DNA of 64,000 nt from Solimonas variicoloris DSM 15731 (GTDB taxonomy: Bacteria > Pseudomonadota > Gammaproteobacteria > Nevskiales > Nevskiaceae). The notes below the pieces were generated by a model. That model saw nothing but the letters and a program-made list of their open reading frames with translations. It was not told the origin of the DNA and did no database searches. The position numbers were made by a program, and so were the translations under genes. Of this stretch, positions 1 to 64,000 are shown one piece after another. Positions within the stretch are counted from its first letter, which is position 1; each line of letters starts with the position of its first letter. The DNA lies in NCBI RefSeq assembly GCF_000382285.1, contig NZ_KB907932.1, forward strand, positions 1 to 64,000, given 5' to 3'.

Positions 1-165
1 GCGCTCAAACACGCTGTGCCGGGTGTCCCCGCAGGCCGGACACACGAAGCCATCCGGCCAGCGCGACTGCTTCAGTGCCGCAATGCACTGCGCCTCGCTG
101 CCGTAGCGTTTCATGAACTCGCCCAGCGACAGCCCTTTCTGAAACTGAACCCGATTCATCGACAT
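1..165 (-). CDS. IS1595-family transposase, N-terminal part (runs off window)
   Basis: Only the first 55 codons lie in the window; the gene continues past position 1. The translated start (MSMNRVQFQKGLSLGEF...) followed by a F-V-C-P-x-C-G zinc-ribbon half matches the N-terminus of IS1595-type DDE transposases, which use this ribbon for DNA binding. The ATG at 165 is chosen because a good Shine-Dalgarno sequence (GAAGGAGT, bottom strand, 172-179) precedes it with normal spacing. It is transcribed away from the cellulose operon, whose first gene begins only about 100 bp to the right, so one IS end must lie in 166-267. Whether the element is intact cannot be judged here. The family call rests on recognition of the N-terminal pattern only. 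Confidence 0.72.
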   Translation of the reverse strand, partial: MSMNRVQFQKGLSLGEFMKRYGSEAQCIAALKQSRWPDGFVCPACGDTRHSVFER

Positions 166-267
166 CGCACGACTCCTTCAGAACCATGCCGATATCTTCC
201 GCATCAACAGGCTCAGTACCTGAGCCCAGCTGCGATTCGGGCCTAATCACGAATCGCTATCCGTCAC
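166..267. other. Gap between IS transposase start and bcsD, with two short hairpins
   Basis: This 102-bp stretch should contain the outer end of the IS1595-type element and at least part of the leader of the cellulose operon. Two perfect inverted repeats are visible: GGCTCAG-tac-CTGAGCC at 210-226 and GCGATTCG...CGAATCGC at 232-239/250-257. Either could be part of the IS terminal inverted repeat or a small transcription block. No convincing -35/-10 promoter was recognised. The IS boundary cannot be fixed without the other end of the element. Confidence 0.4.
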
Positions 268-765
268 ATGGCACAGGGACCGAGCCCGGTGGACTCCAAG
301 ACGCAGGAATATCTGCAGCGCCTACCCCGCCCCACGGCGGCGCCCGAAGTACTGTTGGGTCTCGGCGGCGAGCTGGCGAGTCAGGTCCAGGCGCCGCAGC
401 TGCGCGGTCTGCTGTATCGCGTCGGCCGCGGCCTGGCCGGCCGCCATTCGGTCGGCAGCATCAAGACGCTGGCGGAGTTCGAACAGTTCGCGCTGCGCAA
501 GCTCGCCGAGCTGGATCTCGGCTGGGTGCAGGTCGAGGAAGTCGCCGGCGCCGTCGACTTCGTGCATGGCGGCGCGCCGCTGCAGAACTGGTTCGGCGCC
601 GACGCCGAAGAATGGGCGCCCGGACTGCTCGAAGGACTCTACGCGGAGTGGATGGCGCAACTCGGCGCCGATGCCCGGCTCGATGTGCGGGAGATCGAGG
701 ACGGCGCGCTGGAGCCCGGCGTCCACCGGCTGCGCTTCGCGCACGAGTCGGCATTCGGAATCTGA
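268..765 (+). CDS. bcsD: Cellulose synthase subunit D (BcsD/AcsD)
   Basis: 165-residue soluble protein, close to the ~156-residue length of AcsD/BcsD. The C-terminal stretch ending L-R-F-A-H-E-S-A-F matches this family. In known systems BcsD forms a ring-like periplasmic octamer that lines up glucan chains and raises the crystallinity of extruded cellulose; it marks type I bcs operons. It is the first gene of the bcs operon here, upstream of bcsA rather than after bcsC as in Komagataeibacter. Its TGA overlaps the ATG of the next gene by one base, so the two are probably translationally coupled. No signal peptide is seen, which is usual for the family. Confidence 0.88.
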   Translation: MAQGPSPVDSKTQEYLQRLPRPTAAPEVLLGLGGELASQVQAPQLRGLLYRVGRGLAGRHSVGSIKTLAEFEQFALRKLAELDLGWVQVEEVAGAVDFVHGGAPLQNWFGADAEEWAPGLLEGLYAEWMAQLGADARLDVREIEDGALEPGVHRLRFAHESAFGI

Positions 766-1268
766 TGAACGACATGCCAGATCAACCGAAATCTTCGGAC
801 GATGTGCAACAGCTGCTGCGCGATTTGAGCATCGGCGGCCTGCAGTACCGCGAGTTCGCCAAGCCCAATGCCGCCCATCTGCGGCTGGCGCCGAACCGTC
901 CGGCGGTTGAAGCGCCGGCCGCCTCGCCGCCGTCGTCTGCGCCGCCGCTGCAGACGCCTCCCCTGGCTTCGCTGCCGCAGCCTGCCGCGGCGCCTCCGCT
1001 GCCGGGCACCGAGGTCGGTCCGGCACCGGCTCGTCGCCCGGCGGCAACGCCACGCGCCGTGCACGAGAGCCCGCTCAATTTCACGTTCGAGCGCCTGCGC
1101 CGCCAGGCGATTGCGTCGCGCGCCACGCCGTTGCAGCTCGATCTCAAGCTGCCGTCGCGGCGTCGCGTGACGCTGCCGTCGCACCTCGATCAGCTGCAAA
1201 AACGCCCCCTGCCGGAAGTCTTCAGCTCGCTCTGCCGCACGGCGGGCGATCAGCGCAGCATCTCCTAA
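765..1268 (+). CDS. Proline/alanine-rich BcsP/BcsR-like cellulose accessory protein
   Basis: 167 residues. The N-terminus (DDVQQLLRDLSIGGLQYREF) resembles the short helical motif of BcsR/BcsP proteins that precede bcs genes in several proteobacteria. A low-complexity Pro/Ala linker (about residues 45-95) follows, then a basic C-terminal block (P-L-Q-L-D-L-K-L-P-S-R-R-R). BcsR-type proteins act with BcsQ at the cytoplasmic face of the synthase in E. coli; a similar role here is inference. It sits between bcsD (1-bp overlap) and bcsA (33-bp gap). There is no signal peptide or membrane segment. The family call is tentative because only the N-terminal motif is recognisable. Confidence 0.55.
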   Translation: MNDMPDQPKSSDDVQQLLRDLSIGGLQYREFAKPNAAHLRLAPNRPAVEAPAASPPSSAPPLQTPPLASLPQPAAAPPLPGTEVGPAPARRPAATPRAVHESPLNFTFERLRRQAIASRATPLQLDLKLPSRRRVTLPSHLDQLQKRPLPEVFSSLCRTAGDQRSIS

Positions 1269-1301
1269 CCACCCGCTCGCACTCGTCCAGGGAGGACCTG
1301 C

Positions 1302-3416
1302 ATGCGGCTGTCCGTGATCCTGCTGATCGTTGCCGTCGCCGTGCCGGCGTACGCCGTGATCAGCGCGCCGCTGTCGCTGTTCTGGCAGTCGTTCACGGCG
1401 ATCGGCATGCTCGTCGCCGCCAATGTCTTGGTACGCCTGCGCGACTATCGCTGGGCGCTGGCGCTGATGGGCCTGTCGGTGCTGGCCAGCAGCCGCTACA
1501 TGTGGTGGCGCCTGACCGAGACCCTGCCGCTCGGGCACGGCTTCAACGCCTGGGACATGTTCTGGGCCTGCGGCCTGATCATCGCCGAGCTCTACGCGTA
1601 CCTGATCCTGATCCTCGGCTTCGTGCAGACCGCCTGGCCTCTGCACCGCAAGCCCGAGCCGCTGCCGGCCGACCCGTCGCGGTGGCCGACGGTCGACGTC
1701 TTCATCCCGAGCTACAACGAGCCGCTGCAGGTCGTGCGGCCGACGGTGCTGGCGGCGCTGGCGCTCGACTGGCCGCGGGACAAGCTCAACATCTATCTGC
1801 TCGATGACGGCCGCCGCGACGAGTTCCGGCAGTTCTGCGAAGAGGTCGGCGTCACGCATCTGACGCGCAGCGACAACAAGCACGCCAAGGCCGGCAACAT
1901 CAACGCCGCGCTGAAGCGCACGCACGGCGACTTCATCGCGATCTTCGACTGCGACCACATCCCGGTGCGCTCGTTCCTGCAGATGACGATGGGCACGATG
2001 ATCGCCGATCCGCAGATCTCGCTGGTACAGACGCCGCACCACTTCTTCTCGCCGGATCCGTTCGAGCGCAACCTCAACACCTTCCGCAAGGTGCCGAACG
2101 AGGGCGAGCTGTTCTACGGCCTGATCCAGGACGGCAACGATTTCTGGGACGCGTCGTTCTTCTGCGGCTCCTGCGCGGTGCTGCGCCGCCAGACGCTGGA
2201 CGAGATCGGCGGCATCGCCACCGAGACCGTCACCGAGGACGCCCACACTTCGCTGCGCATGCACTCGCGCGGCTGGAAGAGCGCCTACATCAACATCCCG
2301 CAGGCGGCCGGCCTGGCAACCGAATCCCTGTCCGCGCACGTCGGCCAGCGCATCCGCTGGGCGCGCGGCATGGCGCAGATCTTCCGCGTCGACAACCCGA
2401 TGATCATGCGCGGCCTCAAGCTCGGCCAGCGCCTCTGCTACACCAACGCGATGATGCACTTCTTCTACGGAGTGCCGCGCCTGATCTTCCTGACCTCGCC
2501 GCTCGCCTACCTGCTGCTCGGCGCCGACATCATCAAGGCGCAGGGCTGGATGGTGCTGGCCTACGCGATGCCGCACGTGCTGCTGGCGACGATCACCAAC
2601 AGCCGCCTGCAGGGCCGCTACCGGCACTCGTTCTGGGCGGAGATCTACGAGACGGTGCTGGCGACCTTCATCATCGCCCCGACCCTGCTGGCCGTCATCA
2701 ATCCCAAGCTCGGCAAGTTCAACGTCACCGCCAAGGGCGGCATCGTCGACCGCGACTACTTCGACAAGGACATCGCCAAGCCGTACTACCTGCTGTTCCT
2801 GCTCAATCTGGCCGGCTTCAGCGTCGGCATCGGCCGCCTGCTGCTCGGCAATCCGCATCCGGACACCGTGCTGCTCAACCTCGGCTGGACCGCCTACAAC
2901 CTGCTGATCATCGGCGGCGCGCTGGCCGTGGCCAGCGAAAAGCGCCAGGTGCGCGAGGCGGTGCGCGTGCGCACGCGCATCCCGGCGGCGATCGCCACCG
3001 AGCCCGGCGGCGAGGCCTATCTGACCGACACGCTCGACGTCTCCTACGGCGGCGCCGCGCTGCAGGCGCCGGAGAGCCTGGCGCTGCAGCCCGGCCAGCG
3101 CCTGCAAGTATTGCTGATGCCGCAGCGCAACGACGTCTGGATCGATGCCGTGGTGCGCCGCTGCGGCCACCGCATGGTCGCCGTCGAATACGAGGCGATG
3201 TCGATCGCCCAGGAAAGCGCGCTGGTGCAAGCGCTGTTCGGCCGCGCCGATGCCTGGATGCAGTGGCGCGACCGTCAGGACCGCGATCGCCCGCTGCACG
3301 CGTTCGGCGAAGTCGCGCAGAACGGCCTGCGCGGCGCGCGCGCGTTCTTCCGCTGGGCCTTCACCACGATCTTCAACCGCACCGCCGACCGCAGCGCGCG
3401 GTCCGGTTCCGCATGA
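1302..3416 (+). CDS. bcsA: Cellulose synthase catalytic subunit BcsA (UDP-forming)
   Basis: 704-residue inner-membrane GT2 glycosyltransferase that polymerises UDP-glucose into beta-1,4-glucan and threads it through its own channel. The processive GT signature is complete: DDG at 168-170, DxD (DCD) at 216-218, the catalytic TED at 311-313 and QRIRW at 349-353. Transmembrane helices lie before residue 110 and between about 380 and 545. A C-terminal PilZ domain follows, with the RxxxR motif (E-K-R-Q-V-R-E-A-V-R, near 546) and D-V-S-Y-G-G, so c-di-GMP should relieve autoinhibition. It lacks the N-terminal extension of E. coli BcsA (872 residues) and is nearer the Komagataeibacter form. The start is supported by a GGGAGG site at 1290-1295. 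Confidence 0.97.
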   Translation: MRLSVILLIVAVAVPAYAVISAPLSLFWQSFTAIGMLVAANVLVRLRDYRWALALMGLSVLASSRYMWWRLTETLPLGHGFNAWDMFWACGLIIAELYAYLILILGFVQTAWPLHRKPEPLPADPSRWPTVDVFIPSYNEPLQVVRPTVLAALALDWPRDKLNIYLLDDGRRDEFRQFCEEVGVTHLTRSDNKHAKAGNINAALKRTHGDFIAIFDCDHIPVRSFLQMTMGTMIADPQISLVQTPHHFFSPDPFERNLNTFRKVPNEGELFYGLIQDGNDFWDASFFCGSCAVLRRQTLDEIGGIATETVTEDAHTSLRMHSRGWKSAYINIPQAAGLATESLSAHVGQRIRWARGMAQIFRVDNPMIMRGLKLGQRLCYTNAMMHFFYGVPRLIFLTSPLAYLLLGADIIKAQGWMVLAYAMPHVLLATITNSRLQGRYRHSFWAEIYETVLATFIIAPTLLAVINPKLGKFNVTAKGGIVDRDYFDKDIAKPYYLLFLLNLAGFSVGIGRLLLGNPHPDTVLLNLGWTAYNLLIIGGALAVASEKRQVREAVRVRTRIPAAIATEPGGEAYLTDTLDVSYGGAALQAPESLALQPGQRLQVLLMPQRNDVWIDAVVRRCGHRMVAVEYEAMSIAQESALVQALFGRADAWMQWRDRQDRDRPLHAFGEVAQNGLRGARAFFRWAFTTIFNRTADRSARSGSA

Positions 3417-3447
3417 ATCCGCAGCGTTCCGACCGGAGCATGATCTG

Positions 3448-5682
3448 ATGCGTTCGTTCAAAACCTCCCTCGCCCTCGCCGCCGCGCTCCTCGCGGCGGC
3501 GACAGCGCTGGCCGCCGCCGAACCGGCGGCCGAGCCGGCGGCCCGTCCGGTTGCGGCGACCACGGCCGTCGCCGGCACCGCCGCGTCGCGCACGCTGAGC
3601 CTGCGCGATCTCGGCATGCTCTATTCGCTGAAGCTGCGCACGGTGTTCGGCCAGGCCTCGCTGCCGCTGAACCTGCGCAGCGATCAGGTCGTCACCGGCG
3701 CCAGCCTCGAACTGCGTTACGCGCACTCGCCGTCGCTGCGCTTCGACCTCAGCCACCTGAGCGTCTACATCAACGACCAGCTGCTGCGCACGATTCCGCT
3801 CAGCGCCGAGACCGCGTCCGGCGCCATCGCGCAAATCCCGATCGACCCGCGCTTGCTGTTGCCGAACAACCAGATCCGTTTCGAGCTGGTCGCCCACTAC
3901 GCCAAACCCAATGAGTGCGAAGACCCGGCGCACACCACGCTGTGGGCCGACATCAGCAACGAAAGCCGCATCACCCTCAACTTCGCGTCGCTGCCGCAGG
4001 CGCCGGCGCTCGAAAATCTGCCGGCGCCGCTGTTCGATGCCGGCGACGAGCGCCGCGTGCGGCTGCCGTTCGTGTTCGCCGGCAACCCGGATGCGACCAC
4101 GCTGAAGGCGGCCGCCATCGTCGCCGCCTGGTTCGGCGCGCAGGCCTCCTATCGCGGCGCCGATTTTCCGGTGTCGTTCGGGCCGCTGCCGGACGGTCAC
4201 GCCGTGCTGTTCACGATCGGCGGCGGGCCGTGGCCGGGCCTCGAGCGCCTCGGCGCGCGCCGCGAGCCGAGCGTGTCGGTGCTCGAGAACCCGAGCGCGC
4301 CCGGGCACGAGCTGCTGGTCTTCAGCGCGCCCGATGCCGACGGTCTGGTGACGGCCGCCGCGGCCCTGGCGCTCGGCAAGCTGACGCTGCGCGGCAGCGA
4401 GGCGACGATCGGCAGCCTGCAGCTGCCGGCGCCGCGCCAGCCCTGGGTCGGCCCGCAGTGGATCGACCCGTCGCGGCCGTTCCGGCTCGCCGACGGGGCG
4501 ATCGGTCCGCTGTCGGTCACCGGCCTGCTGCCGGGACCGATCAGCTTCGAGTTCGCGCTGCCGCCCGACCTCTACCCGCTGTCCGAGAGCAGCGTGCAGG
4601 TGCAGCTGAAGTACCGCGCCGCGCCGGTGTCGGCGGTCAGTTCCTCGCTCAACGTGCTGTTCAACGAGCAGTTCATCGGCGGCGTCTCGCTCGACCGCAA
4701 GAACGGCGCGAAAGCGGTCGACAGCAGCCGTACGCTCAAGCTGACGGTGCCGCCGGCGCTGCTGCGCGCGCGCGATCGGCTCGATGCCCAGTATCACTTC
4801 CGCCGTGACACCAACAGCGCCTGCCAGGACTTCGATGTCACCGCGCTGCAGGGTTCGGTCGATCCGGACTCGACGGTCGAGATCCGCAGCTACGCGCACT
4901 TCGCCGAAATGCCGGCGCTCGAAAAGTTCGCCGACGGCGGCTATCCGTACTCGCGGCTCTCCGATCTCGGCGAGACCACGATCGTGCTGCCGGCCGCACC
5001 GGTCGAGGAGGAAATCTCGGCGGCGCTGATCGCCGTCAGCCACCTCGGCCGCTGGACCGGCGACGCGGCGACCCGCGTCGGCGTCACCACCACCGACGGC
5101 CTGGCCTCGATCAAGGACCAGGACATCCTGCTGGTCGGACGCCTCGACCGCCTCGGCCTGCCGGAAGACTGGATCGGCCGCATGCCGCTGCGCCTCGACG
5201 GCCAGCAGATCGAGCTGGCGCCGATCGGCACGCTGCTCGCGTTCAACGAGCGCTGGCTGCGCGGCCACGACATCGGCGCCGCACGCGAGCACGCCAGCCA
5301 TGTGCTGGTCGACGCCGGCCAGCGCTTCGCCGCCATCGAGGGCTTCGAGTCGCCGCTGCAGCGCGGCCGCAGCGTGGTGCTGCTGACCGCCGGCCGCGAC
5401 GGCGACGTGCGCGACGCCGCGCTGGCGCTGACCGACGCCGGCACCGCGCAGTTCATGCGCGGCGCGCTGGCGATCGTGCAGGGCGGCAAGCTCAGCGGCT
5501 ACGAGCTCGGCGAGCACTACGACGTCGGCCACCTGCCCTGGTGGTTCGCGCTGCGCCGCTGGTTCAATCTCCACCCGTACCTGATCTGGCCAACGGCGCT
5601 GCTGCTTGTCATCATCCTCGGGTTCGTCGTCATGGGCCTGATGCGGCGTCGCGCCGCGCAGCGCCTCGCCCACAAGATCTGA
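3448..5682 (+). CDS. bcsB: Cellulose synthase periplasmic subunit BcsB
   Basis: 744 residues. There is an Ala-rich Sec signal peptide (MRSFKTSLALAAALLAAATA...), long beta-rich periplasmic carbohydrate-binding and flavodoxin-like domains, and one C-terminal membrane anchor (L-I-W-P-T-A-L-L-L-V-I-I-L-G-F-V-V-M-G) ending in a short basic tail. This matches BcsB, which packs its anchor against BcsA and guides the nascent glucan across the periplasm. The ATG at 3448 lies 31 bp after bcsA and is chosen because the signal peptide starts there; the open frame extends upstream into bcsA. Confidence 0.95.
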   Translation: MRSFKTSLALAAALLAAATALAAAEPAAEPAARPVAATTAVAGTAASRTLSLRDLGMLYSLKLRTVFGQASLPLNLRSDQVVTGASLELRYAHSPSLRFDLSHLSVYINDQLLRTIPLSAETASGAIAQIPIDPRLLLPNNQIRFELVAHYAKPNECEDPAHTTLWADISNESRITLNFASLPQAPALENLPAPLFDAGDERRVRLPFVFAGNPDATTLKAAAIVAAWFGAQASYRGADFPVSFGPLPDGHAVLFTIGGGPWPGLERLGARREPSVSVLENPSAPGHELLVFSAPDADGLVTAAAALALGKLTLRGSEATIGSLQLPAPRQPWVGPQWIDPSRPFRLADGAIGPLSVTGLLPGPISFEFALPPDLYPLSESSVQVQLKYRAAPVSAVSSSLNVLFNEQFIGGVSLDRKNGAKAVDSSRTLKLTVPPALLRARDRLDAQYHFRRDTNSACQDFDVTALQGSVDPDSTVEIRSYAHFAEMPALEKFADGGYPYSRLSDLGETTIVLPAAPVEEEISAALIAVSHLGRWTGDAATRVGVTTTDGLASIKDQDILLVGRLDRLGLPEDWIGRMPLRLDGQQIELAPIGTLLAFNERWLRGHDIGAAREHASHVLVDAGQRFAAIEGFESPLQRGRSVVLLTAGRDGDVRDAALALTDAGTAQFMRGALAIVQGGKLSGYELGEHYDVGHLPWWFALRRWFNLHPYLIWPTALLLVIILGFVVMGLMRRRAAQRLAHKI

Positions 5683-5709
5683 GCCCCGGCCGAGCCGAGA
5701 CCGTCCGAG

Positions 5710-6831
5710 ATGATCCGACCGATGCGCTGGCTGGTCTGCCTGCTGACGCTGTTGAGCGCGCAGACCGCGCGCGCCGCGCCGCCGCCGGTCTGGGACGACT
5801 GGCGCGCGTTCGACGACGCCTTCATCGACGTGCAGGGCCGCGTCATCGACTGGACCGAGCGAGCGCGCACCGTGTCCGAAGGCCAGGCCTACGCGCTGTT
5901 CTTCGCGCTCGTCGCCAACGACCGCAAGCGCTTCGCGCAGATCCTCGACTGGACCGAGAAGAACCTCGCCTACGGCGACCTGCGCCAGAACCTGCCGGCC
6001 TGGCACTGGGGCGCGCGCGACGACGGCAGCTGGGGCATCGTCGACGCCAATCCGGCCAGCGACGCCGACCTCTGGCTCGCCTACACGCTGATCGAGGCCG
6101 GCCGCCTCTGGAAGCAGCCGGACTACCGCGCCACCGGCCGCGCGCTGCTCGCGCAGATCGCCGCGCGCGAGGTCGTGCGCATGCCGGGCGGACCGTATCT
6201 GCTGCTGCCCGGCCCGCAGGGCTTTGTCGGTGACGACAACAGCGTGCGCATCAATCCGAGCTACTACATGCCGCTGCAGCTCGCCGCGCTGCAGAACGAG
6301 GACCCGCAGGGTCCGTGGCTGCGCCTGCTGCGTGACTACGTCGCCCTGCTGCCGCAGATCGCGCCGCTCGGCCGCGTGCCGGACTGGACGCTGTGGCGCA
6401 CCGACCGCATCGTCGTCGACCCGAAGACCGGCGGCGTCGGCAGCTACGACGCGATCCGCGCCTACCTGTGGGCTGGCCTGGCGCCGATCAACAATCCGCA
6501 CGCGCAGCAGATGCGCGTCGCCCTGCTCGGCTTCCACGATCTGGTCGTCGAACTCAAGCGCGCGCCGGAGAAATGGACGACCGGCAACAGCGGCGTCGGC
6601 GGCGAGGCGCCGCCCGGCTTCTATGCGGCGCTGCTGCCGTACCTGCTGACGGTCAGCGATCCGGACAGCTACCAGCGGGCCCGCGCACGCCTGGCCGCCA
6701 GCCGCGTCGATGGCCTCTACGGCAAGCCGGCGCGCTATTACGATCAGGTGCTGACGCTGTTCGGCAAAGGCTACGTCGACGGCCGCTATCGCTTCGACGC
6801 CCACGGCAGAGTGATTCCTTCATGGCAATGA
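5710..6831 (+). CDS. bcsZ: Periplasmic endo-1,4-beta-glucanase BcsZ (GH8)
   Basis: 373 residues with a Sec signal peptide (cleavage likely after A-R-A near residue 22) and a GH8 (alpha/alpha)6 domain. The predicted proton donor is Glu57 in T-V-S-E-G-Q-A-Y. Asp247 in V-G-S-Y-D-A-I-R matches the conserved second acid of E. coli BcsZ. BcsZ trims or untangles nascent cellulose in the periplasm and is needed for normal export. It lies 27 bp after bcsB and its stop overlaps the bcsC start (ATGA at 6828), so the order bcsA-B-Z-C matches enterobacteria although the operon also has bcsD. Confidence 0.95.
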   Translation: MIRPMRWLVCLLTLLSAQTARAAPPPVWDDWRAFDDAFIDVQGRVIDWTERARTVSEGQAYALFFALVANDRKRFAQILDWTEKNLAYGDLRQNLPAWHWGARDDGSWGIVDANPASDADLWLAYTLIEAGRLWKQPDYRATGRALLAQIAAREVVRMPGGPYLLLPGPQGFVGDDNSVRINPSYYMPLQLAALQNEDPQGPWLRLLRDYVALLPQIAPLGRVPDWTLWRTDRIVVDPKTGGVGSYDAIRAYLWAGLAPINNPHAQQMRVALLGFHDLVVELKRAPEKWTTGNSGVGGEAPPGFYAALLPYLLTVSDPDSYQRARARLAASRVDGLYGKPARYYDQVLTLFGKGYVDGRYRFDAHGRVIPSWQ

Positions 6832-9800
6832 AAGTCGCACGGCATCGCGTCGCGCTCGGCCTTTGCTCGGGCCTGCTGCTCGGCGCCGCGCCGATCCCGG
6901 CGGCGCTGGCCCAGCAGGACGGCGCCGTCGCCCAGCTGGTGCAGCAGGCCGAGTTCTGGGACGCCAAGCAGCGCCCCGACCTCGCGCGCGAAAGCTGGAA
7001 GCGCGTGCTCGCCGCCGATCCGCGCAACGCCCGCGCGCTGGCGCGCCTGGCGGTGCTCGAGGAGCAGAACGGCAATGCCAGCGACTCGCGCCGCTATCTC
7101 GACACCCTGCGCCAGGTCGCGCCGGACTCGGCCGAGCTGCGCCGCGCCCAGCAGGAGCTGCTCAGCGGCGGCGCACCGGCGACGCTGGCGCGCGCCCGCG
7201 CGCTCGGCCAGCAGGGCAAGGCCGCCGACGCGGTCGCCGCCTACGAGCAGGCCTTCGGCGGCAGCACGCCGCCGGACGACGTCACCGCGCTCGAGTACTA
7301 CGAGACGATGGCCGGCGTCGAACGCCGCTACGGCGAGGCGCGCGACGCCTTGGCGACACTGGCGCAGCGCAATGCCGGCGACACCCGCTACGCGCTGACC
7401 TATGCGCGCGTGCTGACCTACCGCGCCGCCTCGCGCCGCGAGGGCATCCAGCGCCTGCGCACGCTGGCCGGCGATCCCAAGTATGGTGCCGACGCCCGTC
7501 GCGCCTGGCGTCAGGCGCTGGTCTGGCTGCAGGCGACGCCGGCCGACCAGCCGCTGTACCAGGCCTATCTCGACGGCGTCGGCCGCGACGCCGAGATCGC
7601 CGACAAGCTCGACGCCCTCAAGCAGGCGCGGGCCGGCGCCGTCGTCGCCGAGGCCGGCCAGGCCGCCGACGCCGAACTCGCGCATGGTTTTCGTGCGCTC
7701 GACGACGGCGAACTGGCGGTCGCCGAATCGACGTTCGAGCGCCTGATCGGCCGCAACGCCGGCAATGTCGCCGATGCCCGCGCCGGACTCGCGCTGGTGC
7801 GCCTGCGCCAGCAGCGTTTCGCCGAGGCCGGCAGCCTGTTCGACGCCGCGATCCGCGCCAAGCCCGGCCTCGAACCGCGCTATCGCGAGGCGCGCCGCAC
7901 CGCGACCTTCTGGGGCCGCGTGCGCCGCGCCGAACAGGCCGCCGCCGACGGCGATACGCGCCAGGCCGAGACCGATTACGCCAGTGCCCTCGCCGCGCCG
8001 CCGCCGGGCGGCGCACCGGCCTCGGTGGTGCGCGCCTATGCCGACGCACTGATCGCCAACGACAAGGCGACGCTCGCCGAACAGAAGCTGCGCGAAGCGC
8101 TGAAAGCGCATCCGAATCAGCCCGAGCTGGTCAGCGGCCTCGCCGGCGTCCTGATCCGCAGCCAGCGCAACGACGAAGCCGGCCGTCTGCTGGCCGCCGC
8201 GCCGGAAGCCTCGCGCATCGAGTTCCGCACCGCGCAGGCCGAGATCGCGCGCCAGCAGGCCGCCGCGCTGCTGCAGGCCGGCCGCAGTGCCGAAGCCGAG
8301 CAGAAGCTGCGCGAGGCGCTGGTCGCGGCGCCGGAATCGCCGTGGGTGCGCCTCGACCTCGCCCGCCTCTACCGCCGCATCGGCCGCGACGCCGAAGCCG
8401 AGTCGCTGCTCGACGCCATGGTCGAAGCGGCCAGCAACACCGCGCAGGCGCGCCTCGCGCAGGCCTACGCCTACGCCGAGTCGCAGCGCTGGTACGAGGC
8501 GCTGCAGGCGCTCGAACGGCTGGCGCCGGCCGACCGCAACGCTGACGCGCGCAAGCTGCAGCGCGAGGCCTGGGTCCGCTACCAGGTGCAGCGCGCCACG
8601 CAGGCCGCGCAGCGCGGTGACGCCAGTCACGCCGCCGAATGGCTCGGCGCCGCGGTCGACGGCGCCGGCAACGATCCGGCGCTGGCCAGTGCGCTGGCCC
8701 AGGGCTGGGCCGCGCTCGGCGATCCGGCGCGCGCGGTCGCCGTGCTGCGGCGCAGCTTCGCGTCGCGCGGCGAGCCCTCGGCCGGCGACCGCATCCAGTA
8801 CGCGGCGCTGCTGCTGCAGATCGACCAGGACGCCGAGTTCGAGGCGGTCAGCACCACGCTGATCCAGCGCGGCGGCCTGACGCCGGCGCAGTCGCGCACG
8901 CTCGAAGACCTGATCGTCGGCTACCGCATCAAGCTCGCCGACCGTGCCCGCGAGCGCGGCGACTTCGGCGCCGCCTACAAGCAGCTGCGCGAAGTCGTCG
9001 CCCGCTATCCCGATCAGCCGCGCGTGCAGATGGCGCTGGCGCGCCTGTTCGCGTCGGCCGGCGAACCCGACAAGGCGCTGGCGATCGGCCGCGCGCTGAT
9101 GAAGTCGGCCGAGCCGAGCGACGAGCAGCTGTATGCGGCGATCGACGCCGCGCTCGCCGCCCAGGACCGCGACAGCGCCGCGCGCTGGATCGACCTCGCC
9201 TTCCAGCGCGGCAGCGATCCGGTCGCCGCGCACCGCGCCGCCGCCCGCCTCGCCGAACAGCGCGGCCGTCAGGCCGAAGCGCTCGGCCACTATCGCGAGG
9301 CCGAACTGCTCGCCCAGAAACAGGATGCCTACGGCGCGCAGCCGCCGGATCTGGTGCTGATCGATCCGGCCAGCGGCGACGCGCGCCTGCTGCCCGAGCC
9401 GCTGCGCGACATGCTGCGCGGCGAGGACGTGCCGGTCGGGCCGCTGCTGCCGCGCGCGCCGGAAGCCGGCAGCGAAGCGGTGCTGCCGGCGACGCCGGCC
9501 TTGCCGGCCGCCGCGCGCAGCGCCGCGCCGGCGTCCGCGCCCGTGCCGCCGGCCGATGCGCGCTACGGCGGCTACCGTCTCGACGCCAAGCTGCAGGGCG
9601 GCAGCGGCCGCGAGCTCGCCGGCGCCAGCAGCGCGCGCTACGGCGCGCCGCTGGCGCTGCAGTTCGAACGCCGGCTGCGCGCGCCGGCGCCGGATTCGGA
9701 ATGGGTCGCGCCCTACGACGAGACTCAGGTCAAGCCGATCGACCGGCTCGAAGCGCAGGTCAGCGGCTGGGCCCTTGGCGGCTTCATGAGCCGCTCGCGC

Positions 9801-10898
9801 AACGGCGAATCCGGGCTCGGCCAGCTCTACGATCTCGAAACGCCGATCGACTGGACCAGCCGCCAGTGGCGCGCCGGCCGCATCGGCCTGCGCGTGCGGC
9901 CGGTCTATCTCGACGCCAGCACGGTGTCCGGCGACAACCTGCTCAAGTTCGGCACGCTGGCGCTGATCAACGGCGATTCCCAGGAGCTCGACCAGTCCGA
10001 CAGCGGCATCGCGCTCGCCGCCGCCTGGCAGATCGCCGACTTCAGCGCCGATCTCGGCACGACGCCGGTCGGCTTCAGCATCGAGAATCTGGTCGGCGGC
10101 CTACAGTGGGCGCCGCAGTTCGGCGATCTGAGCCTCAAGTTCGACGTCTCGCGGCGCGCCGTCACCGACAGCCTGCTGTCGTACGCCGGCGCCTACGACC
10201 CGCTGACCGGTCACGACTGGGGCGGCGTGACGCGCACCGGCGGCCGCTTCGACGCGGCCTACGATTTCGGCCGCTACGGGCTCTACGGCAACGGCGGCTA
10301 TTCGGTCTACACCGGCCGCAACGTCGACGAGAACAGCGAATACGAGATCGGCGGCGGCCTGTTCATTCGCGCCTACCAGCGCGGCTCGCAGACCCTGACC
10401 GTCGGCCTCAACCTGACCGCGCTCGGCTTCGACAAGAACCTGCGCTACTTCAGCTTCGGCCACGGCGGCTATTTCAGTCCGCAGTACTTCGGCGCGGTCA
10501 CGGTGCCGATCTCGTTGACCGGCACCTACGGGGCGCTCAGCTACCGCGCCGAGCTCGCGCTCGGCCTGCAGAGCTTCCGCGAGGACGGCGCGGCGCTGTA
10601 CCCGAACAACGGCTCGCTGCAGAAGGAACTGGAGGATCTGGCCGCTTCCGAGCCAGCCTCGAACCTGGCGACCGGCTATGCCTCGCAGAACAACAGCGGC
10701 CTGGCCTACCGCGTCGGTGGCGCCGCGCAGTACCGCCTGACCGAACGGCTCTCGCTCGGCGGCACGCTGAGCGTCGACAACGCCCGCGATTACGAGGAAC
10801 TGGTCCTGCTCGGCTATCTGCGCTGGTATTTCTCCGGCGTGCAGCCGCTGCCGCCCGAGCCCAACGCGCCCAACGTCTTCAAGGGACCGCTGCCATGA
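6828..10898 (+). CDS. bcsC: Cellulose export outer-membrane protein BcsC
   Basis: About 1356 residues: signal peptide (ending A-A-L-A near residue 28), a very long array of TPR helices (roughly 35-840) and a C-terminal beta-barrel of the BCSC_C type from about residue 909 to the end. The TPR part spans the periplasm and touches peptidoglycan and the synthase; the barrel is the outer-membrane glucan exit. The start could be ATG 6822 or 6828; 6828 gives the ATGA overlap with bcsZ. A Pro/Ala-rich linker separates TPRs from barrel. The next gene again overlaps by ATGA. Confidence 0.95.
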   Translation: MKVARHRVALGLCSGLLLGAAPIPAALAQQDGAVAQLVQQAEFWDAKQRPDLARESWKRVLAADPRNARALARLAVLEEQNGNASDSRRYLDTLRQVAPDSAELRRAQQELLSGGAPATLARARALGQQGKAADAVAAYEQAFGGSTPPDDVTALEYYETMAGVERRYGEARDALATLAQRNAGDTRYALTYARVLTYRAASRREGIQRLRTLAGDPKYGADARRAWRQALVWLQATPADQPLYQAYLDGVGRDAEIADKLDALKQARAGAVVAEAGQAADAELAHGFRALDDGELAVAESTFERLIGRNAGNVADARAGLALVRLRQQRFAEAGSLFDAAIRAKPGLEPRYREARRTATFWGRVRRAEQAAADGDTRQAETDYASALAAPPPGGAPASVVRAYADALIANDKATLAEQKLREALKAHPNQPELVSGLAGVLIRSQRNDEAGRLLAAAPEASRIEFRTAQAEIARQQAAALLQAGRSAEAEQKLREALVAAPESPWVRLDLARLYRRIGRDAEAESLLDAMVEAASNTAQARLAQAYAYAESQRWYEALQALERLAPADRNADARKLQREAWVRYQVQRATQAAQRGDASHAAEWLGAAVDGAGNDPALASALAQGWAALGDPARAVAVLRRSFASRGEPSAGDRIQYAALLLQIDQDAEFEAVSTTLIQRGGLTPAQSRTLEDLIVGYRIKLADRARERGDFGAAYKQLREVVARYPDQPRVQMALARLFASAGEPDKALAIGRALMKSAEPSDEQLYAAIDAALAAQDRDSAARWIDLAFQRGSDPVAAHRAAARLAEQRGRQAEALGHYREAELLAQKQDAYGAQPPDLVLIDPASGDARLLPEPLRDMLRGEDVPVGPLLPRAPEAGSEAVLPATPALPAAARSAAPASAPVPPADARYGGYRLDAKLQGGSGRELAGASSARYGAPLALQFERRLRAPAPDSEWVAPYDETQVKPIDRLEAQVSGWALGGFMSRSRNGESGLGQLYDLETPIDWTSRQWRAGRIGLRVRPVYLDASTVSGDNLLKFGTLALINGDSQELDQSDSGIALAAAWQIADFSADLGTTPVGFSIENLVGGLQWAPQFGDLSLKFDVSRRAVTDSLLSYAGAYDPLTGHDWGGVTRTGGRFDAAYDFGRYGLYGNGGYSVYTGRNVDENSEYEIGGGLFIRAYQRGSQTLTVGLNLTALGFDKNLRYFSFGHGGYFSPQYFGAVTVPISLTGTYGALSYRAELALGLQSFREDGAALYPNNGSLQKELEDLAASEPASNLATGYASQNNSGLAYRVGGAAQYRLTERLSLGGTLSVDNARDYEELVLLGYLRWYFSGVQPLPPEPNAPNVFKGPLP

Positions 10899-11323
10899 AG
10901 CCGATCCGTTCCGCATCGCCGGCCCTGGCCGCGCTCGCCGGTCTGCTGCTGGCGCCGCTCGCGGCGCCGGCACAGGGCCCCGCGCCGAGTTCGGCGCAGC
11001 TGCAATCGCTGCTCGAATCCGGCCGCGTCTCGCAGGCGGTCGACTCGCTCGAAGCCACGCTCGGCGACAACCCGTTCGACCCGGTGCAGCTCAACAATCT
11101 CGCCGCCGCGCGCGCCCGCAACGGTGACGTCTACGCCGCGCTGCAGCTGCTCGACCGCGCCGCGCGGCTGGCGCCGGAGCAGCCGGTGATCGCCGACAAC
11201 CGCAGGCAGCTGCGCGAGTGGATCGCCGCCAAGATCGGCGCCAACAGCGCGCGCCTCGAAGCGGTGCCGGTCGTCGACCTGCCGGCGCAGCTGCCGGACC
11301 CGCCGCCGCTGTGGGAGAAGTAG
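10895..11323 (+). CDS. Small secreted TPR protein of the bcs operon
   Basis: 142 residues with a clear signal peptide (ending A-A-P-A-Q near residue 27) and a compact TPR-like pair of helices (about 33-110; N-P-F-D-P-V-Q-L-N-N-L-A-A-A-R and A-L-Q-L-L-D-R-A-A-R-L-A-P-E). It is translationally coupled to bcsC by an ATGA overlap, which argues that it serves cellulose export or assembly, perhaps as a partner of the BcsC TPR array. I do not recognise a named family. It is much smaller than BcsC and lacks a barrel. Confidence 0.75.
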   Translation: MKPIRSASPALAALAGLLLAPLAAPAQGPAPSSAQLQSLLESGRVSQAVDSLEATLGDNPFDPVQLNNLAAARARNGDVYAALQLLDRAARLAPEQPVIADNRRQLREWIAAKIGANSARLEAVPVVDLPAQLPDPPPLWEK

Positions 11324-11407
11324 CGCCCGTCAGGCATGCGTCCAGCGGCGGCCGGCGGCGCCGGCCAAGGTAGACAGGCCCGCTGTCGGGCGATACGAGA
11401 CACGACG

Positions 11408-11698
11408 ATGAACGATGAGCGATGGACGGCGGCACTGGCGCTGCTGATCGAGATCCGCGACCAGCAGCGCAGTCAGCTCGCGCATGCCGAGCAGGCGCTG
11501 CAACTGCAGCGCGAACAGCTCGCGCTGGTGCAGCGCCAGGCCGAGCGCGCGGAACGCCTGCAGGAGCGCGCCGAGACGCTGCAGGCGCGCAGCGCCCAGG
11601 TCGTCGGCCTGTCGCGGCGGCTGCTGGCGCTACTCGTGCCGGTGATCGTGGCGCTGATCGCCTATCTGAGCTGGCTGCTGTTCAGCCACCGCCTCTGA
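11408..11698 (+). CDS. Small coiled-coil protein with one C-terminal membrane helix
   Basis: 96 residues: an N-terminal Gln/Glu/Arg-rich amphipathic coiled coil (about 14-67) followed by one strongly hydrophobic segment (L-L-A-L-L-V-P-V-I-V-A-L-I-A-Y-L, about 73-92) and a short tail, so a tail-anchored inner-membrane protein with cytoplasmic coil is likely. It lies 84 bp after the TPR gene on the same strand and may be the last gene of the bcs transcript. No family recognised. The start ATG 11408 is the first in a frame with plausible composition. Confidence 0.6.
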   Translation: MNDERWTAALALLIEIRDQQRSQLAHAEQALQLQREQLALVQRQAERAERLQERAETLQARSAQVVGLSRRLLALLVPVIVALIAYLSWLLFSHRL

Positions 11699-11705
11699 GT
11701 GCGCT

Positions 11706-12209
11706 TCAGTCCTCCGCGTACTTGACGGCAACGATCTCGAACTCGGTCTCGCCGGACGGCAGCCGCACCTTCACGATCTCGCCCTTGGCGCGGCCGAGCA
11801 CGGCGCGCGCGACCGGCGAGTCGACGCTGATCCAGCCGCGCGCCGAGTCGGTCTCGTCGGCGCCGACGATGCGATAGCGGCGGCTCTCGCCGGCCTCGTC
11901 GGCAAGCTCGACCCAGGCTCCGAAGAAGACCTTGCCGTCGCGCGAGGGCTTGATCTCGACGATCTTCACGTCTTCGAGGCGCAGCGTCAGATACTTGAGG
12001 CGCGCGTCGATCTCGCGCAGCTCCTTCTTGCGGTACTGGTACTCGGCGTTCTCGCTGCGGTCGCCCTCGGCGGCGGCGGCCGACAGCGCGCGCACCACTT
12101 CCGGCCGGCGCACGCGCCAGAGCTGTTCGAACTCGGCCTTCAGGCGCGCGTGGCCCTCGGCGGTGATGTACGGCGAGGACTTCTCGGACGGCGGACGCCA
12201 GCGGGACAT
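11706..12209 (-). CDS. greB: Transcription elongation factor GreB
   Basis: 167 residues (E. coli GreB has 158). The N-terminal coiled-coil carries the conserved block [15 protein letters not shown] with acidic tip residues that enter the RNA polymerase secondary channel and stimulate cleavage of backtracked RNA. The C-terminal FKBP-like domain (about 90-160) binds the polymerase. It is convergent with the end of the cellulose operon (only 7 bp between stops). GreB rather than GreA is favoured by the [12 protein letters not shown] segment. Confidence 0.92.
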
Positions 12210-12328
12210 GGAATGCGTGGATACGGACGCGGGAGACGGCCGCCAAGCGTAGTGCGGCGCTGCCGCACGTCAAGGCGGGCCGGCACGCTGCGCAAGCCGC
12301 GGCGCGCCGGCCCGCCGGTACGGCTCCG

Positions 12329-13189
12329 TCAGTGGAACTTCGGCAGATCGTCCGGCAGGAAGAAATCCGGCGCCAGCGCCGACTCCGGCGTGCCCGGCAC
12401 GGCCGTGTACATCGAGAAATCGCGCATGCCCTCGCCATGCAGCACCACGTCGTCGATGCAGAACTGGCCGGTGAACTCGCGCGAAGGCTTGTTGAGGATC
12501 ACGTAGGCGGCGTCGGCCATGATCTCCGGCTTGCGCGACGCGCGCACCACCGGATCGCCGCCGGCCAGCTTCAGCGCCGCCGTCGCCACTGCCGTGCGCG
12601 GCCACAGCGAATTGGCGGCGATGCCGTCCTTGCGGAATTCCTCGGCCCAGCCGAGCGTGCACAGGCTCATGCCGTACTTGGCGATCGAGTACGCGACGTG
12701 CGGCGCGAACCACTTGGCGCGCATGTCGAGCGGCGGCGACAGCGTCAGGATGTGCGCGCCGCCGCGCTCCCGGGCGGCTTTCTGCAGATGCGGGAGGCAA
12801 TGGCGGCCGGCCATGTAGGTGCCGCGCGCGTTGATGCCGTTCATGAGGTCGTACTTCTTCATGTCGGTCGCGAGCGTGCCGGTCAGCGAGATCGCGCTGG
12901 CGTTGTTGACGAGGATGTCGATGCCGCCGAAGGTGCTCGCCGTCTTCTCGACCGCCGCCGCCAGCTGCGCCTCGTCGCGCAGGTCGCAGACGATCGGCAG
13001 CGCGCGGCCGCCGGCCTGCTCGATGTCCGCAGCCGCCGAGTAGATCGTGCCCGGCAGCTTGGCATTGGGCTCGGCGGTCTTGGCGGCGATCGCGACGTTG
13101 GCGCCGTCGCGCGCCGCGCGCACGGCAATGGCCAGGCCGATGCCGCGCGAACCGCCGGTGATGAACAGGGTCTTGCCCTTCAGGCTCAT
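12329..13189 (-). CDS. Short-chain dehydrogenase/reductase (HSDL2-like SDR)
   Basis: 286 residues. Rossmann motif T-G-G-S-R-G-I-G at residues 11-18, N-N-A-S near 91, and the catalytic triad region with Ser and Y-S-I-A-K. The phrase L-T-L-S-P-P-L and the overall length match the HSDL2/'SDR family oxidoreductase' group often linked to fatty-acid or steroid-like substrates; the substrate here is unknown. NAD(P)H preference is not decided. It is monocistronic, with a 119-bp gap to greB on the same strand. Confidence 0.85.
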   Translation of the reverse strand: MSLKGKTLFITGGSRGIGLAIAVRAARDGANVAIAAKTAEPNAKLPGTIYSAAADIEQAGGRALPIVCDLRDEAQLAAAVEKTASTFGGIDILVNNASAISLTGTLATDMKKYDLMNGINARGTYMAGRHCLPHLQKAARERGGAHILTLSPPLDMRAKWFAPHVAYSIAKYGMSLCTLGWAEEFRKDGIAANSLWPRTAVATAALKLAGGDPVVRASRKPEIMADAAYVILNKPSREFTGQFCIDDVVLHGEGMRDFSMYTAVPGTPESALAPDFFLPDDLPKFH

Positions 13190-13305
13190 GATGCGCTCCT
13201 CGCAGTTTTTCGAAATCCTTGCATGCCGGCCGTGCCGCGGCCTGCTGCTTTCATGGGAGCCCAGCCTAGCGGGGAGCGCCGCGGAAATGGCGATTGCCGG
13301 TCCGC

Positions 13306-13329
13306 CGTACGCCCGTACGCCCGTACGCC
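13306..13329. repeat. Three tandem copies of an 8-bp unit (CGTACGCC)
   Basis: Three exact head-to-tail copies of CGTACGCC end two bases before the stop codon of the RND/MMPL gene (13332-13334, read leftwards) in the gap to the SDR gene. Each unit contains the palindrome CGTACG. It could vary in copy number by slippage. No function is assigned. Confidence 0.7.
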
Positions 13330-13331
13330 GC

Positions 13332-16064
13332 CTATTGCAGCATCGCCGTCGCCCGCGCCAGGCGCTCGGCCTGGATGCGGTTGAGATTGCGCAGGATCAG
13401 CGCGGCGATGCGCGGATAGCGCAGGCGCAGGCGTTCGAGGTCCTGCGAATCGAAGCGCAGCACGCGCACCGCGCCGAGCGTGTCGACGTTGGCGGTGCGG
13501 CGCTGGCCGAAGTAGCCGGCCTCACCGATCACCGCGCCGCGCGTCAGCGTCGCCAGACGCTTGCGCTCGCCGTGGCGTTCGACCCAGACCTCGAGCTGGC
13601 CGTCGAGCACCACGTAGATGTCGCGCGCCAGATCGCCCTCGCGGATCAGCAGCGTGTTCGGCGGATGCTTTTCGAGGCTCGACAGCAGCGCGAACACGCG
13701 CGCCTGGCGCAGCGACAGGCCGGACAGCAGCGGGATCGTGTACTGCGGCGAGGCGCCGAGATCGAGGCGCAGGATGTCCCACAGCGTGACGATGCGCAGC
13801 TTGCTGCCGAGCGCCGGCGTCAGCGTGATGTTCATGATCCACGCCAGGAACAGCGTGAACGCCGACAGCAGGCCGAACTGCACCTGCGTCGCCAGCGAGC
13901 TGCCGGCGAAGACCATGAAGCCCGAGCACAGCGCCACCGTGCTCAGCGTCACCGGCCGCAGCACGGCGACCAGCGCGCTCGACACCGCCGGCGCCTCGGC
14001 GGCGCCGGCGCGCGCGTCGGCATTGAAGCGCGCCAGGAACTGGATGGTGTCGTCGACGGCGATGCCGATGACGATGCAGGCGATCAGGCAGGTGGTCGGC
14101 GACAGGGCGATGTCGAGCACGCCGAGCGTGCCGAAGTAGATCGCCACCGGCACGACCGTCGGCAGCAGCGCGATGAAGCCGGCGCGCGCCGAGGTGAACA
14201 TCAGTGCCAGCAGCAGCCAGATCGCGGTGGTGGCGACGGCGATCGACAGGAACTGGCCCGCGGCGATCGCCTGCACCATGCGCGTCGCCAGCACCGGGCT
14301 GCCGGTGACGACGCCGTTGAGCGGCGGCGGCATCGCCTGCAGGCGCTGGTTGATGCGCGCGACCAGATCCTCGACCGGACGCGAACCGTCGACGCGGATG
14401 CGCAACTGGATCAGCGCCGAACGGAAACGCGGATCGACGACATGGCGGATCGCGTCGCCGCCGCCGAACACCAGCAGCTGCTTGACCGCCGCGGCGCTGT
14501 CCGGGATCGCGAAGGCGGCCGGATCGTCGTCGTGGAAGGCCCGGTTCAGCAGCTTGAGATGATCGACGTAGGACACTGCGGAGCCGACCTCGGGCTGCGC
14601 GCGCAACCACTGCTGCAGCGCGTCGAGCTGGGCGATCAGCGCCGGATCGGTCAGCGCATCGTTGACGTGCGTGTCGATGTGGATCGAGATCAGGCTGGCG
14701 CCGTCGAACTCGCGATTGATGGCTTCGAAGTCGCGGCGCACCACGCTGCGCTCGGCGAAGCTCTTGCTGAATTCGGCACCGGCATGAATGCGCGTGGCGA
14801 ACAGACCGCCGACCGGAATCAGCAGCAGCGCCAGGGCGATGATGGCGGCGCGCCGACGCTGCGCGAAGGCCGCGAGCCGGATCGCGGCGGCGGTGAACAG
14901 TGCTTCGCCCGGCGGCGGCCGCTCGCGCCGCGAGCAGCCGCTCAGCGCCAGCAGCGACGGCAGGAAGCTCAGCGCCAGCAGCGCGCCGTACAGCGAGCCG
15001 AGCGCCGCCAGCACCGCGAAATGGCGGATCGCCGGCAGCGCGCTGATCAGCAGCGCCAGAAAGCTCGCCGAGGTGGTCGCCGCCGACAGCACCAGGCCGA
15101 TGCCCGAGCGATTGATGACCCAGCGCGTGCGCGCCGCGCGGTCGTGGCGCAGCCACGGACGGCCGAACGCGCCGAAGTAGGCCGACAGCAGATAGATCGT
15201 GTACGAAAGACCCAGCGTCACGACCAGCGCCGGCACGATCGCGGTGACCAGGTTGAACGGCATGCGCAGCAGCACCGCGCTGGCCAGCGTCCACAGCAGC
15301 GTCAGGCCGACGGTCAGCGCCGCGGCCAGGGTCGCACGGCCGTTGCGGAAGGCCAGCAGCAGCAGGCCGACGATGATCGCGAATACCGCCGGCACCGTGA
15401 ACTTCAGCGCATCGATCAGCGCGCGCGCGGTCGCCGCACGGCCGACCTGCGTGCCGGTGATCCAGACTGGCGCGTCGCCGACCACCTCGCGCGTCGCGGC
15501 GCGGATCAGCGCCGGATAGTCGTCGTTCAGGAACTGCTGCTCGCTGACGCCGTCGGCGACCAGCGCGAACGCCGCCTTGCGGCCGTCCGCCGATACCAGC
15601 GTGCCGCGATACAGGGGATTCTCGGCGATGCGCTGCGCGAAGCCGGCGATGCGCTCGGGATGCTCGCGCGCCTGCTGCGTGAACGGGCTGACTTCCAGCT
15701 CGTCGCCGCTGGCATGCAGGTTCGGCGCGCTGGCCAGCGACAGCACCGCGCTGACGCCGGGCAGCGCCGCGTAGCGTCGGCTCAGGCGCTCGACGGTGGC
15801 CATGCCCTCGGGACTGAACAGCGGCTCGATCTGCACCGCGACGATCACCGGGTCGGCATTGCCGAAGCTGGCGCGCACGTGGTCGTACAGCGCACGGTCG
15901 GCATCGCGGGCCGGCAGCAGCCGCTCGATCGACGGATCGATCTGCAGGCGCAGCGTGCGCGCAGCCGGATCGACGATCACCAGCAGCGCGGCGACGCTGA
16001 GCAGCAGCGTCAGCAGCACGACCTGCCACGGCCGCCGCGCCATCCAGACGATCAGTCTCTGCAC
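13332..16064 (-). CDS. MMPL/RND-family exporter with C-terminal cyclic-nucleotide-binding domain
   Basis: 910 residues starting at GTG 16064. The first ~760 residues have the RND/MMPL plan: one N-terminal helix (about 14-32), a large periplasmic loop, a bundle of helices, a second loop and a second bundle (T-C-L-I-A-C-I-V-I-G-I-A-V-D-D-T-I-Q-F, proton-relay region). From about 785 the protein continues as a complete Crp-type cNMP domain with phosphate-cassette motif G-E-A-G-Y-F-G-Q-R-R-T-A near 845-855. MMPL exporters move lipids or hydrophobic compounds; a fused ligand-gated domain suggests cAMP or another nucleotide controls transport. The LolA-like partner lies 15 bp upstream in the same operon. 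Confidence 0.85.
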   Translation of the reverse strand: MQRLIVWMARRPWQVVLLTLLLSVAALLVIVDPAARTLRLQIDPSIERLLPARDADRALYDHVRASFGNADPVIVAVQIEPLFSPEGMATVERLSRRYAALPGVSAVLSLASAPNLHASGDELEVSPFTQQAREHPERIAGFAQRIAENPLYRGTLVSADGRKAAFALVADGVSEQQFLNDDYPALIRAATREVVGDAPVWITGTQVGRAATARALIDALKFTVPAVFAIIVGLLLLAFRNGRATLAAALTVGLTLLWTLASAVLLRMPFNLVTAIVPALVVTLGLSYTIYLLSAYFGAFGRPWLRHDRAARTRWVINRSGIGLVLSAATTSASFLALLISALPAIRHFAVLAALGSLYGALLALSFLPSLLALSGCSRRERPPPGEALFTAAAIRLAAFAQRRRAAIIALALLLIPVGGLFATRIHAGAEFSKSFAERSVVRRDFEAINREFDGASLISIHIDTHVNDALTDPALIAQLDALQQWLRAQPEVGSAVSYVDHLKLLNRAFHDDDPAAFAIPDSAAAVKQLLVFGGGDAIRHVVDPRFRSALIQLRIRVDGSRPVEDLVARINQRLQAMPPPLNGVVTGSPVLATRMVQAIAAGQFLSIAVATTAIWLLLALMFTSARAGFIALLPTVVPVAIYFGTLGVLDIALSPTTCLIACIVIGIAVDDTIQFLARFNADARAGAAEAPAVSSALVAVLRPVTLSTVALCSGFMVFAGSSLATQVQFGLLSAFTLFLAWIMNITLTPALGSKLRIVTLWDILRLDLGASPQYTIPLLSGLSLRQARVFALLSSLEKHPPNTLLIREGDLARDIYVVLDGQLEVWVERHGERKRLATLTRGAVIGEAGYFGQRRTANVDTLGAVRVLRFDSQDLERLRLRYPRIAALILRNLNRIQAERLARATAMLQ

Positions 16065-16079
16065 GCGCGGCTCCGGCGC

Positions 16080-16889
16080 TCAGCTGCCGACGTAGAACGT
16101 GCCGGGATTGAAATAGCGGTCGGCGAGGTCCTTGTCGGCGCTGATGCCGAGCACCTTCAGCCGCGTCTGCGAGCCTTCCTTGAGGTCCTTCATCAGCGCC
16201 TGCGAGGCGTACCAGTAGCCGCCGCTCTGCGCGAGATCCTGTGGCTCGACCGTGAGCCGCTTGCGCACCGTCTCACCATCGAGGAAGTCGACGCGGATCG
16301 CCATGCAGGTCTTGGCATCGACCCAGGCGCGCAGCAGACTGAAGCGCGCGCTGTCGGCGGCGCTCGGCACCACGCTGAGCACGTGCGTCGCACGGCCGCC
16401 GAGCGTTTCCTCCTTCTCCAGTCGGGCCTGCGCGCCGGTGAAGGCATTGGCGATCTGCTTGACGTCGCCGTACGACAGGTCGGTGCCCCACAGGGAGCCG
16501 TCGACCGCGGCGCCGCTGATGCGGCGCACCTTGGCCAGCGCCGGCAGGTAGGTGTACATCTCGTCGCCGCCGTCGCGCTCGCGCAACAGGTAGGCGGCGC
16601 CGGCGAGGTCGGCCGGCGAGGCGATGCGGATCGTCGCGCGCAGCTTGTCCTGCTCGCGACTGGCATAGAGCCGTCCCTGCAGGGTGCGGCTGCTGCCGTT
16701 GCGGTCGGTCGCGGTGAGCAGGATGTCCTTGATCGTCAGCGTTTGCGGAATGTTGCCGCGCATGCAGGCGAGCACCGCTTCGGCCGTGGTCGCGGCATCC
16801 GTCTGCGCGGGCGCGGCGGGCGCGGCCTGCGCGGCGGCGACGCCGCACAGCACGGCCCCGCATCCTCCGACGATCCAGCGTCTCAGCAT
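16080..16889 (-). CDS. Outer membrane lipoprotein-sorting (LolA-like) protein, partner of the MMPL exporter
   Basis: 269 residues with a signal peptide (cleavage near A-A-A-Q-A, residues 18-22) and an all-beta fold of the LolA/LppX kind. Recognisable blocks are T-L-Q-G-R-L-Y-A-S, Y-T-Y-L-P-A-L-A-K-V-R-R-I and G-T-D-L-S-Y-G-D, typical of the 'outer membrane lipoprotein-sorting protein' family always found beside MMPL exporters. It probably carries the exported hydrophobic substrate across the periplasm. It is first in the operon; the exporter follows after 15 bp. Confidence 0.87.
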   Translation of the reverse strand: MLRRWIVGGCGAVLCGVAAAQAAPAAPAQTDAATTAEAVLACMRGNIPQTLTIKDILLTATDRNGSSRTLQGRLYASREQDKLRATIRIASPADLAGAAYLLRERDGGDEMYTYLPALAKVRRISGAAVDGSLWGTDLSYGDVKQIANAFTGAQARLEKEETLGGRATHVLSVVPSAADSARFSLLRAWVDAKTCMAIRVDFLDGETVRKRLTVEPQDLAQSGGYWYASQALMKDLKEGSQTRLKVLGISADKDLADRYFNPGTFYVGS

Positions 16890-17079
16890 GTTTTCCCCCT
16901 CGCGGTCCTGGCGCCGGCGATTGTGTCATGTCCGGGCACGCGCTTCGTGCCGGCACGCTCGCAGAGCCGGCCGCAGCTGTCATTGTCCGGCTGCCGCCCG
17001 CGTCTGGCGCGGCGGCCACGCATAATCGGGCGCAAGCAGCGGCGCACCGGACCCGGGCCCGCGATCGAGGAGAGCCGAC

Positions 17080-17121
17080 ATGAGCACGAAACACGCGCCG
17101 CACGGCGCGACGCGGCGATGA
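17080..17121 (+). CDS. Possible 13-codon leader peptide overlapping the panE-like start
   Basis: A short frame begins at ATG 17080 behind a strong Shine-Dalgarno (GAGGAGAG, 17067-17074) and reads MSTKHAPHGATRR then TGA. Its stop overlaps the ATG of the downstream reductase (ATGA at 17118-17121). The downstream gene has no ribosome site of its own, so coupled translation through this leader is plausible. The alternative is that the 13 codons are the former N-terminus of the reductase, disconnected by a frameshift. Confidence 0.45.
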   Translation: MSTKHAPHGATRR

Positions 17122-18101
17122 TGCTGCTGGCCGGTGCCGGTGCGGTCGGCACGACGCTGGCGACGTTCGTCGTCGCCGCCGGTCGCGAACCGCTGCGGAT
17201 TTACGCGCGCGACAAGGATCGCGCCGCCTTCGCGGCGGTCGCGTCGCTGTGCGTGCGGCATGCCGGCGGCGAGCTGCGCGCGCCGCGGCCGCCGCTCGCC
17301 GACAGCCTTGCGCTCGATGGCGTCGATTACCTGCTGATCGCCGTCAAGCATCCGCAGCTCGACGCGCTGATCGACGCGCTGCCGCCGGTGCCGCGCGGCT
17401 GCACCCTCGTCTCGACCCTCAACGGCCTGTCGGCGCTGCGCCGCCTGCGCGAGCGCCTGCCGCACGCGCGCGTCGTGCCGCTGACGGTGATGTTCAACGC
17501 GCAATGGCTGGCGCCGCTGCAGACCGAGCTGACGACGCGCCCGCAGCTGATCGTCGGCAGTGACGACGCCCGGCTGCGCCGCGCCCTGGCGGCGCCCGGC
17601 GTCACCGTGAAGCGCGCCGAGGGCGAAGCCGCGGCCTGGGGCAAGCTGCTGATCAACCTCGCCAACGCGATCTGCGCGCTGACCCACGCGAGCTTCGAGG
17701 AACTGCTGACGCAGCGAGATCTGCGCGCCATCTACGTCGCCATCCTCGACGAGGCGGTCGGCCTGCTGCGCGCCAGCGGCACCGCGTTCGATCTGCCGAT
17801 GCCGTTTCCGTACGGCGTCTATCGCGCGCTGCTCGCCGGCCGCACGCAGCTGCCCTGGCACTTCGCGCGCTGGCGCAACGGCCTGCACGGCCGCACCTAT
17901 CCGTCGATGGTCGCCGACGTCGAGCACGGCAGGCGCACCGAGGCGGCGGAGCTGAACGGCGAGATCGTGCGGCTCGCCGCGCGCGTCGGCGCCGCCGCGC
18001 CACGCAACGCGGCGCTGATCGAGCTGGTCGGTGCGCTCGGCGCGACACAGCCGCCGGCCTACTGGACGCCGGCGGCGCTGCGCGCGCGGCTCGGCGTCTG
18101 A
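17118..18101 (+). CDS. 2-dehydropantoate 2-reductase (ApbA/PanE) family protein
   Basis: 327 residues. The Rossmann glycine motif G-A-G-A-V-G sits at residues 6-11, the expected place for KPR proteins, and a C-terminal helical domain with conserved K-L-L-I-N-L-A-N follows near 175. KPR enzymes reduce ketopantoate with NADPH for coenzyme A synthesis, but many paralogues act on other oxo acids, so the substrate is not certain. ATG 17118 is chosen because the nucleotide-binding motif begins right after it; a leader frame with the ribosome site lies just upstream. Confidence 0.75.
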   Translation: MMLLAGAGAVGTTLATFVVAAGREPLRIYARDKDRAAFAAVASLCVRHAGGELRAPRPPLADSLALDGVDYLLIAVKHPQLDALIDALPPVPRGCTLVSTLNGLSALRRLRERLPHARVVPLTVMFNAQWLAPLQTELTTRPQLIVGSDDARLRRALAAPGVTVKRAEGEAAAWGKLLINLANAICALTHASFEELLTQRDLRAIYVAILDEAVGLLRASGTAFDLPMPFPYGVYRALLAGRTQLPWHFARWRNGLHGRTYPSMVADVEHGRRTEAAELNGEIVRLAARVGAAAPRNAALIELVGALGATQPPAYWTPAALRARLGV

Positions 18102-18114
18102 ACGCGGCCCGTCG

Positions 18115-18303
18115 TCAGCGACCGCGCGGACCGACCAGCAGCCAGAGAATGAAGCCGAGCACCGGCAGGAACAGGATCAGGAGAATCCACAACACCTTCT
18201 TTCCGGTCGTCAGGGCGCTCTGCACCACGCTGACGATCGCCCAGATGTCGGCGACGAGGACGATGAAGCCCCAGAGGCCCATGTTGTGGTTGAAGTTCAT
18301 CAT
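18115..18303 (-). CDS. Small PLDc_N-type membrane protein
   Basis: 62 residues with two hydrophobic helices (about 10-28 and 38-57; W-I-L-L-I-L-F-L-P-V-L-G-F-I-L-W-L-L) and a G-P-R-G-R tail. This is the pattern of the phospholipase D/nuclease N-terminal-like (PLDc_N) small membrane proteins, whose role is unknown. It is convergent with the panE-like gene (13 bp between stops) and divergent from selO. Confidence 0.7.
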   Translation of the reverse strand: MMNFNHNMGLWGFIVLVADIWAIVSVVQSALTTGKKVLWILLILFLPVLGFILWLLVGPRGR

Positions 18304-18473
18304 GACGGCTTCGCTCCATGCGCAACGGTGATGCGCCGCCGTGGCCGATGGCGGGCGCGCGATGGCGGTCTTTATAGCAGATGGACGGCGACGCACCGCA
18401 GGCATCGCGGCGACCGCTTCGCTACAGTGCGCGCAGCCGCGCGCCATCCGTTTTCGCCATTGCCAGACCCGCC

Positions 18474-19964
18474 GTGATCCAACCCCTCGAACCGCTGCGC
18501 TTCGACAACCGCCTCGCCGCGCTCGGCGAGGCCTACGCCACGCGCGTCGCGCCGACGCCGCTGCGCGAGCCGCGGCTGCTGCACGCCAACGCCGCGCTCG
18601 CGGCGCAGCTCGGCCTCGATCCCGGCGCGCTGCACAGCCAGGCCTTTGTCGAGATCTTCGCCGGCAATCGCCCGCTGCCCGGCGGCGCGCCGCTCGCCAC
18701 GCTCTACGCCGGCCATCAGTTCGGCGTCTGGGTGCCGCAACTCGGCGACGGCCGCGCGATCCTGCTCGGCCAGATCCGTGACGCCGCCGGCGCCAGCTGG
18801 GATCTGCAGCTCAAGGGCGCCGGGCGCACGCCGTACTCGCGCTTCGCCGACGGCCGTGCCGTGATCCGCTCCAGCGTGCGCGAATACCTCGCCGGCGAGG
18901 CCATGCATCATCTCGGCATCCCCAGCACGCGGGCGCTGAGCCTGATCGTCGGCGACGATCCGGTCCACCGCGAGACGATCGAGCGCGCCGCCGTGATCTG
19001 CCGCGTCGCGCCCTCGCACATCCGCTTCGGCCACTTCGAGGTGTTCTACTACCGCGGCCAGCCCGAGCGCCTGGCGCCGCTCGCCGACCACGTCATCGAC
19101 GAGCACTTCCCCGCGCTGCGCGGCGCCCCGGACCGCTACGCGCGCTGGCTCGGCGAGGTCGTCGAGCGCACCGCGCGGCTGATGGCGCAATGGCAGAGCG
19201 TCGGCTTCTGTCACGGCGTGATGAACACCGACAACATGTCGGTGCTCGGCCTGACGCTCGACTACGGCCCCTACGGCTTTCTCGACGCGTTCGACGCGCA
19301 CCACATCTGCAACCACAGCGACGAAGGCGGGCGCTACGCCTACGACCGCCAGCCGGCGATCGGCTACTGGAACTGCTCGCGGCTGCTGCAGGCGACGCTG
19401 CCGCTGCTCGACGACGACGAGAACCGCGCCGTCGAAATTGCCGAAGGCTTGCTCGAACGCTACGGCCCGGTCTACGGCGAGACGGTGACCGCGCGCTGGC
19501 GCGCCAAGCTCGGCCTGCGCGAAGCGCGTGACGACGATGCGGCGCTGATCAACCGCTTTCTGTCGCTGCTGCACCAGGGTCGCGCGGACTTCACGCTCAG
19601 CTTCCGCCGCCTCGCCGCGGTGCCGGCCGCCGACGGCGGCGACGCCGCGGCGCTGCGCGACTGGCTGCCGGCGGTCGAGGCCTTCGACGCCTGGCTGCCG
19701 GACTGGCGCGCGCGCCTGCGCGCCGAGGATGGCACCGACGACGCAGCGCGCGCGGCGCGGATGAACGCGGTCAATCCGAAGTACGTGCTGCGCAACCATC
19801 TCGCGCAGCGCGCCATCGAGGCGGCGGAGCGCGGCAGCGGCGCGGAGATCGAGCGCCTGCTGACGATCCTGCGGCGCCCGTACGACGAACAGCCGGAACA
19901 CGAGGCCTATGCGGCCGAGCCGCCGGCGGATGCCCGCCATCTGACCGTCAGCTGCTCGTCGTAG
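18474..19964 (+). CDS. selO: Protein adenylyltransferase SelO (YdiU family)
   Basis: 496 residues from GTG 18474, close to the usual 480-490. Pseudokinase-fold AMPylase that transfers AMP from ATP to Ser/Thr/Tyr of redox proteins. Visible signatures: Y-A-G-H-Q-F-G-V-W-V-P-Q-L-G-D-G-R-A, the L-K-G-A-G-R-T-P-Y-S-R-F glycine-rich/ATP region, H-G-V-M-N-T-D-N-M-S and the metal-binding D-Y-G-P-Y-G. The protein ends in C-S-S, the bacterial counterpart of the C-U-S-S selenocysteine tail of eukaryotic SelO. The start is chosen to give the family N-terminus (P-L-R-F-D-N-R); it is not preceded by a strong ribosome site. Confidence 0.93.
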   Translation: MIQPLEPLRFDNRLAALGEAYATRVAPTPLREPRLLHANAALAAQLGLDPGALHSQAFVEIFAGNRPLPGGAPLATLYAGHQFGVWVPQLGDGRAILLGQIRDAAGASWDLQLKGAGRTPYSRFADGRAVIRSSVREYLAGEAMHHLGIPSTRALSLIVGDDPVHRETIERAAVICRVAPSHIRFGHFEVFYYRGQPERLAPLADHVIDEHFPALRGAPDRYARWLGEVVERTARLMAQWQSVGFCHGVMNTDNMSVLGLTLDYGPYGFLDAFDAHHICNHSDEGGRYAYDRQPAIGYWNCSRLLQATLPLLDDDENRAVEIAEGLLERYGPVYGETVTARWRAKLGLREARDDDAALINRFLSLLHQGRADFTLSFRRLAAVPAADGGDAAALRDWLPAVEAFDAWLPDWRARLRAEDGTDDAARAARMNAVNPKYVLRNHLAQRAIEAAERGSGAEIERLLTILRRPYDEQPEHEAYAAEPPADARHLTVSCSS

Positions 19965-20020
19965 GAAGAAAAGCCGGGAAACGCGGCGTCACGTCCGCGC
20001 CGGCGCGACAGAACGCGTTT

Positions 20021-20162
20021 AGGAACCTCTGAAAAAGCTCATCATCGTCATGGCGAGAAGCCGCAGGCGATCAAGCCATCCGGCGGCGCACGACGCCCGC
20101 GGCGTCTCTGCATCGCCACGGCCGCTGCAGCCTCGCGATGACGGCGTTTTTCAGACCTTCCT
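20021..20162. repeat. 142-bp MITE-like imperfect palindrome
   Basis: The ends are inverted repeats: AGGAACCTCTGAAAAA at 20021-20036 and TTTTTCAGACCTTCCT at 20147-20162 (14 of 16 pair). Inside, CGTCATGGCGAG (from 20048) pairs with CTCGCGATGACG (20132-20143). The CGTCATnGCGAG core recalls dispersed palindromic repeats in many proteobacterial genomes. It lies between convergent selO and a small gene; its right end reaches the first base of that gene's stop codon (20162-20164). No coding content and no transposase, so if mobile it depends on an element elsewhere. Confidence 0.65.
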
Positions 20163-20452
20163 CAGCGCAGCACGCCGACATACTTGTTCGGCACCGCCAG
20201 CCCCGGCGCCGGCGCCGGGCGTGGCGCGACCGGCGCGGCGGCACGCGGTGCCGCGGCGCCGAACATCAGTTCCTCGAAACGCGCCGCCAGGCGCTGCACC
20301 TCGCCGTCGGCATGCGCGTAGGCCAGGCGCAACACTTCGCGCGCGTACTCGGCGTTCTGCGTCATCCAGACGGCGTCGATCACGCGCCCGCCGTTGGCGC
20401 GCATGCGCACGTAGAGGCGCGTGGCGAGCAGCAATGCTTCGTTCTCGGTCAT
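20162..20452 (-). CDS. Conserved small hypothetical protein
   Basis: 96 residues, mostly helical (E-N-E-A-L-L-L-A-T-R-L-Y-V-R-M-R-A-N), then a Pro/Ala-rich tail ending N-K-Y-V-G-V-L-R. No signal peptide, membrane helix or recognised domain. The composition, lack of low-quality repeats and a plausible ribosome site (AGGGGAG, bottom strand, about 20461-20467) support a real gene. Its stop codon touches the end of the neighbouring palindromic element, so the extreme C-terminus may have been set by that insertion. Confidence 0.6.
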   Translation of the reverse strand: MTENEALLLATRLYVRMRANGGRVIDAVWMTQNAEYAREVLRLAYAHADGEVQRLAARFEELMFGAAAPRAAAPVAPRPAPAPGLAVPNKYVGVLR

Positions 20453-20546
20453 GACGACAACTCCCCTGCGCCGGTTTCATGCCGGACGCCCAAAAACCGC
20501 TCCTTCCGTCTGCCCCGATCCGGCCTCGCGCCGCGTCGATCGTGAT

Positions 20547-21881
20547 CTACGGAATCGTCTCGCCGTGCAGCGAGAGATCGAGTCCGGTGAGCTCTTCCTC
20601 GGCGCTGACGCGCAGGCCGACGGTGTACTTGAGGACGACCAGGATCAGCAGCGACACCACGCCGCTGTAGATCAGCGTCGCGAACGCGCCGATCGCCTGC
20701 GTCAGCACGTGGCCTTCGGCGCCACCGATGTTCTTGTCGGCGAACACGCCGGTCAGCAGCGCGCCGACCAGACCGCCGATGCCGTGAATGCCAAACACGT
20801 CGAGCGAATCGTCGGCGCCGAGCAGGCGCTTGAGGCCGGTCGCGCCCCAGTAGCAGGCGACGCCGGCGGCAACGCCGATCGCCAGCGCGCCGCCGACGTT
20901 GACGAAGCCGGACGCCGGCGTGATCGCGACCAGGCCGGCGACGGCGCCGGACAGCGCGCCGAGCAGCGAGACGCGGCCGCGGATCAGCCACTCGGCGGTG
21001 ACCCAGGTCAGCGAGGCCATCGCCGTCGCCGTCTGCGTGACCAGCATCGCCATGCCGGCGCGGCCGTCGGCGGCGACTGCCGAGCCGGCGTTGAAGCCGA
21101 ACCAGCCGACCCACAGCAGCGAGGCGCCGAGCATGGTGAAACCGAGATTGAACGGGATGAACGGTTCGCTGCCGTAATGCGTGCGCCGGCCGAGCATGTA
21201 GGCGCAGGCGAGGCCGGCGGCGCCGGCGTTGATGTGCACGACCGTGCCGCCGGCGAAGTCGAGCGCGCCGAGGCCGGCGAGCCAGCCGATCGGCTCCCAG
21301 ACCCAGTGCGCGACCGGCGCGTAGACCAGCAGCGACCACAGCGCCATGAACAGCACCATCGCGCCGAAGCGCATGCGTTCGGCGAAGGCGCCGGTGATCA
21401 GCGCCGGGGTGATGATCGCGAAGCTCATCTGGAACATCACGAACACCGATTCGGGAATCGTCGTCGCGACGTGGCTGACGGTCAGCTGGCCGGCGTCCTT
21501 GAGATACAGCAGGCCCTGCAGCGCGAAGCGGTCGAGGCCGCCGAGGTACGGGCTGCCCGGCGTGAACGCGAGGCTGTAGCCGACCAGCACCCAGAGCACG
21601 GTGACCAGGGCGCAGACGAAGAAGCTCTGCAGCGCGGTGGCGAGCACGTTCTTCTTGCGCACCATGCCGGCGTAGAACAGCGCCAGGCCGGGGATCGTCA
21701 TCAGCAGCACGAGCGCCGTCGAGCTGAGCATCCATGCGGTGTCACCGGCGCTGATGGCGTCGGTGGCGACCAGATGCGGGCGCGCCGCGACCTCGGCCGC
21801 GGCCGGCGCGCTCAGGACGGTGGCGACGAATGCCGCGAATGCGGCGCACAGCGACGGCTGCCGGAACAGGCGTAGGCGCAC
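20547..21881 (-). CDS. amtB: Ammonium transporter (Amt family)
   Basis: 444 residues from GTG 21881, with a signal peptide (typical of many bacterial Amt proteins) and eleven membrane helices. Conserved features are D-F-A-G-G-T-V-V-H-I-N-A-G-A-A-G-L, whose His is the first of the twin pore histidines, and F-G-I-H-G-I-G-G-L-V-G, whose His is the second; F-Y-A-G-M-V-R marks the periplasmic gate region. It conducts ammonium into the cell. The GTG start has a GGGGGAA ribosome site at normal spacing. No glnK lies beside it, unlike the common glnK-amtB pair. A sigma-54 type promoter precedes it. Confidence 0.93.
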   Translation of the reverse strand: MRLRLFRQPSLCAAFAAFVATVLSAPAAAEVAARPHLVATDAISAGDTAWMLSSTALVLLMTIPGLALFYAGMVRKKNVLATALQSFFVCALVTVLWVLVGYSLAFTPGSPYLGGLDRFALQGLLYLKDAGQLTVSHVATTIPESVFVMFQMSFAIITPALITGAFAERMRFGAMVLFMALWSLLVYAPVAHWVWEPIGWLAGLGALDFAGGTVVHINAGAAGLACAYMLGRRTHYGSEPFIPFNLGFTMLGASLLWVGWFGFNAGSAVAADGRAGMAMLVTQTATAMASLTWVTAEWLIRGRVSLLGALSGAVAGLVAITPASGFVNVGGALAIGVAAGVACYWGATGLKRLLGADDSLDVFGIHGIGGLVGALLTGVFADKNIGGAEGHVLTQAIGAFATLIYSGVVSLLILVVLKYTVGLRVSAEEELTGLDLSLHGETIP

Positions 21882-21927
21882 GAAATTCCCCCGATGCCGT
21901 TCCACCTTGAACGGTCGGATGATTCGC

Positions 21928-21944
21928 AAGCATGTTTGATGCCA
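21928..21944 (-). promoter_or_regulatory. Predicted sigma-54 promoter of the ammonium transporter
   Basis: Bottom strand TGGCATCAAACATGC has the invariant GG and GC elements with exact 10-base spacing (-24/-12). The predicted transcript starts near 21919, about 38 bases before the GTG. Ammonium transporter genes are classic NtrC/sigma-54 targets. No clear NtrC dyad was recognised upstream. Confidence 0.6.
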
Positions 21945-22007
21945 GCGCTTTACACGATTCGATCCGGTCCGGCGCGCGGCGGGCGCCGGACGGTGGCGAC
22001 CGACGGC

Positions 22008-23768
22008 TCAGCGGGAGACGTCGGCGGCGCCGATCAGCGGCGTGATGACCGCGACCGGGGCGCTGCCGTAGCTCAGGAAACGGTCGTTGAACTTCTTCAG
22101 GTCGAAACGCTCGCCGAGCTGCTGCTTCAGGCTTTCGCGGAAGTCGTAGATCGCCGAGAAGCCGGCGAAGTAGCTGGCCAGCTGCACGTAACTGAGCTGG
22201 GCCCGGCGCCACTTGCCGCGCGCCTCGGTTTCGCTCTGGAAGGCTTCGTCGCGCAGCAGGCGCAGCGCCTCGTCCTCCTGCATGCCGCGCACGTGCACGC
22301 CGTAGTCGAGCAGCGTGTTGCAGACCACGCGCAGCAGCCACTTCGAGTACATCAGCTCCATTTCCGGCGACGGGTCCCAGCCGCTTTCCAGCATCATGCG
22401 CTCGCTGTAGACCGCCCAGCCCTCGATCATCGGGCCGTTGCCGAACACGCTCTTGATGCGGCTCGGCGTCTTGTTGGCGTAGACCAGCTGCACGTAGTGG
22501 CCGGGCACCGCTTCGTGGATCACCAGAATCTGCAGCAGCCAGTGGTTGTACTCGCGCAGGAAGCTGTCGGCCTGCGCCGGCGTGAACGCGTCGAGCGGCG
22601 TGACGTTGAAATAGGTCTTGGCGGTCGCATCGTAAGGACCCGGCGCATTGACCGAGGCCATCGCCACGCCTCGCTGGTACGGCGGCGTCACGCGCACCGC
22701 GAGCGGCCGGCTCGGATCGAGATCGACGAGCTGGTGGGTGCGCACACAGTCCTCCAGGCGCGGAATCAGCGCCTGCACCTCGTCGTAGAAGCCGGCGGGC
22801 GTGGCGTGGTTGTCCGACAGCCGGGCGATCAGCTGGCCGATGCGTGCGACGCGCTCGGGCGGCGGCGCCTGATCCGGGAAGTATTTCGGCCACAGGTGGT
22901 CGGCGAGCTCGGCCATGCGCTCGTGCAGCCGCTCCTTCTCCTGCAGCGCGCGCGCATGCAGCGCGTCCGGCGTGACGCCGGTCTGGATCGCGTAGCCGAA
23001 CAGGCGCTCGTAGGCGGCGCGGCCGATGCGGAAGTCGCGGCCGCCGCCGTCGCGCGCGAGCCGTTGGTCGAGCGCCTCGAGAAAGGCGATGTAGCCTTCG
23101 ACCGCGACGCGTGCGGCGCGCAGCCGCTGCAGGAAGCGCGCGCGCTCGTCGGCGCGCAGCGCCGAACCGGCGAGCTGCCGCTCGAGCGCTTCGCCGAACA
23201 CGTCGAGCGTGCCCTGGCTCTGCTGCATCGCCAGCTGCACCTGCTCGCGCACCGGCCGCGCGATCGCGGCGCGCGCCGCCGCGTAATAGGCCGGCACCTG
23301 CGTCAGGCGCTGCGAGACTGTGCGCAGACGCTCGGCCTCGGGCGCGTACGGCGTGTTCAGCAGCAGCGCGAAGGCGTCGGCGACGTTGTAGAGCGAGGGG
23401 TTCCACTGCCACTCGCGGAACTCGGCGAGCGACCAGCGTTCCTGCTCCAGCTGGCTCAGCAGCACCGCGCCGTCGGTACGCATCGCTGCGTCCATGCCGG
23501 CCTCCGGCAGGCGCCGCAGCGCGGCGATCGAGCGTTCGAGAAAGGCGAGCCGGCGCGCGCGGTAGGCGGCGTCCGGCACGGCGATGCGCGCGGCATAGCG
23601 GTAATAGCCGACGGCGATCGCCGCGTCCGGCTGCAGCGCCCAGTAGCGATCGAGGAAAGCGTCGCCGAACTGCGCGCGGAACGTCGCGCCGGCGTCGGCC
23701 CGCACGGCGCCGGCGAGCAGCAGCAGGGCGGCGGCGACGGCACGTGCCATCGTGACGGATCGGATCAT
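22008..23768 (-). CDS. Periplasmic DUF885 metallo-hydrolase
   Basis: 586 residues with a signal peptide (A-L-L-L-L-A-G-A-V-R-A-D). The helical protein carries H-E-A-V-P-G-H, the HExxPGH metal-binding form of the gluzincin-like fold that defines the DUF885 family, near residue 435. Such proteins are thought to be zinc peptidases or hydrolases but most are unassigned. ATG 23768 is preferred because the signal peptide begins there; an in-frame start lies 14 codons upstream without a ribosome site. Its promoter region is divergent from the voltage-sensor-like gene. Confidence 0.85.
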   Translation of the reverse strand: MIRSVTMARAVAAALLLLAGAVRADAGATFRAQFGDAFLDRYWALQPDAAIAVGYYRYAARIAVPDAAYRARRLAFLERSIAALRRLPEAGMDAAMRTDGAVLLSQLEQERWSLAEFREWQWNPSLYNVADAFALLLNTPYAPEAERLRTVSQRLTQVPAYYAAARAAIARPVREQVQLAMQQSQGTLDVFGEALERQLAGSALRADERARFLQRLRAARVAVEGYIAFLEALDQRLARDGGGRDFRIGRAAYERLFGYAIQTGVTPDALHARALQEKERLHERMAELADHLWPKYFPDQAPPPERVARIGQLIARLSDNHATPAGFYDEVQALIPRLEDCVRTHQLVDLDPSRPLAVRVTPPYQRGVAMASVNAPGPYDATAKTYFNVTPLDAFTPAQADSFLREYNHWLLQILVIHEAVPGHYVQLVYANKTPSRIKSVFGNGPMIEGWAVYSERMMLESGWDPSPEMELMYSKWLLRVVCNTLLDYGVHVRGMQEDEALRLLRDEAFQSETEARGKWRRAQLSYVQLASYFAGFSAIYDFRESLKQQLGERFDLKKFNDRFLSYGSAPVAVITPLIGAADVSR

Positions 23769-23900
23769 GGGGTGCGCTCCCGTTGCGGTGGCCGCATCAT
23801 AGCGGCGCATGCCCGCCGTTCAGAGCGGGCATTTCCTCATTCTGCGCGACCGCCGCCGACCTGACGGCGGGATCGCCGCTCGCGACCGCGAAGGAGCCCC

Positions 23901-24671
23901 ATGCGCAACGCCACCGCCGCCCCGCCCCGCCGCCGCATCGGCCCCGTCGACTGGCTGATGCTGGCGCTGGCGATCGTTTCGATCGGCCTGCTCGCCTACG
24001 AAACCTGGGGGCCGGTCACCGCCCAGGAACGCCGTGACATCATCCTGGCCGATCTCGTCATCTGCGCGATCTTCGCCGTCGAATTCCTGTGGCGCTGGCG
24101 CGCCGAGGGCTGGAAGCGCCAGTTCCTGATGCGCAACTGGTACGAGATTCTCGGCATGATCCCGGCGGCGCATCCGGCGATCCGCGGCTTCCGGCTGTTC
24201 CGCGTGATCCGCATCGTCGTACTGCTGTCGCGCTTCGGCAGCGCCGCCGACCGCGCGCTCGGCGACGACTTCACCTACCTGCTCGTCAACCGCTTCAAGA
24301 ACACCATCGTCGATTCGATCAGCGACGCCGTCACCGTCGCCGTGCTCGACGAGGTCGCCGACGTGCTCGGCCGCGGCACCTACACGCGCAACATCGCGCG
24401 CGCACTCAAGGAAAACGAGAAGGACCTGCGCGCGATGGTCTTCGAAAAGCTCGCCAACGATCCGCGCGCCAGCCGGCTGTCGCGGCTGCCGTTCTACCGC
24501 GACATCAGCGAGGCGCTGGTCGACGCCGGCTTTCGCATCGTCGAGGAGGTGCTCGCCGACCCGCGCACCGACGAGCTGGTCGCCGACATCATGCGCGAGA
24601 ACCTCACGCAGCTACGCACCGCGGTCATCGTCAACAATGCGCCGGTCGCCGGCGACATCCGGCCGGCCTGA
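23901..24671 (+). CDS. Voltage-sensor-like membrane protein without a pore domain
   Basis: 256 residues. The first ~112 look like a voltage-sensor domain: S1 (17-36), S2 (48-68 with Glu61 and basic end), a short S3 (R-N-W-Y-E-I-L-G-M-I-P) and an S4 with Arg at every third position (R95, R98, R101, R104, then R111). The ion-channel S5-selectivity filter-S6 part is missing. Instead there is a soluble, charged helical region (120-256) rich in D/E and R. It may act as a voltage-responsive sensor or proton pathway, or the arginines may play another role. It is often filed as 'ion transporter'; the absence of a pore argues against simple channel function. Confidence 0.6.
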   Translation: MRNATAAPPRRRIGPVDWLMLALAIVSIGLLAYETWGPVTAQERRDIILADLVICAIFAVEFLWRWRAEGWKRQFLMRNWYEILGMIPAAHPAIRGFRLFRVIRIVVLLSRFGSAADRALGDDFTYLLVNRFKNTIVDSISDAVTVAVLDEVADVLGRGTYTRNIARALKENEKDLRAMVFEKLANDPRASRLSRLPFYRDISEALVDAGFRIVEEVLADPRTDELVADIMRENLTQLRTAVIVNNAPVAGDIRPA

Positions 24672-24770
24672 GCGTCGCCGCGGCGGCCGCGCCGGCGTGA
24701 CAAAGCGTTACACCGTCGGCGACGCGGCTGCGGCACACTGCCCGTGCCCTCCCCGACTGGAAGCCCCGCC

Positions 24771-25133
24771 ATGAAGATCCGCTCCTCGAAGATCCGTTCG
24801 CTGTGTTTCGTTGCGCTCGCCGTGCTCGGCAGCGCCCCGCTCGCGCACGCGCAGGACGGCGCGACGCCACCGGCCGGCTCCGGTGCCGGTGCCGCCTGGT
24901 GCCAGCAGCATCCGGAGCGCTGCGAACAGGCCAAGGAACGCATCAAGGCCAAGTGCGACGCCGATCCGGCCAAGTGCGAGGAAATGAAGCAGAAGATGCA
25001 GGAGAAGGCGGCCGAGTGCCAGGCCCATCCGGAGTCGTGCAAGGAAGAGCGTCGCGCCAAGCTCGAGGAAGCCTGCAAGGCCAATCCGGACCGGCCGATC
25101 TGCAAGCGCCTGTCGGCGACGCCGGCCAAGTAA
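24771..25133 (+). CDS. Periplasmic Cys-rich repeat protein (four Cys pairs)
   Basis: 120 residues with a signal peptide (ending A-H-A-Q near residue 28). The mature part has eight cysteines in four pairs: C44/C51, C62/C69, C83/C90 and C102/C111. The first three pairs follow C-x2-[HD]-P-x2-C; the last is longer. Each pair is followed by a charged Lys/Glu helix, so four helix-hairpin units about 18-21 residues apart are likely. Pairs could be disulfides or metal ligands. The gene sits upstream of a heavy-metal efflux operon on the same strand, hinting at metal binding. No family recognised. Confidence 0.65.
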   Translation: MKIRSSKIRSLCFVALAVLGSAPLAHAQDGATPPAGSGAGAAWCQQHPERCEQAKERIKAKCDADPAKCEEMKQKMQEKAAECQAHPESCKEERRAKLEEACKANPDRPICKRLSATPAK

Positions 25134-25223
25134 CGCGCGCCAACCGGCCAGCACGGCGCGTCCCGGCACGCGTCGTGCTTCTCATTTACGCACCGCCGGG
25201 ACACCGGCTGCTACACTGATCAC

Positions 25224-25622
25224 ATGTTCCGTCACGGCTCGCCGCTGCTCGCCGTCCTGCTGACCGTCCTGGTCAGCTCGATGCTGCTCGTGCGCGCCGT
25301 CGACCTGCACTGGCACCAGCATCTCGGCGAAACGCAGACGACCGTCGACGGCAGCATCGTGCCGCTGACCTATATCGCCGACGCCTCGACCCCGCACCTG
25401 CCGCACGATCAGGATCACGACGTGCGCATGTTCGGCGACGACGGTTCGGCACAGGCCGTCATGCCCCTGACGGCCTGGCCGGTCGCCCTCGTCGTCCTGC
25501 TGCCGCTGTTGCTGCTGCTGTTCGCGCCGCCGCACGCCGGCCTGCGCCCCGAGCGCGCCAGCCGGTCCGGGCTGTACAGGCAACCGCAGCTCCCGCCGCC
25601 GCTGCGCGGCCCGCCCCGCTAG
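25224..25622 (+). CDS. Histidine-rich small membrane protein upstream of czcCBA
   Basis: 132 residues with two hydrophobic helices (about 7-24 and 80-102) enclosing a loop rich in His and Asp: D-L-H-W-H-Q-H-L and H-L-P-H-D-Q-D-H-D. This is the look of CzcI/CopL-like small proteins that precede metal efflux genes and may sense or buffer metal in the periplasm. The C-terminal tail is Pro/Arg-rich. It lies 118 bp ahead of the outer-membrane efflux gene and is probably part of the same locus. Assignment to a metal role is inference from His content and position. Confidence 0.6.
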   Translation: MFRHGSPLLAVLLTVLVSSMLLVRAVDLHWHQHLGETQTTVDGSIVPLTYIADASTPHLPHDQDHDVRMFGDDGSAQAVMPLTAWPVALVVLLPLLLLLFAPPHAGLRPERASRSGLYRQPQLPPPLRGPPR

Positions 25623-25740
25623 TTCCCGATTGCTGCGGCTGACGCCCGTCAAGGCGTGCGGCTGCGGCCTGCCCCAATATCGCCCGCATGCCGTCCGGCA
25701 TGGGCGATGCCGTCGTATTCATCAGTTTCGGGAGCTACAC

Positions 25741-27036
25741 ATGTTGCCCAAACGCTGGCGTCCCGCCGCAGGCCTCGGCCTGCTGCTGGCGCTGTCCTGC
25801 GCGGTCGCCGCCGCGCCCCCCGTGGCCGAAGTGCCTCATCCGCTCGGCGAACTGCGCCTCGATCAGGCCGCGACGCTCGCCTTGCGCGCGCATCCGGATC
25901 TGGCCCGCTACGCCTACGACCGCGCCGCCGCCGACGGCCGCCGCGTGCAGGCCGGGCTCAGCCCGCGCACCGAAGTCGGCGTCGATCTCGAGAACTTCGC
26001 CGGCAGCGGCCCTTACCGCAATGCCGACTCGATCGAGGCGACGCTGCGCCTGGCCAAGGTCTGGCAGAGCGCACGCAAGCGTGAAGCGCGCATCGGCGTC
26101 GCCAGCGCGCAGATCGAACAGGTCGACGCTGACACCGAGCTGGCGCGCCTCGACGTGCTGGCCGAGACCACGCGCCGCTTCATCGACGTGGTCGAGTCGC
26201 AGGAGCAGCTCGACCTCGCCCAGCGCGGCGTCGACAACGCCAAGCTGACGCTGAGCGCGGCCGAGCGCCGCGTGCGCGCCGGCGCGGCGTCGAGCCTCGA
26301 AGTCAACCGCGCGCGCATCGCGCTCGAACGCGCTCAGCTGGACTACGAGCACTACGAGCATCTGCTGTCGACGCAGCGCCGCATGCTCGGCGCGCAGTGG
26401 GGTGAATCCGAGCCGCAGTTCGACCATGCCCGCGCCGAGCTGCGCACGCTGCCGGAAACGGACGAGTACAGCGTGCTGGTCGAGCGCCTGCGGCGCAGCC
26501 CGGACTTCGCGCGCTACGACGTCGAGCAGCGCCTGCGCAATGCCGAGCTGAGCTACGCGCAGTCGCAGGTCAACGGCGACCCGCTGTTCAGCGCCGGCGT
26601 GCGCCGTCTGCAGTCGACCGGCGACTACGCGCTGATCGCCTCGATGCTGCTGCCGCTGCCGATCGGCAACCGCAACCAGGGCGCGATCGCCGAAGCCGCG
26701 GCGCTGCGCGACCGCGTCGGCGTCGAGCGCCGCGCCGCGGCGGTGCGCAGCGAAACAACGCTGTACGACTTCGTCCAGGAACTGCGCCACGCGCGCACCA
26801 TGGTCGAATCGCTGCGCGATGTGCTGGTGCCGCAGGCCGAAGAAGCACTGACGCTGACGCGCCGTGGCTACGCCAACGGCCGTTATTCGCAGATCGACCT
26901 GCTCGACGCGCAGAAGACGCGCCTCGACTTGGAACGCGAACTGCTGACCAACGCCGCCGACTATCACCGCATGCTGGCCGCCGTCGAGCGCATGACCGCG
27001 CTGGCCGCCGCCCCGAACGGAACTCCCTCGCCATGA
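25741..27036 (+). CDS. czcC: CzcC-like outer-membrane efflux protein (TolC family)
   Basis: 431 residues with signal peptide (A-V-A-A-A near 24) and the long periplasmic coiled coils of outer-membrane efflux proteins. Repeats with L-Y-D-F-V-Q-E-L-R-H-A-R and G-R-Y-S-Q-I-D-L-L-D-A-Q-K-T-R-L-D-L match the second-half OEP signature of the CzcC branch. It forms the trimeric exit duct for the CzcBA pump. ATG 25741 begins the signal peptide; the stop overlaps czcB by ATGA. Confidence 0.9.
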   Translation: MLPKRWRPAAGLGLLLALSCAVAAAPPVAEVPHPLGELRLDQAATLALRAHPDLARYAYDRAAADGRRVQAGLSPRTEVGVDLENFAGSGPYRNADSIEATLRLAKVWQSARKREARIGVASAQIEQVDADTELARLDVLAETTRRFIDVVESQEQLDLAQRGVDNAKLTLSAAERRVRAGAASSLEVNRARIALERAQLDYEHYEHLLSTQRRMLGAQWGESEPQFDHARAELRTLPETDEYSVLVERLRRSPDFARYDVEQRLRNAELSYAQSQVNGDPLFSAGVRRLQSTGDYALIASMLLPLPIGNRNQGAIAEAAALRDRVGVERRAAAVRSETTLYDFVQELRHARTMVESLRDVLVPQAEEALTLTRRGYANGRYSQIDLLDAQKTRLDLERELLTNAADYHRMLAAVERMTALAAAPNGTPSP

Positions 27037-27944
27037 ACCACACTCTTGCCCTCACCAGCATCGCGCTCGCCGCCCTGCTCAGCGCCTGCGGCGGCGACGC
27101 CCCGCCGGCCGCGACCGCCACGCCGGCCGCCGCGACCGAACTGGTCATCCATCTCGACGAGGCGCACCGCCGCGAGGCCGGCGTCGAAGTCGCGCCGGCC
27201 GGCCCGCAGACGATCGCCGACGTGCTGAGCGTCTACGGCGAGATCGCGCCGGCCGCCGATCACATCCGCCGCGTCGCCGCGCGCTATCCCGGCATCGCCC
27301 GCAAGGTCACCAAGAACATCGGCGACCGCGTCGCCGCCGGCGAGACCCTGCTGGTGGTCGAATCGAACGACAGCCTCGAGCCGTACCGCATCACCGCGCC
27401 GATCGGCGGCCGCATCCTCGACCGCCAGGTCAACGACGGCGAGTCGCTCGGCGACCAGACGCTGTTCATGATCGGCGACCTGTCGAAGGTCTGGGCCGAG
27501 CTGGCGGTGTTCCCGCACGACGCCGGGCGCGTCAGCGTCGGCCAGGCCGTCGATCTCTACGCCGAGCGTGGCAGCGAGGCGACACGCGCCCGTGTCGACT
27601 ACGTGGCGCCGGAGAGCGATCCGCAGCGCCGCAGCGTGCGCGTGCGCGCGACGCTCGACAACGCCGACGGCCGCTGGCGCCCGGGCCAGTTCGTCAGCGC
27701 CGAGCTGATCACCGCCGAGCACGCCGTCGCGCTCGCCGTGCCGCAATCGGCGCTGCAGGAGCTGGAGGGCCGCAGCAGCGTGTTCGTCGAGCGCGACGGC
27801 GGTTTCGTCGCGCGCGCCGTCGTGCTCGGCGCGCAGGACCGCCATTACGCGGAAGTGCGCGAGGGCCTCGCCGCCGGCGAGCGCGTCGTGGTCGGCAACA
27901 GCTTTTTGCTGAAGTCGCAGTGGCAGGCCAAGAGCGAGGAGTGA
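27033..27944 (+). CDS. czcB: CzcB-like periplasmic adaptor lipoprotein (RND efflux)
   Basis: 303 residues. The N-terminus is a lipoprotein signal with lipobox L-S-A-C (Cys near residue 19), so it is anchored to the inner membrane by lipid. The body shows the membrane-fusion plan: a barrel-sandwich half (I-T-A-P-I-G-G-R-I-L-D-R), beta-barrel (W-A-E-L-A-V-F-P-H-D) and a C-terminal membrane-proximal domain. It links CzcA to the outer-membrane duct. It is short for CzcB and lacks the His-rich N-terminal part of the Cupriavidus protein. Confidence 0.9.
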   Translation: MNHTLALTSIALAALLSACGGDAPPAATATPAAATELVIHLDEAHRREAGVEVAPAGPQTIADVLSVYGEIAPAADHIRRVAARYPGIARKVTKNIGDRVAAGETLLVVESNDSLEPYRITAPIGGRILDRQVNDGESLGDQTLFMIGDLSKVWAELAVFPHDAGRVSVGQAVDLYAERGSEATRARVDYVAPESDPQRRSVRVRATLDNADGRWRPGQFVSAELITAEHAVALAVPQSALQELEGRSSVFVERDGGFVARAVVLGAQDRHYAEVREGLAAGERVVVGNSFLLKSQWQAKSEE

Positions 27945-27948
27945 ACCC

Positions 27949-30900
27949 ATGATCGACTCCCTGCTCCACCTCGCCGTCACGCGGCGATGGATGATGGTGC
28001 TGCTGGCCCTGCTGCTGGCGGCGATCGGCGTGTTCTCGTACCAGCGCCTGCCGGTCGACGCGGTACCGGACATCACCAATGTGCAGGTGATGGTCGCGGC
28101 GCGTGCGCCCGGCTATTCGCCGCTCGAAACGGAACGCCGCGTCACCTTCCCGATCGAAACCGCGCTCGGCGGCATGCCCGGTCTCAAGCAGACGCGCTCG
28201 ATCTCGAAGTACGGCCTGGCGACGATCACCGCGGTGTTCGAGGACGGCACCAACATCTATCTGGCCCGCCAGCTCGTCAACGAGCGCCTGATCGACGTGC
28301 GCTCCAGCCTGCCGGCCGACGCCGAAGTCTCGCTCGGCCCGATCGCGACCGGTCTCGGCGAGATCTTCATGTACGCGCTGCGCGCCAAGCCCGACGCGCG
28401 CCAGGCGGACGGCACGCCGTATGACGCCACCGCGCTGCGCACGATCCAGGACTGGATCGTGCGGCCGCAGCTGCGGCAGACCGCCGGCATCACCGAGGTC
28501 GACACCATCGGCGGCCGCGTCAAGGAGTTCCACGTGCTGCCCGATCCGGCGCGGCTGCTGGCCCAGCAGCTGAGCCTCGACGATCTGCGCATGGCGCTGA
28601 TCGCATCGAACGGCAGCCGCGGCGCCGGCTACATCGAGCGCTACGGCGAGCAGCTGCTGGTGCGCGTGCCCGGCGAACTGCGCGGGCTCGATGACCTGCG
28701 CCGCGTCGTCGTCGCCACGCGCAACGGCGTGCCGGTCACGGTCGCCGATGTCGCCGAGGTCAGCCTAGGCGGTCCGCTGCGCACCGGCGCCGCGCAGCTC
28801 GGCACCGAGGAGACGGTCCTGTCGACGGCGTTCATGCTGATCGGCGAGAACAGCCGCATCGTCGCCCGTCGCGTCGCCGCCAAGCTCGACGAGATTCGCG
28901 GCCGCCTGCCCGAAGGCGTCGAGGCGGTCACCGTCTACGACCGCACCGTGCTGGTCGGCAAGACCGTCGCCACCGTGCAGAAGAACCTCATCGAAGGCGC
29001 GGTGCTGGTCGTCGTGGTGCTGTTCGTGATGCTCGGCAATCTGCGCGCCGCGCTGCTGACCGCGCTGGTGATCCCGCTGTCGCTGCTGATGACCTTCACC
29101 GGCATGGTCAGCGGCGACATCAGCGCCAACCTGATGAGCCTCGGCGCGCTCGACTTCGGCCTGATCGTCGACGGTTCGGTGATCATCGTCGAGAACTGCC
29201 TGATGCGGCTCGGCCACGCGCAGCACGAGCGCGGCGGCGTGCTGCCGCTGCGCCACCGGCTCGCCGTCGTGCACGAGGCGACCGGCGAAGTGTTCCGCCC
29301 GAGTCTGGTCAGCGTGCTGGTGGTGGTGCTGGTGAACCTGCCGATCCTCGCCCTCACCGGCGTCGAAGGCAAGATGTTCCACCCGATGGCGCTGACCGTG
29401 ATCATCGCCCTGCTCGCCGCGCTGCTGCTGTCGGTGACGCTGGTGCCGGCGCTGGTCGCGATCCTGCTGACCGGCCCGATCTCGGAGAAGGACAACGTGC
29501 TGGTGCGCGGCGCCAAGCGCGTCTATGCGCCGATGCTGAACTGGGCGCTGACGCACCGTCCGCTGGTACTCGGCGGCGCCGTCGCGCTGACGCTGGCCTG
29601 CGGCTGGCTGGTGACGCGGCTCGGCGCTGAATTCATCCCGAACCTCGACGAGGGTGACCTCGTCATCCAGCCGACCCGCATCCCGGGCATCGGCATCGAG
29701 CAGGCGGTAACGACGCAGAAGCTCGTCAATGCCGCGCTGCTCGAAGTGCCGGAGGTGCGTCTCGTGTTCGCCCGTACCGGCACCAACGAGGCGGCGACCG
29801 ACCCGATGTCGCCGGGCGAGACCGACACCTTCGTGATGCTCAAGCCGCACGAGGAATGGCCGAACCCGGACAAGCCGAAGGCACAGCTGATCGACGAGCT
29901 GGCCGCCGCCGTCAACGCCGTGCCCGGCGCGGCGTACAGCTTCACCCAGCCGATCCAGATGCGCTTCAACGAGCTGATCTCGGGCGTGCGCTCGGACGTC
30001 GCGATCAAGGTGTTCGGCGACGATCTCGACACCCTGCAGCGGCTTGCCAACCGCATCGCTGCGCGCATCGGCAAGATCCCCGGCGCCGCCGACGTCAAGG
30101 TCGAGCAGGCCAGCGGCCTGCCGATGCTGGCGGTGCTGCCGGACCGCGCGCAGCTGGCGCGCTACGGTGTGCGCGTCGCCGACGTGCAGGATCTGGTCGC
30201 CACCGCCGTCGGCGGCAGCGGCGCCGGCACGATCTTCGAGGGCGACGCGCGCTTCGCGGTCGTGGTGCGCCTGCCCGAGGCGGCGCGCACCGATCCGGCG
30301 GCGCTCGCGCGCCTGCCGGTGTCGCTGCCGGGCGGCGGCTACGTGCCGTTGTCCGAGGTCGCGAAGATCGAACGCACGCTCGGCCCGAACCAGATCTCGC
30401 GCGAGAACGGCAAGCGCCGCGTCGTCGTCACCGCCAACGTGCGCGGCCGCGATCTCGGCGGCTTCGTCACCGAGGCGCGCGCCGCGGTCGAATCCGGCGT
30501 CAATCTGCCAACCGGCTACTACGTCAGCTGGGGCGGCACCTTCGAGCAGCTGGCCTCGGCGGCCAACCGCCTGATGATCGTCGTGCCGATCTCGCTGCTG
30601 ATGATCTTCGGCCTGCTGTACCTGACGTTCTCGTCGGTCAAGGACGCGCTGCTGGTGTTCTCGGGCGTGCCGCTGGCGCTGACCGGCGGCATCATCGCGC
30701 TGTGGCTGCGCGACATTCCGCTGTCGATCTCGGCCGGCGTCGGCTTCATCACGCTGTCTGGTGTCGCGGTACTGACCGGTGTGGTGATGGTGTCGATGTT
30801 CCGCCACCTGCTATCGCAAAGCCGGCCGCTCAACGAGGCGATCACTGAGGGCGCGCTGTCACGGCTGCGGCCGATCCTGATGGTGGCACTGGTGGCGTCG

Positions 30901-31059
30901 CTGGGCTTCCTGCCGATGGCGCTCAATACCGGCACCGGCGCCGAAGTGCAGCGGCCGCTGGCAACGGTCGTCATCGGCGGCATCATCTCGGCGACGATCC
31001 TGAGCCTGCTGGTGCTGCCGGCGCTGTATCAGGCCGCGCACCGCCGCGATACGGACTGA
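27949..31059 (+). CDS. czcA: CzcA-type heavy-metal RND efflux pump
   Basis: 1036 residues, the normal length for HME-RND pumps. TM4 carries D-F-G-L-I-V-D-G-S-V-I-I-V-E-N with the two Asp and one Glu that carry protons in CzcA (Co/Zn/Cd), in contrast to the monovalent-metal CusA form. The early G-E-I-F-M-Y-A-L block and the C-terminal hydrophobic bundle fit the family. It should export divalent cations (Co, Zn, Cd or Ni) from the periplasm. The gene starts five bases after czcB and is followed by a strong terminator. Confidence 0.93.
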   Translation: MIDSLLHLAVTRRWMMVLLALLLAAIGVFSYQRLPVDAVPDITNVQVMVAARAPGYSPLETERRVTFPIETALGGMPGLKQTRSISKYGLATITAVFEDGTNIYLARQLVNERLIDVRSSLPADAEVSLGPIATGLGEIFMYALRAKPDARQADGTPYDATALRTIQDWIVRPQLRQTAGITEVDTIGGRVKEFHVLPDPARLLAQQLSLDDLRMALIASNGSRGAGYIERYGEQLLVRVPGELRGLDDLRRVVVATRNGVPVTVADVAEVSLGGPLRTGAAQLGTEETVLSTAFMLIGENSRIVARRVAAKLDEIRGRLPEGVEAVTVYDRTVLVGKTVATVQKNLIEGAVLVVVVLFVMLGNLRAALLTALVIPLSLLMTFTGMVSGDISANLMSLGALDFGLIVDGSVIIVENCLMRLGHAQHERGGVLPLRHRLAVVHEATGEVFRPSLVSVLVVVLVNLPILALTGVEGKMFHPMALTVIIALLAALLLSVTLVPALVAILLTGPISEKDNVLVRGAKRVYAPMLNWALTHRPLVLGGAVALTLACGWLVTRLGAEFIPNLDEGDLVIQPTRIPGIGIEQAVTTQKLVNAALLEVPEVRLVFARTGTNEAATDPMSPGETDTFVMLKPHEEWPNPDKPKAQLIDELAAAVNAVPGAAYSFTQPIQMRFNELISGVRSDVAIKVFGDDLDTLQRLANRIAARIGKIPGAADVKVEQASGLPMLAVLPDRAQLARYGVRVADVQDLVATAVGGSGAGTIFEGDARFAVVVRLPEAARTDPAALARLPVSLPGGGYVPLSEVAKIERTLGPNQISRENGKRRVVVTANVRGRDLGGFVTEARAAVESGVNLPTGYYVSWGGTFEQLASAANRLMIVVPISLLMIFGLLYLTFSSVKDALLVFSGVPLALTGGIIALWLRDIPLSISAGVGFITLSGVAVLTGVVMVSMFRHLLSQSRPLNEAITEGALSRLRPILMVALVASLGFLPMALNTGTGAEVQRPLATVVIGGIISATILSLLVLPALYQAAHRRDTD

Positions 31060-31071
31060 CGGCCGCAAACG

Positions 31072-31124
31072 GGCCGGTGCAACGCCTGAGGCCGCAAGGC
31101 CGCCGGCGCTGCACCGGCCTTTTT
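31072..31124 (+). terminator. Rho-independent terminator of the czc operon
   Basis: GGCCGGTGCAACGCC (31072-31086) pairs with GGCGCTGCACCGGCC (31105-31119) apart from one mismatch, followed by a run of five T (31120-31124). A nested GGCC hairpin lies in the loop. It starts 12 bases after the czcA stop. Confidence 0.88.
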
Positions 31125-31196
31125 CGTTCGGGTCGCAGCTTTGCGGGCGACGGGCGCCGCCCGCGACAGGCTCCGGAGCATCCGGAGCCGGGCCGA

Positions 31197-31649
31197 TCAG
31201 GCCTCGGCCGCCTCGCCTTCCAGCGCCGCGAGCCGCGCGCGCACTTCCTTCTTGCCGACGCCGCGCAGTTCGGCGAGCTTTTCGAGCTGGGCGGCGCGCG
31301 GCGTCGCGCGCCGCGTTTCCCAGTTGTAGACCGCCTGCTCGCTGACGCCGATCAGCAGCCCGAACTCGCGGGCGCTGACGCCCAGGCGCGTACGCAGCGG
31401 CTTCAGCCCCTTGGCGACGAAGCGCAGCTTGCGCCCCGGCGCGTCGGCCTCGACTTGGGGAGCGGCGCCGACCGCGGCACGGCGCAGCCGCGCCACTTCC
31501 TTCTGGAGGTCGCCGACTTCCTTCTTCAGCGCTGCGAGCTGGCGCCGGTGCGCCGTGCTGGCCTTCTGCAGCGACGCCGCCTGCTGGCGCACGACCTTCT
31601 TCGACAGACGGGTGATCTCGCTTTTCAGCAGAGCCGCAATATCCGACAT
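31197..31649 (-). CDS. Coiled-coil protein with C-terminal XRE-type helix-turn-helix
   Basis: 150 residues. The N-terminal half (about 5-65) is a Lys/Gln-rich coiled coil; the C-terminal half contains an XRE-like HTH (T-R-L-G-V-S-A-R-E-F-G-L-L-I-G-V-S-E-Q-A-V-Y-N-W, about 93-116) that should bind DNA. The pairing suggests a small DNA-binding regulator or nucleoid-type protein. It is convergent with the czc operon and shares the terminator region. The start MSDIAALL at 31649 is preferred over longer frames because codon composition upstream is not protein-like. Confidence 0.75.
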   Translation of the reverse strand: MSDIAALLKSEITRLSKKVVRQQAASLQKASTAHRRQLAALKKEVGDLQKEVARLRRAAVGAAPQVEADAPGRKLRFVAKGLKPLRTRLGVSAREFGLLIGVSEQAVYNWETRRATPRAAQLEKLAELRGVGKKEVRARLAALEGEAAEA

Positions 31650-31912
31650 AAGGTTTGGAACCAATGGGTGAAACGGGGGGATTCGCCGGCGGTCGCCGAC
31701 CGAGAAATGAAAAACATTACCGGTGCTGGCCGGCAGGGGCAACTGCACGCCGACCCCCATTCGGGCGGCATCACCCCGCGCGGCGGCCCCCATTCGGGCG
31801 GCATCGCCCGGCGCAGCGGCCCCGCACCGCGCCGCGCGCTGTCCCGTTTACGCGACAGCGCCGGCCACCTCGCCGACGGCCTGCGTTGCGCCGGGCGGCC
31901 GATTCCGCAAGC
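31650..31912. repeat. Intergenic stretch with a 19-bp direct repeat
   Basis: The divergent gap between the HTH gene and the cytochrome gene holds two copies of CCCCCATTCGGGCGGCATC at 31754-31772 and 31787-31805, 33 bp apart. Repeated operators or a small duplication are possible. It carries the start signals of both flanking genes; no clear promoter was identified. Confidence 0.5.
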
Positions 31913-32233
31913 ATGCCGGCCATGCTGCCGCGCCTGTCTGCCGCCGTGCTGTTCGGAAGCTGCGCGCTGGCGCCGCTGCCGGCGGCGGCCGCGTCCGGCG
32001 CCTGCCCGAACCCTGAGCTGAGTCTCGGCTGCGGCAGCTGCCATGGCGCCGCGCCGAACGCGCTGCCGGCGCTGCCGCCCGATCCGGCCCCGGCCCTGTA
32101 CGCCCGGCTCGCGCGTCTGCGCGACGCGCCGTACACCGGCACGGTGATGCCGCGCCTGCTCGCCAGTCTCGACGATCAGACCCTGCACGCCATCGCCGCA
32201 GCGGTCGCCTGCGAGCGCGGGCACGCGCCATGA
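31913..32233 (+). CDS. Small c-type cytochrome, partner of the flavocytochrome c flavoprotein
   Basis: 106 residues with a signal peptide (ending P-A-A-A-A near residue 26) and one haem motif C-G-S-C-H near residue 42. A Met near residue 78 (T-V-M-P-R-L-L) is the likely second haem ligand. It resembles FccA-type single-haem subunits that take electrons from the flavin subunit of sulfide dehydrogenase. The gene overlaps the flavoprotein gene by ATGA. Starts at 31913 or 31922 are both possible. Confidence 0.78.
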   Translation: MPAMLPRLSAAVLFGSCALAPLPAAAASGACPNPELSLGCGSCHGAAPNALPALPPDPAPALYARLARLRDAPYTGTVMPRLLASLDDQTLHAIAAAVACERGHAP

Positions 32234-33489
32234 CGACCCGGCGCCGGCTGCTCGGCGGCTTCGCGGCGCTGGCGGCGGCGGCGCTGCCGGCCGCCGTGCG
32301 TGCCGCCACGGCGCGCGTCGTGATCGTCGGCGGCGGTTTCGCCGGCGCCAGCTGCGCACTGGCGCTGCACCGCATCGCACCGTCGCTCGAACTCACCGTG
32401 GTCGAGCCGCGCGGCGCGTTCCTGACCGGGCCGTTCTCCAATGCCGCGCTCGCCGGTCTGATCCCTCCCGAACGCATTCGCGCAAGGCCCGGCGACGGCC
32501 TGCGCCGCCACGGCATCCGCTGGCTCGCGCAGGCGGCCGTCGCGCTCGATCCTGTCGCGCGCGAACTGCGCCTCGCCGACCGCGGGCGCCTGCAGGCCGA
32601 GCGTATCGTCGTCGCCCCGGGCATCGACTTCGTCTACGACGCCATCGACGGGCTCAGTGCCGCGAACAGCGACGCCGTGCCGCACGCGTGGCGGATCGAC
32701 GCCCAGTTCGCGCGACTGCGCGCACAGCTCGACGCCCTGCCCGACGGCGCGACCGTGCTGATCGCCGCGCCGCCGAATCCGTACCGCTGCCCGCCCGGCC
32801 CCTACGAACGCGCCAGCCTGTTCGCCTGGCACGCGCAGCGCCGCGGCCTGCGCCGCCGCATCGTCATCGCCGACGCCAAGGACGACTTCTCCAAGCGCGC
32901 CGCCTTCACGGCGAGCTGGGACACCCTGTATCCGGGCATGATCGAGTGGCTGCCGCGCGCGCAGGGCGGCACCGTCGTCGCCGTCGATGTCGCGGCGCGG
33001 CGTGCGCGTCTGGCCGGCGGCGAAACCGTGCACGCTGCGCTGCTCAGCGTGATTCCGCCGCAGCACGCCGCGGCGTTCGCACGCGCGGCCGACCTCGCCG
33101 ACGCCTCGGGCTGGTGTCCGGTCGAGCCGCTCGGCTTCGAATCGACGCGCCATCCCGGCATTCACGTGCTCGGCGACGCCTGCATCGCCACGCCGATGCC
33201 GAAGTCGGCCTTTGCCGCCAACAACCAGGGCAAGGCCTGCGCGCTGGCGATCGCGCACCGTCTCGCCGGCGAGACGCCGCCGCCGCCGCTGCTGCTCAAC
33301 ACCTGCTACAGCCTGCTCGCGCCCGATTACGCGCTGTCGGTGTCCGGCAGCTATCGCGCCGTCGGCGGCCGTCTCAACGAACTGTCGTCGGGCCTGAGCC
33401 CGGCGCACGCCGATCCGGCGCTGCGCGAACTCGAGGCGCGCCACGCCGAGGGCTGGCAGGCGCAGCTGCTGCGCGACAGCTTCGGCTGA
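32230..33489 (+). CDS. Flavocytochrome c sulfide dehydrogenase-like flavin subunit (FccB/SoxF type)
   Basis: 419 residues with a Tat-like signal (T-R-R-R-L-L-G-G-F). The FAD-binding G-G-G-F-A-G-A begins at 34. The redox disulfide cysteines of FccB are present: Cys187 in N-P-Y-R-C-P-P-G-P-Y and Cys359 in L-N-T-C-Y-S. The cysteine that covalently holds FAD in the Allochromatium protein (Y-Y-T-C-Y-L-S-N) is replaced by Gly67 in F-L-T-G-P-F-S-N, so FAD is probably non-covalent. The enzyme would oxidise sulfide or polysulfide to sulfur in the periplasm and pass electrons to the small cytochrome. The real substrate is not proven. Confidence 0.85.
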   Translation: MTTRRRLLGGFAALAAAALPAAVRAATARVVIVGGGFAGASCALALHRIAPSLELTVVEPRGAFLTGPFSNAALAGLIPPERIRARPGDGLRRHGIRWLAQAAVALDPVARELRLADRGRLQAERIVVAPGIDFVYDAIDGLSAANSDAVPHAWRIDAQFARLRAQLDALPDGATVLIAAPPNPYRCPPGPYERASLFAWHAQRRGLRRRIVIADAKDDFSKRAAFTASWDTLYPGMIEWLPRAQGGTVVAVDVAARRARLAGGETVHAALLSVIPPQHAAAFARAADLADASGWCPVEPLGFESTRHPGIHVLGDACIATPMPKSAFAANNQGKACALAIAHRLAGETPPPPLLLNTCYSLLAPDYALSVSGSYRAVGGRLNELSSGLSPAHADPALRELEARHAEGWQAQLLRDSFG

Positions 33490-33509
33490 AAGCGCGCCCG
33501 GCGCGCCGC

Positions 33510-33926
33510 TCAGGATCTGGCGATGACGACGCCCGTGACGTACGCCGCCAGCGCGATGGCGAGACCGGCGAACGGGACGCGGAACCAGTAGGCACGCGCC
33601 AGCGCGAGCAGCGCCGTCAGCATCGCAAAGCCGAGCAGCAGCAGGTACGTCGAGCCGAACAGCAGCTCCGGCTGGCACAGCGCAAGAAAGCCGTAGACGA
33701 GACCGAACAGGATCGCGCCCAGACTGTGGCTGGCGTTGAAGCCGATCCACGCGCGCCACACGGTGGTCTGGTCGGTGATGCCCATCTGCGCGCGCGCCAT
33801 CGCCGCCTCGACCGCCGGATCGCGCGGCCGCAGCTTGCGTCCGCGGAACGTGTACAGCAGGTGGACGGCGCCGAGCGCCGCGAGAATGGCGGCGCTGCCC
33901 AGCATGCAAACAGCGGCCAACGACAT
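33510..33926 (-). CDS. Four-helix inner-membrane protein (LIC_13387-like)
   Basis: 138 residues with about four membrane helices: the N-terminal one (about 3-22), one with G-F-N-A-S-H-S-L-G-A-I-L-F-G-L-V-Y-G-F-L, a third L-L-L-L-G-F-A-M-L-T-A-L-L-A-L-A and the C-terminal one. The motif W-x-x-W-x-G-F-N-x-S-H-S-L-G is characteristic of a widespread small membrane family of unknown role. It converges with fccB (20 bp apart). ATG 33926 fits the first helix. Confidence 0.65.
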   Translation of the reverse strand: MSLAAVCMLGSAAILAALGAVHLLYTFRGRKLRPRDPAVEAAMARAQMGITDQTTVWRAWIGFNASHSLGAILFGLVYGFLALCQPELLFGSTYLLLLGFAMLTALLALARAYWFRVPFAGLAIALAAYVTGVVIARS

Positions 33927-34148
33927 ATCGATTCGGCTCCGGAACGGCGGCACGCCAGCGCACATGGCCACCGGGGCCGCCGGGGCCGCGCCGGCGATGG
34001 TCCACGCACCGCAGGAAAGGTGGTGACGGCGACGCCGCACGTCGCCGTCGGGCCAGCCGCATGATGCCGCAATACGAGGTCGCTCGTTCCGCCCGGCGAC
34101 GGGTGCCGCCTGCGCTGCGCGCCGGCCACGCCTCAGGCCTGTCTTCGC

Positions 34149-34646
34149 TCAACCGTCGCCGCGACAGTCGCCGTGTTCGAGTGCCTCTTGTGCGTCGCTC
34201 TCGCCGAGCGCCATGGCGCTGGCCAGCCAGGCACGGCCGGCGGCGACGTCGCGCGCCACGCCATCGCCGCGACACAGGGCAATGCCGTAGTGGTACTGCG
34301 CAAGCGCGCCGTAGGGCGAGGCCGCGCCGACCGCCGCGCCGCGCGCGAGCAAGGCTGTCGCCCGTGCGGGATCGCGCGGCAATGCAACGCCGGTGTCGAT
34401 CATCCGCGCCAGCCAGATCATCGAGTAGACGTCGTCCCAGCGGCGGATGCAGTCTTCGAAGATCGCAAGCGCGGCGGCGTGGTCGCCGGTCTTCTCGGCG
34501 ACGTAGCCGTACAGACACTTGATGCGCTTCGGGCTGTCGACGTAGGCGCCGTAACTGAGTTCGTTGCCGCTGTCGTCGCCGGCCGTCGCCGCGCCGGCGA
34601 CGAGCAGCACGGCCAGCGCCAGCACGGCGGCGATGTCGTTTTTCAC
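34149..34646 (-). CDS. Sel1/TPR-like repeat protein, secreted
   Basis: 165 residues from a GTG start that overlaps the upstream stop (GTGA). There is a signal peptide (A-A-V-L-A-L-A-V-L-L-V-A-G-A-A-T-A) and Sel1-like repeats (Y-G-A-L-A-Q-Y-H-Y-G-I-A-L-C-R-G and A-G-R-A-W-L-A-S-A-M-A-L-G). Such proteins mediate protein contacts. The gene is the last of the chain downstream of the quinoprotein dehydrogenase and may have a scaffold role; function is not known. Confidence 0.7.
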   Translation of the reverse strand: MKNDIAAVLALAVLLVAGAATAGDDSGNELSYGAYVDSPKRIKCLYGYVAEKTGDHAAALAIFEDCIRRWDDVYSMIWLARMIDTGVALPRDPARATALLARGAAVGAASPYGALAQYHYGIALCRGDGVARDVAAGRAWLASAMALGESDAQEALEHGDCRGDG

Positions 34647-35041
34647 GTCGCCAGCGGATAGAACAGCACGCTGAGCACGAACAGCCCGGCGTAGAAACCG
34701 ATCTCCAGCGTCTCGGTCCACGGCTGGATGCGGCGCAGTGCGCCGTAGACATGCACCAGCACCATCGAGCCGGTGATCGCCAGCAGCATGCGGAACACCA
34801 CCTCGATATCGTGGCCGTGCGCGGCGCGCCAGGCCAGCCATTCGAAGATCAGGATGAAGGCGCCGAGACAGCGCCCGAAGTAGACGGCCAGATCGGTGTG
34901 CTCCGGAATGCGCCATTGCATGACGCGCGCCCAGTGCAGCGGCACCAGAAAGATCGGCAGCGCGAATGCCAGCGTCGTGCCGATCACCAGCACCTTGAGG
35001 TAGACGGGCGCATACGCAGCCCACAGTCCCAGCCATTGCAT
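34643..35041 (-). CDS. Four-helix inner-membrane protein
   Basis: 132 residues with about four membrane segments (roughly 12-36, 50-68, 75-97 and 105-128). It begins MQWLGLWAAYAPVYLKVLVIG; the loops include H-W-A-R-V-M-Q-W-R-I-P-E-H. I do not recognise the family. It lies 56 bp after the metallo-hydrolase gene and overlaps the Sel1 gene, so it belongs to the dehydrogenase operon or its downstream extension. Confidence 0.65.
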   Translation of the reverse strand: MQWLGLWAAYAPVYLKVLVIGTTLAFALPIFLVPLHWARVMQWRIPEHTDLAVYFGRCLGAFILIFEWLAWRAAHGHDIEVVFRMLLAITGSMVLVHVYGALRRIQPWTETLEIGFYAGLFVLSVLFYPLAT

Positions 35042-35097
35042 CGTTTCCCCTCCTGCTTGTGGCACCGGCGCAGCGCGGCCGGCGATGTTGTCGTTTT

Positions 35098-36045
35098 CTA
35101 CTCGCGCCCGTCCGGCGCCAGACGCCGCAGGGCCTGCGTCTCCAGCGCCGGATACAGATGCGCCGCCGAGCGTGACAGTTCGGCGCGCAGCACCGCGAAA
35201 TCTCCGAAGCGCTCCGGCACCGGCAGCTCGGCGAGTTCGGGCAGGTCGACGCCGCGCGCAGCCGCCTCGCGCAGCATCGCGTCGAGCCAGCGCAGGTAGT
35301 CGCGCGTCTCGCGAATCGCCGCCGGCCCGTTCAGCACCGGCCCGTGACCGGGCACCAGCGTCTTGTACGGAATCGTTTCGAGCCTGTCGAGCGCGGCCAG
35401 CCAGCGCGCAAGATCGGCGTTCGGCGTGGTCGGCGTGCGCCGGTGGAAGACCAGATCGCCGGCGTAGAGCGTGGCGCTGCGCTCGTCGAACACCGCGAGA
35501 TCGGCGTCGGTGTGCCCGGCCAGCGCGATCAGCTGCAGCGCGCGACCGCCGACCTCGATGCGCCCGGCACCGGCAGGCAGGCCCGGCGCGACCGCGTGCG
35601 TGCCGCGCATCGCATCGCCGACGAGGCGGTAGAGATTGTCGGCAAGCGCGTCGCCATTGGCGGCGATCGCCTCGCGCGTCGCCGGCAGCGCATAGACCGG
35701 AACGCCGGCATAAGCCTGGTCGCCGAAGAAATGATCGGGATGTGCATGCGTGATGTAGACGCGCGCGACCGGCCTGCCGCTGCGCCGCTCGATCAGCGCG
35801 CGCTGCTGCTCGCCGTACAGGCGCGACGGTCCGCTGTCGATGACGACGGCACCGGCCGGCGTATCGATGTAGCCGGTGTTGACGATGTTGCCGCCGTTGG
35901 CGCGCGTGAAATGTTCGAGCGCGCCGACGAAGACATAGGCGCCGTCGCCGAGCGCCTGCGGCGCGAGACGGTAGTCGTACTGCGCATGCGCGGCGCCGAC
36001 GGCGAGCAGCGCCAGCAGCGCGCTGGAAAACGGCAGACGCCTCAT
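35098..36045 (-). CDS. Quinoprotein relay system zinc metallo-hydrolase (MBL fold)
   Basis: 315 residues with a signal peptide (A-L-L-A-V-G-A-A-H-A). The metallo-beta-lactamase motif H-A-H-P-D-H (near 99-104), the later A-G-H-T-D, the bridging Asp in L-Y-A-G-D-L-V-F and V-P-G-H-G-P are all present, so two zinc ions should bind. This matches the SoxH-related hydrolase found with PQQ dehydrogenases and SoxYZ fusions. A role in releasing or reshaping a carrier-bound intermediate has been proposed by analogy with Sox; it is unproven. It overlaps the SoxYZ gene by ATGA. Confidence 0.85.
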   Translation of the reverse strand: MRRLPFSSALLALLAVGAAHAQYDYRLAPQALGDGAYVFVGALEHFTRANGGNIVNTGYIDTPAGAVVIDSGPSRLYGEQQRALIERRSGRPVARVYITHAHPDHFFGDQAYAGVPVYALPATREAIAANGDALADNLYRLVGDAMRGTHAVAPGLPAGAGRIEVGGRALQLIALAGHTDADLAVFDERSATLYAGDLVFHRRTPTTPNADLARWLAALDRLETIPYKTLVPGHGPVLNGPAAIRETRDYLRWLDAMLREAAARGVDLPELAELPVPERFGDFAVLRAELSRSAAHLYPALETQALRRLAPDGRE

Positions 36046-36794
36046 GGCGCCACCGTGCCGGCGAAGCGGTTGGCCTGGGTGTCGCGCCCGCGGATCGAGA
36101 CCGCGCCGCGACCGCGCAGATCGAAGCTGAGCAGCGGGTTCTCGGCGACTGGCTCGAACGTCTGCAGGCGCGCGAGCGTGCGGCCGTCGGAGTCCTGCAG
36201 CGCCAGCGTCTCCAGATAGAACGCCGGAATGCCGCCGGCCAGACCGGTGTCCATCGGATGGATCAGCTGCAGGCGCAGGCGGCGCAGGCCATCGGCGCGC
36301 GGCCACAGACGCGCGTCGATCTCGCCGAAGCGATCCTTCCACAGGCCGCTGCCGCTGGCCTGACTCGGCGTCGTGCAGCCGCCGCCGCCGGCGTTGAGCC
36401 AGGCGCCGCCGAGGTGCCAGACGCCATCGCCGGTGCGGGCCGCGGCGCGCAGGGGCGTCGCCTGCTGGACCTTGAAGCGGAAACCGATCGACGGCCGCGC
36501 CAGCTCGCCCGGCTCGTAGCGCAGAATGGTCGTGATCGGATTGAGGTCGGCGAACACGAGAATCTCGCGCACATCGGCGAGCGCGCCGGCATCGACGTAC
36601 ACCGGCACCGCCAGCGGGTCCTCGGCCGCGCCCGGCATCAGCACCCGCACCGCCGCGTCGAAGCGCACCGTCTGCCCGGCGAAGTAGCGTTCCGCCATGT
36701 ACGGCCAGGCCGGCGAACGCAGCGGATCGTCGGGCGGTGCGGCGAGCGCCGGCACGACCCATGCGGCGACGAACAGCCAGGCCAAGCGCAGCAT
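36042..36794 (-). CDS. Quinoprotein dehydrogenase-associated SoxYZ-fusion carrier
   Basis: 250 residues with signal peptide. The N-terminal SoxY-like part contains G-G-G-G-C-T-T-P with Cys140, the swinging-arm cysteine that carries covalent substrate in Sox systems. The C-terminal half is SoxZ-like (A-E-N-P-L-L-S-F-D-L-R-G). Such fusions are known beside PQQ-dependent dehydrogenases, separate from real thiosulfate oxidation. The gene lies 11 bp after the binding-protein gene. No SoxAX, SoxB or SoxCD is seen in the window. Confidence 0.86.
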   Translation of the reverse strand: MLRLAWLFVAAWVVPALAAPPDDPLRSPAWPYMAERYFAGQTVRFDAAVRVLMPGAAEDPLAVPVYVDAGALADVREILVFADLNPITTILRYEPGELARPSIGFRFKVQQATPLRAAARTGDGVWHLGGAWLNAGGGGCTTPSQASGSGLWKDRFGEIDARLWPRADGLRRLRLQLIHPMDTGLAGGIPAFYLETLALQDSDGRTLARLQTFEPVAENPLLSFDLRGRGAVSIRGRDTQANRFAGTVAP

Positions 36795-36805
36795 GGACGA
36801 AGACG

Positions 36806-37681
36806 TCAGTGGGCGGCGAGCGCGAGCGGTGCGTCCGCCTGCGTCAGGCCGTAGGCGGCGTAGATCGACTGCAGGCGACCCTCGCGGCGCAGCGCAGCGA
36901 GCGCATCGACGAGCGCAGCCTTGAGCTGCGGATTGCCGGCCTTGATCGCCATGCCGACGTCCCAGGACGTCCGGAACAGCCCGGCAAACTCGCTGATCTC
37001 GAACCGCGGCGCCTTGGCGCCGGCACGGAACAGCGCGCCCTCCAGCTGGCCGCGCGGCGCCATCACCGCGTCGACTTCGCCCTTGAGCCAGGCGTCGATC
37101 GCCTCGTCAACGCTCAGCTTGCGCACCGCGCTGTCGCGCAGACGGCCGTTGAATGCGCCGCTCAGGTAGTAATCGCTGATCGAGTCGACCTCGACCGCGA
37201 CCTTGTGCCCGGCAAGCGCCAGCGGCGAATCGAAGCGCGCGAAACGCCCCGGCTGATAGATCACGCCGACGGTCTCGCGCTGGTAGACGTTGAACAGCTC
37301 GGCCTTGTCGTTGCGTTTGACGTACTCGGGATCGAGCCCGACATGCAACATCAGGTCGGCGACGCCGCCGCCCAGGTAGTGCCCTTTCCAGACCTGATTG
37401 CGCAAGTCGTCGTCGCTGTTCTCGTCGGCGTAGAACGGTCGCAGCGACAGGCGCACGCCGAGCTGCCGGGCGAGCGCCTGCGCCAGATCGACGTCGACGC
37501 CGACGTAGCGACCGCCGTCGGCGTACGAGTACGGCGGAAAGTCGCGATAGACCGCAACCGACAGCTCGCCGCGCTCGCGGATCTCGTCGAGCCGGTCGCC
37601 GGCGATGGCCGGCGCGGCGAGCGTCAACAGCAGCAGCGTCAGCAGCGCGCCGAATCCGCGGCTCAGGCGTTCAGTCGACAT
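36806..37681 (-). CDS. Quinoprotein dehydrogenase-associated periplasmic binding protein (MoxJ-like)
   Basis: 291 residues with signal peptide (L-L-L-L-T-L-A-A-P-A-I-A) and a SBP_bac_3 fold (L-S-V-A-V-Y-R-D-F-P-P-Y-S-Y, G-V-D-V-D-L-A-Q-A-L-A, D-A-V-M-A-P). Members next to PQQ dehydrogenases, such as MxaJ/XoxJ, are thought to help assemble or activate the enzyme rather than import amino acids. It overlaps the cytochrome gene by 11 bp. Confidence 0.86.
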   Translation of the reverse strand: MSTERLSRGFGALLTLLLLTLAAPAIAGDRLDEIRERGELSVAVYRDFPPYSYADGGRYVGVDVDLAQALARQLGVRLSLRPFYADENSDDDLRNQVWKGHYLGGGVADLMLHVGLDPEYVKRNDKAELFNVYQRETVGVIYQPGRFARFDSPLALAGHKVAVEVDSISDYYLSGAFNGRLRDSAVRKLSVDEAIDAWLKGEVDAVMAPRGQLEGALFRAGAKAPRFEISEFAGLFRTSWDVGMAIKAGNPQLKAALVDALAALRREGRLQSIYAAYGLTQADAPLALAAH

Positions 37682-38108
37682 GGACCGAATCCAGATAGCT
37701 GCGGATGGCCCAGATCGCCGGCTCGTTGAAGGTCGCCTCGAACGGCGGCATGTAGGTCACGCCGTTGCGCACCGAGCCGTGCCGCACGCGCATCTGGAAA
37801 TACTCGTCGCCTTCGGTCCCGGCCGGCAGATTGCGCAGGTCCGGCGCGATGCCGCCGGAGACGGCTTCGAGGCCGTGGCAGCGCGCGCAGTTCTGGTTGT
37901 AGGCCGAGGAGCCGATCTCGATCGCCTTGGCGTAGACCTTCTTGTCCTGGCGATACGGATTCTCGGTCAGCGGCCCCTGCACGGCCGGCAGGCCGTCGGT
38001 ATTGACGCCCTGCGGCGTGACGTTGCCGTGGGCGAGCGCGACGCCGGCGGCGAGCGCGGCGGCCGACGGCAGGACAACGATGGCGGTCTTCAGAATGGGG
38101 AAACGCAT
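37671..38108 (-). CDS. pedF: Cytochrome c-550, PedF-like electron acceptor
   Basis: 145 residues with signal peptide (near A-L-A-H, residue 27) and one haem motif C-A-R-C-H (74-78); the likely axial Met lies in T-Y-M-P-P-F. It matches the small c550 that accepts electrons from quinoprotein ethanol dehydrogenases (ExaB/PedF). It lies 87 bp after the dehydrogenase gene; the gap holds a strong hairpin. The ribosome site AAAGG precedes the ATG at 38108. Confidence 0.88.
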   Translation of the reverse strand: MRFPILKTAIVVLPSAAALAAGVALAHGNVTPQGVNTDGLPAVQGPLTENPYRQDKKVYAKAIEIGSSAYNQNCARCHGLEAVSGGIAPDLRNLPAGTEGDEYFQMRVRHGSVRNGVTYMPPFEATFNEPAIWAIRSYLDSVHVD

Positions 38109-38158
38109 GGTGAACCTTTCATTTTCGTGTCGTGATGAACGGCGGGAAAACCCGCATC

Positions 38159-38189
38159 GGGACGGCGGGCCGTGCGGGCCCGCCGTCCC
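38159..38189. other. Strong intercistronic hairpin between dehydrogenase and cytochrome genes
   Basis: Perfect 13-bp stem GGGACGGCGGGCC (38159-38171) with GGCCCGCCGTCCC (38177-38189) and a 5-base loop, seven bases past the dehydrogenase stop. There is no T-run, so it more likely stabilises the upstream mRNA or reduces read-through than ends transcription fully. Confidence 0.6.
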
Positions 38190-38195
38190 GAGCCC

Positions 38196-39983
38196 TTACT
38201 GCGCGGCGAGCTGCGTGCGATGCAGCTTGAACACCCAGAGCATGCCGCCCTGGCTGATGTCCTTGATCTTCTTGGCGACCTCGCCGCCCCACAGCGGCAC
38301 GGCGCCGCCCCAGCCCGAAGCCACGGCGACGTACTGCTCGCCGTCCTGCTCCCAGGTGATCGGCTGGCCGACCACGCCGGAACCGGTCTGGAACTGCCAC
38401 AGCTCCTTGCCGCTGCGGGCATCGAGCGCCTTGAAGTAGCCCTCCGGCGTACCGGTGAAGACCAGATTGCCGGCGGTCGTCATCACGCCACCCCACAGCG
38501 GCGCCGGGTTCTTGTATTCCCAGACGATCTTGCCGGTGGCCGGATCCATCGCGCGCAGCGCGCCGATGTAGTCCTCGTAGAGCGGATGGATCGTGAAGCC
38601 GGCACCGAGGTAGGCCGCGCCCTTCTTGTAGGTGATCGGCTCGTTCCAGATGTCCATGCCCCACTCGTTGGCCGGCACGTAGAACAGTCCCGTGTTGGCG
38701 TTGTAGGCCATCGGCATCCAGTTCTTGCCGCCGAGGAACGACGGCGCCGAGAACACCTGCTTGCCGCGCTCGGCCGCGGCCGGATCGCCGGGACGCGTGT
38801 CGGCCTCGATCGGCCGCGCGGTTTTCGGATCGATGCCCTTGGTCCAGGTCTGCCGGGTGACGAACGGCGACGCGCTGATGAACTTGCCGTTGCTGCGGTC
38901 GAGCACGTAGAAGAAGCCGTTGCGGTCGGCCTTGGCGCCGGCCTTCACGGTCTTGCCGTCCCTCTTGAAGTCGAACGGAATGAACTCGTTGACGCCGTCG
39001 AAGTCCCAGCCGTCGTTCGGCGTCGACTGGTAGCTCCAGACGATCTTGCCGGTGTCGGCGTTGATCGCCAGCGTCGAGCTCGAATACAGGTTGTCGCCGG
39101 GGCGCAGATGCGAATTCCACGGCGCCGGGTTGCCGGTGCCGCAGTAGATCAGCCGGGTGTCGCCGCCGTAGGTACAGCCGAGCCAGGTCGCGGCCCCGCC
39201 GTACTTCCACATATCGCCCGGCCAGCTGGCGTTGAGCTTGCCGGTGATGCCGTTCTCCTTGCCGTTGAGATAGCCCATGTGGCCCTCGACGGTCGGACGC
39301 GTCCAGACCAGCTTGCCGGTCTTGGCGTCGCGCGCGTCGACACGGCCGACGATGCCGAACTCGCCGCCCGACACGCCGGTGATGACCTTGCCGTCAACGA
39401 TCAGCGGCGCGGCGGTGTTCGAGTAGCCCGCCTTGTAGTCGCCGAGCGTCTCGCTCCACGCGACCTTGCCGGTGTCCTGCCTGAGCGCGACCAGCTTGGC
39501 GTCGAGCGTCGCGAAGATCACCAGATCGTCGTACAGCGCGGCGCCGCGGTTGACGACGTCGCAGCACGGCATGATGCCGTCCGGCAGACGCTGCTCGTAG
39601 GCCCACAGGCGCTTGCCGGTGCGCGCATCGAGCGCCCAGATGCGCGAGTACGAACCGGTGACGAAGATCTTGCCGTTGTAGACCAGCGGCTGCGTCTCCT
39701 GACCGCGCTGCTTCTCGTCGCCGAACGAGAACGTCCAGGCCGGGACCAGATCCCCGACGTTGGCGGTATTGATCCGGGTCAGCGGACTGTAGCGCTGGCC
39801 GCCCTGGCCCATGCCGACGGTGACGACGTCGTCCGTCGTCGTCGCGTCGTCGGCGATCATCTTGTCGGTGACGGCGGCCGTCGCGGCGCCGCTGCCGATC
39901 AGCGCGGCGAGCGCCGCGAACCGGCCGAACCGGCGCCAAGCGCCGGCGCCTTGCGGGTTCCCCCGACGATGTTCGTCTTTCAT
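38196..39983 (-). CDS. PQQ-dependent alcohol dehydrogenase, predicted lanthanide type
   Basis: 595 residues with signal peptide (cleavage near T-A-A-V, residue 37) and an eight-bladed quinoprotein propeller. The adjacent Cys140-Cys141 form the vicinal disulfide over PQQ. The catalytic Asp327 lies in N-D-G-W-D-F-D-G, and Asp329 two residues on is the extra metal ligand of lanthanide-dependent enzymes (XoxF, PedH); calcium ethanol dehydrogenases have Ser there, methanol dehydrogenase MxaF has Ala. Other metal ligands appear as Glu208 (S-G-G-E-F-G) and Asn285. It should oxidise primary alcohols in the periplasm and pass electrons to the downstream c550. A GAGAGGAG site precedes ATG 39983. Confidence 0.93.
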
Positions 39984-40044
39984 GTGCTGCTCCTCTCTTC
40001 AGTTATCGATGCGGCAGGTCGCCGCGTGTTATGGCTTGCTGCGA

Positions 40045-40061
40045 ACGCAACGCCGATGCCA
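40045..40061 (-). promoter_or_regulatory. Predicted sigma-54 promoter of the dehydrogenase operon
   Basis: Bottom strand TGGCATCGGCGTTGC: -24 GG and -12 GC with exact spacing and the preferred TTGC. The predicted start is near 40036, about 53 bases before the dehydrogenase ATG. Confidence 0.75.
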
Positions 40062-40163
40062 GCCGCGATGGCTTGCGTACCGGCCCGGAATCCGTGCGCT
40101 ATCACCATGATTCGCCGTTGTTTTCCTTGCAGGCCCGGCCATCGCTCGCGAAGCCCGGGCAAG

Positions 40164-40191
40164 GGCGCTGTCACAGGCCCGTGACAGCGCC
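40164..40191. promoter_or_regulatory. Palindromic activator site upstream of the dehydrogenase promoter
   Basis: GGCGCTGTCAC...GTGACAGCGCC is a perfect 11-bp inverted repeat with core TGTCACAGGCCCGTGACA (40169-40186), about 115 bp upstream of the -24/-12 element. That is the usual distance for a sigma-54 activator. It also lies after the porin stop and could double as a transcription end there, although no T-run follows. Confidence 0.6.
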
Positions 40192-40220
40192 GCTACCGTG
40201 CTGACACAACCCGCGCCGGC

Positions 40221-41438
40221 CTAGAACGACAGATAGGCGCCGACGTTGAAGTTGCTGCTCTGGTTCTCGGCGCCGTCGTGTGCTTCGGTCTTCACGTCGC
40301 TGAACTCGCCGAGCAGCGTCAGGTTCGGCGTCAGCGCGTGATAGACGCCGAGCGTGTACTTGCTGTTCTTCTCGACCAGATTCGGTACCGCGGCGGCATC
40401 GGCGGCGTTGGCGTAATCGAGCTTGGAGACGCCGTAGTTCGCGCCGATCTTGGTCTTGGCGATCGTCCAGGTGGCCTGTACGAAGTAGCCGTCGGAATCG
40501 CGCTTGTGGCCGTTGCCGTCGTCGCCGAGCACGAACAGGCCGGTCGTGCCGACGCCGCTGGCGTCGTAATAGCTGGCCAGCAGCTCGACCGGGCCGAACT
40601 TGGCCTTGCCGGTGACGTCGACGCCGAAGCTGTTGTAGTCGCCGGCGTCGTTCGGCAACTGCTGCTTCTGGCTCAGGAAGCTGGTCGACAGGTAGTAGTC
40701 GCCGTAGGTCCACGCCAGCTTGCCGTGAAAGCCGGGCGTGCTCTCGGCGGTCGCCGTGCCCTGCAGCAGCGGCTCGACCGGATCGAAGATGCCCAGCGTC
40801 AGCGTCGCGCCGTAGAAGCTCGGCGTCGTGTAGTTCATCTGCGCCAGCGTGTCGGTGTAGATGTAGCCGAAGCCGATCGAACCGAGCGAAGTATTCGACG
40901 GCGATGCGTAGTTGCCGTTGCCGGCGCCGACGCCGGGCAGCGTCATGTCGTTGATGATCGCGTCGAACTGGAACAGGCCGAAGTTGCGGCCGAACAGGAA
41001 AGTGCCCATGTCGGCATTGCCGAACGTCATGAACACCTGGCGCACGTCCAGGCCGGTGGTGCCGAGAGCGGTGTTGGTGCCGCCCAGATTCGGACTGCCG
41101 CCGTCGTTGGTGCTGACGCCCGGATAAAAGCCGAAGTGCACGCCGATGTCGTAGCCGAGCTGCGTGGTGGTGACGCCGAACTTGATCGACGCCGGCAGCA
41201 GGCCGTTGCTGATCGACGAGGTGTTGTCCTCGCCGCCGGAGTCCGGTGTGCAGGCGCCGCCGACGGTGACGATCGGTGCCGGATGGCTCTCGCACGACGA
41301 ATGGATGTAGTGGACGTTGACGTTGCCGTTGACGGTGAAGGTCCAGTCGCCGGACTTCAGTTCGACGGCCGCCGCCTGTGCCGACGCCAGCGCCGCACCC
41401 GCGCCGAGGACCCACGACAGATGAATGGTCTTGCTCAT
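40221..41438 (-). CDS. Outer-membrane porin of the alcohol-oxidation locus
   Basis: 405 residues with signal peptide (A-A-L-A-S-A-Q-A) and a beta-barrel composition of alternating hydrophobic/aromatic residues (W-T-F-T-V-N-G-N-V-N-V-H-Y), ending in aromatic Phe (A-Y-L-S-F) as barrel proteins do. It resembles general Gram-negative porins found beside alcohol dehydrogenases and probably lets substrate into the periplasm; specificity is unknown. ATG 41438 has an AGGGGG ribosome site. A sigma-54 type promoter lies upstream. Confidence 0.83.
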   Translation of the reverse strand: MSKTIHLSWVLGAGAALASAQAAAVELKSGDWTFTVNGNVNVHYIHSSCESHPAPIVTVGGACTPDSGGEDNTSSISNGLLPASIKFGVTTTQLGYDIGVHFGFYPGVSTNDGGSPNLGGTNTALGTTGLDVRQVFMTFGNADMGTFLFGRNFGLFQFDAIINDMTLPGVGAGNGNYASPSNTSLGSIGFGYIYTDTLAQMNYTTPSFYGATLTLGIFDPVEPLLQGTATAESTPGFHGKLAWTYGDYYLSTSFLSQKQQLPNDAGDYNSFGVDVTGKAKFGPVELLASYYDASGVGTTGLFVLGDDGNGHKRDSDGYFVQATWTIAKTKIGANYGVSKLDYANAADAAAVPNLVEKNSKYTLGVYHALTPNLTLLGEFSDVKTEAHDGAENQSSNFNVGAYLSF

Positions 41439-41516
41439 AAAACCCCCTGCTCTCCTCATGTGATGGATGTCGCCACGCTGCCGGCGGGGAAGCCGACGCG
41501 AGGTCGAAAGCCGCAG

Positions 41517-41533
41517 GCGCAAGCCACATGCCA
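41517..41533 (-). promoter_or_regulatory. Predicted sigma-54 promoter of the porin
   Basis: Bottom strand TGGCATGTGGCTTGC has perfect -24 GG and -12 TTGC elements. The predicted start is near 41508, about 70 bases ahead of the porin ATG. An A/T-rich tract (GGTTTTTTCAAA, 41569-41580) and TGACA/TGTCA half-sites (41614-41618, 41625-41629, 41648-41652) lie upstream. Confidence 0.75.
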
Positions 41534-41613
41534 CTCGTAACGGCCTCGTATCACATTGATGAAAATGAGGTTTTTTCAAAGATTCGGAAAAATCCCGACG
41601 ACCATGCGAGCAA

Positions 41614-41652
41614 TGACACGCGGCTGTCACGAACCCGCCACGCGGCCTGTCA
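41614..41652. promoter_or_regulatory. Candidate activator sites for the porin promoter
   Basis: TGACA-CGCGGC-TGTCA (41614-41629) plus another TGTCACG from 41648 lie about 90-120 bp upstream of the porin -24/-12. They share half-sites with the dyads near the aldehyde dehydrogenase, dehydrogenase and pqqA promoters, although the first pair is in the opposite order. The rest of 41653-41891 shows nothing recognisable. Confidence 0.45.
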
Positions 41653-41891
41653 CGGCAACGGCGCCGTGCGCGGCGAAAACTGCGGCAGGCGATGACGATC
41701 GACGCGCACGGACTCGTCGGCCACGGATCGCGCTCCGCTTTCACCGGGCGTACGCGGCCGATGCCGGATGCGATGGAGGGCGGCGAGATGCGTATGCATC
41801 AGCCGCGGCGCGCGAAACGCGGCGAGGCGAAAAACGCGCGCCCGCCGCCGCCGCGTGCCGCCGCGGCAGGACCTGAAGCGAACGCGAAACG

Positions 41892-43298
41892 CTAGCGCGT
41901 CGCGAACGGCAATCCGACGTGCAGGCGGCAGCCGAGGCCACGGCCGCTGTCGACCTGCAGACGTCCGCCGAGGGCGTCGACGCGCTCGGCGAGGCCGACG
42001 ATACCGAGGCCGGCCGGACGCAGATGCACGTCGAAGCCGCGCCCGTTGTCGGCGATCAGCAGTTGCAGCGCGCGCGCGCCGCGCGCATCCGGTTCGCCGA
42101 ACTCGACGCGCACGACGACATGACTGGCCTCGGCGTGGCGCGCGATGTTCGACAGGCCCTCCTGCACGATGCGGAAGACGTGGATCGCCAGCTCGTCGGC
42201 GGCGGCGTCGCAGTCCGGATCGAACGCCGCCTGCAAGGCCCAGTCGGGACGCCGCTGCCGCCACTGAGCGAGCAGTGATTCGAGACTGGCGACGAGGCCG
42301 AGCGCGTCGAGCGTCGGCGGGCGCAGGCGCTGGATCATGCGCCGGCTGATGTCGTGCACTTCGCCGGCCAGCGCGCGGATGCGGCCGAGGCCGGCGCGCA
42401 GCGCAGCCTCGTCGAGTCGGCCCGGTGCGGCGACGAGCGTCGCCGCCTCGACCTCGATCGCCGCGACGTGCTGACCGATCTCGTCGTGCAGCTCGCGCGC
42501 GACATAGCGCCGTTCCTCCTCCTGCACGTCGAGCCGCTGCAGCAGCAGGCGGCGGTTCTGCTGGCGCATGCCGGCGAGCTGGCGCGCGAGCGCTTCGACC
42601 TGCGTCAGCAGGCGGCGCAGCTCGGGCGTGCCGCCGCGCGGCAGGCGCGTTTCGAACTGGCCTTCGCGCATGCGTTCGAGCGCGACGACCGCCTGCGACA
42701 GCGGCCGCAGCGAGCGCGACAGCCAGGCGAATACCAGCAGGTTGATCGCGAAACCCATCGCGACCAGGACGACGAGCACACCGCGCACGTCGCTCCAGGC
42801 TTCGTCGATCTCGTCGTCCGGCATCGGCACGATGCGCACCGCGTAGCGCGCATCGCCGTGCGTCCAGATGCGCTCGACCGGTGCCGGAGCGCCGACGATG
42901 CCGTCGGCGAACCAGTCCGGCGCCCGGCGCGGGGCACGCGGCGCACAATCCGCGGCCCGGCGCGCGTCGGCCTGCAGATCGGCGACGGCAAGGCACAGGT
43001 GGCGGCTGCCGGCATAGGCCTGCGCCCATTCGCGCAGCGCCGCGCTCGCGGCCGGCCCAGGCACGTCGTCGAGCAGGCCCAGCGTCAGATCGAGATGGCC
43101 GGCGGCGGCGCTGACGCCGGCGCGCAGTTCGAGCGCGACCGAGCGGCGTGCCTCGCGGATCGCCAGCACGCTGGCCAGCGACAGGCAGGCGAGCAGGATC
43201 AGGCCGATGCCGGCCGACAGTCGCCAGCGCAGATCGAGCGCCCGCAGGCCACGGCCGTCGCGGCGCGGCGCGGCGACGCTCGGCGCACTGGCGCTCAC
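41892..43298 (-). CDS. Membrane sensor histidine kinase, NarL/HisKA_3 type
   Basis: 468 residues from GTG 43298 (overlaps the regulator stop as GTGA). TM1 (about 29-48), a periplasmic domain, TM2 (172-192), a HAMP-like segment, a coiled coil, then the HisKA_3 box E-R-R-Y-V-A-R-E-L-H-D-E with phospho-acceptor His271. The ATPase has G-L-S-N-I-A-R-H-A (N box) and A-D-N-G-R-G-F-D (G box). It partners the response regulator just upstream. ExaDE/AgmR-like pairs control PQQ ethanol oxidation in pseudomonads, which suggests a similar task here. Confidence 0.9.
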   Translation of the reverse strand: MSASAPSVAAPRRDGRGLRALDLRWRLSAGIGLILLACLSLASVLAIREARRSVALELRAGVSAAAGHLDLTLGLLDDVPGPAASAALREWAQAYAGSRHLCLAVADLQADARRAADCAPRAPRRAPDWFADGIVGAPAPVERIWTHGDARYAVRIVPMPDDEIDEAWSDVRGVLVVLVAMGFAINLLVFAWLSRSLRPLSQAVVALERMREGQFETRLPRGGTPELRRLLTQVEALARQLAGMRQQNRRLLLQRLDVQEEERRYVARELHDEIGQHVAAIEVEAATLVAAPGRLDEAALRAGLGRIRALAGEVHDISRRMIQRLRPPTLDALGLVASLESLLAQWRQRRPDWALQAAFDPDCDAAADELAIHVFRIVQEGLSNIARHAEASHVVVRVEFGEPDARGARALQLLIADNGRGFDVHLRPAGLGIVGLAERVDALGGRLQVDSGRGLGCRLHVGLPFATR

Positions 43299-43924
43299 GG
43301 CAGCGCCGGCAGCAGGCCGGCGGCGATCGCGATGCGCGCCAGCTCGGCACGGTTGCCGGCGCCGAGCTTGTGGCGGATCGCGGTGTTGTAGTTGGCGACC
43401 GTCTTGTCGCTGAGGCTCATCGCCGAGGCGATCTGCGCGACGGCGCGACCTTCGGCGAGCTGGCGGAAGATCTCAAGCTCGCGCAGCGACAGGCGCGCCA
43501 GCGTCGGCGCCAGCCGCTGCGGCACGGCCTCGAAGCGCGGATCGAGAAAACGCCGGCCGGCGGCGACCGTCTCGATCGCGCCGAGCAGGATCTCCGGAGC
43601 GGAGCGCTTGCACAGATAGCCGAGCGCGCCGGCCTCGAACGCTCGGTCGACGATGACGCGCTCCTCGTGCATGCTGAACGCCAGCGCCCGCAGCTGCGGC
43701 TGTCGCTGGCGCATGCGGCGCAACACTTCGAGCCCGCCGATACCGGGCAGCGACAGATCCATCACCACCACGTCGACGCCGCCTTCGAGCAGACGCCGAT
43801 AAGCCTGCGCGCCGTTCGCGGCCTCGGCCGCGACGCGAATGCGCGCCTGCATTTCGATCAGATGCCGGTAGCCGGCGCGGACCACGGCGTGATCGTCGAC
43901 GAGCAGGACCCGCACATGTTCCAT
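43295..43924 (-). CDS. LuxR/NarL-family response regulator
   Basis: 209 residues: receiver domain with acidic pair D10-D11, phospho-acceptor Asp56 (V-V-M-D-L-S-L-P-G) and Lys near 109 (Y-L-C-K-R), then a LuxR HTH (L-S-L-R-E-L-E-I-F-R-Q-L-A-E-G and K-T-V-A-N-Y). It is cotranscribed with the histidine kinase (4-base overlap) and likely regulates the alcohol-oxidation genes around it. GGAGAA upstream of ATG 43924 supports the start. Confidence 0.93.
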   Translation of the reverse strand: MEHVRVLLVDDHAVVRAGYRHLIEMQARIRVAAEAANGAQAYRRLLEGGVDVVVMDLSLPGIGGLEVLRRMRQRQPQLRALAFSMHEERVIVDRAFEAGALGYLCKRSAPEILLGAIETVAAGRRFLDPRFEAVPQRLAPTLARLSLRELEIFRQLAEGRAVAQIASAMSLSDKTVANYNTAIRHKLGAGNRAELARIAIAAGLLPALP

Positions 43925-43978
43925 GTCGTTCTCCTCCGGCCGCCTCGGGGCGGCTCGACGGGTGCGAACAGCGCGGAA

Positions 43979-44095
43979 CGAAGCCTGGGCCGCCGCGTTT
44001 GGCCGGCGGCCCAGGCTTCGCTCCACGATCCGTTCGCCCCGCTCTTTTGCCTCCATCGAAGCGGCGGCCGCCGGCGCTGACACGCCGGCGGCCGC
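43979..44095. other. Two strong hairpins between aldehyde dehydrogenase and the regulator gene
   Basis: A perfect 17-bp stem (43979-43995 with 44004-44020; half-site CGAAGCCTGGGCCGCCG) and a perfect 13-bp stem GCGGCCGCCGGCG (44064-44076) with CGCCGGCGGCCGC (44083-44095) stand in tandem after the aldehyde dehydrogenase stop. No T-run follows on the bottom strand. They may end or attenuate read-through from the sigma-54 driven gene into the two-component genes. Confidence 0.6.
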
Positions 44096-44101
44096 AAGGC
44101 A

Positions 44102-45619
44102 TCAGCCCTGGCCGAGGCCGACGCAGACCGACTTCGTCTCGAGATAGTTGTTGAACACCTCGACGCCCATCTCGCGACCCCAGCCCGACTGCTTGTAACC
44201 GCCGAACGGCAGCGCCGCGTCGAAGATGTTGTAGCAGTTGACCCAGACGGTACCGGCGCGCAGCTTCGTCGCCAGACGATGCGCCCGCGTGATGTTGCTG
44301 GTGTAGATGCCGGCGGCGAGACCGTAGATGGTGTCGTTGGCCTTGCGCACCAGCTCGTCGTCGAGCTCCTTGAAGCGCACCGCGGCGACCACCGGCCCGA
44401 AGATCTCTTCCTGATAGACCTTCATGTTCTCGTGCGCGTCGACGATCACCGTCGGCTCGACGAAGTAGCCCTGTTCGCCAAGGCGCTTGCCGCCGGCGGC
44501 GAACGTCGCACCCTGCTCCTTGCCGGATTCGAGATAGCCGCAGACGCGATCGAGCTGGACCTGCGAAACCAGCGGGCCCATCTGCGTCGACGGATCGAGA
44601 CCCGGACCGACCTTGAGCTTGCGCGCGTACTCGGCGACGCCTTCGACGACCTTGTCGTAGATCTTGTCCTGGATGAACAGGCGCGAACCGGCGCAGCAGC
44701 ACTGGCCGTGATTGAAGAAGATCGCGCTGGCGGCGCCGGGGATCGCCTGTTCGAGATCGGCGTCGTCAAGGATGATGTTCGGCGACTTGCCGCCGAGTTC
44801 GAGCGTCACCTTCTTGAGATCGTTGGCGGCGGCCTTGACGATCAGCTTGCCGACTTCGGTCGAGCCGGTGAACGCGACCTTCGACACGTCGGGATGCGCG
44901 GCCAGCGGCGCGCCGCAGGTCTCGCCGAAGCCGGTGATGACGTTGACGACGCCGTCCGGCACGCCGGCCTTCTGGATCAGCTCGGCGAGCTTGAGGCCCG
45001 ACAGCGGCGTTTCCTCGGCGAGCTTGAGCACCACCGTGCAGCCCGAGGCGAGCACCGGACCGAGCTTCCAGGCCGCCATCAGCAGCGGGAAGTTCCACGG
45101 GATGATCTGCGCAACGACACCGACCGGCTCGCGGCGCGTGAAGGCGTGGTACTCCGAGCCCGGCGTGTACGGCACCGACAGCGTCAGCGAACGGCCGTCG
45201 AGCTTGGTGCACCAGCCGGCCATGTACTGGAACAGCTCGGCGGCGAGCACCACGTCGGCGGCGCGCGCCACCGTGACCGGCTTGCCGTTGTCGAGCGATT
45301 CGATCTGCGCCAGTTCTTCCTGGTGCTCCATGATCAGCTCGCCGATCTTCCAGACGATCTTGCCGCGCTCGGCCGGCGTCATGCGCGACCACGGGCCGGA
45401 TTCGAACGCGCGCTTGGCGGCGGCGACGGCGACATCGACGTCCGGCTTCTCGGCGGCCGGCACATTGGCGATGACCTGCCCGGTCGCCGGGTCCAGCACT
45501 TCGAAGCTCTTGCCGCTCTTGGCGTCGACCCACTTGCCGTCGATCAGCATGCGGCGCTTTTCGCCGATGAAGGCCTTGACGTTGGGGTGCAGCGAAACGA
45601 GGGGTGCGTCTTTGGTCAT
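44102..45619 (-). CDS. NAD+-dependent aldehyde dehydrogenase (ExaC-like)
   Basis: 505 residues, normal ALDH length. Catalytic Cys lies in H-G-Q-C-C-C-A-G-S and the general-base Glu in L-E-L-G-G-K-S-P; the NAD-binding F-T-G-S-T-E-V-G is present. It oxidises the aldehyde made by the periplasmic quinoprotein once it enters the cytoplasm, as ExaC does for acetaldehyde. The ATG at 45619 has a GGAGAT ribosome site. It is divergent from the sigma-54 activator and has its own sigma-54 type promoter. Confidence 0.93.
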   Translation of the reverse strand: MTKDAPLVSLHPNVKAFIGEKRRMLIDGKWVDAKSGKSFEVLDPATGQVIANVPAAEKPDVDVAVAAAKRAFESGPWSRMTPAERGKIVWKIGELIMEHQEELAQIESLDNGKPVTVARAADVVLAAELFQYMAGWCTKLDGRSLTLSVPYTPGSEYHAFTRREPVGVVAQIIPWNFPLLMAAWKLGPVLASGCTVVLKLAEETPLSGLKLAELIQKAGVPDGVVNVITGFGETCGAPLAAHPDVSKVAFTGSTEVGKLIVKAAANDLKKVTLELGGKSPNIILDDADLEQAIPGAASAIFFNHGQCCCAGSRLFIQDKIYDKVVEGVAEYARKLKVGPGLDPSTQMGPLVSQVQLDRVCGYLESGKEQGATFAAGGKRLGEQGYFVEPTVIVDAHENMKVYQEEIFGPVVAAVRFKELDDELVRKANDTIYGLAAGIYTSNITRAHRLATKLRAGTVWVNCYNIFDAALPFGGYKQSGWGREMGVEVFNNYLETKSVCVGLGQG

Positions 45620-45705
45620 CGTAAATCTCCTCACTAGGATGAAATATCGGTACGGCCTTGGGCCGTGTTCGGGGCGCCGCCGTGCAGCGCGCACGGAAGG
45701 CTTGG

Positions 45706-45722
45706 GGGCAAGGACCCTGCCA
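45706..45722 (-). promoter_or_regulatory. Predicted sigma-54 promoter of the aldehyde dehydrogenase
   Basis: Bottom strand TGGCAGGGTCCTTGC has the -24 GG and -12 GC at exact spacing. The predicted start is near 45697, giving a leader of about 78 bases. An A/T-rich tract (45759-45774, GTTTTTCAAAAAAGA) and a palindromic site (45830-45845) lie upstream in the same order as at the porin. Confidence 0.75.
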
Positions 45723-45829
45723 ACCCGAAACACACATCCACACACATGAATGGAAAGGGTTTTTCAAAAAAGACCCGCACCCCCCGGAGCCGGCTGTCAC
45801 GCGCCGGACGCAATGCCGGACCGCGCCCT

Positions 45830-45845
45830 TGTCACGGCCATGACA
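45830..45845. promoter_or_regulatory. Dyad activator site in the aldehyde dehydrogenase/activator intergenic region
   Basis: TGTCACGGCCATGACA is a near-perfect dyad about 120 bp upstream of the aldehyde dehydrogenase -24/-12 element. A further half-site TGTCACG lies at 45795-45801. The 398-bp divergent region 45620-46017 also carries the activator's own promoter, not identified. Confidence 0.6.
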
Positions 45846-46017
45846 CAGTCGGGCGGAACAGCGTCGGCCCGCGCCCGGAATGCTGCATTGACGAACTTTT
45901 GCGCAGCGGAGTACGGTCCTTGCAATAGAGCCGGGGCAAGACCTTCAAGGCCTTCGCCAGCACACCGCGAAAAGACGGACCGGCAACCACAACGGCGCCT
46001 GAGCTTTGAGGAGAGAC

Positions 46018-48049
<2,032 letters not shown>

Positions 48050-48063
<14 letters not shown>

Positions 48064-48097
48064 GACAAGAGCGCGACAACTGTCTCGATTCGAGACA
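48050..48097. promoter_or_regulatory. Two activator dyads upstream of pqqA
   Basis: TGTCACAAGCCTGAGACA (48050-48067) overlaps the end of the activator gene, and the perfect palindrome TGTCTCGATTCGAGACA lies at 48081-48097. They lie about 115-160 bp upstream of the pqqA sigma-54 promoter, the expected place for enhancer sites. Confidence 0.6.
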
Positions 48098-48102
48098 CAA
48101 GA

Positions 48103-48128
48103 AAGCGCCGCCTCTGCGGCGCCTTTTT
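48103..48128 (+). terminator. Rho-independent terminator of the sigma-54 activator gene
   Basis: GCGCCGC (48105-48111), loop CTCT, GCGGCGC (48116-48122), then C and five T (48124-48128), 42 bases after the stop codon. Confidence 0.85.
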
Positions 48129-48210
48129 GTTTGTGCCATCGGCCGCGAAAGCGCGTCACAGCACGCTTTGCGCACCCCGGCGCGACGCGGCGCTGGGGTC
48201 TGGCCCGGGC

Positions 48211-48227
48211 TGGCACGCTCGCTGCTT
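48211..48227 (+). promoter_or_regulatory. Predicted sigma-54 promoter of pqqA
   Basis: TGGCACGCTCGCTGC matches the -24/-12 consensus (GG at 48212-48213, GC at 48224-48225). The predicted start is near 48237, about 68 bases before pqqA. Dyads at 48050-48097 serve as candidate activator sites. Confidence 0.78.
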
Positions 48228-48304
48228 TATCGGTGATGCCGGCGCCTCCAAACGCGACCGGCCACGAGTTCCAAGCAAACGACGACGAAACGAGGAGATT
48301 CAGC

Positions 48305-48382
48305 ATGTGGACCAAACCGAGCTTCCGTGACCTGCGCTTCGGCATGGAAATCACGATGTACATCCTGAACCGCCAGGCCTGA
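48305..48382 (+). CDS. pqqA: PQQ precursor peptide PqqA
   Basis: 25 residues: MWTKPSFRDL RFGMEITMYI then L-N-R-Q-A. The Glu15 and Tyr19 in E-I-T-M-Y are the residues joined and excised to build PQQ. The AGGAG site upstream and position before pqqB confirm it. Confidence 0.95.
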   Translation: MWTKPSFRDLRFGMEITMYILNRQA

Positions 48383-48401
48383 ACGCCCGGCGGTGCGGTG
48401 T

Positions 48402-48524
48402 CCGCGGCGCGGCCCTCCCGGGGCCGCGCCGCGGAAGGCGGTAGCGCAAACTCTCCCCCTCCCAACGCGCGACCGCCACGGCGACTGCCCCCCTGCCCGG
48501 GCAATCCTTGGCCGGGGGTTTTTT
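48402..48524 (+). terminator. Tandem hairpins between pqqA and pqqB (attenuator region)
   Basis: A perfect 14-bp stem CCGCGGCGCGGCCC (48402-48415) / GGGCCGCGCCGCGG (48421-48434) is followed by a second C-rich/G-rich hairpin (48488-48518) with a T6 run (48519-48524). Together they should stop most transcripts after pqqA, giving excess peptide over the enzymes. Confidence 0.7.
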
Positions 48525-48555
48525 CTGCCCACTGCCCGCGTTTTCCATTCCAGCC

Positions 48556-49485
48556 ATGTCCGGCGAAACTCTCACCGTCCGCGTCCTCGGTTCCGCCGCG
48601 GGCGGCGGCTTCCCGCAGTGGAACTGCAACTGCGCGATGTGCGACGGCCTGCGTCGCGGTCGCGTCCGCGCCAAACCCCGTACGCAGTCGTCGATCGCCG
48701 TCAGCGCCGACCGCACGCACTGGCTGCTGATCAACGCTTCCCCCGATCTGCGCGCGCAGATCCTGGCGACGCCCGAACTGCAGCCGGCCCGCTCACGACG
48801 CGACAGCGGCATCGCCGCGGTGTTGCTGACCGACGCACAGATCGACCACGTCGCCGGACTGGCGATGCTGCGCGAATCGACGCAGCCGCTGCCGGTCTAC
48901 TGCACGGACCGCGTGCGCGATGATCTGCGCTCCGGCCTGCCGATGCTGCCGCTGCTCGAACCCTACTGCGGCAGCCGCTGGCATGAGATCCGGCCGGACG
49001 GCGAAGCCTTCGCGGTCGACGGCGTGCCCGGCATCCGCCTGCGCGCGCTGCCGCTGCACAGCAAACCGCCGCCGTACTCGCCGCACCGCGCGCGACCGGC
49101 GCCCGGCGACAACCTCGGCCTGCTGATCGAAAACCCGGCGAGCGGACAGCGCCTGTTCTACGCACCGGGCCTCGGCGTGTTCGACAAGGACATCGATGCG
49201 GCGATGCGCGCCGCCGACCTGATGCTGGTCGACGGCACCTGCTGGACCGACGACGAGATGAGCCGCAGCGGCGTCGGCCACAAGCGCGCCACCGAAATGG
49301 GCCATCTGCCGCAGAGCGGTGCCGGCGGCATGCTCGAATGGCTGCAGCGGCACCCGGACAAGCGCCGCGTGCTGATTCACATCAACAACACCAACCCGAT
49401 CCTCGACGAGGACAGCGCCGAGCGCGCGCAGCTGCGGCTGCTCGGCATCGAAGTCGCCGAGGACGGCATGGAGCTTTCGTTCTGA
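48556..49485 (+). CDS. pqqB: PQQ biosynthesis protein PqqB (MBL-fold hydroxylase)
   Basis: 309 residues, near the family length. [15 protein letters not shown] is the hallmark of PqqB, and the MBL-like [10 protein letters not shown] follows. It is an iron-dependent hydroxylase that adds oxygens to the Glu-Tyr intermediate. Start ATG 48556 fits the family N-terminus; pqqC begins 2 bp after its stop. Confidence 0.95.
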
Positions 49486-49487
49486 AC

Positions 49488-50252
49488 ATGGCCGGATTCC
49501 CAGAACCCCGCTTCGACGCGCACGACGACGTACCGGGCGACGCCCCGGCGCGTTTCGCCGAGCGCCTGCGCGCGCTCGAACCGCGCTACCACATCCACCA
49601 CCCGTTCCAGCGCCTGATGAACGACGGCCAGCTCGACGCCGATGCAATCCGCGGCTGGGTGCTGAACCGCTACTGCTATCAGGTGCACATCCCGATGAAG
49701 GATGCGGCGCTGCTCAGCAATTGCCCGGACCGCGACGTGCGGCGGCGCTGGATCCAGCGCATTCTCGATCACGACGGCGACGCTCGCGACGAAGGCGGCA
49801 TCGAGTGCTGGGTGCGACTCGGCATCGCCTGCGGCCTGACGCGCGAGGAAATCGAATCGCAGCGTCAGGTGCTGCCGGGCGTGCGCTTCGCGGTCGAGGC
49901 TTACGTCAACTTCGTGCGCCGCGCGTCCTGGCAGGACGGCGTCGCCTCATCGCTGACCGAGCTGTTCGCGCCGACCATCCACCGCGAACGCCTCGCCGGC
50001 TGGCCGCAGCACTACCCGTGGATCGAAGCGTCGGGCCTCGACTACTTCCGCAAGCGCCTGACGCAAGCCCATCGCGACGTCGAACACGGCCTCGAGCTGA
50101 CGCTGTCGAACTTCCGCACGCGCGCCGCGCAGGATCGCGCCGTCGCCATCGTGCGCTTCAAGCAGGACGTGCTGTGGAGCATGCTCGATGCCATGCACCT
50201 GGCCTACGTCCACCACATGCCGCCGTACGCCGCGGTGCAGGACATGCCGTGA
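49488..50252 (+). CDS. pqqC: Pyrroloquinoline-quinone synthase PqqC
   Basis: 254 residues, all-helical oxidase that closes the last ring and oxidises the intermediate to PQQ with O2, without a cofactor. [21 protein letters not shown] and H-P-like active-site histidines are conserved. It lies right after pqqB and its stop overlaps a GTG at the pqqD start. Confidence 0.96.
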
Positions 50253-50257
50253 ATCCG

Positions 50258-50566
50258 ATGCCGACATCCGCAACCCAAGGTGCCCCGGTGAGCCCGATCC
50301 CGATCGACGCCCATGTCAGTCTCGCGCCCGCGCTGCGCCTGCAATGGGAGGCCGCGCAGGAATGTCACGTGCTGCTCTATCCCGAAGGCATGGTGCAACT
50401 CAATCCGTCCGCCGCCGCGATCCTCGAGCTCTGCGACGGCGTGCACACCTTCCGCGACATCGTCGGCACGCTGACCGCGCGCTTCCCGGAGGCCAGCAAC
50501 CTCTCCGACGACGTCGCCGAGTTCATCGACGTCGCCAGCCACCGGGGCTGGGTCCGTGTCCGCTGA
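50258..50566 (+). CDS. pqqD: PqqA-binding chaperone PqqD
   Basis: About 102 residues from ATG 50258; GTG 50249 or GTG 50288 are other possible starts. The winged-helix RRE fold is indicated by Y-P-E-G-M-V-Q-L-N-P-S-A-A-A-I-L-E-L-C-D. It holds PqqA for the radical-SAM enzyme PqqE. It overlaps pqqE by 11 bp. Confidence 0.93.
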   Translation: MPTSATQGAPVSPIPIDAHVSLAPALRLQWEAAQECHVLLYPEGMVQLNPSAAAILELCDGVHTFRDIVGTLTARFPEASNLSDDVAEFIDVASHRGWVRVR

Positions 50567-51701
50567 CGGCGTTGCCGCGATCGCCGGACCGCGCTGGCTG
50601 CTCGCCGAACTCACCTACGCCTGTCCGCTGCAGTGCCCTTACTGCAGCAACCCGCTCGACTATGCCGCGCATGGCGAGGAACTGGGCACCGAGGACTGGC
50701 GCCGCGTGCTGCGCGAAGCCCGCGCCCTCGGCGCCCTGCAGCTCGGCCTGTCCGGCGGAGAGCCGCTGGTGCGGCCCGATCTCGACGCGCTGGTGCACGA
50801 AGCGCGCACGCTGGGCTACTACAGCAACCTCATCACCTCCGGCTACGGACTCGACGACGCGCGCGTCGCGGCCCTGCGCGAAGCCGGCCTCGACCACATC
50901 CAGATCAGCTTCCAGGCACCCGGGCAGGAACTCAACGACCGCATCGCCGGAACCCGCACCTGGGCACACAAGGTCGACATGGCGCGCGCGGTGAAGCACC
51001 ACGGGTTTCCGATGGTGCTGTGCTTCGTCATCTACCGCGACAACATCGCGCAGATCGGCGAGATGCTGGCACTCGCCGAGACGCTGGAAGCCGACTACGT
51101 CGAGCTGGCGACCGTTCAGTACTACGGCTGGGCCGCACGCAACCGCGCCCGCCTGCTGCCGACGCTCGAACAGGTACGCGAGGCCGAAGCCGCAGTGCAG
51201 GCCTGGCGCGCGGCACGCGCCGGCAGCGCAACCAAGGTCTACTTCGTGGTGCCCGACTACTACGAGAAGCGGCCGAAGCCGTGCATGAACGGCTGGGGCT
51301 CGGTCTTCCTGACGGTAACGCCCGACGGCCTCGCCCTGCCCTGCCACGCCGCGCGCCAGCTGCCGGGCCTGGCGTTTCCGGATCTGCGTACGAGCAGCGT
51401 GCACGAAGCCTGGTACGCGTCCGATGCGTTCAACCGCTTCCGCGGCCGCGACTGGATGCGCGAGCCGTGCCGCTCGTGCCCGGAGCAGGAGCAGGACTTC
51501 GGCGGCTGCCGCTGTCAGGCCTATCTGTATACCGGCGATCCGGCCAACACCGACCCGGTCTGCGAGCATTCGCCGCTGCGCGGCCGCATCGACGCGGCGA
51601 TTGCCGAAGCGGCGGCGACGCCGCGCGAGTTCCCGCTGCTGTTCCGCAATCCGCGCAACAGTCGCCGTACCGCCGCCGAAGCCGGCGTCCCGCCGGCGTG
51701 A
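50556..51701 (+). CDS. pqqE: Radical-SAM PQQ synthase subunit PqqE
   Basis: 381 residues. The radical-SAM cluster motif is C23-P-L-Q-C27-P-Y-C30, and a C-terminal SPASM region holds auxiliary cluster cysteines (C-R-S-C-P-E, G-G-C-R-C-Q-A, D-P-V-C-E-H). It makes the Glu-Tyr carbon bond in PqqA. No pqqF protease gene is present in the window. GTG 50556 is the start by overlap with pqqD. Confidence 0.96.
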   Translation: MSADGVAAIAGPRWLLAELTYACPLQCPYCSNPLDYAAHGEELGTEDWRRVLREARALGALQLGLSGGEPLVRPDLDALVHEARTLGYYSNLITSGYGLDDARVAALREAGLDHIQISFQAPGQELNDRIAGTRTWAHKVDMARAVKHHGFPMVLCFVIYRDNIAQIGEMLALAETLEADYVELATVQYYGWAARNRARLLPTLEQVREAEAAVQAWRAARAGSATKVYFVVPDYYEKRPKPCMNGWGSVFLTVTPDGLALPCHAARQLPGLAFPDLRTSSVHEAWYASDAFNRFRGRDWMREPCRSCPEQEQDFGGCRCQAYLYTGDPANTDPVCEHSPLRGRIDAAIAEAAATPREFPLLFRNPRNSRRTAAEAGVPPA

Positions 51702-51801
51702 CAGCGCATCTCGGGAACTTCTCCCGTCGTTAGCGCGCCGCCGGCGTGCGAGGCTGCCGCATCGGCGCCCAGACGCCGCAGCCGCAAATGAGGAGAAGCC
51801 C

Positions 51802-54177
51802 ATGCGCTCCGCGCGCCGTCCCGCGCTCGCCTGTATCTCGGCGCTGATCGCCGCGCCGGCCTGTGCCGTGGCGTCGGCCGCGACCGATGCCGACCCCGCC
51901 GATCCGGCGCTGCTGGCCGCACTGCCGACCGTCTACGTGATCGGCGCGGCACCGTTCGGCGACGACGAGCGCGACGCCGACACGCTGCCCTATCAGGCCC
52001 AGCGCGCCGACGCCGGCGCACTGATCGGCCCGCGCGCACAGAACCTTGGCGACGCGCTGCTGCGCGAGTTCGACGGCGTGCAGGTCAACGACGTGCAGGG
52101 CAATGCCTTCCTCGGCGAGCTGAGCTTTCGCGGCTACCGCGCCTCGCCGACACTCGGCGCCGCACAGGGCCTGGCGGTGTTCCTCGACGGCGTGCGCATC
52201 AACGAAGCCTTCGGCGATGTCGTCAACTGGGACCTCGTGCCGGAAGCCGCGCTCGGCGATGTGCAGCTCGCCGCCGGCTCGAATCCGCTATACGGCCAGA
52301 ACGCGCTCGGCGGCGCACTGAACCTGCGCACGCGCTCGGGCCTCGACCAGCAGGGTCTTGCCGCCGAACTCAGCGGCGGCGGCGACGCACGGCGGCGCGC
52401 CGATCTGTCGTACGGCTGGCGCAACGACGCCGGCTGGCACGCCTTCGTCGCCGGCACCGGCCACGCCGACGACGGCTGGCGCGATCATTCGGCGAGCCGG
52501 CTCGGCAATGTCTTCGCCAAGGCCGGTCGCCGCGGCGCGCGCGACGATGTGTCGCTGTCCTTTCTGCACGGCCGCAGCCGCCTGCTCGGCAACGGTCTGC
52601 TGCCGAGCTGGCGACTCGAAGACGGGGCACGCGACAACGGCCTCTACGAGGCCGACCGGCGCGCCGTCTACACCTATCCGGATCGCAACGAGAACCGCCT
52701 GACGCAACTGACGCTGCAGGGCGAGCACCGCTACAGCGACGTCCTGCACCTCACCGGGCTCGCCTATCTGCGCCGCGGCACGCGCGACACCGTCAACGGC
52801 GACGTCGGCGAGGACTACGAGGAATATGTCGAACAGTGCGAAGACGGCTTCGCCGCCGACGGCAGTCCGCTCGACGACGGCTGCCCCTACACGCGCGCCG
52901 AAGGCGCAGCAGTACCGAGCGGCGCACTCAACACCACCCATGCGACACAGCGGCGCGGCGGCGCCGCACTCAACCTCGCCGGGCGGCTCTCGCAGCATCG
53001 CTGGCTGCTCGGCACCGGCGTCGACCTCAGCAAAGTCGACTACGCGCAATACGAACAGGACGGCACGATCGGCGCCGACCGCGGCGTGCGCGCACTCGAC
53101 GGCAGCGAGCGCGCGTTCTTCTCCGGCGTCTCCGGCGACACGCATGCAGTCGGCGTCTACGGCAGTGACACTTGGTCGCCGTGGTCACGCACGCACCTGA
53201 CGGTATCGCTGCGCTGGGATCACAGCACCGTCGCCAACCGCATCGAAACCGACGACGGCGCGCAGCCGCGCGAGCGCTTCCGCTACGTGCAGATCAATCC
53301 GGCGATCGGCCTCGCGCAGTCGCTCGACAACGGCATCAAGCTGTTCGGCGGCTGGTCGCAGAACAGCCGCACTCCGACCGCAATCGAACTCGGCTGCGCC
53401 GATCCCGCGCAGCCGTGCCGCCTGCCGACCGGCCTGCAGGCTGATCCTTATCTCGATCAGGTGGTCTCCCGCACCATCGAGCTCGGAGCGCGCTGGCAGT
53501 CACGCGAAAACTGGCGCGCCTCGCTCGCGCTGTACCGCACCGACAACCGCGACGACATCCTGTTCCTGCGCGCCGCCAATACCCAGCAGGGCTACTTCGC
53601 CAATGTCCCGCATACGCGCCACCGGGGCGCCGACCTCTCGCTGCGCGGCACGCTCGGCCCGCTGGCGCTGCGCGTCGGCTACAGCTGGCTCGATGCCCGT
53701 TACGAGGCGGCGACCACGCTCGCCGCCGGCGAGCGCGACGTCGCCGTGCGTAGCGGCACACGCATTGCTGCCCTGCCGGAACACAGCGCGCGCCTCGGCC
53801 TCGACTGGACGCTGCGCGAGAACCTCGGCTTCGGCGCCGATCTGCTCGCGTTCTCCTCGCAGCGCAGCAGCGGCAACGAAGACGGACGCATCGACAACGA
53901 GGACGATACCCGCCACGACTGGCGCACCGCCGGTTACGCGCTCGTCGACCTGCGCGCGCACTGGCAGCCACATCCGGCCGTGGAGTTGTACACGCGTATC
54001 GACAACCTGTTCGACCGCCGCTACGAAACCTTCGGCGCGGTTGCCGACGACCTGTTCCCGAATGGCGAACTGCTGCAACCCCACATCGCTGCTGGCGACG
54101 CCGCGCCGGCTCGCTTCGTCGCGCCCGGCGCGCCTCGCACCTGGGTGCTCGGCCTGCGCTACCGCTACGGCGCCTGA
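51802..54177 (+). CDS. TonB-dependent outer-membrane receptor downstream of pqqE
   Basis: 791 residues with signal peptide, an N-terminal plug (G-D-A-L-L-R-E-F-D-G-V-Q-V-N-D-V-Q-G-N, F-L-D-G-V-R-I-N-E-A-F-G-D) and a barrel that ends with W-V-L-G-L-R-Y-R-Y-G. P-T-V-Y-V-I-G near residue 43 may be the TonB box. The gene follows the pqq operon by 100 bp. Known receptors near this kind of locus take up PQQ (PqqU/YncD) or lanthanide chelates (LutH); which, if either, applies is not shown. AGGAGAAG precedes ATG 51802. Confidence 0.85.
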   Translation: MRSARRPALACISALIAAPACAVASAATDADPADPALLAALPTVYVIGAAPFGDDERDADTLPYQAQRADAGALIGPRAQNLGDALLREFDGVQVNDVQGNAFLGELSFRGYRASPTLGAAQGLAVFLDGVRINEAFGDVVNWDLVPEAALGDVQLAAGSNPLYGQNALGGALNLRTRSGLDQQGLAAELSGGGDARRRADLSYGWRNDAGWHAFVAGTGHADDGWRDHSASRLGNVFAKAGRRGARDDVSLSFLHGRSRLLGNGLLPSWRLEDGARDNGLYEADRRAVYTYPDRNENRLTQLTLQGEHRYSDVLHLTGLAYLRRGTRDTVNGDVGEDYEEYVEQCEDGFAADGSPLDDGCPYTRAEGAAVPSGALNTTHATQRRGGAALNLAGRLSQHRWLLGTGVDLSKVDYAQYEQDGTIGADRGVRALDGSERAFFSGVSGDTHAVGVYGSDTWSPWSRTHLTVSLRWDHSTVANRIETDDGAQPRERFRYVQINPAIGLAQSLDNGIKLFGGWSQNSRTPTAIELGCADPAQPCRLPTGLQADPYLDQVVSRTIELGARWQSRENWRASLALYRTDNRDDILFLRAANTQQGYFANVPHTRHRGADLSLRGTLGPLALRVGYSWLDARYEAATTLAAGERDVAVRSGTRIAALPEHSARLGLDWTLRENLGFGADLLAFSSQRSSGNEDGRIDNEDDTRHDWRTAGYALVDLRAHWQPHPAVELYTRIDNLFDRRYETFGAVADDLFPNGELLQPHIAAGDAAPARFVAPGAPRTWVLGLRYRYGA

Positions 54178-54226
54178 ACGCCGGCCCGCACAAACGCCGG
54201 ACACCGCACCAGCGATAGGAGGAGGT

Positions 54227-54380
54227 TGAACCGCCCCGACTATCTCGGAGGCTCCACTCTTTGAGAGGATGGAGCGATGAGCAAGAAGCAGACGCGGTAT
54301 TCACCGGAGGTCAGGGAGCGCGCGGTGCGGATGGTATTCGAGCACCGTGGCGAGCACGGATCGCAGTGGGCGGCGATGGG
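54227..54380 (+). mobile_element. Truncated IS3-family (IS51-like) left end with start of OrfA
   Basis: TGAACCGCCCCGACT... beginning at 54227 looks like the terminal repeat of an IS3-family element. An OrfA start at ATG 54277 ([20 protein letters not shown]...) continues for 35 codons and is then cut where the next IS begins. It is the remnant of a copy disrupted by the element to its right. Confidence 0.7.
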
Positions 54381-54382
54381 TT

Positions 54383-55297
54383 CTACCCCGTAGTCACGGA
54401 CGGTTTGGAAAGAGCTGAAAACTTCTGATCCTGCTTTGCGACTCTCCGCCGCATGCGAGGGTTATGGAATCGCTCGATGTAGTCAAACAGATCGGCCTTG
54501 GCGGCATCCAGCGACGGGTATCGCGTCCGGCTGACACGCTCCCGCTTGAGCATGCCGAAGAAGCCTTCGCAGGCTGCGTTATCGCCGCAGTGACCAACGG
54601 CACTCATCGAGCACAGCAGCGTGTGCTGCGTCAGAAAGCGTTGGTAGTCACCACTGCGAAACTGACTGCCGCGGTCTGAGTGGAGTATCACGGACCATCC
54701 GCCACGCCGCTGCCAGATTGCCATTTCGACCGCCCGGATCACCATTTGACGGTCCTGCCGGTGATGCATCGACCAGCCGATCACCAGCTTGCTGAATAGA
54801 TCGAGGACGACGCACAGATACAGCTTGCCTTCGTCGGTGCCGATCTCCGTAATGTCGGTCACCCACTTGGTTTCCGGCTCTAGCGCGTTGAAGTCGCGCT
54901 CCAAGAGGTTACGCACGCCGGGCGGCGGCAGGCGCTGATCTGCGCGCTGGCCGCGACGTTTCCGTCGGGGCCAGCCCTGAATGCTGTGCCGTGCCATCAG
55001 GCGAGCCACCCGATTCAGGCTGGCGGTTTCTCCTGCTTCAACGAGATCCTCGTGCATCCGGGGCGCGCCCAGAACGCCGCGGCTATCCTCGTGAAGCTCG
55101 CGGATACGCGCCAGCAGCCGATCGTTGTCGGCCTGGCGAGCGCTCGGCCGGCGAGTGCTCCACTCGTAATAGCCGCTCGGCGACACCCGCAGGCAACGGC
55201 ACATCAGACGAACCGGAAACTCATTGCGGCAACGTTCGATCGCCTGATATCTCAGGACGACCCCTTGGCAAAGAACGTTGCCGCTGCGCGCAAAAAA
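54383..55297 (-). CDS. IS3-family transposase OrfB (DDE integrase), made by -1 frameshift
   Basis: The frame downstream of the slippery site encodes about 300 residues of an rve integrase with [20 protein letters not shown] and [10 protein letters not shown] as the D, D and E boxes. There is no strong start codon; synthesis is expected as OrfAB fusion through slippage at T-TTT-TTG (bottom strand, 55291-55297). The stop TAG lies inside the left terminal repeat (54383-54385). Confidence 0.85.
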
Positions 55298-55539
55298 TCC
55301 CGCTCCTTGGTCACTCGGGACAGCTCGCGCTTCAGGCTGGCCACTTCCTCGTCGCGTGCCGTACCGGTGCCGACGAAAGCGCCTTTGCCCTGGCCATCCA
55401 TCTCGCGTTTCCAGCGAGTCAGCAGATTGTCCCTGATGCCCAGCTCTCGGGCGACCTGGGCACAACTGACACCAGGCTGGCGCGTCTGCTCAACAGCCCC
55501 ACGCTTGAACTCTACACTGAACTTCCTTCGCTTCGACAT
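55252..55539 (-). CDS. IS3-family transposase OrfA
   Basis: 95 residues from ATG 55539 (AAGGAGT ribosome site). HTH region [13 protein letters not shown] then a leucine-zipper like tail ([12 protein letters not shown]). The canonical -1 slippery heptamer T-TTT-TTG lies within its end and leads into OrfB. Confidence 0.87.
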
Positions 55540-55602
55540 GAACACTCCTTTCGGCCATTGTCGGCCTTCTCGAAAGTGTCCGTGCTATCGGGGTAGAACC
55601 CC

Positions 55603-55677
55603 AAAGCTTTCTACCTGAAGAAGATCGGCATCACCCGGAAGAAGATTTGCGAGGCCTTGCAAACGCCTCAGCTGTAG
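55603..55677 (+). pseudogene. Probable IS630-type transposase remnant
   Basis: 24 codons (K-A-F-Y-L-K-K-I-G-I-T-R-K-K-I...) ending in TAG resemble the N-terminal HTH end of IS630 transposases (A-L-K-K-L-G-I-T-R-K-K). The rest is absent. It abuts the right end of the IS3 element. The match is short, so the call is modest. Confidence 0.45.
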
Positions 55678-55770
55678 CACCGTCCCTTTCCCTGCTCGGA
55701 CCGGCTCCAGCCCGCACCCTTCGATGACAAGGGCAGTCAGAATAGGCTTTTCGGCAGCAAGTGCTTGAGG

Positions 55771-56133
55771 ATGAAGATCGTACTCACGGATGAGAAGTCG
55801 CTGGCGGCTCTGGGCGCTGAAGCGGCGGGCATGCTCGCCCGCCGCGACTATGCCGCTCTGGCGAGCCGCTTCGGCTACGCGCTCTGCTTTGGACGGGACC
55901 CGGCAGCCGCTCTCCAGGCGGATCATCTGGCGGCGGCGGCCTCCTCTCATCAAACCGAAAAGCGGGAGCCGATTGCCGTGAAGTACTTTCCTCCCAACAG
56001 CGCCGGACTGTTTGCTGTGGTGGAGTGTCTGGTCCCGGCGGCCGACGGCGCGGCTGTGCTCATGGAGCTTGTTGTCAGCGGCCAGGAAGAAAAACAGATC
56101 ATCATCGAAGACATCAGCGGCGCCGTCGGGTAA
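55771..56133 (+). CDS. Hypothetical small protein next to IS debris
   Basis: 120 residues: N-terminal helices (A-A-L-G-A-E-A-A-G-M-L-A-R-R-D-Y-A-A-L) then beta-strand rich part (L-F-A-V-V-E-C-L-V-P, A-V-L-M-E-L-V-V-S-G, I-I-I-E-D-I-S-G), which suggests an NTF2-like fold. No named family. Its codon use is visibly less GC-biased at third positions than flanking core genes, and with the IS remnants to the left it may be acquired. TTG 55765 is an alternative start. Confidence 0.5.
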   Translation: MKIVLTDEKSLAALGAEAAGMLARRDYAALASRFGYALCFGRDPAAALQADHLAAAASSHQTEKREPIAVKYFPPNSAGLFAVVECLVPAADGAAVLMELVVSGQEEKQIIIEDISGAVG

Positions 56134-56293
56134 AGCACGCCCATCTCTGCGCCTGGCACCGACGATCTGCCTCTCCCCATCGGTTTCACGGGCCGGCAGG
56201 TCGTCCGTCTTCGTAAAAAAGCGAGCAGAAGGGCTTTTCGTCTTCCCCCGACGTCGCCGGCCGTTTCACCGAGGCACGCCCGGCACTTTCCCC
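56134..56293. other. Intergenic 160 bp, no feature recognised
   Basis: Between the convergent hypothetical gene and the ABC operon end. A weak hairpin with short A/T runs near 56214-56241 could be a terminator for either side; not convincing. Confidence 0.3.
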
Positions 56294-57103
56294 TCACCCT
56301 GCCTGTCGCCTCAGCCGCACCAGTCCGCGCTGCGGGTCAAAGCCAAGGGCCGCAGCGATGAAGAACAGCAGCGTGGCGGCCGCCACGACGGTGAGCGCTT
56401 CACCATTAAGGCGGCCGTAGAGCGCATAGCGGATCAGTTCCACCGCATGCGTGAACGGGTTGAAGCGCGCCAGCCACCAGACCCACGTCGCACCGGACTC
56501 CTGCAGCTTCCACAGGGGGTACAAGGCGCTCGACAGGAAGAACATCGGGAAGATCACGAAGTTCATCGCGCCGGCGAAGTTCTCGAGCTGACGGATCGTG
56601 GCGGCGAGCAGCAGACCGAGCGCCCCGAGCATCAGCCCGCAAAGCAACAGCGCCGGCAGCGCGGAAAGCCAGCCGCCCCACGGCAGACCGACGCCGAACC
56701 AGGCGCAGACGGCAAGAAAGGCATAGGCCTGCAACATCGACAGCACGGTACCGGCTAACAGCTTGCAGGCGAGCAGATAGACGCGCGGCAGCGGTGCCGT
56801 CAGCAGCAGGCGCATCATGCCCATCTCGCGGTCGTAGACCATCGCCAACGAAGACTGCATGCCGTTGAACAGCAGCACCATGCCGAGCAGGCCGGGCGCG
56901 ACATACTCCTGATAGGTCACGAAACGGTCGTAAGGCTCGACGACCGACATGCCGAACACGTTCTGGAAACCGGCCGCGAACACCGCGAGCCACAGCGTCG
57001 GCCGCACCAGTGCCGACAGCAGGCGGGAACGCTGCTGCACGAAGCGGCGCACCTCGCGCTGACAGATCGCAAACAGTGCCTGCGCGGCGTGACCCGCCCT
57101 CAT
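56294..57103 (-). CDS. ABC-2 type permease of the PQQ-associated transporter (PedC-like)
   Basis: 269 residues with six membrane helices and the ABC-2 pattern F-V-T-Y-Q-E-Y-V-A-P-G-L-L-G-M-V-L-L-F-N-G-M-Q-S and R-F-N-P-F-T-H-A-V-E-L-I-R. It matches the permease that accompanies PQQ alcohol dehydrogenase systems. With the ATPase at 59276 it should form an exporter. The ATG overlaps the previous stop (ATGA). It is the last gene of the operon. Confidence 0.83.
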   Translation of the reverse strand: MRAGHAAQALFAICQREVRRFVQQRSRLLSALVRPTLWLAVFAAGFQNVFGMSVVEPYDRFVTYQEYVAPGLLGMVLLFNGMQSSLAMVYDREMGMMRLLLTAPLPRVYLLACKLLAGTVLSMLQAYAFLAVCAWFGVGLPWGGWLSALPALLLCGLMLGALGLLLAATIRQLENFAGAMNFVIFPMFFLSSALYPLWKLQESGATWVWWLARFNPFTHAVELIRYALYGRLNGEALTVVAAATLLFFIAAALGFDPQRGLVRLRRQAG

Positions 57104-58281
57104 TTCCCATCTCCGCGTCGGCAGGCGCTCTCGCGGGCGTCGATGCCGAGCGTGTCGAGTGCATTGCGCGGATCGAGAAAACCGTCGAACGGCGCGACGG
57201 CGAGCACAGCATTGTCGCCAGTCACCAAGACCGGCTGACGCAGCTGCCCGTCCCAGGGCCGAAATCCCATGCGAAAGCCCTTGAATCCATCGAGCGTGAT
57301 CGACTCGCCGCGCAGATAGGAGCGCATCTTCGCGAAGTCCGCACCGCCGGTACGCTGCGCTGCCTCGACGACAGCCTTGACTGCCATCCAGGCCGACCAG
57401 TCGTACTGCGTGGGCCGTCGTCCCGCGGCCTTGCGCAGACGCGCGTTGAGCTGCGGCGCGCCGTGGCGCTCCCAGGCCCAATGCCAGCCGTCGGCCACGA
57501 TGCCGGCGCTGCCGACGACGACGCGCGGACGCTGCGTCATGCCGGGGACGTCGCGCGCGAATTCGCCGTCGCTGTCGGCGACGTAGACCGCGTCATAGTC
57601 AGGCCCCGCGGTCAGCAGGGCCACATCGTTGCGCTCGCGTTGGCGCGGATCGCGGCCGGGGACGAAGTCACGCGTGGCGACGGTCTCGATGCCGTAACGC
57701 CGGGCACTGCGCGCAAAGCTGTCCGCCTGTGCGCGATCGGCGGCCTGCGGGCCGCGCAGCACCAGCACGCGCCGCCACTTGCGGCTTGCCAGGTACTGAC
57801 CGAGCGCATCGTCGAGCATCGCTTGGCTCGGCACCACGTGCAGCAGGTTCGGCTGACATTGCGGGCCGCGCAGCGCATCGTCGAGCGCGGAGACATTGAA
57901 CAACAGCAGGTCCAGATCGCGCACACGCTGCGCGAGCACTGCCAGCGGCGCGGCACGCGCATCGACGATGAAGAAGCGCACGCCTTGCGCATAGCGTCGG
58001 CGCAGAGCGGCCTCCAGCGCGGCGGCACCCGACGCCGAGTCCCTGTCGAGCGTGAGCGAGAGGCCGAGCGCGGCAGCGGCAAAGCGCGATTCCTGGACCG
58101 CTACTTCGGCGCCTGCCGCAGGCCGCCCCCACGGCTGCAGGCGCAGCGCCTCGTCGAGCCGGTGCGCCTCGTAGCGCGCATCGCCGCTGTCTTCGAGCAT
58201 GTCGATCGCCAGCGTCGCGGCTTGCGCCGGATACGCGCAGGCCAAGAGCACCAGCGCCAGCAGACGGCGTGCGCCTGTCAT
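57100..58281 (-). CDS. PQQ-associated ABC substrate-binding protein
   Basis: 393 residues with signal peptide (L-L-A-C-A-Y-P-A-Q-A) and a two-lobed periplasmic binding fold of the branched-chain amino acid type (A-V-Y-V-A-D-S-D-G-E, W-S-A-W-M-A-V-K-A-V). It corresponds to the binding protein that occurs with PQQ-dependent alcohol systems. Start ATG 58281 overlaps the propeller gene by 4 bp. Confidence 0.83.
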   Translation of the reverse strand: MTGARRLLALVLLACAYPAQAATLAIDMLEDSGDARYEAHRLDEALRLQPWGRPAAGAEVAVQESRFAAAALGLSLTLDRDSASGAAALEAALRRRYAQGVRFFIVDARAAPLAVLAQRVRDLDLLLFNVSALDDALRGPQCQPNLLHVVPSQAMLDDALGQYLASRKWRRVLVLRGPQAADRAQADSFARSARRYGIETVATRDFVPGRDPRQRERNDVALLTAGPDYDAVYVADSDGEFARDVPGMTQRPRVVVGSAGIVADGWHWAWERHGAPQLNARLRKAAGRRPTQYDWSAWMAVKAVVEAAQRTGGADFAKMRSYLRGESITLDGFKGFRMGFRPWDGQLRQPVLVTGDNAVLAVAPFDGFLDPRNALDTLGIDARESACRRGDGK

Positions 58282-59279
58282 CGGTCGTCGACCACGATGC
58301 TGTGCGGCGTGCGTCCGGCCGGCACCGCACGCTCGACGCGAAACGATTGAAGATCGACGACGGCGACATCGTCCGAAAGACCGTTGGCGACGAGCAGGCG
58401 GCGGCCGTCCGCCGTCAGTGCCGCCCCCCAGGCGCGACTGCCGGTCAGGGCATAGCCCAGCACGCGACGCGCGGCGACGTCGACCTTGGCGACGTGGTTC
58501 GCGCGCCCGAGCGTGACGTAGGCGGTGCGTCCATCCGGCGTCATGACGATGCCGACCGGCGTGACGTCCTCGACGCGGAATCCCTGCGGCGCGAAGCGCA
58601 GCTCGCCGCTCACCACGCCGCGCAGCGGATCGACGATGCTGACGTTGGCGCCGAGTTCGTTGGTCACCCACAGCTCGCGGCCGTCCGGCGTCAGCGCCAT
58701 GCGCCGCGGCCGGTTGCCGACCAGCACGCTGCGACGCAGAACGTGCGTCTTCGCGTCGATGACGTGCACCATGTTGGCGACTTCGGAGGCGACGTAAACC
58801 GTCGCGCCGTCGGGGCTGACGAGCACGCCTTCCGGCTCGTCGCCGACCGCAACCGAAGCAATGATGCGGCCGCTGGCGAGATCGAGCGCGCTCGCCGTCG
58901 CCGTCTCCTCATTGGACAGCCACAGCGCGCCGCCATCGGGCGTCAGCGCGAACATCTCCGGATCGTCGACGCCGCGCAAACGCGCGACGATCGTGCGGCG
59001 ATCGGGATCGATGACGTCGATCGAATTCCCGTCGCCGCAGGCGACGTAAAGGCGGCGGCGATCCGGCGACAGCGCCAGCGCGCGCGGCCGCTTGGCGACC
59101 GCGAGACGGAAGACCGGCTTCCAGCTCGCCAGGTCGATGAAGGTGACGATGCCGTCTTTCTCGCTCGACACGTAGGCCAGATTGCGGCCGCCGGCCAGCG
59201 CCGCGCACGGCACCAGCAGCGCGGCGATCAGCACCGCAGCAGCGGACAGCGCAATAACGGAATGCCGCGACGATCTCAT
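58278..59279 (-). CDS. PQQ-associated YVTN-type beta-propeller protein
   Basis: 333 residues with signal peptide (V-P-C-A-A-L-A-G-G) and seven-fold repeats of S-P-D-G/T-P-D-G-x-x-x-Y-V and I-D-V-I-D. This is the beta-propeller found in PQQ-linked ABC loci. It may act as scaffold or binding partner for the periplasmic proteins. Its ATG is coupled to the ATPase gene stop (ATGA). Confidence 0.85.
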   Translation of the reverse strand: MRSSRHSVIALSAAAVLIAALLVPCAALAGGRNLAYVSSEKDGIVTFIDLASWKPVFRLAVAKRPRALALSPDRRRLYVACGDGNSIDVIDPDRRTIVARLRGVDDPEMFALTPDGGALWLSNEETATASALDLASGRIIASVAVGDEPEGVLVSPDGATVYVASEVANMVHVIDAKTHVLRRSVLVGNRPRRMALTPDGRELWVTNELGANVSIVDPLRGVVSGELRFAPQGFRVEDVTPVGIVMTPDGRTAYVTLGRANHVAKVDVAARRVLGYALTGSRAWGAALTADGRRLLVANGLSDDVAVVDLQSFRVERAVPAGRTPHSIVVDDR

Positions 59280-60046
59280 GCGTCTGCTTCCTCCGCCCGG
59301 CCCGGCGCCGGCTCGCGCGTGAGCGCGACGAAAGCCGATTGCAGGTCGGGTGCCTGTTGGGCGGCGACGATCGCCGCCGGCGAACCCTCGGCGCGGCAGC
59401 GGCCGCGATGCAGCACCAGTACGCGATCGGCGGCCTCGGCCTCGTCGACCAGATGCGTCGCCCACAACACCGCGAGACCGTCGTCGGCACAGCGGCGGCG
59501 CACGCTGTCGAGCAACTGCCGGCGCGACAAAGGGTCGAGGCCGACGGTCGGCTCATCCATCAGCAGCAGACGGGGCTGCGTCAGCAGCGCACGCGCCAGC
59601 TCGACCTTGCGCCGGTTGCCGCCGCTGAGCAGGCGGCACGGCCGCGCTGCCTGCTCGGAGAGCCCCAGCTCGGCGAGCAGCACCGGCGCCCGCTGCAGGC
59701 CTGCGTGGCCGAGTCCGTGCAGCCGTGCGTGAAAGCGCAAATTGGCGAGCGCGTCGGTGTCGAGATCGAGCGTCGGCTGCTGGAATACCACGCCGATGCG
59801 CGCCAGCGCCGCCGACGGCCGCTGTGCCAGCGAAACCCCGTCGACCTCGATGACGCCGGCGTCGGCGACGAACAGCGCGGTCAGCAGCTGGAACAGTGTC
59901 GACTTGCCGGCACCGTTCGGGCCGAGCAGCGCCACGAACTCGCCCGGCGCGATCGACAGATCGAGGCCGTCGAGCGCGCGCAGCGCACCGTAGCGCTTCG
60001 ACAGCCGGACGACTCGCAGGCTGGGCGGCACGGCGTCGCCGTTCAT
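59276..60046 (-). CDS. PQQ-associated ABC transporter ATP-binding protein
   Basis: 256 residues. Walker A G-P-N-G-A-G-K-S-T, Q-loop F-Q-Q-P, signature L-L-S-G-G-N, Walker B L-L-L-M-D-E-P and H-loop W-A-T-H-L. The T-L-F-Q-L-L-T-A-L-F block is typical of the ATPase of PQQ alcohol loci. It drives the ABC-2 permease at 56294. Starts overlap on both sides. Confidence 0.87.
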   Translation of the reverse strand: MNGDAVPPSLRVVRLSKRYGALRALDGLDLSIAPGEFVALLGPNGAGKSTLFQLLTALFVADAGVIEVDGVSLAQRPSAALARIGVVFQQPTLDLDTDALANLRFHARLHGLGHAGLQRAPVLLAELGLSEQAARPCRLLSGGNRRKVELARALLTQPRLLLMDEPTVGLDPLSRRQLLDSVRRRCADDGLAVLWATHLVDEAEAADRVLVLHRGRCRAEGSPAAIVAAQQAPDLQSAFVALTREPAPGRAEEADA

Positions 60047-60762
60047 GGCACGTCCGCCTGCACCGTATCGCCGATGCCGTCGAGCAGCGGCCGCCACTGT
60101 CGCGCCAGCGCTTCGAGTGCGACATCGTCGTCGCGCCGCGGCCGTGGCAGCGGCACGCGGCGCTCGGCGATGACACGCCCCGGCGCCGCCGAGAAAAACA
60201 GCAGGCGATCGGCGAGCAGCAATGCCTCGCGCAGCTCATGCGTCACACACAGTACCGTCGGCCGCTCGCGCGCCCACAGCGCCAGCAGCAGCGCGTACAG
60301 CTGCGCGCGCGTCGGCACGTCGACCGAGACAAACGCTTCGTCGAGCAGCAGCAGGCGCGGCCTGATCGCAAACGCGCGCGCCAATGCGACCCGGCGCTGC
60401 ATGCCGCCGGACAGACGGTGGGCGTACACCCCGGCGTGCTCGCGCAAGCCGACCGCCGCGAGCAGTGCGTCGATGCCCGCCTCGTCAGCGCCGACCAGCG
60501 CGAGGTTGTCGCGCACGCTGAGCCAGGGCAGCAGACGCGGCTCCTGAAACACCATGCCGATGCGGCCGCCGCCGCGCACGATGCAGCCCCGATAGTCGCG
60601 GTCGAGCCCGGCGATCAGCTGCAGCAACGTGGTCTTGCCGGCCCCTGACGGACCGAGCAGCGCGACGAACTCACCGTCGGCGACATCGAGACGCAGCGGC
60701 GCCAGCGCATCGCGCCCGCCATAGCGCTTGGTCTCGATGCTCAGGCGCAGCGCGGCGCTCAT
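60043..60762 (-). CDS. ABC ATPase of a NitT/SsuB/TauB-type importer
   Basis: 239 residues from ATG 60762. Walker A G-P-S-G-A-G-K-T-T, signature L-S-G-G-M-Q-R-R, Walker B L-L-L-L-D-E with an unusual following A-F-V-S-V-D in place of P-x-x-x-L-D; H-loop C-V-T-H-E-L-R-E-A. The V-T-H-E-L-R-E-A-L-L-L-A-D-R end matches the nitrate/sulfonate/taurine group. It pairs with the permease and binding protein next to it. GTG 60771 is a less likely start. Confidence 0.87.
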   Translation of the reverse strand: MSAALRLSIETKRYGGRDALAPLRLDVADGEFVALLGPSGAGKTTLLQLIAGLDRDYRGCIVRGGGRIGMVFQEPRLLPWLSVRDNLALVGADEAGIDALLAAVGLREHAGVYAHRLSGGMQRRVALARAFAIRPRLLLLDEAFVSVDVPTRAQLYALLLALWARERPTVLCVTHELREALLLADRLLFFSAAPGRVIAERRVPLPRPRRDDDVALEALARQWRPLLDGIGDTVQADVP

Positions 60763-61523
60763 GCGCGCCACCGCCGGCAGCGCTGTTCGAGCGGCCGCAG
60801 CAGCAGCGCCTCGACCAGCGCGATCACCGCAACGAATGCTCCCGCGTACGCCAGCACTCCGGTGACATCGAAGTCGTGAAAACTGCGCGCCAGCGCGAAA
60901 CCGACACCGTTCGGCCGTCCGAGCAGTTCGACGACGAGCACGATCTTCCAGACCAGCGCCAGGCCGTTACGCGCGGCGCCGAGCAGGTAGGGCGCGAGCT
61001 GTGGCAACCAGATGTGGCGCAGCACGCGGCCGCGCGACAGGCCGTACACCGTGCCGACCTGCAGCAGCCGCTCGTCGAGGGCGCGCGCGCCTTCGCGCAG
61101 CGCGACGGCGACCATCGGAATCTTGTTGAGCGCCACCGCCAGCACCGCGGCGAATTCACCGAGACCGAACCAGACGTAGCACAGCATCATCGTCACCAGC
61201 GCCGGCAGGTTCAGCGCGACCATCAACGGCGCATCGAGCGCAGCGTCGAGCCGTGCGCGACGCCCCATCAGCACGCCGAGCACGCTGCCGCACGCCATCG
61301 CCAGCAGGAACGCGACGGCGACACGCGCCAGCGTCGGCAGCAATTGCCGCCACAGCTCGCCGGACGAAGCCAGTTGACCGAGCCGGGCGGCCACGGCCAG
61401 CGGCCCCGGCAGCAGCGGATCGGCGAGCACCAGCGCCGCCAGCTGCCAGAGCAGCAGCGCCGCAAGCGCACCGGCGATACGTCCGTTCAATAGCGACGGC
61501 ATCGGTACGACCAGCGTGCTCAC
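60759..61523 (-). CDS. ABC permease of a NitT/SsuC-type importer
   Basis: 254 residues from GTG 61523, which overlaps the preceding stop (GTGA). There are about six helices and the EAA loop E-G-A-R-A-L-D-E-R-L-L-Q-V-G-T-V-Y-G-L-S-R-G that docks the ATPase. P-M-V-A-V-A-L fits the SsuC/TauC family. Substrate is unknown; its operon position suggests a compound linked to alcohol oxidation. Confidence 0.86.
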   Translation of the reverse strand: MSTLVVPMPSLLNGRIAGALAALLLWQLAALVLADPLLPGPLAVAARLGQLASSGELWRQLLPTLARVAVAFLLAMACGSVLGVLMGRRARLDAALDAPLMVALNLPALVTMMLCYVWFGLGEFAAVLAVALNKIPMVAVALREGARALDERLLQVGTVYGLSRGRVLRHIWLPQLAPYLLGAARNGLALVWKIVLVVELLGRPNGVGFALARSFHDFDVTGVLAYAGAFVAVIALVEALLLRPLEQRCRRWRA

Positions 61524-62473
61524 CGGCGTGCTTCCGCCGGCCAGAACGTACCGGGCTGCAGCGCCTCGCCCCCGAGCAGCGCGCAAAGACGCGCGGCGTC
61601 GCGTGCGTCGATGTCCTCAGCGACATTGCGCAGGCCGGCGCGATAGGCGTCGCGCAGCGCCAGGAACTCCGCCTCGTCGCCGGCCTGCATCAGGGGCCGC
61701 AGCGCCTGCCACGCCGCATCGTCGTCGCGCAGGCGCTGCTGGGCCGCCGCCGACGCGCGCAGAAAGCCGCGCAGCGCGTCGCCGTGTGCCTGCGCCCAGC
61801 CTCCGGCGAATACCCAGCCGAGCAGCGGCGGCGGCGGCGAGAAGCCGAGTCCGCGCAGCATCGCGTTGGCATCGAGCAGCGGGCGCTGGCCGGCGGCGAC
61901 CAGACGCGCATTGAAGTGCCAGAAGCTCAGCACGGCATCGAGCCGGCCGCGCAGCAGCAACTGATTCAGCGTCGGCGGCGGAGCGAAGTCGACGCGAATC
62001 TCGCGCGCCGCGTCGAAGCCCTCGTGCCGTTGCGCGTAGACCTGGAGCAGACGCCAGGTTTTGTCGTCAGCGCCGCCGGCGATGCCGAGATGGCGGCCAC
62101 GAAGCTCCGCAAGATCGCGTATGCCGCTGCGCGCGGCGGCCACCAGACCGCCAAGCGCCTGCGGATGCGCCGCGAGCCGGTAGTCGCGTCCCTGCGCGCG
62201 CTGCCGCGACACCCAGAACCAGTCGGCGAGCACGATGTCGGCCGCCCCGCCCTGCAGCGCCACGGTCGCAGCATCCGCCGACGCCACCGGCGCCAGTTGC
62301 AGCGTGAAACCGTTGGCGGTGTCGAGTCCGGCCCGCTGCAGCCCGTCGAGCTCCCAGGCGACGGTGCCGAAGCCGAGAGCGGCGACACGCACGGGCTCGG
62401 CGGCCGACGCCGCGCCGCTCAGCGCCATCGCCAGACCGGCAGCGCGGCCCAGCGCGCACAGCGCGCGCCGCAT
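61520..62473 (-). CDS. ABC substrate-binding protein, NMT1/SsuA-like
   Basis: 317 residues with signal peptide (A-L-S-G-A-A-S-A-A-E). The fold is that of SsuA/TauA/NMT1 proteins: F-T-L-Q-L-A-P-V, A-D-I-V-L-A-D-W-F-W-V, G-I-A-G-G. It lies 4 bp after the EthD-like gene. Aromatic residues (W-F-W) line the presumed ligand pocket. Ligand unknown. Confidence 0.83.
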   Translation of the reverse strand: MRRALCALGRAAGLAMALSGAASAAEPVRVAALGFGTVAWELDGLQRAGLDTANGFTLQLAPVASADAATVALQGGAADIVLADWFWVSRQRAQGRDYRLAAHPQALGGLVAAARSGIRDLAELRGRHLGIAGGADDKTWRLLQVYAQRHEGFDAAREIRVDFAPPPTLNQLLLRGRLDAVLSFWHFNARLVAAGQRPLLDANAMLRGLGFSPPPPLLGWVFAGGWAQAHGDALRGFLRASAAAQQRLRDDDAAWQALRPLMQAGDEAEFLALRDAYRAGLRNVAEDIDARDAARLCALLGGEALQPGTFWPAEARR

Positions 62474-62477
62474 TGCC

Positions 62478-62795
62478 TCAGGCCTCGACGACGATGGCGG
62501 AAATCTGCAGTTGCGGCTGCAAATCGGTGTAGTTCGGCACATCGGCAAGCACGGCGGCACCAGCCGCCGCGAACGCCGCCTCGAAGTGCTCCACCGACGC
62601 GAAATACAAATGCGCGGCGGCGACGAACGGGGCCTCGCCGCCACCGCCGCCAGCCAGCCCGCGATCGGCCTCGACGCGCAGCAGTCCATGCGGCGTCAGC
62701 CGTTCGCGCACCAGCGCGATGTGACGCTGCGCGTAATAGACGTGGTCGAAACGGGCGCCGGCCTGGTTCGCATACAGCGCGGATACGCGGATCAT
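62478..62795 (-). CDS. EthD-like protein
   Basis: 105 residues: M-I-R-V-S-A-L-Y-A-N-Q-A-G-A-R-F-D-H-V-Y-Y-A-Q-R-H matches the EthD ferredoxin-like fold, whose members accompany ether or aromatic degradation and may handle toxic products. It is the first gene of the operon with the two ABC systems and lies 46 bp behind a sigma-54 promoter. Confidence 0.8.
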   Translation of the reverse strand: MIRVSALYANQAGARFDHVYYAQRHIALVRERLTPHGLLRVEADRGLAGGGGGEAPFVAAAHLYFASVEHFEAAFAAAGAAVLADVPNYTDLQPQLQISAIVVEA

Positions 62796-62841
62796 CTCTC
62801 TCCTCCGGTTCTTGTCGTGTGCCGCTTGTGAAAGCGGACGC

Positions 62842-62856
62842 GCAAGACCGGTGCCA
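62842..62856 (-). promoter_or_regulatory. Predicted sigma-54 promoter of the EthD/ABC operon
   Basis: Bottom strand TGGCACCGGTCTTGC has perfect -24/-12 elements; the predicted start is near 62831, about 36 bases before the EthD ATG. Confidence 0.75.
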
Positions 62857-62908
62857 CCGATGAAGAGACGCGGAATCAGCGACTTGGCTGCGAATGCCTG
62901 CGCTGTGC

Positions 62909-62923
62909 GTGACACAGTGTCAC
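62909..62923. promoter_or_regulatory. GTGACAC/GTGTCAC palindrome upstream of the EthD/ABC promoter
   Basis: Perfect palindrome GTGACACAGTGTCAC with TGACA/TGTCA half-sites, overlapping the peptidase stop codon (62920-62922), about 60-70 bp upstream of the -24/-12 element. It is a candidate activator site. Confidence 0.5.
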
Positions 62924-63843
62924 GTCGGCGGGACGCTCGGCGGCGGGCACAGGCGACGCAGGCGCGACTGCGGCGCCGGATGCGTGTCGCAACAGGCGCT
63001 GAGCCAGCGATCGGTGGCGATGGTCGCCGCCTCGCCGTAGAGCACGCACAAAGCCGCGTGTAGCGGCGCGGCACCGACCTGCGCGACCGCGAAGGCGTCG
63101 GCCTCATGCTCGAAGCGGCGCTGCTGCGCCGCCAGGACGCCGCGCGCGGCGAAGCCCAGCACCGGCAGGATCGCCAGCGTTGCCGGCGGCCAGATCCCGA
63201 TGCCGACCGCAACGAGCATCGCCGCGAACGGCACCGCGAGCAGCGCCAGCGCCACGCGACGGCGGCCGTGATGGTGCCGGTGCCCGTGCGCCAGCTCGTG
63301 CGCGACCACCGCGCGCAAACCGTCGCGGTCGAGCGCGTCGAGCAAGCCCTGCCAGAGAAAGACCTCGGTGCCGCCACGCACCGGCAATGCACGCGCGTTG
63401 CGGCGACCGCCGCCATCGTCGACGGCGATGAAGCGCGCGCCGGCGCAGCCGCAGCGGCGCGCAAGTGCGTCGAGCGCCGCCGCGGTATCCGCCGGCAAGG
63501 CGCGCCAGTGCTCGGCGCGGGGACGCAGCGGCCCGCGTGCCGGGGCACCGAACCGCCATCGCGGCAAACCCCACTGCACGAGCGCAAAGCCGGCGAGCGC
63601 GAGCGCCGCCCCCAGCCAGGGGTGCCATCCCGGCCCGTAGGCCAGGGCCGGCGCCAGCCAGGCCAGCGCCGCAGCACTGGCAAACCAGGCCTCGGCCCGC
63701 CAACGCTTGGCACGCCGCCGGTAGGTCGCCGCAATCGGCGCCGCGAGCGCGGCCTGCGCGCGCAACAGGCGCGACTCGCGCGCGTGCAGCGGCATGGCGA
63801 CGAGCACCGGCAGCAGCGCACAGATCAGCAGAGCGACGGTCAT
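62920..63843 (-). CDS. M48-family membrane metallopeptidase
   Basis: 307 residues with about four membrane helices: residues 1-20, 50-70, 77-95 and 198-235. The zinc motif H182-E-L-A-H186 and the third ligand Glu245 in R-F-E-H-E-A-D match M48 peptidases (HtpX/Ste24-like), which cleave membrane or secreted proteins. A G-C-x-x-A-R-F pattern precedes the active site. It precedes the EthD operon on the same strand; its stop overlaps the palindrome. Confidence 0.83.
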   Translation of the reverse strand: MTVALLICALLPVLVAMPLHARESRLLRAQAALAAPIAATYRRRAKRWRAEAWFASAAALAWLAPALAYGPGWHPWLGAALALAGFALVQWGLPRWRFGAPARGPLRPRAEHWRALPADTAAALDALARRCGCAGARFIAVDDGGGRRNARALPVRGGTEVFLWQGLLDALDRDGLRAVVAHELAHGHRHHHGRRRVALALLAVPFAAMLVAVGIGIWPPATLAILPVLGFAARGVLAAQQRRFEHEADAFAVAQVGAAPLHAALCVLYGEAATIATDRWLSACCDTHPAPQSRLRRLCPPPSVPPT

Positions 63844-64000
63844 CTCGGGCAGCCCGCTCCGGACGGAGGACGCGGCGAGCTTACGGCAATGCGCGCGGAC
63901 CACGAGTCCGCATCGGATCGCATGCCTCGGCACCGGCACAGCCGGCCGGATCGCCGCGACCTCGCCGCCGGCGTCGCTGCCGTCGGCGCCGGCACACGGA
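63844..64000. other. Window end, no feature recognised
   Basis: This 157-bp end holds the presumed leader of the M48 gene. No promoter or coding signal was recognised. Confidence 0.3.

What the first reader, a model, noticed from the sequence alone, without database searches (positions are those of the whole stretch)
40045..62856. A shared sigma-54 regulon covers the whole alcohol-oxidation programme
Five transcription units carry the same TGGCA-N7-TGC (-24/-12) motif a short distance before the first gene: dehydrogenase operon (40045-40061), porin (41517-41533), aldehyde dehydrogenase (45706-45722), pqqA (48211-48227) and EthD/ABC operon (62842-62856). Eight fixed bases in fixed spacing are expected about once in 65 kb per strand at even base composition, so five placed in the right gaps and orientation is notable. 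An AcoR-type activator is encoded in the middle (46018-48063). The joint wiring would couple substrate entry, oxidation, PQQ synthesis and accessory transport to one signal.
Basis: partly seen in the sequence, partly recalled or inferred. Interest (0 to 1): 0.82.

Follow-up and report, generated by a model that had tools for sequence, protein, structure and literature searches.

The report
Sigma-54 regulon for PQQ alcohol oxidation
In this bacterium the enzymes, cofactor-making genes, porin and transporters for oxidising alcohols appear to be switched on together by one sensor protein through a special class of promoters, a wiring that differs from the well-studied Pseudomonas version of the same gene set.

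Summary
That loose motif alone is weak: 144 copies genome-wide, fewer than its reversed control (218). Three further tests support the reading. (1) The strict form (TGGCA-N6-TTGC) has 33 copies in 4.12 Mb; four are here. All four carry two or three TGTCA/TGACA half-sites in the 200 bases upstream; 0 of the other 29 carry two. pqqA carries the dyad in degenerate form. (2) Homologous promoters in related genera and families keep the -24/-12 element: porin 9/9, pqqA 10/11, ADH 10/13, ALDH 13/14 (relaxed motif; 4/14 exact), against 2-6% of random stretches; the transporter operon in two relatives. (3) Among ADH homologues of 58% identity or more, 12 of 14 genomes with the activator have the site and 0 of 4 without it do. 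The activator has GAF, AAA+ with GAFTGA, and Fis-type HTH. The dehydrogenase carries the Asp linked to lanthanide binding, and the fifth operon encodes PedA1A2BC-like parts. Best reading: one AcoR-type activator and sigma-54 drive alcohol entry, oxidation, PQQ synthesis and probably lanthanide transport. No expression data. New variant of a known kind.

The parts
40047..40061 (-). sigma-54 -24/-12 element of the ADH operon (TGGCATCGGCGTTGC)
   Evidence: site upstream of ADH in 10 of 13 homologues
40169..40186 (.). dyad TGTCAC-N6-GTGACA upstream of ADH, predicted activator site; a third half-site at about 40206
38196..39983 (-). PQQ alcohol dehydrogenase, WDFD motif (lanthanide-type Asp), closest solved structures 6zcv/6zcw
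36042..38108 (-). PedF cytochrome c550 (37671-38108), family-3 binding protein (36806-37681), SoxYZ-like carrier (36042-36794): rest of the ADH operon
   Evidence: gaps of 87, -11 and 11 bases
41519..41533 (-). sigma-54 element of the porin gene (TGGCATGTGGCTTGC)
   Evidence: 9 of 9 homologues
41614..41629 (.). half-sites TGACACGCGGCTGTCA (as read on +) upstream of the porin, plus one more TGACA
40221..41438 (-). outer-membrane porin (Porin_4)
45708..45722 (-). sigma-54 element of the aldehyde dehydrogenase gene (TGGCAGGGTCCTTGC)
   Evidence: relaxed TGGC-N8-TGC in 13 of 14 homologues, exact TGGCA-N7-TGC in 4 of 14
45830..45847 (.). half-site dyad upstream of ALDH, in the gap shared with the activator gene
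44102..45619 (-). NAD-type aldehyde dehydrogenase
41892..43927 (-). LuxR-type response regulator and HisKA_3 sensor kinase behind ALDH (gap 174 bases), no TGGCA-N7-TGC site of their own in this window
46018..48063 (+). AcoR-type enhancer-binding protein: GAF, sigma-54 AAA+ with GAFTGA, Fis-type HTH; proposed activator
48050..48097 (.). degenerate half-sites upstream of pqqA (TGTCACAAGCCTGAGACA 48050-48067 and TGTCTCGATTCGAGACA 48081-48097)
48105..48122 (+). terminator-like hairpin with T run between the activator gene and the pqqA promoter
   Evidence: one of 9 such hairpins in 39900-54500; shuffles give 7.0
48211..48225 (+). sigma-54 element of pqqA (TGGCACGCTCGCTGC)
   Evidence: 10 of 11 homologues
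48305..51701 (+). pqqA (48305), pqqB (48556-49485), pqqC, pqqD, pqqE (50556-51701)
51794..54177 (+). TonB-dependent receptor behind pqqE, possible last gene of the pqq unit
62842..62856 (-). sigma-54 element of the EthD/ABC operon (TGGCACCGGTCTTGC)
   Evidence: kept in the near-identical G007; in G039 (family f4) an element with a TGTCAC-N6-GTGACA dyad lies before the binding-protein gene of this operon
62910..62922 (.). half-sites TGACACTGTGTCA (as read on -) upstream of EthD
56294..62795 (-). EthD protein, NMT1-type binding protein, permease, two ATPases, PQQ-associated beta-propeller, PQQ_ABC_bind protein and PedC-type permease (PedA1A2BC-like)

Best explanation
The five operons form one sigma-54 regulon. 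Shown by sequence: each has a -24/-12 element with two or more TGTCA/TGACA-type half-sites upstream (degenerate at pqqA), the combination is confined to this cluster among the genome's strict sigma-54 sites, and it is largely conserved with the cluster in relatives. Inferred: the GAF-AAA+-HTH_8 protein at 46018-48063 senses an alcohol or its aldehyde, binds the half-sites as an oligomer, and uses ATP to open sigma-54 polymerase at the porin, ADH/cytochrome, ALDH, pqqABCDE and EthD/ABC operons. Uptake, periplasmic oxidation, the PQQ cofactor and (by homology to PedH and PedA1A2BC) lanthanide handling would then be raised together. The kinase/regulator pair behind ALDH would be a downstream, possibly metal-sensing, layer.
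For: All five elements are real and correctly placed. Of 33 strict sites genome-wide the 4 in this cluster carry 2-3 half-site cores in 200 bases; of the other 29 none carries 2 (Fisher p 2.4e-5, a pattern noticed before it was tested; one of the 29 had only 177 bases upstream). Of 10 genomic places with the dyad TGTSNC-N6-GNSACA three are here, and none of the other 7 has a TGGC-N8-TGC site 30-300 bases downstream on either strand. Excluding the five promoters, 0 of 38,452 random 200-base draws from the window have three cores. Promoter conservation: porin 9/9, pqqA 10/11, ADH 10/13, ALDH 13/14 (relaxed), against 1.8% (exact) or 5.5% (relaxed) of random stretches and 2/11 for pqqE. The transporter operon keeps its element in G007 (near-identical) and, with a perfect dyad, in G039 of another family. 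GTGACA occurs upstream of 28 of 44 such promoters, 1.6 expected. ADH homologues of 58% identity or more: site in 12/14 genomes with the activator, 0/4 without. The activator has GAFTGA; two rpoN genes. In 3 of 20 relatives the activator gene itself has a TGGCAY-N6-TGC element upstream, 2 of the 3 with half-sites.
Against: No expression, footprint or mutant data. Neither the loose -24/-12 motif (144 against 218 for the reversed control) nor the dyad pattern alone (10 places against 20 for its reversed control) is enriched genome-wide; only their combination stands out. Half-site geometry varies (inverted at ADH, ALDH and pqqA; everted at porin and EthD), and EthD's sites are only 58-66 bases from the element. 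In six f6 loci the pqqA and pqqB elements lack GTGACA/TGTCAC half-sites, so another activator may act there. G010 keeps the activator and the ADH dyad but lacks the -24 element. Relatives are not independent. The link from this activator to these half-sites rests on proximity and co-occurrence, not binding.
Confidence: 0.83

Rival explanations
1. The neighbouring LuxR-type response regulator and kinase (PedS2/PedR2-like) are the main controllers, acting through ordinary promoters, and the sigma-54 motifs are minor or decorative.
For: In Pseudomonas the same genes are controlled by LuxR-type regulators (PMC12997753, passages). The pair lies inside the cluster and homologues lie beside it in many relatives; it is also present near the ADH in one activator-less relative, G026.
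Against: The -24/-12 elements are kept in relatives whose surrounding upstream sequence differs. In G039 the regulator gene itself has a sigma-54 element 98 bases upstream, which fits a target rather than the top of the chain. A crude scan found no sigma-70-like promoter in 39900-54500, but shuffles give only 0.9, so this says little.
Confidence: 0.1
2. The promoters are sigma-54 dependent but driven by a different or by several enhancer-binding proteins.
For: The genome has 15 matches to the activator, including a 41% identical paralogue at C1:432138. f6 pqq promoters have sigma-54 elements without these half-sites.
Against: The paralogue has its own ADH/ALDH neighbours and a sigma-54-like site without TGACA/TGTCA cores. 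The ADH element and dyad are absent in the three g6 relatives that lack this activator but keep an 81-82% identical ADH, although they have other proteins with the sigma-54 AAA+ domain.
Confidence: 0.12
3. The five sites are chance matches in a GC-rich genome.
For: The loose motif is not enriched genome-wide (144 against 218 for the reversed control), and 2 of 100 shuffles of the window reach 8 matches.
Against: Conservation at homologous promoters and the exclusive second motif.
Confidence: 0.01

Closest known systems
ped cluster of Pseudomonas putida (AgmR/PedR1, PedS2-PedR2)
   Same: Much the same parts list: PQQ alcohol dehydrogenase, PedF cytochrome, aldehyde dehydrogenase, alcohol-linked porin, PedA1A2BC-like transporter, co-regulated pqq genes (PMC12997753, passages read).
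   Different: There the activators described in the passages are LuxR-type; the word sigma occurs once in that paper, for CbrB, and RpoN not at all. Here sigma-54 elements and an AcoR-type activator sit at the operons, and pqq lies in the cluster with a TonB receptor behind it; P. putida is said to lack a LutH homologue.
AcoR-ExaC and RpoN1 ethanol catabolism in Ralstonia solanacearum
   Same: An AcoR homologue predicted to drive an acetaldehyde dehydrogenase with sigma-54; an rpoN1 mutant cannot grow on ethanol (PMC4676750, passages).
   Different: The passages seen name one target, ExaC, and give no PQQ genes, porin or transporter.
BmoR of Thauera butanivorans
   Same: Alcohol-responsive sigma-54 activator with an upstream inverted repeat (PMC8899819, passages).
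   Different: Its promoter drives butane monooxygenase; no PQQ regulon was described in the passages seen. There, removing the repeat left activation at wild-type level in E. coli, a caution for reading half-sites as essential.
Sigma-54 regulons with TGT-N10-12-ACA activator sites in Clostridiales
   Same: Same style of site: inverted TGT/ACA repeats for 15 activator groups, mostly 100-250 bases before TTGGCATNNNNNTTGCT (PMC6615313, passages).
   Different: Most of those activators control one operon (170 of 263); here five. Their AcoR group has a distinct motif, not the TGT/ACA one. No PQQ system among the targets seen.

Membership tests
sigma-54-dependent promoter | GG and GC 10 bases apart within TGGCAY-N5-TTGC | tested here: met
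   Five of five have GG-N10-GC and TGGCA-N7-TGC; four of five have TTGC; four of five have C or T after TGGCA, ALDH has G
sigma-54-dependent promoter | rpoN in the genome | tested here: met
   Two PF04552 matches over cut-off
sigma-54-dependent promoter | transcription start about 12 bases after the GC element | not testable with these tools
   No RNA data
sigma-54 enhancer-binding protein | AAA+ domain with GAFTGA | tested here: met
   Pfam Sigma54_activat 1.9e-66; GAFTGA read in the translation and found in 19 of 20 relatives' proteins (not in G023)
AcoR-type activator | GAF, AAA+ and Fis-type HTH in that order | tested here: met
AcoR (acetoin regulator) proper | score over a curated equivalog cut-off | tested here: inconclusive
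   No NCBIfam model over cut-off among the 25 of 26 families shown, and none of the 25 is an AcoR model; 'AcoR-type' means architecture only
ped-type alcohol oxidation cluster | PedF, PedC and PQQ-associated ABC parts | tested here: met
   PedF 183.9/122, PedC 382.9/241.35, PQQ_ABC_repeats 295/287.3 over cut-off; PQQ_ABC_bind 407.5/413.6 and PQQ_ABC_ATP 301.7/302.25 just under
lanthanide-type PQQ alcohol dehydrogenase | Asp in place of the Ser seen in Ca-type enzymes at the metal site | tested here: met
   WDFD, as in 6zcv/6zcw; 1flg has WDFS. Role of that Asp: PMC5487730 (one passage). That this position is the one meant there, and that 6zcv/6zcw are PedH, is recalled
lanthanide-type PQQ alcohol dehydrogenase | activity with lanthanides | not testable with these tools
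   Needs enzyme assay

The most novel reading that the evidence does not exclude
A single alcohol-sensing enhancer-binding protein with sigma-54 replaces the LuxR-type control known from Pseudomonas and commands the full kit for lanthanide-dependent alcohol oxidation: outer-membrane entry, dehydrogenase and cytochrome, aldehyde dehydrogenase, PQQ synthesis and lanthanide transport. The wiring has stayed with the activator across genera and families of one gammaproteobacterial order, while one family has moved its pqq promoters to a different upstream signal.
Probability: 0.5. Interest if true: 0.62.

Novelty: new variant of a known kind. Interest (0 to 1): 0.5.

Why it matters
It gives an exact, testable regulon with promoters and activator sites for PQQ-dependent, probably lanthanide-dependent, alcohol oxidation outside Pseudomonas and methylotrophs. 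It suggests that a similar set of enzymes can be placed under a quite different class of transcription control, and it offers relatives with and without the activator as natural controls.

Tried and rejected
Judging the claim by the loose motif alone: rejected, because genome-wide it is no commoner than its reversed control. An off-by-one strict pattern was set aside and redone. A first pass over ADH loci misread strands and was replaced. The EthD and pqqC queries were in a wrong frame; EthD was redone in the right frame: of 32 stretches (31 from relatives) only G007's holds an EthD match, so EthD conservation rests on one near-identical relative plus G039's binding-protein gene. pqqC served only as a label. 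Chance: set aside. The 50179 and 34957 sites are not counted as promoters. Literature: searches returned nothing; others (20 of 55 listed; 4 of 4; 2 of 2; 15 of 21; 12 of 138) listed no paper whose title or abstract start describes a sigma-54 regulon for PQQ alcohol oxidation. I looked into passages of seven papers; the other listed papers were not opened. The 80 named loci were used only as handles, not analysed.

Counting choices: 'with activator' means the 21 genomes whose best match reached 517 bits or more; genomes with best matches of 345-452 bits (such as G005, 42%) were counted as without. ADH loci were examined for the 30 fetched of 46 genomes with an ADH match: sites in 15 of 20 with and 0 of 10 without the activator. 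Six of the 10 have distant homologues (40-43%), so the comparison restricted to 58% or more (12/14 against 0/4) is the fairer one. G009's ADH (WDFS type) lies just behind ALDH and may share its promoter. Window and G007, and G053 and G058, are near-duplicates in the counts.
Full report
What was checked. The five TGGCA-N7-TGC sites are in the sequence in the stated gaps and orientations (gaps read). From the first base of the element to the start codon it is 61 (EthD), 78 (ADH), 94 (pqqA), 95 (porin) and 103 (ALDH) bases. The window has 8 matches in all; 100 dinucleotide shuffles give a mean of 3.07 and 2 of 100 reach 8. Across the 4.12 Mb genome the loose motif has 144 matches and its reversed control 218, so it proves little alone. 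The fuller TGGCA-N6-TTGC has 33 matches against 18 for the control, and four of the five sites have it.

Gene content. The operons encode a PQQ alcohol dehydrogenase with cytochrome PedF, a family-3 binding protein and a SoxYZ-like carrier; a porin; an aldehyde dehydrogenase followed by a LuxR-type regulator and a HisKA_3 kinase; pqqA-E followed by a TonB receptor; and EthD followed by an NMT1-type transporter and PedC-type ABC parts. The dehydrogenase is closest in the PDB to 6zcv/6zcw (861 and 855 bits) ahead of 1flg (707), and reads WDFD where 1flg reads WDFS. An Asp in place of Ser at the metal site marks lanthanide-type enzymes (PMC5487730, one passage); that this is the same position is my recall. 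PedA1A2BC is described as the lanthanide transporter needed for PedH-dependent growth (PMC12997753, passages). The lanthanide reading of this cluster is inference from homology.

A second shared motif. Upstream of all five elements lie TGTCA/TGACA-type half-sites: TGTCACGGGCCTGTGACA (ADH), TGTGTCATGGCCGTGACA (ALDH), TGACAGCCGCGTGTCA (porin), TGACACTGTGTCA (EthD), and TGTCACAAGCCTGAGACA with TGTCTCGATTCGAGACA (pqqA). Exact cores in the 200 bases upstream: 3 (ADH), 3 (porin), 3 (ALDH), 2 (EthD) and 1 (pqqA, 4 with degenerate ones). I then examined all 33 strict sigma-54 sites of the genome (30): the 4 in this cluster have 2-3 cores, the other 29 have 0 or 1 (one of them with only 177 bases available). 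Some of the others lie before ORFs that by eye look like pilin, flagellar and nitrate-transport genes, so this is not a feature of sigma-54 promoters in general. The dyad pattern TGTSNC-N6-GNSACA has 10 places in the genome against 20 for its reversed control, so it is not enriched by itself; three of the 10 are here, and none of the other 7 has a TGGC-N8-TGC site 30-300 bases downstream on either strand.

Conservation. I fetched 20 loci around the best activator matches in relatives. The cluster is largely syntenic in many of them. Within 210 bases of the homologous start, the relaxed element TGGC-N8-TGC is present for porin 9/9, pqqA 10/11, ADH 10/13 and ALDH 13/14, against 5.5% of random stretches of the same loci and 2/11 for pqqE. 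These counts include the window itself. EthD was found only in the window and G007, both with the element; in G039 the element TGGCACCGAACTTGC with TGTCACACATTCGTGACA upstream lies before the binding-protein gene of the operon. GTGACA occurs upstream of 28 of 44 of these promoters, 1.6 expected. Other genes have a TGGCAY-N6-TGC element in some relatives: the activator itself in 3 of 20 loci, PedF in G009 and G011, the response regulator in G039, the kinase in G009, pqqB in six f6 loci.

Presence and absence. For 30 genomes with a fetched ADH locus (of 46 with a match, 61 searched), the element is upstream in 15 of 20 genomes with the activator and 0 of 10 without. Among homologues of 58% identity or more it is 12 of 14 against 0 of 4 (Fisher p 0.005; lineages are not independent). 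Most telling is genus g6 (G015, G026, G035): the ADH-PedF-binding protein-SoxYZ operon is kept with an 81-82% identical ADH, the activator is missing (best matches cover only the AAA+ region), and the sigma-54 element and the dyad are absent; G026 keeps one GTGACA/TGTCAC hexamer. Exceptions among genomes with the activator: G010 has the dyad but no -24 element; G009's ADH is of the WDFS type and lies behind ALDH; G020, G041 and G057 have no site before their best ADH, a 43-44% homologue.

Mechanism. The activator at 46018-48063 has GAF, sigma-54 AAA+ and Fis-type HTH domains and GAFTGA (19 of 20 relatives). The genome has two rpoN genes. I infer that ligand binding to the GAF domain (an alcohol or its aldehyde) lets the protein activate all five promoters from the upstream half-sites. 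A terminator-like hairpin at 48105-48122 lies between the activator gene and pqqA, though such hairpins are about as common in shuffles (9 against 7.0). Variable half-site geometry, and the short distance at EthD, are unexplained and may reflect binding as higher oligomers.

Relation to the known. The parts list resembles the Pseudomonas ped cluster, whose described activators are LuxR-type (PMC12997753, passages). AcoR plus RpoN1 for ethanol and ExaC is known in Ralstonia (PMC4676750, passages), BmoR for butane oxidation (PMC8784404 and PMC8899819, passages), and TGT-N10-12-ACA activator sites, mostly 100-250 bases before sigma-54 promoters, in Clostridiales, where the AcoR group has a different motif (PMC6615313, passages). 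The kind is therefore known; its extension over the PQQ programme, with pqq and the transporter, was not found in seven library searches, which cover open-licence papers only and whose longer lists were seen in part.

Organism. The 16S gene is 84% identical to Zoogloea and 83% to Paraburkholderia, and the RpoN DNA-binding domain is 86% identical to a Nevskia sp. MAG, next best 62% among the eight other genomes compared. It is probably a member of Nevskiales (Gammaproteobacteria); this is inference.

Noticed in passing
window 21930-21944(-): Another sigma-54-like site (TGGCATCAAACATGC) before an ORF that looks by eye like an ammonium transporter; no TGTCA/TGACA half-sites, so probably an NtrC-type promoter outside this regulon.
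   Followed up: partly
G000:C1:427000-434000 (L220): A paralogous module: second AcoR-type activator (36-41% identical) beside a PQQ dehydrogenase and an aldehyde dehydrogenase (56%), with a sigma-54-like site and no TGACA/TGTCA cores.
   Followed up: partly
L072, L073, L075, L076, L077 (family f6): Upstream of pqqA the GTGACA half-sites are absent and GCCA-N4-TGGC palindromes (e.g. GCCACTATTGGC) appear while the -24/-12 element stays: a possible change of activator at pqqA.
   Followed up: partly
L065 (5880-6821), L066 (9220-10242), L068 (6242-6450), L206 (12263): Sigma-54 elements before an adenylate-kinase-like ORF (by eye), divergent from a TonB-receptor-like ORF with its own element in L066 and L068; in L066 a TGTCCC-N6-GGGACA dyad lies between them, and in L065 and L066 another element precedes a further long ORF.
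   Followed up: no
window 54383-55465(-): Open frame that looks by eye like an IS3-type transposase between the pqq unit and the ABC operon.
   Followed up: no
G000:C7:113413 and C11:84871: Two rpoN genes in one genome; which one serves this regulon is unknown.
   Followed up: no
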